From positions 309,737 through 373,736 of the forward strand of contig CAMPDV010000303.1 in assembly GCA_946699065.1 (NCBI GenBank): 64,000 bases of DNA, read 5' to 3'. The stretch's first letter is position 1, and each line of letters begins with the position of its first letter. Below, piece after piece: positions 1 through 64,000 of the stretch. The position numbers were made by a program, and so were the translations under genes. Under the pieces are notes generated by a model that was not told the DNA's origin, searched no databases, and was given only the letters and a program-made list of their open reading frames with translations. The stretch is from Loxodes magnus. Taxonomy: Eukaryota; Ciliophora; Karyorelictea; Loxodida; Loxodidae.

Positions 1-9169
<9,169 letters not shown>

Positions 9170-12100
9170 CTGAATCACTGGATATAGCCACAGATCATAC
9201 AGAACTAGTGTGACCACTCATGGTCTTACAGGTACCTGTCTTGACGTCCCATAGTCTCACCGTATAATCATAACTTCCCGATACGATGAACTCTGAATCA
9301 CTGGATATAGCCACAGATCATACAGAACTAGTGTGACCACTCATGGTCTTACAGGTACCTGTCTTGACGTCCCATAGTCTCACCGTATAATCATAACTTC
9401 CCGATACGATGAACTCTGAATCACTGGATATAGCCACAGCAGATACACAACTAGTGTGACCACTCATGGTCTTACAGGTACCTGTCTTGACGTCCCATAG
9501 TCTCACCGTATAATCATAACTTTCCGATACGATGAACTCTGAATCACTGGATATAGCCACAGCATATACTTAACTAGTGTGACCACTCATGGTCTTACAG
9601 GTACCTGTCTTGACGTCCCATAGTCTCACCGTATAATCATAACTTTCCGATACGATGAACTCTGAATCACTGGATATAGCCACAGCATATACATAATGTG
9701 TGTGACCACTTATGGTCTTACAGGTACCTGTCTTGACGTCCCATAGTCTCACCGTATAATCATAACTTCCCGATACGATGAACTCTGAATCACTGGATAT
9801 AGCCACAGATCATACAGAACTAGTGTGACCACTCATGGTCTTACAGGTACCTGTCTTGACGTCCCATAGTCTCACCGTCTAATCTGCACTTCCCGATACG
9901 ATGAACTCTAAATCACTGGATATAGCCACAGATCATACAGAACTAGTGTGACCACTCATGGTCTTACAGGTACCTGTCTTGACGTCCCATAGTCTCACCG
10001 TCTAATCTGCACTTCCCGATACGATGAACTCTGAATCACTGGATATAGCCACAGATTATACAACACTAGTGTGACCACTTATGGTCTTACAGGTACCTGT
10101 CTTGACGTCCCATAGTCTCACCGTATAATCATAACTTCCCGATACGATGAACTCTGAATCACTGGATATAGCCACAGATCATACACAACTAGTGTGACCA
10201 CTCATGGTCTTACAGGTACCTGTCTTGACGTCCCATAGTCTCACCGTATAATCATAACTTCCCGATACGATGAACTCTGAATCACTGGATATAGCCACAG
10301 ATCATACACAACTAGTGTGACCACTCATGGTCTTACAGGTACCTGTCTTGACGTCCCATAGTCTCACCGTATAATCATAACTTCCCGATACGATGAACTC
10401 TGAATCACTGGATATAGCCACAGCAGATACATAACTAGTGTGACCACTCATGGTCTTACAGGTACCTGTCTTGACGTCCCATAGTCTCACCGTATAATCT
10501 GCACTTCCCGATACGATGAACTCTAAATCACTGGATATGGCCACAGATCATACAGAACTAGTGTGACCACTCATGGTCTTACAGGTACCTGTCTTGACGT
10601 CCCATAGTCTCACCGTCTAATCTGCACTTCCCGATACGATGAACTCTAAATCACTGGATATAGCCACAGATCATACAGAACTAGTGTGACCACTCATGGT
10701 CTTACAGGTACCTGTCTTGACGTCCCATAGTCTCACCGTCTAATCTGCACTTCCCGATACGATGAACTCTGAATCACTGGATATAGCCACAGCAGATACC
10801 TAATTTGTGTGACCACTCATGGTCTTACAGGTACCTGTCTTGACGTCCCATAGTCTCACCGTATAATCATAACTTCCCGATACGATGAACTCTGAATCAC
10901 TGGATATAGCCACAGCAGATACACAACTAGTGTGACCACTCATGGTCTTACAGGTACCTGTCTTGACGTCCCATAGTCTCACCGTCTAATCTGCACTTCC
11001 CGATACGATGAACTCTGAATCACTGGATATAGCCACAGCAGATACACAACTAGTGTGACCACTCATGGTCTTACAGGTACCTGTCTTGACGTCCCATAGT
11101 CTCACCGTCTAATCTGCACTTCCCGATACGATGAACTCTGAATCACTGGATATAGCCACAGCAGATACACAACTAGTGTGACCACTCATGGTCTTACAGG
11201 TACCTGTCTTGACGTCCCATAGTCTCACCGTATAATCATAACTTCCCGATACGATGAACTCTGAATCACTGGATATAGCCACAGCAGATACCTAATTTGT
11301 GTGACCACTCATGGTCTTACAGGTACCTGTCTTGACGTCCCATAGTCTCACCGTCTAATCTGCACTTCCCGATACGATGAACTCTAAATCACTGGATATA
11401 GCCACAGATCATACAGAACTAGTGTGACCACTCATGGTCTTACAGGTACCTGTCTTGACGTCCCATAGTCTCACCGTCTAATCTGCACTTCCCGATACGA
11501 TGAACTCTGAATCACTGGATATAGCCACAGCATATACAACACTAGTGTGACCACTCATGGTCTTACAGGTACCTGTCTTGACGTCCCATAGTCTCACCGT
11601 ATAATCATAACTTCCCGATACGATGAACTCTGAATCACTGGATATAGCCACAGCAGATACAAAACTAGTGTGACCACTCATGGTCTTACAGGTACCTGTC
11701 TTGACGTCCCATAGTCTCACCGTATAATCATAACTTTCCGATACGATGAACTCTGAATCACTGGATATAGCCACAGATCATACAGAACTAGTGTGACCAC
11801 TCATGGTCTTACAGGTACCTGTCTTGACGTCCCATAGTCTCACCGTCTAATCTGCACTTCCCGATACGATGAACTCTGAATCACTGGATATAGCCACAGC
11901 AGATACCTAATTTGTGTGACCACTCATGGTCTTACAGGTACCTGTCTTGACGTCCCATAGTCTCACCGTATAATCATAACTTCCCGATACGATGAACTCT
12001 GAATCACTGGATATAGCCACAGCAGATACACAACTAGTGTGACCACTCATGGTCTTACAGGTACCTGTCTTGACGTCCCATAGTCTCACCGTATAATCAT

Positions 12101-13587
12101 AACTTCCCGATACGATGAACTCTGAATCACTGGATATAGCCACAGCAGATACACAACTAGTGTGACTACTCATGGTCTTACAGGTACCTGTCTTGACGTC
12201 CCATAGTCTCACCGTATAATCATAACTTTCCGATACGATGAACTCTGAATCACTGGATATAGCCACATATCATACATGACTAGTGTGACCACTCATGGTC
12301 TTACAGGTACCTGTCTTGACGTCCCATAGTCTCACCGTCTAATCTGCACTTCCCGATACGATGAACTCTGAATCACTGGATATAGCCACAGCAGATACAC
12401 AACTAGTGTGACCACTCATGGTCTTACAGGTACCTGTCTTGACGTCCCATAGTCTCACCGTATAATCTGCACTTCCCGATACGATGAACTCTGAATCACT
12501 GGATATAGCCACAGCAGATACCTAATTTGTGTGACCACTCATGGTCTTACAGGTACCTGTCTTGACGTCCCATAGTCTCACCGTCTAATCTGCACTTCCC
12601 GATACGATGAACTCTAAATCACTGGATATAGCCACAGATCATACAGAACTAGTGTGACCACTCATGGTCTTACAGGTACCTGTCTTGACGTCCCATAGTC
12701 TCACCGTCTAATCTGCACTTCCCGATACGATGAACTCTGAATCACTGGATATAGCCACAGCAGATACACAACTAGTGTGACCACTCATGGTCTTACAGGT
12801 ACCTGTCTTGACGTCCCATAGTCTCACCGTATAATCTGCACTTCCCGATACGATGAACTCTGAATCACTGGATATAGCCACAGATTATACAACACTAGTG
12901 TGACCACTCATGGTCTTACAGGTACCTGTCTTGACGTCCCATAGTCTCACCGTATAATCATAACTTTCCGATACGATGAACTCTGAATCACTGGATATAG
13001 CCACAGATCATACACAACTAGTGTGACCACTCATGGTCTTACAGGTACCTGTCTTGACGTCCCATAGTCTCACCGTATAATCTGCACTTCCCGATACGAT
13101 GAACTCTGAATCACTGGATATAGCCACAGCATATACTTAACTAGTGTGACCACTCATGGTCTTACAGGTACCTGTCTTGACGTCCCATAGTCTCACCGTC
13201 TAATCTGCACTTCCCGATACGATGAACTCTAAATCACTGGATATAGCCACAGATCATACAGAACTAGTGTGACCACTCATGGTCTTACAGGTACCTGTCT
13301 TGACGTCCCATAGTCTCACCGTCTAATCTGCACTTCCCGATACGATGAACTCTGAATCACTGGATATAGCCACAGCAGATACCTAATTTGTGTGACCACT
13401 CATGGTCTTACAGGTACCTGTCTTGACGTCCCATAGTCTCACCGTATAATCATAACTTCCCGATACGATGAACTCTGAATCACTGGATATAGCCACAGCA
13501 GATACACAACTAGTGTGACCACTCATGGTCTTACAGGTACCTGTCTTGACGTCCCATAGTCTCACCGTCTAATCATAACTTCCCGAT
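9170..13587 (-). CDS. WD40 repeat protein segment, frame-continuous block (about 36 blades), partial
   Basis: From the compensating pair of indels near 9133/9165 to the extra T in GATTACGATG near 13587, every WD40 stretch stays in one minus-strand frame. About 36 blades run on with no linkers. Standard-code stops recur at blade positions 6, 8 and 26 only, leaving open stretches of one to three blades such as 11907-12266 (119 residues) and 11478-11774. The two units at about 9318-9806 include GHTHYVYAVA and two SES (G22E) variants; the same pair recurs exactly 142 units away at about 26800-27282. Role inferred: beta-propeller blades acting as a protein-interaction surface. No start or end of a gene is present. 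Coding status depends on TAA, TAG and TGA being sense codons. Confidence 0.5.
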
Positions 13588-16500
13588 TACGATGAACTCT
13601 GAATCACTGGATATAGCCACAGCAGATACCTAATTTGTGTGACCACTCATGGTCTTACAGGTACCTGTCTTGACGTCCCATAGTCTCACCGTCTAATCAT
13701 AACTTCCCGATACGATGAACTCTGAATCACTGGATATAGCCACAGATCATACACAACTAGTGTGACCACTCATGGTCTTACAGGTACCTGTCTTGACGTC
13801 CCATAGTCTCACCGTATAATCATAACTTCCCGATACGATGAACTCTGAATCACTGGATATAGCCACAGCATATACTTAACTAGTGTGACCACTCATGGTC
13901 TTACAGGTACCTGTCTTGACGTCCCATAGTCTCACCGTATAATCATAACTTCCCGATACGATGAACTCTGAATCACTGGATATAGCCACATATCATACAT
14001 GACTAGTGTGACCACTCATGGTCTTACAGGTACCTGTCTTGACGTCCCATAGTCTCACCGTCTAATCTGCACTTCCCGATACGATGAACTCTGAATCACT
14101 GGATATAGCCACAGATCATACAGAACTAGTGTGACCACTCATGGTCTTACAGGTACCTGTCTTGACGTCCCATAGTCTCACCGTCTAATCTGCACTTCCC
14201 GATACGATGAACTCTGAATCACTGGATATAGCCACAGATCATACAGAACTAGTGTGACCACTCATGGTCTTACAGGTACCTGTCTTGACGTCCCATAGTC
14301 TCACCGTCTAATCTGCACTTCCCGATACGATGAACTCTGAATCACTGGATATAGCCACAGCAGATACCTAATTTGTGTGACCACTCATGGTCTTACAGGT
14401 ACCTGTCTTGACGTCCCATAGTCTCACCGTATAATCATAACTTCCCGATACGATGAACTCTGAATCACTGGATATAGCCACAGCAGATATACAACTAGTG
14501 TGACCACTCATGGTCTTACAGGTACCTGTCTTGACGTCCCATAGTTCTCACCGTCTAATCTGCACTTCCCGATACGATGAACTCTAAATCACTGGATATA
14601 GCCACAGATCATACAGAACTAGTGTGACCACTCATGGTCTTACAGGTACCTGTCTTGACGTCCCATAGTCTCACCGTCTAATCTGCACTTCCCGATACGA
14701 TGAACTCTGAATCACTGGATATAGCCACAGATCATACAGAACTAGTGTGACCACTCATGGTCTTACAGGTACCTGTCTTGACGTCCCATAGTCTCACCGT
14801 CTAATCTGCACTTCCCGATACGATGAACTCTGAATCACTGGATATAGCCACAGATTATACAACACTAGTGTGACCACTTATGGTCTTACAGGTACCTGTC
14901 TTGACGTCCCATAGTCCTCACCGTATAATCATAACTTCCCGATACGATGAACTCTGAATCACTGGATATAGCCACAGATCATACAGAACTAGTGTGACCA
15001 CTCATGGTCTTACAGGTACCTGTCTTGACGTCCCATAGTCTCACCGTCTAATCTGCACTTCCCGATACGATGAACTCTAAATCACTGGATATAGCCACAG
15101 ATCATACAGAACTAGTGTGACCACTCATGGTCTTACAGGTACCTGTCTTGACGTCCCATAGTCTCACCGACTAATCATAACTTCCCGATACGATGACTCT
15201 GAATCACTGGATATAGCCACAGCAGATACCTAATTTGTGTGACCACTCATGGTCTTACAGGTACCTGTCTTGACGTCCCATAGTCCTCACCGTATAATCA
15301 TAACTTCCCGATACGATGAACTCTGAATCACTGGATATAGCCACAGATTATACAACACTAGTGTGACCACTCATGGTCTTACAGGTACCTGTCTTGACGT
15401 CCCATAGTCTCACCGTATAATCATAACTTTCCGATACGATGAACTCTGAATCACTGGATATAGCCACAGATCATACAGAACTAGTGTGACCACTCATGGT
15501 CTTACAGGTACCTGTCTTGACGTCCCATAGTCCTCACCGTCTAATCTGCACTTCCCGATACGATGAACTCTAAATCACTGGATATAGCCACAGATCATAC
15601 AGAACTAGTGTGACCACTCATGGTCTTACAGGTACCTGTCTTGACGTCCCATAGTCTCACCGTCTAATCTGCACTTCCCGATACGATGAACTCTGAATCA
15701 CTGGATATAGCCACAGCAGATACCTAATTTGTGTGACCACTCATGGTCTTACAGGTACCTGTCTTGACGTCCCATAGTCTCACCGTATAATCATAACTTC
15801 CCGATACGATGAACTCTGAATCACTGGATATAGCCACAGCAGATACACAACTAGTGTGACCACTCATGGTCTTACAGGTACCTGTCTTGACGTCCCATAG
15901 TCTCACCGTCTAATCTGCACTTCCCGATACGATGAACTCTGAATCACTGGATATAGCCACAGCAGATACCTAATTTGTGTGGACCACTCATGGTCTTACA
16001 GGTACCTGTCTTGACGTCCCATAGTCTCACCGTATAATCATAACTTCCCGATACGATGAACTCTGAATCACTGGATATAGCCACAGCAGATACCTAATTT
16101 GTGTGACCACTCATGGTCTTACAGGTACCTGTCTTGACGTCCCATAGTCTCACCGTATAATCATAACTTCCCGATACGATGAACTCTGAATCACTGGATA
16201 TAGCCACAGCATATACTTAACTAGTGTGACCACTCATGGTCTTACAGGTACCTGTCTTGACGTCCCATAGTCTCACCGTATAATCATAACTTTCCGATAC
16301 GATGAACTCTGAATCACTGGATATAGCCACAGATTATACAACACTAGTGTGACCACTCATGGTCTTACAGGTACCTGTCTTGACGTCCCATAGTCTCACC
16401 GTCTAATCTGCACTTCCCGATACGATGAACTCTGAATCACTGGATATAGCCACAGATCATACAGAACTAGTGTGACCACTCATGGTCTTACAGGTACCTG

Positions 16501-19495
16501 TCTTGACGTCCCATAGTCTCACCGTCTAATCTGCACTTCCCGATACGATGAACTCTGAATCACTGGATATAGCCACAGCATATACAACACTAGTGTGACC
16601 ACTCATGGTCTTACAGGTACCTGTCTTGACGTCCCATAGTCTCACCGTATAATCATAACTTCCCGATACGATGAACTCTGAATCACTGGATATAGCCACA
16701 GCAGATACACAACTAGTGTGACCACTCATGGTCTTACAGGTACCTGTCTTGACGTCCCATAGTCTCACCGTATAATCATAACTTTCCGATACGATGAACT
16801 CTGAATCACTGGATATAGCCACGGCATATACTTAACTAGTGTGACCACTCATGGTCTTATCAGGTACCTGTCTTGACGTCCCATAGTCTCACCGTATAAT
16901 CTGCACTTCCCGATACGATGAACTCTGAATCACTGGATATAGCCACAGCATATACTTAACTAGTGTGACCACTCATGGTCTTACAGGTACCTGTCTTGAC
17001 GTCCCATAGTCTCATCCCGTCTTAATCTGCACTTCCCGATACGATGAACTCTGAATCACTGGATATAGCCACATATCATACATGACTAGTGTGACCACTC
17101 ATGGTCTTACAGGTACCTGTCTTGACGTCCCATAGTCTCACCGTCTAATCTGCACTTCCCGATACGATGAACTCTGAATCACTGGATATAGCCACAGCAG
17201 ATACACAACTAGTGTGACCACTCATGGTCTTACAGGTACCTGTCTTGACGTCCCATAGTCTCACCGTATAATCTGCACTTCCCGATACGATGAACTCTGA
17301 ATCACTGGATTTAGCCACAGATCATACAGAACTAGTGTGACCACTCATGGTCTTACAGGTACCTGTCTTGACGTCCCATAGTCTCACCGTCTAATCTGCA
17401 CTTCCCGATACGATGAACTCTAAATCACTGGATATAGCCACAGATCATACAGAACTAGTGTGACCACTCATGGTCTTACAGGTACCTGTCTTGACGTCCC
17501 ATAGTCTCACCGTCTAATCTGCACTTCCCGATACGATGAACTCTGAATCACTGGATATAGCCACAGCAGATACACAACTAGTGTGACCACTCATGGTCTT
17601 ACAGGTACCTGTCTTGACGTCCCATAGTCTCACCGTATAATCTGCACTTCCCGATACGATGAACTCTGAATCACTGGATATAGCCACAGATTATAAAACA
17701 CTAGTGTGACCACTCATGGTCTTACAGGTACCTGTCTTGACGTCCCATAGTCTCACCGTATAATCATAACTTTCCGATACGATGAACTCTGAATCACTGG
17801 ATATAGCCACAGCATATACTTAACTAGTGTGACCACTCATGGTCTTACAGGTACCTGTCTTGACGTCCCATAGTCTCACCGTCTAATCTGCACTTCCCGA
17901 TACGATGAACTCTAAATCACTGGATATAGCCACAGATCATACAGAACTAGTGTGACCACTCATGGTCTTACAGGTACCTGTCTTGACGTCCCATAGTCTC
18001 ACCGTCTAATCTGCACTTCCCGATACGATGAACTCTGAATCACTGGATATAGCCACAGCAGATACCTAATTTGTGTGACCACTCATGGTCTTACAGGTAC
18101 CTGTCTTGACGTCCCATAGTCTCACCGTATAATCATAACTTCCCGATACGATGAACTCTGAATCACTGGATATAGCCACAGCAGATACACAACTAGTGTG
18201 ACCACTCATGGTCTTACAGGTACCTGTCTTGACGTCCCATAGTCTCACCGTCTAATCTGCACTTCCCGATACGATGAACTCTGAATCACTGGATATAGCC
18301 ACAGCAGATACCTAATTTGTGTGACCACTCATGGTCTTACAGGTACCTGTCTTGACGTCCCATAGTCTCACCGTCTAATCATAACTTCCCGATACGATGA
18401 ACTCTGAATCACTGGATATAGCCACAGATCATACACAACTAGTGTGACCACTCATGGTCTTACAGGTACCTGTCTTGACGTCCCATAGTCTCACCGTATA
18501 ATCATAACTTCCCGATACGATGAACTCTGAATCACTGGATATAGCCACAGCATATACAACACTAGTGTGACCACTCATGGTCTTACAGGTACCTGTCTTG
18601 ACGTCCCATAGTCTCACCGTATAATCATAACTTCCCGATACGATGAACTCTGAATCACTGGATATAGCCACATATCATACATGACTAGTGTGACCACTCA
18701 TGGTCTTACAGGTACCTGTCTTGACGTCCCATAGTCTCACCGTCTAATCTGCACTTCCCGATACGATGAACTCTGAATCACTGGATATAGCCACAGATCA
18801 TACAGAACTAGTGTGACCACTCATGGTCTTACAGGTACCTGTCTTGACGTCCCATAGTCTCACCGTCTAATCTGCACTTCCCGATACGATGAACTCTAAA
18901 TCACTGGATATAGCCACAGATCATACAGAACTAGTGTGACCACTCATGGTCTTACAGGTACCTGTCTTGACGTCCCATAGTCTCACCGTATAATCATAAC
19001 TTCCCGATACGATGAACTCTGAATCACTGGATATAGCCACAGCATATACTTAACTAGTGTGACCACTCATGGTCTTTACAGGTACCTGTCTTGACGTCCC
19101 ATAGTCTCACCGTATAATCATAACTTTCCGATACGATGAACTCTGAATCACTGGATATAGCCACAGCATATACATAATGTGTGTGACCACTTATGGTCTT
19201 ACAGGTACCTGTCTTGACGTCCCATAGTCTCACCGTCTAATCTGCACTTCCCGATACGATGAACTCTAAATCACTGGATATAGCCACAGATCATACAGAA
19301 CTAGTGTGACCACTCATGGTCTTACAGGTACCTGTCTTGACGTCCCATAGTCTCACCGTCTAATCTGCACTTCCCGATACGATGAACTCTGAATCACTGG
19401 ATATAGCCACAGATTATACAACACTAGTGTGACCACTTATGGTCTTACAGGTACCTGTCTTGACGTCCCCATAGTCTCACCGTATAATCATAACT
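13588..19495 (-). CDS. WD40 repeat protein segment with scattered frame-breaking indels (about 48 units), partial
   Basis: Same blade type. Single-base indels interrupt the frame near 13587, 14545, 14915, 15195, 15285, 15531, 15982, 16860, 19075, 19464 and 19495; a net +3 cluster near 17010-17030 keeps frame. The pairs 15195/15285 and 19464/19495 cancel each other. Between them the frame is clean apart from the recurrent stop positions. The stretch is rich in the SAD-TAG-TVRLWD form and in GHTN-TAG-VSAVA. The three-blade stretch at 16526-16822 is nearly identical to 11478-11774, 41 units away, differing at one residue (Cys versus Phe at blade position 6). Most of these indels look private to single units, so some may be base-calling errors. 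Confidence 0.4.
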
Positions 19496-22400
19496 TCCGA
19501 TACGATGAACTCTGAATCACTGGATATAGCCACAGATCATACAGAACTAGTGTGACCACTCATGGTCTTACAGGTACCTGTCTTGACGTCCCATAGTCTC
19601 ACCGTCTAATCTGCACTTCCCGATACGATGAACTCTAAATCACTGGATATAGCCACAGATCATACAGAACTAGTGTGACCACTCATGGTCTTACAGGTAC
19701 CTGTCTTGACGTCCCATAGTCTCACCGTCTAATCTGCACTTCCCGATACGATGAACTCTGAATCACTGGATATAGCCACAGCAGATACCTAATTTGTGTG
19801 ACCACTCATGGTCTTACAGGTACCTGTCTTGACGTCCCATAGTCTCACCGTATAATCATAACTTCCCGATACGATGAACTCTGAATCACTGGATATAGCC
19901 ACAGATTATACAACACTAGTGTGACCACTCATGGTCTTACAGGTACCTGTCTTGACGTCCCATAGTCTCACCGTATAATCATAACTTTCCGATACGATGA
20001 ACTCTGAATCACTGGATATAGCCACATATCATACATGACTAGTGTGACCACTCATGGTCTTACAGGTACCTGTCTTGACGTCCCATAGTCTCACCGTATA
20101 ATCTGCACTTCCCGATACGATGAACTCTGAATCACTGGATATAGCCACAGCATATACTTAACTAGTGTGACCACTCATGGTCTTACAGGTACCTGTCTTG
20201 ACGTCCCATAGTCTCACCGTCTAATCTGCACTTCCCGATACGATGAACTCTGAATCACTGGATATAGCCACAGCAGATACCTAATTTGTGTGACCACTCA
20301 TGGTCTTACAGGTACCTGTCTTGACGTCCCATAGTCTCACCGTATAATCATAACTTCCCGATACGATGAACTCTGAATCACTGGATATAGCCACAGCAGA
20401 TACACAACTAGTGTGACCACTCATGGTCTTACAGGTACCTGTCTTGACGTCCCATAGTCTCACCGTCTAATCTGCACTTCCCGATACGATGAACTCTGAA
20501 TCACTGGATATAGCCACAGCAGATACCTAATTTGTGTGACCACTCATGGTCTTACAGGTACCTGTCTTGACGTCCCATAGTCTCACCGTATAATCATAAC
20601 TTCCCGATACGATGAACTCTGAATCACTGGATATAGCCACAGCAGATACCTAATTTGTGTGACCACTCATGGTCTTACAGGTACCTGTCTTGACGTCCCA
20701 TAGTCTCACCGTATAATCATAACTTCCCGATACGATGAACTCTGAATCACTGGATATAGCCACAGATTATACAACACTAGTGTGACCACTCATGGTCTTA
20801 CAGGTACCTGTCTTGACGTCCCATAGTCTCACCGTATAATCATAACTTTCCGATACGATGAACTCTGAATCACTGGATATAGCCACAGATTATACAACAC
20901 TAGTGTGACCACTCATGGTCTTACAGGTACCTGTCTTGACGTCCCATAGTCTCACCGTATAATCTGCACTTCCCGATACGATGAACTCTGAATCACTGGA
21001 TATAGCCACAGATCATACAGAACTAGTGTGACCACTCATGGTCTTACAGGTACCTGTCTTGACGTCCCATAGTCTCACCGTCTAATCTGCACTTCCCGAT
21101 ACGATGAACTCTGAATCACTGGATATAGCCACAGCAGATACCTAATTTGTGTGACCACTCATGGTCTTACAGGTACCTGTCTTGACGTCCCATAGTCTCA
21201 CCGTATAATCATAACTTCCCGATACGATGAACTCTGAATCACTGGATATAGCCACAGCAGATACACAACTAGTGTGACCACTCATGGTCTTACAGGTACC
21301 TGTCTTGACGTCCCATAGTCTCACCGTATAATCATAACTTCCCGATACGATGAACTCTGAATCACTGGATATAGCCACAGATTATACAACACTAGTGTGA
21401 CCACTCATGGTCTTACAGGTACCTGTCTTGACGTCCCATAGTCTCACCGTATAATCATAACTTCCCGATACGATGAACTCTGAATCACTGGATATAGCCA
21501 CAGATTATACAACACTAGTGTGACCACTCATGGTCTTACAGGTACCTGTCTTGACGTCCCATAGTCTCACCGTCTAATCTGCACTTCCCGATACGATGAA
21601 CTCTAAATCACTGGATATAGCCACAGATCATACAGAACTAGTGTGACCACTCATGGTCTTACAGGTACCTGTCTTGACGTCCCATAGTCTCACCGTCTAA
21701 TCTGCACTTCCCGATACGATGAACTCTGAATCACTGGATATAGCCACAGCAGATACCTAATTTGTGTGACCACTCATGGTCTTACAGGTACCTGTCTTGA
21801 CGTCCCATAGTCTCACCGTATAATCATAACTTCCCGATACGATGAACTCTGAATCACTGGATATAGCCACAGATTATACAACACTAGTGTGACCACTCAT
21901 GGTCTTACAGGTACCTGTCTTGACGTCCCATAGTCTCACCGTCTAATCTGCACTTCCCGATACGATGAACTCTAAATCACTGGATATAGCCACAGATCAT
22001 ACAGAACTAGTGTGACCACTCATGGTCTTACAGGTACCTGTCTTGACGTCCCATAGTCTCACCGTCTAATCTGCACTTCCCGATACGATGAACTCTGAAT
22101 CACTGGATATAGCCACAGCAGATACCTAATTTGTGTGACCACTCATGGTCTTACAGGTACCTGTCTTGACGTCCCATAGTCTCACCGTATAATCATAACT
22201 TCCCGATACGATGAACTCTGAATCACTGGATATAGCCACAGCAGATACACAACTAGTGTGACCACTCATGGTCTTACAGGTACCTGTCTTGACGTCCCAT
22301 AGTCTCACCGTATAATCTGCACTTCCCGATACGATGAACTCTGAATCACTGGATATAGCCACAGCAGATACCTAATTTGTGTGACCACTCATGGTCTTAC

Positions 22401-25400
22401 AGGTACCTGTCTTGACGTCCCATAGTCTCACCGTATAATCATAACTTCCCGATACGATGAACTCTGAATCACTGGATATAGCCACAGATTATACAACACT
22501 AGTGTGACCACTCATGGTCTTACAGGTACCTGTCTTGACGTCCCATAGTCTCACCGTCTAATCTGCACTTCCCGATACGATGAACTCTAAATCACTGGAT
22601 ATAGCCACAGATCATACAGAACTAGTGTGACCACTCATGGTCTTACAGGTACCTGTCTTGACGTCCCATAGTCTCACCGTCTAATCTGCACTTCCCGATA
22701 CGATGAACTCTGAATCACTGGATATAGCCACAGCAGATACCTAATTTGTGTGACCACTCATGGTCTTACAGGTACCTGTCTTGACGTCCCATAGTCTCAC
22801 CGTATAATCATAACTTCCCGATACGATGAACTCTGAATCACTGGATATAGCCACAGCAGATACACAACTAGTGTGACCACTCATGGTCTTACAGGTACCT
22901 GTCTTGACGTCCCATAGTCTCACCGTATAATCATAACTTCCCGATACGATGAACTCTGAATCACTGGATATAGCCACAGCAGATACCTAATTTGTGTGAC
23001 CACTCATGGTCTTACAGGTACCTGTCTTGACGTCCCATAGTCTCACCGTCTAATCATAACTTCCCGATACGATGAACTCTGAATCACTGGATATAGCCAC
23101 AGATCATACACAACTAGTGTGACCACTCATGGTCTTACAGGTACCTGTCTTGACGTCCCATAGTCTCACCGTATAATCATAACTTCCCGATACGATGAAC
23201 TCTGAATCACTGGATATAGCCACAGCATATACAACACTAGTGTGACCACTCATGGTCTTACAGGTACCTGTCTTGACGTCCCATAGTCTCACCGTATAAT
23301 CATAACTTCCCGATACGATGAACTCTGAATCACTGGATATAGCCACATATCATACATGACTAGTGTGACCACTCATGGTCTTACAGGTACCTGTCTTGAC
23401 GTCCCATAGTCTCACCGTCTAATCTGCACTTCCCGATACGATGAACTCTGAATCACTGGATATAGCCACAGATCATACAGAACTAGTGTGACCACTCATG
23501 GTCTTACAGGTACCTGTCTTGACGTCCCATAGTCTCACCGTCTAATCTGCACTTCCCGATACGATGAACTCTAAATCACTGGATATAGCCACAGATCATA
23601 CAGAACTAGTGTGACCACTCATGGTCTTACAGGTACCTGTCTTGACGTCCCATAGTCTCACCGTCTAATCTGCACTTCCCGATACGATGAACTCTGAATC
23701 ACTGGATATAGCCACAGCAGATACCTAATTTGTGTGACCACTCATGGTCTTACAGGTACCTGTCTTGACGTCCCATAGTCTCACCGTATAATCATAACTT
23801 CCCGATACGATGAACTCTGAATCACTGGATATAGCCACAGCAGATACACAACTAGTGTGACCACTCATGGTCTTACAGGTACCTGTCTTGACGTCCCATA
23901 GTCTCACCGTCTAATCTGCACTTCCCGATACGATGAACTCTAAATCACTGGATATAGCCACAGATCATACAGAACTAGTGTGACCACTCATGGTCTTACA
24001 GGTACCTGTCTTGACGTCCCATAGTCTCACCGTCTAATCTGCACTTCCCGATACGATGAACTCTGAATCACTGGATATAGCCACAGATTATACAACACTA
24101 GTGTGACCACTTATGGTCTTACAGGTACCTGTCTTGACGTCCCATAGTCTCACCGTATAATCATAACTTCCCGATACGATGAACTCTGAATCACTGGATA
24201 TAGCCACAGATCATACAGAACTAGTGTGACCACTCATGGTCTTACAGGTACCTGTCTTGACGTCCCATAGTCTCACCGTCTAATCTGCACTTCCCGATAC
24301 GATGAACTCTAAATCACTGGATATAGCCACAGATCATACAGAACTAGTGTGACCACTCATGGTCTTACAGGTACCTGTCTTGACGTCCCATAGTCTCACC
24401 GACTAATCTGCACTTCCCGATACGATGAACTCTGAATCACTGGATATAGCCACAGCAGATACCTAATTTGTGTGACCACTCATGGTCTTACAGGTACCTG
24501 TCTTGACGTCCCATAGTCTCACCGTATAATCATAACTTCCCGATACGATGAACTCTGAATCACTGGATATAGCCACAGATTATACAACACTAGTGTGACC
24601 ACTCATGGTCTTACAGGTACCTGTCTTGACGTCCCATAGTCTCACCGTATAATCATAACTTTCCGATACGATGAACTCTGAATCACTGGATATAGCCACA
24701 GATTATACAACACTAGTGTGACCACTCATGGTCTTACAGGTACCTGTCTTGACGTCCCATAGTCTCACCGTCTAATCTGCACTTCCCGATACGATGAACT
24801 CTAAATCACTGGATATAGCCACAGATCATACAGAACTAGTGTGACCACTCATGGTCTTACAGGTACCTGTCTTGACGTCCCATAGTCTCACCGTCTAATC
24901 TGCACTTCCCGATACGATGAACTCTGAATCACTGGATATAGCCACAGCAGATACCTAATTTGTGTGACCACTCATGGTCTTACAGGTACCTGTCTTGACG
25001 TCCCATAGTCTCACCGTATAATCATAACTTCCCGATACGATGAACTCTGAATCACTGGATATAGCCACAGCAGATACCTAATTTGTGTGACCACTCATGG
25101 TCTTACAGGTACCTGTCTTGACGTCCCATAGTCTCACCGTATAATCATAACTTCCCGATACGATGAACTCTGAATCACTGGATATAGCCACAGATTATAC
25201 AACACTAGTGTGACCACTCATGGTCTTACAGGTACCTGTCTTGACGTCCCATAGTCTCACCGTATAATCATAACTTTCCGATACGATGAACTCTGAATCA
25301 CTGGATATAGCCACAGATTATACAACACTAGTGTGACCACTCATGGTCTTACAGGTACCTGTCTTGACGTCCCATAGTCTCACCGTCTAATCTGCACTTC

Positions 25401-28400
25401 CCGATACGATGAACTCTAAATCACTGGATATAGCCACAGATCATACAGAACTAGTGTGACCACTCATGGTCTTACAGGTACCTGTCTTGACGTCCCATAG
25501 TCTCACCGTCTAATCTGCACTTCCCGATACGATGAACTCTGAATCACTGGATATAGCCACAGCAGATACCTAATTTGTGTGACCACTCATGGTCTTACAG
25601 GTACCTGTCTTGACGTCCCATAGTCTCACCGTCTAATCATAACTTCCCGATACGATGAACTCTGAATCACTGGATATAGCCACAGCAGATACACAACTAG
25701 TGTGACCACTCATGGTCTTACAGGTACCTGTCTTGACGTCCCATAGTCTCACCGTCTAATCTGCACTTCCCGATACGATGAACTCTGAATCACTGGATAT
25801 AGCCACAGCAGATACCTAATTTGTGTGACCACTCATGGTCTTACAGGTACCTGTCTTGACGTCCCATAGTCTCACCGTATAATCATAACTTCCCGATACG
25901 ATGAACTCTGAATCACTGGATATAGCAACAGATTATACAACACTAGTGTGACCACTCATGGTCTTACAGGTACCTGTCTTGACGTCCCATAGTCTCACCG
26001 TCTAATCTGCACTTCCCGATACGATGAACTCTAAATCACTGGATATAGCCACAGATCATACAGAACTAGTGTGACCACTCATGGTCTTACAGGTACCTGT
26101 CTTGACGTCCCATAGTCTCACCGTCTAATCTGCACTTCCCGATACGATGAACTCTGAATCACTGGATATAGCCACAGCAGATACCTAATTTGTGTGACCA
26201 CTCATGGTCTTACAGGTACCTGTCTTGACGTCCCATAGTCTCACCGTATAATCATAACTTCCCGATACGATGAACTCTGAATCACTGGATATAGCCACAG
26301 ATTATACAACACTAGTGTGACCACTCATGGTCTTACAGGTACCTGTCTTGACGTCCCATAGTCTCACCGTCTAATCTGCACTTCCCGATACGATGAACTC
26401 TAAATCACTGGATATAGCCACAGATCATACAGAACTAGTGTGACCACTCATGGTCTTACAGGTACCTGTCTTGACGTCCCATAGTCTCACCGTCTAATCT
26501 GCACTTCCCGATACGATGAACTCTGAATCACTGGATATAGCCACAGCAGATACCTAATTTGTGTGACCACTCATGGTCTTACAGGTACCTGTCTTGACGT
26601 CCCATAGTCTCACCGTATAATCATAACTTCCCGATACGATGAACTCTGAATCACTGGATATAGCCACAGCAGATACACAACTAGTGTGACCACTCATGGT
26701 CTTACAGGTACCTGTCTTGACGTCCCATAGTCTCACCGTCTAATCTGCACTTCCCGATACGATGAACTCTGAATCACTGGATATAGCCACAGCAGATACC
26801 TAATTTGTGTGACCACTCATGGTCTTACAGGTACCTGTCTTGACGTCCCATAGTCTCACCGTATAATCATAACTTCCCGATACGATGAACTCTGAATCAC
26901 TGGATATAGCCACAGCAGATACACAACTAGTGTGACCACTCATGGTCTTACAGGTACCTGTCTTGACGTCCCATAGTCTCACCGTATAATCATAACTTTC
27001 CGATACGATGAACTCTGAATCACTGGATATAGCCACAGCATATACTTAACTAGTGTGACCACTCATGGTCTTACAGGTACCTGTCTTGACGTCCCATAGT
27101 CTCACCGTATAATCATAACTTTCCGATACGATGAACTCTGAATCACTGGATATAGCCACAGCATATACATAATGTGTGTGACCACTTATGGTCTTACAGG
27201 TACCTGTCTTGACGTCCCATAGTCTCACCGTATAATCATAACTTCCCGATACGATGAACTCTGAATCACTGGATATAGCCACAGATCATACAGAACTAGT
27301 GTGACCACTCATGGTCTTACAGGTACCTGTCTTGACGTCCCATAGTCTCACCGTCTAATCTGCACTTCCCGATACGATGAACTCTAAATCACTGGATATA
27401 GCCACAGATCATACAGAACTAGTGTGACCACTCATGGTCTTACAGGTACCTGTCTTGACGTCCCATAGTCTCACCGTCTAATCTGCACTTCCCGATACGA
27501 TGAACTCTGAATCACTGGATATAGCCACAGCAGATACCTAATTTGTGTGACCACTCATGGTCTTACAGGTACCTGTCTTGACGTCCCATAGTCTCACCGT
27601 ATAATCATAACTTCCCGATACGATGAACTCTGAATCACTGGATATAGCCACAGCAGATACACAACTAGTGTGACCACTCATGGTCTTACAGGTACCTGTC
27701 TTGACGTCCCATAGTCTCACCGTCTAATCTGCACTTCCCGATACGATGAACTCTAAATCACTGGATATAGCCACAGATCATACAGAACTAGTGTGACCAC
27801 TCATGGTCTTACAGGTACCTGTCTTGACGTCCCATAGTCTCACCGTCTAATCTGCACTTCCCGATACGATGAACTCTGAATCACTGGATATAGCCACAGA
27901 TTATACAACACTAGTGTGACCACTTATGGTCTTACAGGTACCTGTCTTGACGTCCCATAGTCTCACCGTATAATCATAACTTCCCGATACGATGAACTCT
28001 GAATCACTGGATATAGCCACAGATCATACAGAACTAGTGTGACCACTCATGGTCTTACAGGTACCTGTCTTGACGTCCCATAGTCTCACCGTCTAATCTG
28101 CACTTCCCGATACGATGAACTCTAAATCACTGGATATAGCCACAGATCATACAGAACTAGTGTGACCACTCATGGTCTTACAGGTACCTGTCTTGACGTC
28201 CCATAGTCTCACCGTCTAATCTGCACTTCCCGATACGATGAACTCTGAATCACTGGATATAGCCACAGCAGATACCTAATTTGTGTGACCACTCATGGTC
28301 TTACAGGTACCTGTCTTGACGTCCCATAGTCTCACCGTATAATCATAACTTCCCGATACGATGAACTCTGAATCACTGGATATAGCCACAGCAGATACAC

Positions 28401-31400
28401 AACTAGTGTGACCACTCATGGTCTTACAGGTACCTGTCTTGACGTCCCATAGTCTCACCGTATAATCATAACTTTCCGATACGATGAACTCTGAATCACT
28501 GGATATAGCCACAGATCATACAGAACTAGTGTGACCACTCATGGTCTTACAGGTACCTGTCTTGACGTCCCATAGTCTCACCGTCTAATCTGCACTTCCC
28601 GATACGATGAACTCTAAATCACTGGATATAGCCACAGATCATACAGAACTAGTGTGACCACTCATGGTCTTACAGGTACCTGTCTTGACGTCCCATAGTC
28701 TCACCGTCTAATCTGCACTTCCCGATACGATGAACTCTGAATCACTGGATATAGCCACAGATTATACATTACTAGTGTGACCACTCATGGTCTTACAGGT
28801 ACCTGTCTTGACGTCCCATAGTCTCACCGTATAATCATAACTTCCCGATACGATGAACTCTGAATCACTGGATATAGCCACATATCATACATGACTAGTG
28901 TGACCACTCATGGTCTTACAGGTACCTGTCTTGACGTCCCATAGTCTCACCGTCTAATCTGCACTTCCCGATACGATGAACTCTGAATCACTGGATATAG
29001 CCACAGCAGATACACAACTAGTGTGACCACTCATGGTCTTACAGGTACCTGTCTTGACGTCCCATAGTCTCACCGTATAATCTGCACTTCCCGATACGAT
29101 GAACTCTGAATCACTGGATATAGCCACAGATTATACAACACTAGTGTGACCACTCATGGTCTTACAGGTACCTGTCTTGACGTCCCATAGTCTCACCGTC
29201 TAATCTGCACTTCCCGATACGATGAACTCTGAATCACTGGATATAGCCACAGCAGATACCTAATTTGTGTGACCACTCATGGTCTTACAGGTACCTGTCT
29301 TGACGTCCCATAGTCTCACCGTCTAATCTGCACTTCCCGATACGATGAACTCTGAATCACTGGATATAGCCACAGCAGATACCTAATTTGTGTGACCACT
29401 CATGGTCTTACAGGTACCTGTCTTGACGTCCCATAGTCTCACCGTCTAATCTGCACTTCCCGATACGATGAACTCTGAATCACTGGATATAGCCACAGCA
29501 GATACCTAATTTGTGTGACCACTCATGGTCTTACAGGTACCTGTCTTGACGTCCCATAGTCTCACCGTATAATCATAACTTCCCGATACGATGAACTCTG
29601 AATCACTGGATATAGCCACAGCAGATACACAACTAGTGTGACCACTCATGGTCTTACAGGTACCTGTCTTGACGTCCCATAGTCTTACCGTATAATCATA
29701 ACTTCCCGATACGATGAACTCTGAATCACTGGATATAGCCACAGATGATACATAATTAGTGTGACCACTCATGGTCTTACAGGTACATGTCTTTACGTTC
29801 CATTGTCTCACCGTCTAATCTGCACTTCCCGATACGATGAACTCTGAATCACTGGATATAGCCACAGCATATACATAACTAGTGTGACCACTCATGGTCT
29901 TACAGGTACCTGTCTTGACGTCCCATAGTCTCACCGTATAATCATAACTTCCCGATACGATGAACTTTGAATCACTGGATATAGCCACAGATCATACAGA
30001 ACTAGTGTGACCACTCATGGTCTTACAGGTACCTGTCTTGACGTCCCATAGTCTCACCGTATAATCATAACTTCCCGATACGATGAACTTTGAATCACTG
30101 GATATAGCCACGGCATATACTTAACTAGTGTGACCACTCATGGTCTTACAGGTACCTGTCTTGACGTCCCATAGTCTCACCGTATAATCATAACTTCCCG
30201 ATACGATGAACTCTGAATCACTGGATATAGCCACAGCAGATACACAACTAGTGTGACCACTCATGGTCTTACAGGTACCTGTCTTGACGTCCCATAGTCT
30301 CACCGTATAATCATAACTTCCCGATACGATGAACTTTGAATCACTGGATATAGCCACGGCATATACTTAACTAGTGTGACCACTCATGGTCTTACAGGTA
30401 CCTGTCTTGACGTCCCATAGTCTCACCGTATAATCATAACTTCCCGATACGATGAACTCTGAATCACTGGATATAGCCACAGCATATACTTAACTAGTGT
30501 GACCACTCATGGTCTTACAGGTACCTGTCTTGACGTCCCATAGTCTCACCGTCTAATCTGCACTTCCCGATACGATGAACTCTAAATCACTGGATATAGC
30601 CACAGATCATACAGAACTAGTGTGACCACTCATGGTCTTACAGGTACCTGTCTTGACGTCCCATAGTCTCACCGTCTAATCTGCACTTCCCGATACGATG
30701 AACTCTGAATCACTGGATATAGCCACAGCAGATACCTAATTTGTGTGACCACTCATGGTCTTACAGGTACCTGTCTTGACGTCCCATAGTCTCACCGTAT
30801 AATCATAACTTCCCGATACGATGAACTCTGAATCACTGGATATAGCCACAGATCATACAGAACTAGTGTGACCACTCATGGTCTTACAGGTACCTGTCTT
30901 GACGTCCCATAGTCTCACCGTATAATCATAACTTTCCGATACGATGAACTCTGAATCACTGGATATAGCCACAGATCATACAGAACTAGTGTGACCACTC
31001 ATGGTCTTACAGGTACCTGTCTTGACGTCCCATAGTCTCACCGTCTAATCTGCACTTCCCGATACGATGAACTCTAAATCACTGGATATAGCCACAGATC
31101 ATACAGAACTAGTGTGACCACTCATGGTCTTACAGGTACCTGTCTTGACGTCCCATAGTCTCACCGTCTAATCTGCACTTCCCGATACGATGAACTCTGA
31201 ATCACTGGATATAGCCACAGATTATACATTACTAGTGTGACCACTCATGGTCTTACAGGTACCTGTCTTGACGTCCCATAGTCTCACCGTATAATCATAA
31301 CTTCCCGATACGATGAACTCTGAATCACTGGATATAGCCACATATCATACATGACTAGTGTGACCACTCATGGTCTTACAGGTACCTGTCTTGACGTCCC

Positions 31401-32595
31401 ATAGTCTCACCGTCTAATCTGCACTTCCCGATACGATGAACTCTGAATCACTGGATATAGCCACAGCAGATACACAACTAGTGTGACCACTCATGGTCTT
31501 ACAGGTACCTGTCTTGACGTCCCATAGTCTCACCGTATAATCTGCACTTCCCGATACGATGAACTCTGAATCACTGGATATAGCCACAGCAGATACCTAA
31601 TTTGTGTGACCACTCATGGTCTTACAGGTACCTGTCTTGACGTCCCATAGTCTCACCGTCTAATCTGCACTTCCCGATACGATGAACTCTGAATCACTGG
31701 ATATAGCCACAGCAGATACCTAATTTGTGTGACCACTCATGGTCTTACAGGTACCTGTCTTGACGTCCCATAGTCTCACCGTATAATCATAACTTCCCGA
31801 TACGATGAACTCTGAATCACTGGATATAGCCACAGATCATACATAACTAGTGTGACCACTCATGGTCTTACAGGTACCTGTCTTGACGTCCCATAGTCTC
31901 ACCGTATAATCTGCACTTCCCGATACGATGAACTCTGAATCACTGGATATAGCCACAGCAGATACAGAACTAGTGTGACCACTCATGGTCTTACAGGTAC
32001 CTGTCTTGACGTCCCATAGTCTCACCGTATAATCATAACTTCCCGATACGATGAACTCTGAATCACTGGATATAGCCACAGCAGATACACAACTAGTGTG
32101 ACCACTCATGGTCTTACAGGTACCTGTCTTGACGTCCCATAGTCTCACCGTATAATCATAACTTCCCGATACGATGAACTCTGAATCACTGGATATAGCC
32201 ACATATCATACAACACTAGTGTGACCACTTATGGTCTTACAGGTACCTGTCTTGACGTCCCATAGTCTCACCGTATAATCATAACTTCCCGATACGATGA
32301 ACTCTGAATCACTGGATATAGCCACAGATTATACAACACTAGTGTGACCACTTATGGTCTTACAGGTACCTGACTTGACGTCCCATAGTCTCACCGTATA
32401 ATCATAACTTCCCGATACGATGAACTCTGAATCACTGGATATAGCCACAGCATATACAACACTAGTGTGACCACTCATGGTCTTACAGGTACCTGTCTTG
32501 ACGTCCCATAGTCTCACCGTATAATCATAACTTCCCGATACGATGAACTCTGAATCACTGGATATAGCCACATATCATACAGAACTAGTGTGACC
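19496..32595 (-). CDS. Longest frame-continuous WD40 block: about 106 blades, about 4,366 codons, partial
   Basis: After the cancelling indels at 19464/19495, every WD40 stretch up to the deletion near 32596 lies in the same minus-strand frame: 13.1 kb with no net frameshift. This length is the best evidence that the frame is, or recently was, maintained. In-frame stops remain, but in the units I read only at blade positions 6 (TAG in GHTN-x-VSAVA, TAA in GHTS-x-VYAVA), 8 (TGA or TAA in V-x-SVA) and 26 (TAG in SAD-x-TVRLWD). Reading TGA as Trp and TAR as Gln or Glu yields a single run of canonical blades. With seven blades per propeller this would be about 15 propellers, but no linker or altered blade marks propeller boundaries. 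There is no signal peptide, membrane segment or other domain. The gene ends lie outside the block. Confidence 0.5.
29660..29815 (-). repeat. Most divergent WD40 unit in the clean part of the array
   Basis: Within 29,782-29,810 several otherwise fixed bases change together. The protein reads RQWNVKTCTC where other units have [10 protein letters not shown], so Leu30, Asp32 and Gly36 are replaced. The KpnI-like GGTACC and AatII-like GACGTC sites of the unit are lost here. The adjoining blade has GHTNYVSSVA, with TAT at position 6 and TCA at position 8 where other units have stops or TCT. A synonymous change (GTA for GTG at Val28) occurs near 29686. This looks like an older unit that escaped homogenisation, or a copy from elsewhere in the array. 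The frame is intact through it. Confidence 0.75.
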
Positions 32596-35500
32596 ATCAT
32601 GGTCTTACAGGTACCTGTCTTGACGTCCCATAGTCTCACCGTATAATCATAACTTCCCGATACGATGAACTCTGAATCACTGGATATAGCCACATATCAT
32701 ACAGAACTAGTGTGACCACTCATGGTCTTACAGGTACCTGTCTTGACGTCCCATAGTCTCACCGTATAATCATAACTTCCCGATACGATGAACTCTGAAT
32801 CACTGGATATAGCCACAGATCATACACAACTAGTGTGACCACTCATGGTCTTACAGGTACCTGTCTTGACGTCCCATAGTCTCACCGTATAATCATAACT
32901 TCCCGATACGATGAACTCTGAATCACTGGATATAGCCACATATCATACAGAACTAGTGTGACCATCATGGTCTTACAGGTACCTGTCTTGACGTACCATA
33001 GTCTCACCGTCTAATCATAACTTCCCGATACGATGAACTCTGAATCACTGGATATAGCCACAGCAGATACAACACTAGTGTGACCACTCATGGTCTTACA
33101 GGTACCTGTCTTGACGTCCCATAGTCTCACCGTATAATCATAACTTCCCGATACGATGAACTTTGAATCACTGGATATAGCCACGGCATATACTTAACTA
33201 GTGTGACCACTCATGGTCTTACAGGTACCTGTCTTGACGTCCCATAGTCTCACCGTATAATCTGCACTTCCCGATACGATGAACTCTGAATCACTGGATA
33301 TAGCCACAGCAGATACCTAATTTGTGTGACCACTCATGGTCTTACAGGTACCTGTCTTGACGTCCCATAGTCTCACCGTATAATCATAACTTCCCGATAC
33401 GATGAACTCTGAATCACTGGATATAGCCACATATCATACAGAACTAGTGTGACCACTCATGGTCTTACAGGTACCTGTCTTGACGTCCCATAGTCTCACC
33501 GTATAATCATAACTTCCCGATACGATGAACTCTGAATCACTGGATATAGCCACAGATCATACAGAACTAGTGTGACCACTCATGGTCTTACAGGTACCTG
33601 TCTTGACGTCCCATAGTCTCACCGTATAATCATAACTTCCCGATACGATGAACTCTGAATCACTGGATATAGCCACAGCAGATACACAACTAGTGTGACC
33701 ACTCATGGTCTTACAGGTACCTGTCTTGACGTCCCATAGTCTCACCGTATAATCATAACTTCCCGATACGATGAACTCTAAATCACTGGATATAGCCACA
33801 GCAGATACACAACTAGTGTGACCACTCATGGTCTTACAGGTACCTGTCTTGACGTCCCATAGTCTCACCGTCTAATCTGCACTTCCCGATACGATGAACT
33901 CTGAATCACTGGATATAGCCACAGCATATACATAATGTGTGTGACCACTTATGGTCTTACAGGTACCTGTCTTGACGTCCCATAGTCTCACCGTCTTATC
34001 TGCACTTCCCGATACGATGAACTCTAAATCACTGGATATAGCCACAGATCATACACAACTAGTGTGACCACTCATGGTCTTACAGGTACCTGTCTTGACG
34101 TCCCATAGTCTCACCGTATAATCATAACTTCCCGATACGATGAACTCTGAATCACTGGATATAGCCACAGCATATACAACACTAGTGTGACCACTCATGG
34201 TCTTACAGGTACCTGTCTTGACGTCCCATAGTCTCACCGTCTAATCTGCACTTCCCGATACGATGAACTCTGAATCACTGGATATAGCCACAGATCATAC
34301 AGAACTAGTGTGACCACTCATGGTCTTACAGGTACCTGTCTTGACGTCCCATAGTCTCACCGTATAATCATAACTTCCCGATACGATGAACTCTGAATCA
34401 CTGGATATAGCCACAGCAGATACACAACTAGTGTGACCACTCATGGTCTTACAGGTACCTGTCTTGACGTCCCATAGTCTCACCGTATAATCTGCACTTC
34501 CCGATACGATGAACTCTGAATCACTGGATATAGCCACAGCAGATACCTAATTTGTGTGACCACTCATGGTCTTACAGGTACCTGTCTTGACGTCCCATAG
34601 TCTCACCGTCTAATCTGCACTTCCCGATACGATGAACTCTGAATCACTGGATATAGCCACAGCAGATACCTAATTTGTGTGACCACTCATGGTCTTACAG
34701 GTACCTGTCTTGACGTCCCATAGTCTCACCGTATAATCATAACTTCCCGATACGATGAACTCTGAATCACTGGATATAGCCACAGATTATACAACACTAG
34801 TGTGACCACTCATGGTCTTACAGGTACCTGTCTTGACGTCCCATAGTCTCACCGTATAATCATAACTTCCCGATACGATGAACTCTGAATCACTGGATAT
34901 AGCCACAGCAGATACACAACTAGTGTGACCACTCATGGTCTTACAGGTACCTGTCTTGACGTCCCATAGTCTCACCGTATAATCATAACTTCCCGATACG
35001 ATGAACTCTGAATCACTGGATATAGCCACAGATCATACAGAACTAGTGTGACCACTCATGGTCTTACAGGTACCTGTCTTGACGTCCCATAGTCTCACCG
35101 TCTAATCTGCACTTCCCGATACGATGAACTCTGAATCACTGGATATAGCCACAGATTATACATTACTAGTGTGACCACTCATGGTCTTACAGGTACCTGT
35201 CTTGACGTCCCATAGTCTCACCGTCTAATCTGCACTTCCCGATACGATGAACTCTGAATCACTGGATATAGCCACAGCAGATACACAACTAGTGTGACCA
35301 CTCATGGTCTTACAGGTACCTGTCTTGACGTCCCATAGTCTCACCGTATAATCATAACTTCCCGATACGATGAACTCTGAATCACTGGATATAGCCACAG
35401 CAGATACACAACTAGTGTGACCACTCATGGTCTTACAGGTACCTGTCTTGACGTCCCATAGTCTCACCGTATAATCATAACTTCCCGATACGATGAACTC

Positions 35501-35900
35501 TGAATCACTGGATATAGCCACATATCATACAACACTAGTGTGACCACTTATGGTCTTACAGGTACCTGTCTTGACGTCCCATAGTCTCACCGTATAATCA
35601 TAACTTCCCGATACGATGAACTCTGAATCACTGGATATAGCCACAGATTATACAACACTAGTGTGACCACTTATGGTCTTACAGGTACCTGTCTTGACGT
35701 CCCATAGTCTCACCGTATAATCATAACTTCCCGATACGATGAACTCTGAATCACTGGATATAGCCACAGCATATACAACACTAGTGTGACCACTCATGGT
35801 CTTACAGGTACCTGTCTTGACGTCCCATAGTCTCACCGTATAATCATAACTTCCCGATACGATGAACTCTGAATCACTGGATATAGCCACATATCATACA
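31837..35900 (-). repeat. Higher-order module, first copies (26-27 units)
   Basis: Blade variants follow an order that recurs downstream. The segment around 32202 (TGA-Tyr at 8-9 with Val6) followed by TAA-Ser and VVYAV blades reappears 3,319 bp away near 35521, which is 27 units minus the two intervening 1-nt deletions. The three-blade stretch 33557-33868 reappears identically at 36754-37065, an offset of 3,197 bp, or 26 units minus one deletion. The module resurfaces near 39331, 40069, 44600 and 46815. Offsets equal whole units minus the count of intervening deletions, so the deletions were present when blocks were copied. Confidence 0.75.
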
Positions 35901-37307
35901 GAACTAGTGTGACCATCATGGTCTTACAGGTACCTGTCTTGACGTCCCATAGTCTCACCGTATAATCATAACTTCCCGATACGATGAACTCTGAATCACT
36001 GGATATAGCCACATATCATACAGAACTAGTGTGACCACTCATGGTCTTACAGGTACCTGTCTTGACGTCCCATAGTCTCACCGTATAATCATAACTTCCC
36101 GATACGATGAACTCTGAATCACTGGATATAGCCACAGATCATACACAACTAGTGTGACCACTCATGGTCTTACAGGTACCTGTCTTGACGTCCCATAGTC
36201 TCACCGTATAATCATAACTTCCCGATACGATGAACTCTGAATCACTGGATATAGCCACAGATTATACAACACTAGTGTGACCACTTATGGTCTTACAGGT
36301 ACCTGTCTTGACGTACCATAGTCTCACCGTCTAATCATAACTTCCCGATACGATGAACTCTGAATCACTGGATATAGCCACAGCAGATACAACACTAGTG
36401 TGACCACTCATGGTCTTACAGGTACCTGTCTTGACGTCCCATAGTCTCACCGTATAATCATAACTTCCCGATACGATGAACTTTGAATCACTGGATATAG
36501 CCACGGCATATACTTAACTAGTGTGACCACTCATGGTCTTACAGGTACCTGTCTTGACGTCCCATAGTCTCACCGTATAATCTGCACTTCCCGATACGAT
36601 GAACTCTGAATCACTGGATATAGCCACAGCAGATACCTAATTTGTGTGACCACTCATGGTCTTACAGGTACCTGTCTTGACGTCCCATAGTCTCACCGTA
36701 TAATCATAACTTCCCGATACGATGAACTCTGAATCACTGGATATAGCCACATATCATACAGAACTAGTGTGACCACTCATGGTCTTACAGGTACCTGTCT
36801 TGACGTCCCATAGTCTCACCGTATAATCATAACTTCCCGATACGATGAACTCTGAATCACTGGATATAGCCACAGCAGATACACAACTAGTGTGACCACT
36901 CATGGTCTTACAGGTACCTGTCTTGACGTCCCATAGTCTCACCGTATAATCATAACTTCCCGATACGATGAACTCTAAATCACTGGATATAGCCACAGCA
37001 GATACACAACTAGTGTGACCACTCATGGTCTTACAGGTACCTGTCTTGACGTCCCATAGTCTCACCGTCTAATCTGCACTTCCCGATACGATGAACTCTG
37101 AATCACTGGATATAGCCACAGCATATACATAATGTGTGTGACCACTTATGGTCTTACAGGTACCTGTCTTGACGTCCCATAGTCTCACCGTCTTATCTGC
37201 ACTTCCCGATACGATGAACTCTAAATCACTGGATATAGCCACAGATCATACACAACTAGTGTGACCACTCATGGTCTTACAGGTACCTGTCTTGACGTCC
37301 CATAGTC

Positions 37308-37733
37308 TCACCGTATAATCATAACTTCCCGATACGATGAACTCTGAATCACTGGATATAGCCACATATCATACAGAACTAGTGTGACCATCATGGTCTT
37401 ACAGGTACCTGTCTTGACGTACCATAGTCTCACCGTATAATCATAACTTCCCGATACGATGAACTCTGAATCACTGGATATAGCCACAGCAGATACAACA
37501 CTAGTGTGACCACTCATGGTCTTACAGGTACCTGTCTTGACGTCCCATAGTCTCACCGTATAATCATAACTTCCCGATACGATGAACTCTGAATCACTGG
37601 ATATAGCCACAGCAGATACACAACTAGTGTGACCACTCATGGTCTTACAGGTACCTGTCTTGACGTCCCATAGTCTCACCGTATAATCTGCACTTCCCGA
37701 TACGATGAACTCTGAATCACTGGATATAGCCAC
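37308..37733 (-). repeat. Block identical to 43573-43998 (51 units apart)
   Basis: The translation of this stretch, including its frame-shifted tail after the 1-nt deletion near 37390 and the RLWYVKTG variant, is identical to that at 43573-43998. The 6,265-bp offset equals 51 x 123 minus 8, and exactly eight copies of the 1-nt deletion lie between the two. The frameshifted unit was therefore copied as part of a larger block and is not an independent error in each place. Confidence 0.8.
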
Positions 37734-40700
37734 AGCAGATACCTAATTTGTGTGACCACTCATGGTCTTACAGGTACCTGTCTTGACGTCCCATAGTCTC
37801 ACCGTCTAATCTGCACTTCCCGATACGATGAACTCTGAATCACTGGATATAGCCACAGCAGATACCTAATTTGTGTGACCACTCATGGTCTTACAGGTAC
37901 CTGTCTTGACGTCCCATAGTCTCACCGTATAATCATAACTTCCCGATACGATGAACTCTGAATCACTGGATATAGCCACAGATTATACAACACTAGTGTG
38001 ACCACTCATGGTCTTACAGGTACCTGTCTTGACGTCCCATAGTCTCACCGTATAATCATAACTTCCCGATACGATGAACTCTGAATCACTGGATATAGCC
38101 ACAGCAGATACACAACTAGTGTGACCACTCATGGTCTTACAGGTACCTGTCTTGACGTCCCATAGTCTCACCGTATAATCATAACTTCCCGATACGATGA
38201 ACTCTGAATCACTGGATATAGCCACAGATCATACAGAACTAGTGTGACCACTCATGGTCTTACAGGTACCTGTCTTGACGTCCCATAGTCTCACCGTCTA
38301 ATCTGCACTTCCCGATACGATGAACTCTGAATCACTGGATATAGCCACAGATTATACATTACTAGTGTGACCACTCATGGTCTTACAGGTACCTGTCTTG
38401 ACGTCCCATAGTCTCACCGTATAATCATAACTTCCCGATACGATGAACTCTGAATCACTGGATATAGCCACATATCATACATGACTAGTGTGACCACTCA
38501 TGGTCTTACAGGTACCTGTCTTGACGTCCCATAGTCTCACCGTCTAATCTGCACTTCCCGATACGATGAACTCTGAATCACTGGATATAGCCACAGCAGA
38601 TACACAACTAGTGTGACCACTCATGGTCTTACAGGTACCTGTCTTGACGTCCCATAGTCTCACCGTATAATCTGCACTTCCCGATACGATGAACTCTGAA
38701 TCACTGGATATAGCCACAGCAGATACCTAATTTGTGTGACCACTCATGGTCTTACAGGTACCTGTCTTGACGTCCCATAGTCTCACCGTCTAATCTGCAC
38801 TTCCCGATACGATGAACTCTGAATCACTGGATATAGCCACAGCAGATACCTAATTTGTGTGACCACTCATGGTCTTACAGGTACCTGTCTTGACGTCCCA
38901 TAGTCTCACCGTATAATCATAACTTCCCGATACGATGAACTCTGAATCACTGGATATAGCCACAGATTATACAACACTAGTGTGACCACTCATGGTCTTA
39001 CAGGTACCTGTCTTGACGTCCCATAGTCTCACCGTATAATCATAACTTCCCGATACGATGAACTCTGAATCACTGGATATAGCCACAGCAGATACACAAC
39101 TAGTGTGACCACTCATGGTCTTACAGGTACCTGTCTTGACGTCCCATAGTCTCACCGTATAATCATAACTTCCCGATACGATGAACTCTGAATCACTGGA
39201 TATAGCCACAGCAGATACACAACTAGTGTGACCACTCATGGTCTTACAGGTACCTGTCTTGACGTCCCATAGTCTCACCGTATAATCATAACTTCCCGAT
39301 ACGATGAACTCTGAATCACTGGATATAGCCACATATCATACAACACTAGTGTGACCACTTATGGTCTTACAGGTACCTGTCTTGACGTCCCATAGTCTCA
39401 CCGTATAATCATAACTTCCCGATACGATGAACTCTGAATCACTGGATATAGCCACAGATTATACAACACTAGTGTGACCACTTATGGTCTTACAGGTACC
39501 TGTCTTGACGTCCCATAGTCTCACCGTATAATCATAACTTCCCGATACGATGAACTCTGAATCACTGGATATAGCCACAGCATATACAACACTAGTGTGA
39601 CCACTCATGGTCTTACAGGTACCTGTCTTGACGTCCCATAGTCTCACCGTATAATCATAACTTCCCGATACGATGAACTCTGAATCACTGGATATAGCCA
39701 CATATCATACAGAACTAGTGTGACCATCATGGTCTTACAGGTACCTGTCTTGACGTCCCATAGTCTCACCGTATAATCATAACTTCCCGATACGATGAAC
39801 TCTGAATCACTGGATATAGCCACATATCATACAGAACTAGTGTGACCACTCATGGTCTTACAGGTACCTGTCTTGACGTCCCATAGTCTCACCGTATAAT
39901 CATAACTTCCCGATACGATGAACTCTGAATCACTGGATATAGCCACAGATCATACACAACTAGTGTGACCACTCATGGTCTTACAGGTACCTGTCTTGAC
40001 GTCCCATAGTCTCACCGTATAATCATAACTTCCCGATACGATGAACTCTGAATCACTGGATATAGCCACATATCATACAACACTAGTGTGACCACTTATG
40101 GTCTTACAGGTACCTGTCTTGACGTCCCATAGTCTCACCGTATAATCATAACTTCCCGATACGATGAACTCTGAATCACTGGATATAGCCACAGATTATA
40201 CAACACTAGTGTGACCACTTATGGTCTTACAGGTACCTGTCTTGACGTCCCATAGTCTCACCGTATAATCATAACTTCCCGATACGATGAACTCTGAATC
40301 ACTGGATATAGCCACAGCATATACAACACTAGTGTGACCACTCATGGTCTTACAGGTACCTGTCTTGACGTCCCATAGTCTCACCGTATAATCATAACTT
40401 CCCGATACGATGAACTCTGAATCACTGGATATAGCCACATATCATACAGAACTAGTGTGACCATCATGGTCTTACAGGTACCTGTCTTGACGTCCCATAG
40501 TCTCACCGTATAATCATAACTTCCCGATACGATGAACTCTGAATCACTGGATATAGCCACATATCATACAGAACTAGTGTGACCACTCATGGTCTTACAG
40601 GTACCTGTCTTGACGTCCCATAGTCTCACCGTATAATCATAACTTCCCGATACGATGAACTCTGAATCACTGGATATAGCCACAGATCATACACAACTAG

Positions 40701-41423
40701 TGTGACCACTCATGGTCTTACAGGTACCTGTCTTGACGTCCCATAGTCTCACCGTATAATCATAACTTCCCGATACGATGAACTCTGAATCACTGGATAT
40801 AGCCACATATCATACAGAACTAGTGTGACCATCATGGTCTTACAGGTACCTGTCTTGACGTACCATAGTCTCACCGTCTAATCATAACTTCCCGATACGA
40901 TGAACTCTGAATCACTGGATATAGCCACAGCAGATACAACACTAGTGTGACCACTCATGGTCTTACAGGTACCTGTCTTGACGTCCCATAGTCTCACCGT
41001 ATAATCATAACTTCCCGATACGATGAACTTTGAATCACTGGATATAGCCACGGCATATACTTAACTAGTGTGACCACTCATGGTCTTACAGGTACCTGTC
41101 TTGACGTCCCATAGTCTCACCGTATAATCTGCACTTCCCGATACGATGAACTCTGAATCACTGGATATAGCCACAGCAGATACCTAATTTGTGTGACCAC
41201 TCATGGTCTTACAGGTACCTGTCTTGACGTCCCATAGTCTCACCGTATAATCATAACTTCCCGATACGATGAACTCTGAATCACTGGATATAGCCACATA
41301 TCATACAGAACTAGTGTGACCACTCATGGTCTTACAGGTACCTGTCTTGACGTCCCATAGTCTCACCGTATAATCATAACTTCCCGATACGATGAACTCT
41401 GAATCACTGGATATAGCCACAGA

Positions 41424-43262
41424 TCATACAGAACTAGTGTGACCACTCATGGTCTTACAGGTACCTGTCTTGACGTCCCATAGTCTCACCGTATAATCAT
41501 AACTTCCCGATACGATGAACTCTGAATCACTGGATATAGCCACAGCAGATACACAACTAGTGTGACCACTCATGGTCTTACAGGTACCTGTCTTGACGTC
41601 CCATAGTCTCACCGTATAATCATAACTTCCCGATACGATGAACTCTAAATCACTGGATATAGCCACAGCATATACATAATGTGTGTGACCACTTATGGTC
41701 TTACAGGTACCTGTCTTGACGTCCCATAGTCTCACCGTCTTATCTGCACTTCCCGATACGATGAACTCTAAATCACTGGATATAGCCACAGATCATACAC
41801 AACTAGTGTGACCACTCATGGTCTTACAGGTACCTGTCTTGACGTCCCATAGTCTCACCGTATAATCATAACTTCCCGATACGATGAACTCTGAATCACT
41901 GGATATAGCCACATATCATACAGAACTAGTGTGACCATCATGGTCTTACAGGTACCTGTCTTGACGTCCCATAGTCTCACCGTCTTATCTGCACTTCCCG
42001 ATACGATGAACTCTAAATCACTGGATATAGCCACAGATCATACACAACTAGTGTGACCACTCATGGTCTTACAGGTACCTGTCTTGACGTCCCATAGTCT
42101 CACCGTATAATCATAACTTCCCGATACGATGAACTCTGAATCACTGGATATAGCCACATATCATACAGAACTAGTGTGACCATCATGGTCTTACAGGTAC
42201 CTGTCTTGACGTCCCATAGTCTCACCGTCTTATCTGCACTTCCCGATACGATGAACTCTAAATCACTGGATATAGCCACAGATCATACACAACTAGTGTG
42301 ACCATCATGGTCTTACAGGTACCTGTCTTGACGTACCATAGTCTCACCGTATAATCATAACTTCCCGATACGATGAACTCTGAATCACTGGATATAGCCA
42401 CAGCAGATACAACACTAGTGTGACCACTCATGGTCTTACAGGTACCTGTCTTGACGTCCCATAGTCTCACCGTATAATCATAACTTTCCGATACGATGAA
42501 CTTTGAATCACTGGATATAGCCACGGCATATACTTAACTAGTGTGACCACTCATGGTCTTACAGGTACCTGTCTTGACGTCCCATAGTCTCACCGTATAA
42601 TCTGCACTTCCCGATACGATGAACTCTGAATCACTGGATATAGCCACAGCAGATACACAACTAGTGTGACCACTCATGGTCTTACAGGTACCTGTCTTGA
42701 CGTCCCATAGTCTCACCGTATAATCATAACTTCCCGATACGATGAACTCTGAATCACTGGATATAGCCACATATCATACAGAACTAGTGTGACCACTCAT
42801 GGTCTTACAGGTACCTGTCTTGACGTCCCATAGTCTCACCGTATAATCATAACTTCCCGATACGATGAACTCTGAATCACTGGATATAGCCACAGATCAT
42901 ACAGAACTAGTGTGACCACTCATGGTCTTACAGGTACCTGTCTTGACGTCCCATAGTCTCACCGTATAATCATAACTTCCCGATACGATGAACTCTGAAT
43001 CACTGGATATAGCCACAGCAGATACACAACTAGTGTGACCACTCATGGTCTTACAGGTACCTGTCTTGACGTCCCATAGTCTCACCGTATAATCATAACT
43101 TCCCGATACGATGAACTCTAAATCACTGGATATAGCCACAGCATATACATAATGTGTGTGACCACTTATGGTCTTACAGGTACCTGTCTTGACGTCCCAT
43201 AGTCTCACCGTCTTATCTGCACTTCCCGATACGATGAACTCTAAATCACTGGATATAGCCAC
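41424..43262 (-). repeat. 12-unit tandem duplication
   Basis: The three-blade stretch 41424-41789 is identical in translation to 42897-43262. Both carry S16L twice and the blade reading SADKTVRLWD. The offset of 1,473 bp is 12 units minus three 1-nt deletions (near 41937, 42180, 42305). Within the interval a smaller two-unit pattern (the deletion unit plus the SADKTV unit) repeats near 41937, 42180 and again near 43409, suggesting nested slippage or unequal exchange. Confidence 0.7.
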
Positions 43263-46200
43263 AGATCATACACAACTAGTGTGACCACTCATGGTCTTAC
43301 AGGTACCTGTCTTGACGTCCCATAGTCTCACCGTATAATCATAACTTCCCGATACGATGAACTCTGAATCACTGGATATAGCCACATATCATACAGAACT
43401 AGTGTGACCATCATGGTCTTACAGGTACCTGTCTTGACGTCCCATAGTCTCACCGTCTTATCTGCACTTCCCGATACGATGAACTCTAAATCACTGGATA
43501 TAGCCACAGATCATACACAACTAGTGTGACCACTCATGGTCTTACAGGTACCTGTCTTGACGTCCCATAGTCTCACCGTATAATCATAACTTCCCGATAC
43601 GATGAACTCTGAATCACTGGATATAGCCACATATCATACAGAACTAGTGTGACCATCATGGTCTTACAGGTACCTGTCTTGACGTACCATAGTCTCACCG
43701 TATAATCATAACTTCCCGATACGATGAACTCTGAATCACTGGATATAGCCACAGCAGATACAACACTAGTGTGACCACTCATGGTCTTACAGGTACCTGT
43801 CTTGACGTCCCATAGTCTCACCGTATAATCATAACTTCCCGATACGATGAACTCTGAATCACTGGATATAGCCACAGCAGATACACAACTAGTGTGACCA
43901 CTCATGGTCTTACAGGTACCTGTCTTGACGTCCCATAGTCTCACCGTATAATCTGCACTTCCCGATACGATGAACTCTGAATCACTGGATATAGCCACAG
44001 CAGATACCTAATTTGTGTGACCACTCATGGTCTTACAGGTACCTGTCTTGACGTCCCATAGTCTCACCGTCTAATCATAACTTCCCGATACGATGAACTC
44101 TGAATCACTGGATATAGCCACATATCATACAACACTAGTGTGACCACTTATGGTCTTACAGGTACCTGTCTTGACGTCCCATAGTCTCACCGTATAATCA
44201 TAACTTCCCGATACGATGAACTCTGAATCACTGGATATAGCCACAGATTATACAACACTAGTGTGACCACTCATGGTCTTACAGGTACCTGTCTTGACGT
44301 CCCATAGTCTCACCGTATAATCATAACTTCCCGATACGATGAACTCTGAATCACTGGATATAGCCACAGCAGATACACAACTAGTGTGACCACTCATGGT
44401 CTTACAGGTACCTGTCTTGACGTCCCATAGTCTCACCGTATAATCATAACTTCCCGATACGATGAACTCTGAATCACTGGATATAGCCACAGCAGATACA
44501 CAACTAGTGTGACCACTCATGGTCTTACAGGTACCTGTCTTGACGTCCCATAGTCTCACCGTATAATCATAACTTCCCGATACGATGAACTCTGAATCAC
44601 TGGATATAGCCACATATCATACAACACTAGTGTGACCACTTATGGTCTTACAGGTACCTGTCTTGACGTCCCATAGTCTCACCGTATAATCATAACTTCC
44701 CGATACGATGAACTCTGAATCACTGGATATAGCCACAGATTATACAACACTAGTGTGACCACTTATGGTCTTACAGGTACCTGTCTTGACGTCCCATAGT
44801 CTCACCGTATAATCATAACTTCCCGATACGATGAACTCTGAATCACTGGATATAGCCACAGCAGATACACAACTAGTGTGACCACTCATGGTCTTACAGG
44901 TACCTGTCTTGACGTCCCATAGTCTCACCGTATAATCATAACTTCCCGATACGATGAACTCTGAATCACTGGATATAGCCACATATCATACAGAACTAGT
45001 GTGACCACTCATGGTCTTACAGGTACCTGTCTTGACGTCCCATAGTCTCACCGTATAATCATAACTTCCCGATACGATGAACTCTGAATCACTGGATATA
45101 GCCACAGATCATACACAACTAGTGTGACCACTCATGGTCTTACAGGTACCTGTCTTGACGTCCCATAGTCTCACCGTATAATCATAACTTCCCGATACGA
45201 TGAACTCTGAATCACTGGATATAGCCACATATCATACAGAACTAGTGTGACCATCATGGTCTTACAGGTACCTGTCTTGACGTCCCATAGTCTCACCGTC
45301 TTATCTGCACTTCCCGATACGATGAACTCTAAATCACTGGATATAGCCACAGATCATACACAACTAGTGTGACCACTCATGGTCTTACAGGTACCTGTCT
45401 TGACGTCCCATAGTCTCACCGTATAATCATAACTTCCCGATACGATGAACTCTGAATCACTGGATATAGCCACAGCAGATACCTAATTTGTGTGACCACT
45501 CATGGTCTTACAGGTACCTGTCTTGACGTCCCATAGTCTCACCGTATAATCATAACTTCCCGATACGATGAACTCTGAATCACTGGATATAGCCACATAT
45601 CATACAGAACTAGTGTGACCACTCATGGTCTTACAGGTACCTGTCTTGACGTCCCATAGTCTCACCGTATAATCATAACTTCCCGATACGATGAACTCTG
45701 AATCACTGGATATAGCCACAGCAGATACACAACTAGTGTGACCACTCATGGTCTTACAGGTACCTGTCTTGACGTCCCATAGTCTCACCGTATAATCTGC
45801 ACTTCCCGATACGATGAACTCTGAATCACTGGATATAGCCACAGCAGATACCTAATTTGTGTGACCACTCATGGTCTTACAGGTACCTGTCTTGACGTCC
45901 CATAGTCTCACCGTCTAATCTGCACTTCCCGATACGATGAACTCTGAATCACTGGATATAGCCACAGCAGATACCTAATTTGTGTGACCACTCATGGTCT
46001 TACAGGTACCTGTCTTGACGTCCCATAGTCTCACCGTATAATCATAACTTCCCGATACGATGAACTCTGAATCACTGGATATAGCCACAGCAGATACACA
46101 ACTAGTGTGACCACTCATGGTCTTACAGGTACCTGTCTTGACGTCCCATAGTCTCACCGTATAATCTGCACTTCCCGATACGATGAACTCTGAATCACTG

Positions 46201-47097
46201 GATATAGCCACAGCAGATACCTAATTTGTGTGACCACTCATGGTCTTACAGGTACCTGTCTTGACGTCCCATAGTCTCACCGTCTAATCTGCACTTCCCG
46301 ATACGATGAACTCTGAATCACTGGATATAGCCACAGCAGATACCTAATTTGTGTGACCACTCATGGTCTTACAGGTACCTGTCTTGACGTCCCATAGTCT
46401 CACCGTATAATCATAACTTCCCGATACGATGAACTCTGAATCACTGGATATAGCCACAGATTATACAACACTAGTGTGACCACTCATGGTCTTACAGGTA
46501 CCTGTCTTGACGTCCCATAGTCTCACCGTATAATCATAACTTCCCGATACGATGAACTCTGAATCACTGGATATAGCCACAGCAGATACACAACTAGTGT
46601 GACCACTCATGGTCTTACAGGTACCTGTCTTGACGTCCCATAGTCTCACCGTATAATCATAACTTCCCGATACGATGAACTCTGAATCACTGGATATAGC
46701 CACAGCAGATACACAACTAGTGTGACCACTCATGGTCTTACAGGTACCTGTCTTGACGTCCCATAGTCTCACCGTATAATCATAACTTCCCGATACGATG
46801 AACTCTGAATCACTGGATATAGCCACATATCATACAACACTAGTGTGACCACTTATGGTCTTACAGGTACCTGTCTTGACGTCCCATAGTCTCACCGTAT
46901 AATCATAACTTCCCGATACGATGAACTCTGAATCACTGGATATAGCCACAGATCATACACAACTAGTGTGACCACTCATGGTCTTACAGGTACCTGTCTT
47001 GACGTCCCATAGTCTCACCGTATAATCATGAACTTCCCGATACGATGAACTCTGAATCACTGGATATAGCCACATATCATACAGAACTAGTGTGACC

Positions 47098-50000
47098 ATC
47101 ATGGTCTTACAGGTACCTGTCTTGACGTACCATAGTCTCACCGTCTAATCATAACTTCCCGATACGATGAACTCTGAATCACTGGATATAGCCACAGCAG
47201 ATACAACACTAGTGTGACCACTCATGGTCTTACAGGTACCTGTCTTGACGTCCCATAGTCTCACCGTATAATCATAACTTCCCGATACGATGAACTTTGA
47301 ATCACTGGATATAGCCACGGCATATACTTAACTAGTGTGACCACTCATGGTCTTACAGGTACCTGTCTTGACGTCCCATAGTCTCACCGTATAATCATAA
47401 CTTCCCGATACGATGAACTCTGAATCACTGGATATAGCCACAGATCATACACAACTAGTGTGACCACTCATGGTCTTACAGGTACCTGTCTTGACGTCCC
47501 ATAGTCTCACCGTATAATCATAACTTCCCGATACGATGAACTCTGAATCACTGGATATAGCCACGGCATATACTTAACTAGTGTGACCACTCATGGTCTT
47601 ACAGGTACCTGTCTTGACGTCCCATAGTCTCACCGTATAATCATAACTTCCCGATACGATGAACTCTGAATCACTGGATATAGCCACATATCATACATGA
47701 CTAGTGTGACCACTCATGGTCTTACAGGTACCTGTCTTGACGTCCCATAGTCTCACCGTATAATCATAACTTCCCGATACGATGAACTCTGAATCACTGG
47801 ATATAGCCACAGCAGATACAACACTAGTGTGACCACTCATGGTCTTACAGGTACCTGTCTTGACGTCCCATAGTCTCACCGTCTAATCTGCACTTCCCGA
47901 TACGATGAACTCTGAATCACTGGATATAGCCACAGCATATACTTAACTAGTGTGACCACTCATGGTCTTACAGGTACCTGTCTTGACGTCCCATAGTCTC
48001 ACCGTATAATCATAACTTCCCGATACGATGAACTCTGAATCACTGGATATAGCCACATATCATACAGAACTAGTGTGACCACTCATGGTCTTACAGGTAC
48101 CTGTCTTGACGTCCCATAGTCTCACCGTATAATCATAACTTCCCGATACGATGAACTCTGAATCACTGGATATAGCCACAGCATATACTTAACTAGTGTG
48201 ACCACTCATGGTCTTACAGGTACCTGTCTTGACGTCCCATAGTCTCACCGTATAATCATAACTTCCCGATACGATGAACTCTGAATCACTGGATATAGCC
48301 ACAGCAGATACCTAATTTGTGTGACCACTCATGGTCTTACAGGTACCTGTCTTGACGTCCCATAGTCTCACCGTATAATCATAACTTCCCGATACGATGA
48401 ACTCTGAATCACTGGATATAGCCACATATCATACAGAACTAGTGTGACCACTCATGGTCTTACAGGTACCTGTCTTGACGTCCCATAGTCTCACCGTATA
48501 ATCATAACTTCCCGATACGATGAACTCTGAATCACTGGATATAGCCACAGATCATACAGAACTAGTGTGACCACTCATGGTCTTACAGGTACCTGTCTTG
48601 ACGTCCCATAGTCTCACCGTATAATCATAACTTCCCGATACGATGAACTCTGAATCACTGGATATAGCCACAGCAGATACACAACTAGTGTGACCACTCA
48701 TGGTCTTACAGGTACCTGTCTTGACGTCCCATAGTCTCACCGTATAATCATAACTTCCCGATACGATGAACTTTGAATCACTGGATATAGCCACGGCATA
48801 TACTTAACTAGTGTGACCACTCATGGTCTTACAGGTACCTGTCTTGACGTCCCATAGTCTCACCGTATAATCATAACTTCCCGATACGATGAACTCTGAA
48901 TCACTGGATATAGCCACAGATCATACACAACTAGTGTGACCACTCATGGTCTTACAGGTACCTGTCTTGACGTCCCATAGTCTCACCGTATAATCATAAC
49001 TTCCCGATACGATGAACTCTGAATCACTGGATATAGCCACATATCATACACAACTAGTGTGACCACTCATGGTCTTACAGGTACCTGTCTTGACGTCCCA
49101 TAGTCTCACCGTATAATCATAACTTCCCGATACGATGAACTTTGAATCACTGGATATAGCCACATATCATACATGACTAGTGTGACCACTCATGGTCTTA
49201 CAGGTACCTGTCTTGACGTCCCATAGTCTCACCGTATAATCATAACTTCCCGATACGATGAACTCTGAATCACTGGATATAGCCACAGCAGATACAACAC
49301 TAGTGTGACCACTCATGGTCTTACAGGTACCTGTCTTGACGTCCCATAGTCTCACCGTATAATCATAACTTCCCGATACGATGAACTCTGAATCACTGGA
49401 TATAGCCACAGCAGATACACAACTAGTGTGACCACTCATGGTCTTACAGGTACCTGTCTTGACGTCCCATAGTCTCACCGTATAATCATAACTTCCCGAT
49501 ACGATGAACTCTGAATCACTGGATATAGCCACATATCATACAGAACTAGGTGTGACCACTCATGGTCTTACAGGTACCTGTCTTGACGTCCCATAGTCTC
49601 ACCGTATAATCATAACTTCCCGATACGATGAACTCTGAATCACTGGATATAGCCACAGCATATACAACACTAGTGTGACCACTCATGGTCTTACAGGTAC
49701 CTGTCTTGACGTCCCATAGTCTCACCGTATAATCATAACTTCCCGATACGATGAACTCTGAATCACTGGATATAGCCACATATCATACACAACTAGTGTG
49801 ACCACTCATGGTCTTACAGGTACCTGTCTTGACGTCCCATAGTCTCACCGTATAATCATAACTTCCCGATACGATGAACTTTGAATCACTGGATATAGCC
49901 ACGGCATATACATTACTAGTGTGACCACTCATGGTCTTACAGGTACCTGTCTTGACGTCCCATAGTCTCACCGTATAATCATAACTTCCCGATACGATGA

Positions 50001-53000
50001 ACTTTGAATCACTGGATATAGCCACGGCATATACTTAACTAGTGTGACCACTCATGGTCTTACAGGTACCTGTCTTGACGTCCCATAGTCTCACCGTATA
50101 ATCATAACTTCCCGATACGATGAACTCTGAATCACTGGATATAGCCACAGCAGATACACAACTAGTGTGACCACTCATGGTCTTACAGGTACCTGTCTTG
50201 ACGTCCCATAGTCTCACCGTATAATCATAACTTCCCGATACGATGAACTCTGAATCACTGGATATAGCCACAGCAGATACACAACTAGTGTGACCACTCA
50301 TGGTCTTACAGGTACCTGTCTTGACGTCCCATAGTCTCACCGTATAATCATAACTTCCCGATACGATGAACTTTGAATCACTGGATATAGCCACGGCATA
50401 TACTTAACTAGTGTGACCACTCATGGTCTTACAGGTACCTGTCTTGACGTCCCATAGTCTCACCGTATAATCATAACTTCCCGATACGATGAACTCTGAA
50501 TCACTGGATATAGCCACAGCATATACTTAACTAGTGTGACCACTCATGGTCTTACAGGTACCTGTCTTGACGTCCCATAGTCTCACCGTATAATCATAAC
50601 TTCCCGATACGATGAACTCTGAATCACTGGATATAGCCACATATCATACATGACTAGTGTGACCACTCATGGTCTTACAGGTACCTGTCTTGACGTCCCA
50701 TAGTCTCACCGTATAATCTGCACTTCCCGATACGATGAACTCTGAATCACTGGATATAGCCACAGCATATACTTAACTAGTGTGACCACTCATGGTCTTA
50801 CAGGTACCTGTCTTGACGTCCCATAGTCTCACCGTATAATCATAACTTCCGATACGATGAACTCTGAATCACTGGATATAGCCACAGCAGATACAACACT
50901 AGTGTGACCACTCATGGTCTTACAGGTACCTGTCTTGACGTCCCATAGTCTCACCGTATAATCATAACTTCCCGATACGATGAACTCTGAATCACTGGAT
51001 ATAGCCACATATCATACACAACTAGTGTGACCACTCATGGTCTTACAGGTACCTGTCTTGACGTCCCATAGTCTCACCGTATAATCATAACTTCCCGATA
51101 CGATGAACTTTGAATCACTGGATATAGCCACGGCATATACTTAACTAGTGTGACCACTCATGGTCTTACAGGTACCTGTCTTGACGTCCCATAGTCTCAC
51201 CGTATAATCATAACTTCCCGATACGATGAACTCTGAATCACTGGATATAGCCACAGCATATACAACACTAGTGTGACCACTCATGGTCTTACAGGTACCT
51301 GTCTTGACGTCCCATAGTCTCACCGTATAATCATAACTTCCCGATACGATGAACTCTGAATCACTGGATATAGCCACAGCATATACAACACTAGTGTGAC
51401 CACTCATGGTCTTACAGGTACCTGTCTTGACGTCCCATAGTCTCACCGTCTAATCTGCACTTCCCGATACGATGAACTCTGAATCACTGGATATAGCCAC
51501 AGCATATACTTAACTAGTGTGACCACTCATGGTCTTACAGGTACCTGTCTTGACGTCCCATAGTCTCACCGTATAATCATAACTTCCCGATACGATGAAC
51601 TCTGAATCACTGGATATAGCCACAGCAGATACAACACTAGTGTGACCACTCATGGTCTTACAGGTACCTGTCTTGACGTCCCATAGTCTCACCGTATAAT
51701 CATAACTTCCCGATACGATGAACTCTGAATCACTGGATATAGCCACATATCATACACAACTAGTGTGACCACTCATGGTCTTACAGGTACCTGTCTTGAC
51801 GTCCCATAGTCTCACCGTATAATCATAACTTCCCGATACGATGAACTTTGAATCACTGGATATAGCCACGGCATATACTTAACTAGTGTGACCACTCATG
51901 GTCTTACAGGTACCTGTCTTGACGTCCCATAGTCTCACCGTATAATCATAACTTCCCGATACGATGAACTCTGAATCACTGGATATAGCCACAGCATATA
52001 CAACACTAGTGTGACCACTCATGGTCTTACAGGTACCTGTCTTGACGTCCCATAGTCTCACCGTATAATCATAACTTCCCGATACGATGAACTCTGAATC
52101 ACTGGATATAGCCACAGCATATACAACACTAGTGTGACCACTCATGGTCTTACAGGTACCTGTCTTGACGTCCCATAGTCTCACCGTATAATCATAACTT
52201 CCCGATACGATGAACTCTGAATCACTGGATATAGCCACATATCATACATGACTAGTGTGACCACTCATGGTCTTACAGGTACCTGTCTTGACGTCCCATA
52301 GTCTCACCGTATAATCATAACTTCCCGATACGATGAACTCTGAATCACTGGATATAGCCACAGCAGATACAACACTAGTGTGACCACTCATGGTCTTACA
52401 GGTACCTGTCTTGACGTCCCATAGTCTCACCGTATAATCATAACTTCCCGATACGATGAACTCTGAATCACTGGATATAGCCACAGCATATACTTAACTA
52501 GTGTGACCACTCATGGTCTTACAGGTACCTGTCTTGACGTCCCATAGTCTCACCGTATAATCATAACTTCCCGATACGATGAACTCTGAATCACTGGATA
52601 TAGCCACAGCATATACAACACTAGTGTGACCACTCATGGTCTTACAGGTACCTGTCTTGACGTCCCATAGTCTCACCGTCTAATCTGCACTTCCCGATAC
52701 GATGAACTCTGAATCACTGGATATAGCCACAGCAGATACACAACTAGTGTGACCACTCATGTCTTACAGGTACCTGTCTTGACGTCCCATAGTCTCACCG
52801 TATAATCATAACTTCCCGATACGATGAACTCTGAATCACTGGATATAGCCACAGATCATACACAACTAGTGTGACCACTCATGGTCTTACAGGTACCTGT
52901 CTTGACGTCCCATAGTCTCACCGTATAATCATAACTTCCCGATACGATGAACTCTGAATCACTGGATATAGCCACAGCAGATACAACACTAGTGTGACCA

Positions 53001-54304
53001 CTCATGGTCTTACAGGTACCTGTCTTGACGTCCCATAGTCTCACCGTATAATCATAACTTCCCGATACGATGAACTCTGAATCACTGGATATAGCCACAG
53101 ATCATACACAACTAGTGTGACCACTCATGGTCTTACAGGTACCTGTCTTGACGTCCCATAGTCTCACCGTATAATCATAACTTCCCGATACGATGAACTC
53201 TGAATCACTGGATATAGCCACAGCATATACAACACTAGTGTGACCACTCATGGTCTTACAGGTACCTGTCTTGACGTCCCATAGTCTCACCGTATAATCA
53301 TAACTTCCCGATACGATGAACTCTGAATCACTGGATATAGCCACATATCATACATGACTAGTGTGACCAACTCATGGTCTTACAGGTACCTGTCTTGACG
53401 TCCCATAGTCTCACCGTATAATCATAACTTCCCGATACGATGAACTCTGAATCACTGGATATAGCCACAGATCATACACAACTAGTGTGACCACTCATGG
53501 TCTTACAGGTACCTGTCTTGACGTCCCATAGTCTCACCGTATAATCATAACTTCCCGATACGATGAACTCTGAATCACTGGATATAGCCACAGCATATAC
53601 AACACTAGTGTGACCACTCATGGTCTTACAGGTACCTGTCTTGACGTCCCATAGTATCACCGTATAATCATAACTTCCCGATACGATGAACTCTGAATCA
53701 CTGGATATAGCCACATATCATACATGACTAGTGTGACCACTCATGGTCTTACAGGTACCTGTCTTGACGTCCCATAGTCTCACCGTATAATCATAACTTC
53801 CCGATACGATGAACTCTGAATCACTGGATATAGCCACAGCATATACAACACTAGTGTGACCACTCATGGTCTTACAGGTACCTGTCTTGACGTCCCATAG
53901 TCTCACCGTATAATCATAACTTCCCGATACGATGAACTCTGAATCACTGGATATAGCCACATATCATACATGACTAGTGTGACCACTCATGGTCTTACAG
54001 GTACCTGTCTTGACGTCCCATAGTCTCACCGTATAATCATAACTTCCCGATACGATGAACTTTGAATCACTGGATATAGCCACAGCAGATACACAACTAG
54101 TGTGACCACTCATGGTCTTACAGGTACCTGTCTTGACGTCCCATAGTCTCACCGTATAATCATAACTTCCCGATACGATGAACTCTGAATCACTGGATAT
54201 AGCCACAGCATATACTTAACTAGTGTGACCACTCATGGTCTTACAGGTACCTGTCTTGACGTCCCATAGTCCTCACCGTATAATCATAACTTCCCGATAC
54301 GATG
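47098..54304 (-). CDS. WD40 repeat protein segment, homogeneous right zone (about 59 units), partial
   Basis: Blades here almost all have [10 protein letters not shown]; the TAG form at position 26 is rare. Remaining standard-code stops are mainly TAA at position 6 (GHTS-x-VYAVA) and TGA at position 8. Frame changes come from isolated single-base indels near 49550 (extra G in ACTAGGTG), 50849 (CCC to CC), 52760 (GG to G), 53370 (extra A in GACCAACTC) and the cancelling pair 54271/54304. None of these is present in the equivalent unit of the duplicate copy 8,856 bp to the right, so they are probably sequence errors and the true frame probably runs on. Several units carry E17K (SDSKF), linked to a GCC codon at Ala9 or Ala11. 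Confidence 0.45.
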
Positions 54305-55144
54305 ACTCTGAATCACTGGATATAGCCACATATCATACATGACTAGTGTGACCACTCATGGTCTTACAGGTACCTGTCTTGACGTCCCATAGTCTCACCG
54401 TATAATCATAACTTCCCGATACGATGAACTCTGAATCACTGGATATAGCCACAGATCATACACAACTAGTGTGACCACTCATGGTCTTACAGGTACCTGT
54501 CTTGACGTCCCATAGTCTCACCGTATAATCATAACTTCCCGATACGATGAACTCTGAATCACTGGATATAGCCACAGCATATACTTAACTAGTGTGACCA
54601 CTCATGGTCTTACAGGTACCTGTCTTGACGTCCCATAGTCTCACCGTATAATCATAACTTCCCGATACGATGAACTCTGAATCACTGGATATAGCCACAG
54701 CATATACTTAACTAGTGTGACCACTCATGGTCTTACAGGTACCTGTCTTGACGTCCCATAGTCTCACCGTATAATCATAACTTCCCGATACGATGAACTC
54801 TGAATCACTGGATATAGCCACAGCATATACAACACTAGTGTGACCACTCATGGTCTTACAGGTACCTGTCTTGACGTCCCATAGTCTCACCGTCTAATCT
54901 GCACTTCCCGATACGATGAACTCTGAATCACTGGATATAGCCACAGCAGATACACAACTAGTGTGACCACTCATGGTCTTACAGGTACCTGTCTTGACGT
55001 CCCATAGTCTCACCGTATAATCATAACTTCCCGATACGATGAACTCTGAATCACTGGATATAGCCACAGATCATACACAACTAGTGTGACCACTCATGGT
55101 CTTACAGGTACCTGTCTTGACGTCCCATAGTCTCACCGTCTAAT
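48615..55144 (-). repeat. 72-unit higher-order repeat, copy A
   Basis: From about 48,615 the order of blade variants matches that starting at about 57,471, an offset of 8,856 bp = 72 x 123. The match continues to the right edge of the window (64,000 pairs with 55,144). In the stretches I compared base by base I saw no substitution differences; the copies differed only by single-base indels private to one copy. To the left of 48,615 the variable segments differ, so this marks one junction. The 2.3 kb at about 55,145-57,470 (19 units) is the rest of the 72-unit period. Confidence 0.85.
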
Positions 55145-57796
55145 CATAACTTCCCGATACGATGAACTCTGAATCACTGGATATAGCCACAGCAGATACA
55201 ACACTAGTGTGACCACTCATGGTCTTACAGGTACCTGTCTTGACGTCCCATAGTCTCACCGTATAATCATAACTTCCCGATACGATGAACTCTGAATCAC
55301 TGGATATAGCCACAGCAGATACAACACTAGTGTGACCACTCATGGTCTTACAGGTACCTGTCTTGACGTCCCATAGTCTCACCGTATAATCATAACTTCC
55401 CGATACGATGAACTCTGAATCACTGGATATAGCCACAGATCATACACAACTAGTGTGACCACTCATGGTCTTACAGGTACCTGTCTTGACGTCCCATAGT
55501 CTCACCGTATAATCATAACTTCCCGATACGATGAACTCTGAATCACTGGATATAGCCACAGCAGATACCTAATTTGTGTGACCACTCATGGTCTTACAGG
55601 TACCTGTCTTGACGTCCCATAGTCTCACCGTCTAATCTGCACTTCCCGATACGATGAACTCTGAATCACTGGATATAGCCACAGCAGATACACAACTAGT
55701 GTGACCACTCATGGTCTTACAGGTACCTGTCTTGACGTCCCATAGTCTCACCGTATAATCATAACTTCCCGATACGATGAACTCTGAATCACTGGATATA
55801 GCCACAGCATATACAACACTAGTGTGACCACTCATGGTCTTACAGGTACCTGTCTTGACGTCCCATAGTCTCACCGTATAATCATAACTTCCCGATACGA
55901 TGAACTCTGAATCACTGGATATAGCCACATATCATACATGACTAGTGTGACCACTCATGGTCTTACAGGTACCTGTCTTGACGTCCCATAGTCTCACCGT
56001 ATAATCATAACTTCCCGATACGATGAACTCTGAATCACTGGATATAGCCACAGCAGATACAACACTAGTGTGACCACTCATGGTCTTACAGGTACCTGTC
56101 TTGACGTCCCATAGTCTCACCGTATAATCATAACTTCCCGATACGATGAACTCTGAATCACTGGATATAGCCACAGCATATACTTAACTAGTGTGACCAC
56201 TCATGGTCTTACAGGTACCTGTCTTGACGTCCCATAGTCTCACCGTATAATCATAACTTCCCGATACGATGAACTCTGAATCACTGGATATAGCCACAGC
56301 AGATACCTAATTTGTGTGACCACTCATGGTCTTACAGGTACCTGTCTTGACGTCCCATAGTCTCACCGTATAATCATAACTTCCCGATACGATGAACTCT
56401 GAATCACTGGATATAGCCACGGCATATACTTAACTAGTGTGACCACTCATGGTCTTACAGGTACCTGTCTTGACGTCCCATAGTCTCACCGTATAATCAT
56501 AACTTCCCGATACGATGAACTCTGAATCACTGGATATAGCCACAGCAGATACACAACTAGTGTGACCACTCATGGTCTTACAGGTACCTGTCTTGACGTC
56601 CCATAGTCTCACCGTATAATCATAACTTCCCGATACGATGAACTCTGAATCACTGGATATAGCCACAGCATATACAACACTAGTGTGACCACTCATGGTC
56701 TTACAGGTACCTGTCTTGACGTCCCATAGTCTCACCGTCTAATCTGCACTTCCCGATACGATGAACTCTGAATCACTGGATATAGCCACAGCAGATACAC
56801 AACTAGTGTGACCACTCATGGTCTTACAGGTACCTGTCTTGACGTCCCATAGTCTCACCGTATAATCATAACTTCCCGATACGATGAACTCTGAATCACT
56901 GGATATAGCCACAGCAGATACACAACTAGTGTGACCACTCATGGTCTTACAGGTACCTGTCTTGACGTCCCATAGTCTCACCGTATAATCATAACTTTCC
57001 GATACGATGAACTCTGAATCACTGGATATAGCCACAGCATATACATAATGTGTGTGACCACTTATGGTCTTACAGGTACCTGTCTTGACGTCCCATAGTC
57101 TCACCGTATAATCATAACTTCCCGATACGATGAACTCTGAATCACTGGATATAGCCACAGATCATACAGAACTAGTGTGACCACTCATGGTCTTACAGGT
57201 ACCTGTCTTGACGTCCCATAGTCTCACCGTATAATCATAACTTCCCGATACGATGAACTCTGAATCACTGGATATAGCCACAGATCATACACAACTAGTG
57301 TGACCACTCATGGTCTTACAGGTACCTGTCTTGACGTCCCATAGTCTCACCGTATAATCATAACTTCCCGATACGATGAACTCTGAATCACTGGATATAG
57401 CCACAGCATATACAACACTAGTGTGACCACTCATGGTCTTACAGGTACCTGTCTTGACGTCCCATAGTATCACCGTATAATCATAACTTCCCGATACGAT
57501 GAACTCTGAATCACTGGATATAGCCACAGCAGATACACAACTAGTGTGACCACTCATGGTCTTACAGGTACCTGTCTTGACGTCCCATAGTCTCACCGTA
57601 TAATCATAACTTCCCGATACGATGAACTTTGAATCACTGGATATAGCCACGGCATATACTTAACTAGTGTGACCACTCATGGTCTTACAGGTACCTGTCT
57701 TGACGTCCCATAGTCTCACCGTATAATCATAACTTCCCGATACGATGAACTCTGAATCACTGGATATAGCCACAGATCATACACAACTAGTGTGAC
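54305..57796 (-). CDS. WD40 repeat protein segment, frame-continuous (about 28 blades), partial
   Basis: All blades between the indels near 54304 and 57797 share one minus-strand frame. The stretch 56739-57158 (139 residues, about 3.4 blades) is the longest part of the window open in the standard code without any frame mixing. It ends at a TAG at blade position 26 and starts, as a conventional call, at a GTG inside a blade, so that start is an artefact. It contains the GHTHYVYAVA blade with Met41 replaced by Ile and an SES turn, like those at 9318-9806 and 26800-27282. As elsewhere, stops fall only at blade positions 6, 8 and 26. Confidence 0.5.
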
Positions 57797-60700
57797 CCAC
57801 TCATGGTCTTACAGGTACCTGTCTTGACGTCCCATAGTCTCACCGTATAATCATAACTTCCCGATACGATGAACTCTGAATCACTGGATATAGCCACATA
57901 TCATACACAACTAGTGTGACCACTCATGGTCTTACAGGTACCTGTCTTGACGTCCCATAGTCTCACCGTATAATCATAACTTCCCGATACGATGAACTTT
58001 GAATCACTGGATATAGCCACATATCATACATGACTAGTGTGACCACTCATGGTCTTACAGGTACCTGTCTTGACGTCCCATAGTCTCACCGTATAATCAT
58101 AACTTCCCGATACGATGAACTCTGAATCACTGGATATAGCCACAGCAGATACAACACTAGTGTGACCACTCATGGTCTTACAGGTACCTGTCTTGACGTC
58201 CCATAGTCTCACCGTATAATCATAACTTCCCGATACGATGAACTCTGAATCACTGGATATAGCCACAGCAGATACACAACTAGTGTGACCACTCATGGTC
58301 TTACAGGTACCTGTCTTGACGTCCCATAGTCTCACCGTATAATCATAACTTCCCGATACGATGAACTCTGAATCACTGGATATAGCCACATATCATACAG
58401 AACTAGTGTGACCACTCATGGTCTTACAGGTACCTGTCTTGACGTCCCATAGTCTCACCGTATAATCATAACTTCCCGATACGATGAACTCTGAATCACT
58501 GGATATAGCCACAGCATATACACACTAGTGTGACCACTCATGGTCTTACAGGTACCTGTCTTGACGTCCCATAGTCTCACCGTATAATCATAACTCCCGA
58601 TACGATGAACTCTGAATCACTGGATATAGCCACATATCATACACAACTAGTGTGACCACTCATGGTCTTACAGGTACCTGTCTTGACGTCCCATAGTCTC
58701 ACCGTATAATCATAACTTCCCGATACGATGAACTTTGAATCACTGGATATAGCCACGGCATATACATTACTAGTGTGACCACTCATGGTCTTACAGGTAC
58801 CTGTCTTGACGTCCCATAGTCTCACCGTATAATCATAACTTCCCGATACGATGAACTTTGAATCACTGGATATAGCCACGGCATATACTTAACTAGTGTG
58901 ACCACTCATGGTCTTACAGGTACCTGTCTTGACGTCCCATAGTCTCACCGTATAATCATAACTTCCCGATACGATGAACTCTGAATCACTGGATATAGCC
59001 ACAGCAGATACACAACTAGTGTGACCACTCATGGTCTTACAGGTACCTGTCTTGACGTCCCATAGTCTCACCGTATAATCATAACTTCCCGATACGATGA
59101 ACTCTGAATCACTGGATATAGCCACAGCAGATACACAACTAGTGTGACCACTCATGGTCTTACAGGTACCTGTCTTGACGTCCCATAGTCTCACCGTATA
59201 ATCATAACTTCCCGATACGATGAACTTTGAATCACTGGATATAGCCACGGCATATACTTAACTAGTGTGACCACTCATGGTCTTACAGGTACCTGTCTTG
59301 ACGTCCCATAGTCTCACCGTATAATCATAACTTCCCGATACGATGAACTCTGAATCACTGGATATAGCCACAGCATATACTTAACTAGTGTGACCCACTC
59401 ATGGTCTTACAGGTACCTGTCTTGACGTCCCATAGTCTCACCGTATAATCATAACTTCCCGATACGATGAACTCTGAATCACTGGATATAGCCACATATC
59501 ATACATGACTAGTGTGACCACTCATGGTCTTACAGGTACCTGTCTTGACGTCCCATAGTCTCACCGTATAATCTGCACTTCCCGATACGATGAACTCTGA
59601 ATCACTGGATATAGCCACAGCATATACTTAACTAGTGTGACCACTCATGGTCTTACAGGTACCTGTCTTGACGTCCCATAGTCTCACCGTATAATCATAA
59701 CTTCCCGATACGATGAACTCTGAATCACTGGATATAGCCACAGCAGATACAACACTAGTGTGACCACTCATGGTCTTACAGGTACCTGTCTTGACGTCCC
59801 ATAGTCTCACCGTATAATCATAACTTCCCGATACGATGAACTCTGAATCACTGGATATAGCCACATATCATACACAACTAGTGTGACCACTCATGGTCTT
59901 ACAGGTACCTGTCTTGACGTCCCATAGTCTCACCGTATAATCATAACTTCCCGATACGATGAACTTTGAATCACTGGATATAGCCACGGCATATACTTAA
60001 CTAGTGTGACCACTCATGGTCTTACAGGTACCTGTCTTGACGTCCCATAGTCTCACCGTATAATCATAACTTCCCGATACGATGAACTCTGAATCACTGG
60101 ATATAGCCACAGCATATACAACACTAGTGTGACCACTCATGGTCTTACAGGTACCTGTCTTGACGTCCCATAGTCTCACCGTATAATCATAACTTCCCGA
60201 TACGATGAACTCTGAATCACTGGATATAGCCACAGCATATACAACACTAGTGTGACCACTCATGGTCTTACAGGTACCTGTCTTGACGTCCCATAGTCTC
60301 ACCGTCTAATCTGCACTTCCCGATACGATGAACTCTGAATCACTGGATATAGCCACAGCATATACTTAACTAGTGTGACCACTCATGGTCTTACAGGTAC
60401 CTGTCTTGACGTCCCATAGTCTCACCGTATAATCATAACTTCCCGATACGATGAACTCTGAATCACTGGATATAGCCACAGCAGATACAACACTAGTGTG
60501 ACCACTCATGGTCTTACAGGTACCTGTCTTGACGTCCCATAGTCTCACCGTATAATCATAACTTCCCGATACGATGAACTCTGAATCACTGGATATAGCC
60601 ACATATCATACACAACTAGTGTGACCACTCATGGTCTTACAGGTACCTGTCTTGACGTCCCATAGTCTCACCGTATAATCATAACTTCCCGATACGATGA

Positions 60701-63700
60701 ACTTTGAATCACTGGATATAGCCACGGCATATACTTAACTAGTGTGACCACTCATGGTCTTACAGGTACCTGTCTTGACGTCCCATAGTCTCACCGTATA
60801 ATCATAACTTCCCGATACGATGAACTCTGAATCACTGGATATAGCCACAGCATATACAACACTAGTGTGACCACTCATGGTCTTACAGGTACCTGTCTTG
60901 ACGTCCCATAGTCTCACCGTATAATCATAACTTCCCGATACGATGAACTCTGAATCACTGGATATAGCCACAGCATATACAACACTAGTGTGACCACTCA
61001 TGGTCTTACAGGTACCTGTCTTGACGTCCCATAGTCTCACCGTATAATCATAACTTCCCGATACGATGAACTCTGAATCACTGGATATAGCCACATATCA
61101 TACATGACTAGTGTGACCACTCATGGTCTTACAGGTACCCTGTCTTGACGTCCCATAGTCTCACCGTATAATCATAACTTCCCGATACGATGAACTCTGA
61201 ATCACTGGATATAGCCACAGCAGATACAACACTAGTGTGACCACTCATGGTCTTACAGGTACCTGTCTTGACGTCCCATAGTCTCACCGTATAATCATAA
61301 CTTCCCGATACGATGAACTCTGAATCACTGGATATAGCCACAGCATATACTTAACTAGTGTGACCACTCATGGTCTTACAGGTACCTGTCTTGACGTCCC
61401 ATAGTCTCACCGTATAATCATAACTTCCCGATACGATGAACTCTGAATCACTGGATATAGCCACAGCATATACAACACTAGTGTGACCACTCATGGTCTT
61501 ACAGGTACCTGTCTTGACGTCCCATAGTCTCACCGTCTAATCTGCACTTCCCGATACGATGAACTCTGAATCACTGGATATAGCCACAGCAGATACACAA
61601 CTAGTGTGACCACTCATGGTCTTACAGGTACCTGTCTTGACGTCCCATAGTCTCACCGTATAATCATAACTTCCCGATACGATGAACTCTGAATCACTGG
61701 ATATAGCCACAGATCATACACAACTAGTGTGACCACTCATGGTCTTACAGGTACCTGTCTTGACGTCCCATAGTCTCACCGTATAATCATAACTTCCCGA
61801 TACGATGAACTCTGAATCACTGGATATAGCCACAGCAGATACAACACTAGTGTGACCACTCATGGTCTTACAGGTACCTGTCTTGACGTCCCATAGTCTC
61901 ACCGTATAATCATAACTTCCCGATACGATGAACTCTGAATCACTGGATATAGCCACAGATCATACACAACTAGTGTGACCACTCATGGTCTTACAGGTAC
62001 CTGTCTTGACGTCCCATAGTCTCACCGTATAATCATAACTTCCCGATACGATGAACTCTGAATCACTGGATATAGCCACAGCATATACAACACTAGTGTG
62101 ACCACTCATGGTCTTACAGGTACCTGTCTTGACGTCCCATAGTCTCACCGTATAATCATAACTTCCCGATACGATGAACTCTGAATCACTGGATATAGCC
62201 ACATATCATACATGACTAGTGTGACCACTCATGGTCTTACAGGTACCTGTCTTGACGTCCCATAGTCTCACCGTATAATCATAACTTCCCGATACGATGA
62301 ACTCTGAATCACTGGATATAGCCACAGATCATACACAACTAGTGTGACCACTCATGGTCTTACAGGTACCTGTCTTGACGTCCCATAGTCTCACCGTATA
62401 ATCATAACTTCCCGATACGATGAACTCTGAATCACTGGATATAGCCACAGCATATACAACACTAGTGTGACCACTCATGGTCTTACAGGTACCTGTCTTG
62501 ACGTCCCATAGTATCACCGTATAATCATAACTTCCCGATACGATGAACTCTGAATCACTGGATATAGCCACATATCATACATGACTAGTGTGACCACTCA
62601 TGGTCTTACAGGTACCTGTCTTGACGTCCCATAGTCTCACCGTATAATCATAACTTCCCGATACGATGAACTCTGAATCACTGGATATAGCCACAGCATA
62701 TACAACACTAGTGTGACCACTCATGGTCTTACAGGTACCTGTCTTGACGTCCCATAGTCTCACCGTATAATCATAACTTCCCGATACGATGAACTCTGAA
62801 TCACTGGATATAGCCACATATCATACATGACTAGTGTGACCACTCATGGTCTTACAGGTACCTGTCTTGACGTCCCATAGTCTCACCGTATAATCATAAC
62901 TTCCCGATACGATGAACTTTGAATCACTGGATATAGCCACAGCAGATACACAACTAGTGTGACCACTCATGGTCTTACAGGTACCTGTCTTGACGTCCCA
63001 TAGTCTCACCGTATAATCATAACTTCCCGATACGATGAACTCTGAATCACTGGATATAGCCACAGCATATACTTAACTAGTGTGACCACTCATGGTCTTA
63101 CAGGTACCTGTCTTGACGTCCCATAGTCTCACCGTATAATCATAACTTCCCGATACGATGAACTCTGAATCACTGGATATAGCCACATATCATACATGAC
63201 TAGTGTGACCACTCATGGTCTTACAGGTACCTGTCTTGACGTCCCATAGTCTCACCGTATAATCATAACTTCCCGATACGATGAACTCTGAATCACTGGA
63301 TATAGCCACAGATCATACACAACTAGTGTGACCACTCATGGTCTTACAGGTACCTGTCTTGACGTCCCATAGTCTCACCGTATAATCATAACTTCCCGAT
63401 ACGATGAACTCTGAATCACTGGATATAGCCACAGCATATACTTAACTAGTGTGACCACTCATGGTCTTACAGGTACCTGTCTTGACGTCCCATAGTCTCA
63501 CCGTATAATCATAACTTCCCGATACGATGAACTCTGAATCACTGGATATAGCCACAGCATATACTTAACTAGTGTGACCACTCATGGTCTTACAGGTACC
63601 TGTCTTGACGTCCCATAGTCCTCACCGTATAATCATAACTTCCCGATACGATGAACTCTGAATCACTGGATATAGCCACAGCATATACAACACTAGTGTG

Positions 63701-64000
63701 ACCACTCATGGTCTTACAGGTACCTGTCTTGACGTCCCATAGTCTCCACCGTCTAATCTGCACTTCCCGATACGATGAACTCTGAATCACTGGATATAGC
63801 CACAGCAGATACACAACTAGTGTGACCACTCATGGTCTTACAGGTACCTGTCTTGACGTCCCCATAGTCTCACCGTATAATCATAACTTCCCGATACGAT
63901 GAACTCTGAATCACTGGATATAGCCACAGATCATACACAACTAGTGTGACCACTCATGGTCTTACAGGTACCTGTCTTGACGTCCCATAGTCTCACCGTC
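57797..64000 (-). CDS. WD40 repeat protein segment, right end (about 50 units), partial
   Basis: Continues the WD40 frame with isolated indels near 57797 and 59393 (extra C in GACCCACTC), 58520, 58594, 61139 (extra C in TACCCTG), 63620, 63746 and 63860. Between 61140 and 63619 about 20 blades stay in one frame. Because the matching units in copy A lack these indels, I infer most are base-calling errors. Blades alternate mainly between SVVYAV, SVVSAV, SCVSAV and forms with TGA at position 8. The upstream (5') part of any gene lies beyond the right edge. Confidence 0.45.
63948..63961. other. Per-unit inverted repeat (representative copy)
   Basis: GACCA-CTCA-TGGTC forms a perfect 5-bp stem with a 4-nt loop and recurs in nearly every unit; this is the last copy in the window. 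On the coding strand it spans the Thr-Met-Ser-Gly junction between blades. The recurrent 1-nt deletion at 32.6-47.1 kb removes a base from the loop, and a variant loop CTTA accounts for M41I. Whether the structure has a function, or only promotes slippage, is unknown. Confidence 0.5.

Follow-up and report, generated by a model that had tools for sequence, protein, structure and literature searches.

The 64,000-nucleotide stretch analysed here (the window, contig C303:309737-373736, where C303 ends at 373,736) is entirely occupied by one minus-strand array of WD40 blades, and the TAA, TAG and TGA codons in this array are ordinary sense codons, reassigned genome-wide. It is very likely that the array is a satellite of blades from a hypervariable family of propeller genes, with its stops read by code 27, and that it is itself probably untranslated. 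The features are:

1..64000, minus strand: 520 complete WD40 blades in tandem, each 123 bp (41 codons) long, at the right end of contig C303

1..9866, minus strand: indel-rich part of the array, with 79 of the window's 122 single-base indels

9867..64000, minus strand: units mostly in a single frame, 43 indels; the stops fall in codons 17, 19 and 37 of the blade

23776..24636, minus strand: seven consecutive units, structure predicted under code 27 (pLDDT 93, pTM 0.90)

32500..47200 (approximate), minus strand: recurrent 1-bp deletion at codon 12, in 14 units

48489..63987 (approximate), minus strand: higher-order repeat, from the string of unit labels inspected by eye

Three typed consensus units match the Pfam WD40 family (PF00400) with 110 bits (E 3.2e-32), the curated cut-off being 27. 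A preliminary description, made from the letters alone, had placed the array at 9170..64000; it is found there, but it is wider and fills the window from end to end. The indel excess in the first part is probably due to poor polishing, and the adjoining region, C303:300001-309736, has 57 indels in 78 units. A stretch without any indel lies at 19716-29556. Units 0 to about 53 of the higher-order repeat reappear after an offset of 72 units (about 8.9 kb) with their order almost unchanged, and the label identity at this offset is 0.136 versus 0.043 by chance. Thirteen of the 14 units with the codon-12 deletion share one haplotype, and the same haplotype occurs without the deletion in 17 units.

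If continuous, the array covers about 336 kb of C303. More of it is found on other contigs, where 20 out of 20 sample points on six contigs are array. The array length rests on a PacBio/Falcon assembly in which, according to the available part of the assembly paper, its authors suspect misassembly of tandem repeats (PMC11441545). The left (3') edge breaks off in the middle of a blade, and the sequence beyond it is AT-rich and, by eye, reverse-transcriptase-like. The 5' side lies past the end of C303.

To locate the in-frame stops we tabulated all 520 units of the window. Among 500 stops, 499 are at codons 17, 19 and 37, which agrees with the earlier claim that stops occur only at blade positions 6, 8 and 26 (the same codons, numbered with an offset of 11). 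Codon 17 has 121 stops (69 TAG and 52 TAA), codon 19 has 236 (194 TGA and 42 TAA) and codon 37 has 142, every one TAG; this also bears out the five or more combinations of codon and position that had been reported. The sole outlier, a TGA, lies in codon 39 of a unit carrying indels, and the remaining 37 codons have no stops. A larger sample of C303 (1,724 units, from 15 loci plus the window) gives 1,184 out of 1,188 stops at the same three codons; the other four are three TGA at codon 33 and one stop at codon 39.

The stops are confined because the variation itself is confined to a few codons. Substitutions outside the six variable codons are of only 35 types in the window, and 11 of the 315 possible single changes there give a stop, with about one expected by chance and none observed. 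The confinement had been put forward as an argument against random decay, for which it is weak. It is insufficient as proof of reassignment, and the proof comes from genome-wide evidence.

Conserved genes were examined with matches drawn from the 705,730,643-base (705.7-Mb) assembly that contains the window. A standard code in such genes, the result named beforehand as fatal to the proposal, was looked for in the tubulins and actins, and their code is non-standard. All 150 tubulin matches listed and all 96 actin matches contain an in-frame TAA or TAG, many of them TGA as well. Aligned with solved tubulins, an alpha-tubulin (L053) has five out of five TAR codons on glutamine, and a beta-tubulin (L059) has seven out of seven, with its one TGA on tryptophan; in these two conserved genes together, 12 out of 12 TAR codons are on glutamine and the single TGA is on tryptophan. 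For a diverged beta-tubulin copy (L061) the agreement is 9 out of 15, the other six being on Ser, Glu, Gly or Asp, and its one TGA is again on tryptophan. A further tubulin, L060, has TGA at the site of a TGG in L059. As L059-L061 were chosen for their listed TGA, the ratio of TGA to TGG over them is biased. Two exact patterns for the cognate tRNAs (UAA, UAG) had no matches. The tRNA search went from 42,786 first-look candidates to 63 scored matches, and the seven that were retrieved are all tRNA-Lys.

The proposal that all three stops are reassigned is correct, and it is already published for karyorelict ciliates. According to the available part of PMC11441545, the nuclear code of Loxodes magnus and of a Parduczia-like species is NCBI table 27, TGA is the only terminator, near the poly-A tail, and the macronuclear assembly of L. 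magnus has 706 Mbp and many tandem repeats. The conserved genes here likewise read TAA and TAG as Gln and TGA as Trp, and no difference from table 27 was found in these sense readings. As the code is known, there is no new reassignment finding; what is notable is that the raw sequence alone pointed to it.

The blades of the array resemble those of a gene family with at least 150 matches elsewhere in the genome. Its proteins begin with a Cys-rich part, followed by a long coiled-coil-like region rich in Gln, by pentapeptide repeats and by a WD40 propeller. One gene, P0001, also lies on C303. It is open under code 27 and matches PF00400 with 225.7 bits; by eye it shows seven blades, of which those in the middle resemble the array units. 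In the 22 gene copies examined, both the backbone and the variable codons match those of the array: the backbone is near-invariant and the variable codons are 16, 17, 19, 20, 35 and 37. Blades were counted only in the frame set by the C-terminal module, and 48 of them, from 17 of the 22 gene stretches, met the motif rule; 40 of the sequences are distinct (L096/L097 and L099/L100 are duplicates among the stretches). In these 40 blades the mean diversity is 0.353 in the six variable codons versus 0.045 elsewhere, and 22 out of 22 "stops" are at codons 17, 19 or 37. Single-frame gene copies on other contigs have the stop codons of the array, likewise at these three positions.

By eye, eight of the 22 stretches shift frame (L090, L091, L092, L093, L101, L102, L106 and L108), which may reflect short introns, pseudogenes or errors. 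Forty-one gene pairs were chosen by inspecting the listed N- and C-terminal matches, with C2428, a partial match, omitted. The C303 gene P0001 is the one family gene scanned: NACHT and HET are absent among the seven Pfam families listed for its N-terminal 514 aa, and also among the 25 families listed out of 33. A RING finger or RING E3 ligase at the N-terminus was rejected, as zf-RING_2 obtains 11.2 bits (E = 0.46) versus a cut-off of 27.3. The Cys/His spacing of the C303 gene, taken alone, hints at a RING.

The seven array units are predicted, with high confidence, to fold into repeated four-stranded sheets. The variable codons are in or beside loops at one end of each predicted blade. Judged from the secondary structure of the model, the variable residues would lie on the surface of the propeller, and this face may bind a ligand.

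Array and genes share blades. Of the 40 distinct gene blades, five match an array unit at every one of its 123 nt. Eight of the 40 gene haplotypes at the variable codons recur in the array, which holds 160 such haplotypes on a near-constant backbone. To estimate the constraint we used 1,643 of the 1,724 units, units with deletions being dropped. Outside the variable codons, the nonsynonymous/synonymous ratio of the array is 1.06 for all variants, 0.70 for variants seen at least three times and 0.77 for those seen at least ten times. It is 0.84 and 0.64 at interior loci and 0.47 in the genes; the contrast between array and genes is small and few variants lie behind the ratios.

Under a standard code, the array would be a decayed pseudogene array, with nonsense mutations in the variable codons spread by duplication. 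The near-neutral substitutions of the array fit such decay, as does the small number of stop-making changes expected outside the variable codons. However, tubulins and actins hold in-frame TAA, TAG and TGA, in the conserved copies at Gln and Trp positions, and single-frame family genes agree with the array in both the kind and the position of their stops. For the code, the tubulin and actin genes rule this reading out, and overall we regard it as extremely improbable. The idea that DGR-like or RIP-like mutagenesis had produced the stops was dropped for the same reason, the code being evident in conserved genes. It is also very doubtful that a single giant gene of thousands of blades, translated through all its stops, makes up the array. 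The array's frame is open under code 27, a good fold is predicted for the seven units, and seven of the 14 interior C303 loci (about 80 units each) lack any indel, which is also compatible with a translated array. However, an intact gene has a start and, at its 3' end, a C-terminal module and a terminator, and it keeps its frame. The array ends mid-blade in AT-rich sequence with no such module, single-base deletions that disrupt the frame recur both in the window and in the C303 samples, and constraint is weak. Further, the six other array contigs are absent among the matches listed for the gene termini (150 C-terminal and 150 N-terminal).

The shared blades and the many retained haplotypes would also fit a silent library, from which gene conversion feeds new ligand-facing residues to the family. 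However, common descent explains the sharing equally well, the sharing does not tell the direction of transfer, and genes share a blade among themselves too (L098 and L102). We consider a silent library rather unlikely. The same holds, with slightly greater doubt, for a wider proposal in which well above 100 propeller genes, many of them at contig ends, form a ciliate recognition system and the blade satellite is a germline library exchanging units with them; diversity would then be stored in the array and displayed by the genes, and the former stops would widen the set of residues. As to a foreign origin, viral contigs gave 14 pattern matches and no confirmed relatives, phages gave nothing by protein and plasmids nothing by DNA, and prokaryote genomes gave 24 WD40 loci with 38-54% identity; a prokaryotic or viral origin was rejected.

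In the satellite explanation that we favour, the genome is that of a karyorelict ciliate and the array blades would derive from the large propeller family. Concerted evolution keeps the backbone of this family near-identical within and between genes, whereas some six residues, all towards one end of the blade, vary freely. TAA and TAG are read as Gln and TGA as Trp, or presumably as a stop when near the 3' end. As the residues found at the variable positions include Gln and Trp, "stop" codons appear there and hardly elsewhere. Blade units would then have been amplified, possibly by unequal exchange, into the array on C303 and other contigs. The array is unlikely to be translated into a single protein, given its mid-blade 3' edge, recurrent 1-bp deletions and weak constraint.

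Megasatellites and other satellites of coding repeats are built of long units, arranged head to tail, in which a protein repeat can be recognised, and so is the array here; among the megasatellite papers listed, none is on WD40 blades by title. For the hypervariable WD40 family and its blade satellite our literature searches gave no description, and if the variable face binds partners, the family is a candidate recognition system. The closest parallel is fungal. According to the available part of PMC12222747, concerted evolution keeps the high-internal-conservation WD40 repeats of the HNWD genes of Podospora anserina (het-d, het-e) near-identical, the genes exchange repeats, and a small number of codons at the predicted interaction surface are hypervariable. 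In the ciliate family too, the blades hardly differ except at a small set of hypervariable codons. However, HNWD proteins carry NACHT and a HET effector, whereas neither is listed for the ciliate gene scanned, and Cys-rich, coiled-coil-like and pentapeptide parts are present instead. The ciliate also differs in having at least 150 matches in one genome together with a blade satellite. What seems to be new is a hypervariable, concertedly evolving WD40 family in a ciliate, comparable to that of the fungal self/non-self receptors but differing in its other domains, together with a very large satellite of its own blades. With this satellite one can ask if repetitive DNA may serve as a store, and as a source, of coding diversity.

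Tandem Repeats Finder reports a single array in the window, of period 123 and covering bases 1-63999. Cyclic alignment of the whole window to the consensus resolves it into 520 complete minus-strand units, each of them one 41-codon WD40 blade, and three typed consensus units score 110 bits against Pfam WD40. A higher-order period of 72 units is seen at about 48489-63987. The 520 units carry 121 stops at blade codon 17, 236 at 19 and 142 at 37, plus a single one at codon 39, within an indel-carrying unit; all other codons have none. The preliminary description had placed the stops at positions 6, 8 and 26, in a numbering that is 11 lower than ours, and apart from the stop at codon 39 the full tabulation agrees. 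The observation was right but its start at 9170 was too narrow, as the array reaches base 1. The omission may be explained by the 79 of the window's 122 single-base indels that fall within 1-9866.

The argument drawn from this confinement was less compelling. Across the window, variation of any kind clusters in codons 16, 17, 19, 20, 35 and 37 (the variable codons). Outside them we find 35 substitution types, 7 synonymous and none stop-making, out of 315 possible single changes of which 73 are synonymous and 11 stop-making. About one stop would be expected there by chance, so that zero is no strong evidence, and the code question had to be decided from the genome.

The source assembly has 705,730,643 bases in 7,843 contigs, and the window's own contig, C303, has 373,736; the window occupies the contig's right-hand end, C303:309737-373736. 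In-frame TAA or TAG is present in all 150 tubulin matches listed (150 scored out of 258 candidates) and in 96 of 96 actin matches, many of both with TGA too; the standard code in conserved genes that would have refuted the reassignment is not seen in these matches. In alignments with solved tubulins under the karyorelict code (table 27), Gln is found opposite 5/5 TAA/TAG codons of an alpha-tubulin and opposite 7/7 of a beta-tubulin, with Trp opposite the TGA of the latter. A diverged beta-tubulin copy has Gln at 9 of 15, Ser, Glu, Gly or Asp at the other six, and Trp at its TGA. Eleven tubulin fragments, three of them picked because TGA was present, contain 54 TAA, 10 TAG, 32 CAA, 3 CAG, 4 TGA and 10 TGG. 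The proposed reassignment of all three stops is therefore borne out, in-frame stops falling on Gln and Trp in conserved tubulins. The code itself is already known: the available text of the Loxodes magnus genome paper describes a 706-Mbp macronuclear assembly with table 27 and many tandem repeats (PMC11441545), and that of a 2016 study predicts the same code in Condylostoma and in a Parduczia-like karyorelict, adding ribosome-profiling and mass-spectrometry data from Condylostoma (PMC4967479).

On contigs C64, C266, C707 and C711, tubulin and actin genes are present as numerous near-identical copies within a single contig, in both orientations, a sign of local gene amplification. Dozens of equal-score tRNA matches lie on C78, C103 and C158, with tRNA-Lys(TTT) in 7/7 fetched; runs among them that are evenly spaced, by 527 bases on C103 and about 1,752 on C78 and C158, suggest tandem units containing a tRNA gene.

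About 10 kb past the left edge of the array, C303 contains a gene on the minus strand that is open under table 27. From its N-terminus it comprises:

Cys-rich N-terminal part (no significant RING match, E 0.46)
Long Gln-rich, coiled-coil-like part (by eye)
Pentapeptide repeats (22.6 bits for PF00805, cut-off 20.2)
WD40 propeller (seven blades by eye, 225.7 bits)
C-terminal tail

Its N-terminal and C-terminal modules each have at least 150 matches in the genome; the C-terminal search gave 84,338 first-look candidates, ordinary WD40 blades included. In 41 pairs of matches assumed to belong to one gene, the modules are 1,713-1,757 bases apart in 21, 1,962-1,971 in 18, 1,614 in one and 2,208 in one. 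The main groups differ by about 246 bases, or two blades, and a single gene exceeds the longer group by about 240 bases. The number of blades may change two at a time. Among 22 blade stretches (20 further copies and the genes on C303 and contig C2306), 14 stay in a single frame along their whole length and 8 shift frame, as judged by eye.

Blade backbones are almost identical across genes of different contigs. In 40 distinct gene blades the mean diversity is 0.353 in the six variable codons versus 0.045 elsewhere, and all 22 stops are at codon 17 (5 TAG), 19 (8 TGA, 1 TAA) or 37 (8 TAG); this count leaves out one end blade of the C303 gene, with TGA at codon 35. As genes and array share both variable codons and stop positions, the stops of the window are Gln and Trp codons where the family varies. 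Seven window units, translated with table 27, were modelled by AlphaFold from the single sequence (pLDDT 93, pTM 0.90). In this model codons 16-17 lie in the loop before the first strand, 19-20 at the start of that strand and 35-37 in the loop that joins strands two and three. On WD40 propellers the top face is where these loops come together.

Family genes tend toward contig ends, facing outward (e.g. C14:1699477, C43:3170, C169:217, C27:3037). Among the 150 matches listed, 64 are less than 20 kb from a left contig end; of these, 59 are minus-strand and 5 plus-strand. Inward copies on C27, C91 and C564 are exceptions. A subtelomeric placement is possible, although assembly breaks at satellites could produce the same pattern, and six contig starts read by eye show no recognisable telomere repeat. 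The left end of C303 (1-10000) has an AT-rich 98-bp satellite of 101.7 copies with 97% matches; by eye, the starts of C81, C27 and C10 look similar and those of C169, C320 and C453 do not.

On C303 the array begins near base 37,150 and reaches the contig end, which makes it about 336 kb long if continuous. Fifteen loci of about 10 kb, covering somewhat more than half of the stretch from 40 to 310 kb, were read, and 15 of 15 are array throughout. Six other contigs (25.6 to 222 kb, 619 kb in total) show array at 20/20 sample points, which extrapolates to about 0.95 Mb in the assembly, where repeats may be misassembled. The 15 loci and the window together give 1,724 units with 1,188 stops, of which 1,184 fall at codons 17, 19 and 37. 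At its left edge the array is broken off mid-blade, the C-terminal module is absent, and AT-rich DNA follows with a reverse-transcriptase-like frame (by eye). Between gene and array (fetched loci L058, past the array's left edge, and L034:8400-9000) the DNA resembles pieces of retrotransposons, with reverse-transcriptase-like and zinc-knuckle-like frames by eye.

Outside the variable codons, the nonsynonymous/synonymous ratio of all array units is 1.06 (0.70 for variants seen at least three times, 0.77 at least ten times); it is 0.84 in the interior loci (0.64 at least three times) and 0.47 in the genes. Our reading is of a satellite that grew out of gene blades and is now weakly constrained. 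Less probably the array is translated, which would fit the absence of indels from 7 of 14 interior loci; the 1,126 units of loci L035-L048 have 27 indels. Many window indels are in short homopolymers (by eye) and some are probably errors. At codon 12, a 1-bp deletion is found repeatedly, in 14 window units, 13 of them from one haplotype of 30 units, and a few other deletions recur outside the window.

Five of the 40 distinct gene blades are identical to an array unit over 123 nt, and 8 of the 40 gene variable-codon haplotypes are among the array's 160. The shared blades show recent common origin, or exchange in either direction. In the literature searched, supplements not covered, we found no description of a WD40 family in Loxodes or of hypervariable WD40 repeats in ciliates, and, judged by title, no paper on a WD40-blade satellite; "WD40" does not occur in the main text of the genome paper as available (PMC11441545). 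The family is like the fungal HNWD receptors, for which the available text of PMC12222747 describes backbones that are homogenised, codons that are hypervariable at the interface, and repeats that pass from gene to gene. It differs in that the one gene scanned, on C303, shows no NACHT domain, so this gene resembles HNWD in backbone, variability and possible exchange, and is not a member of it.
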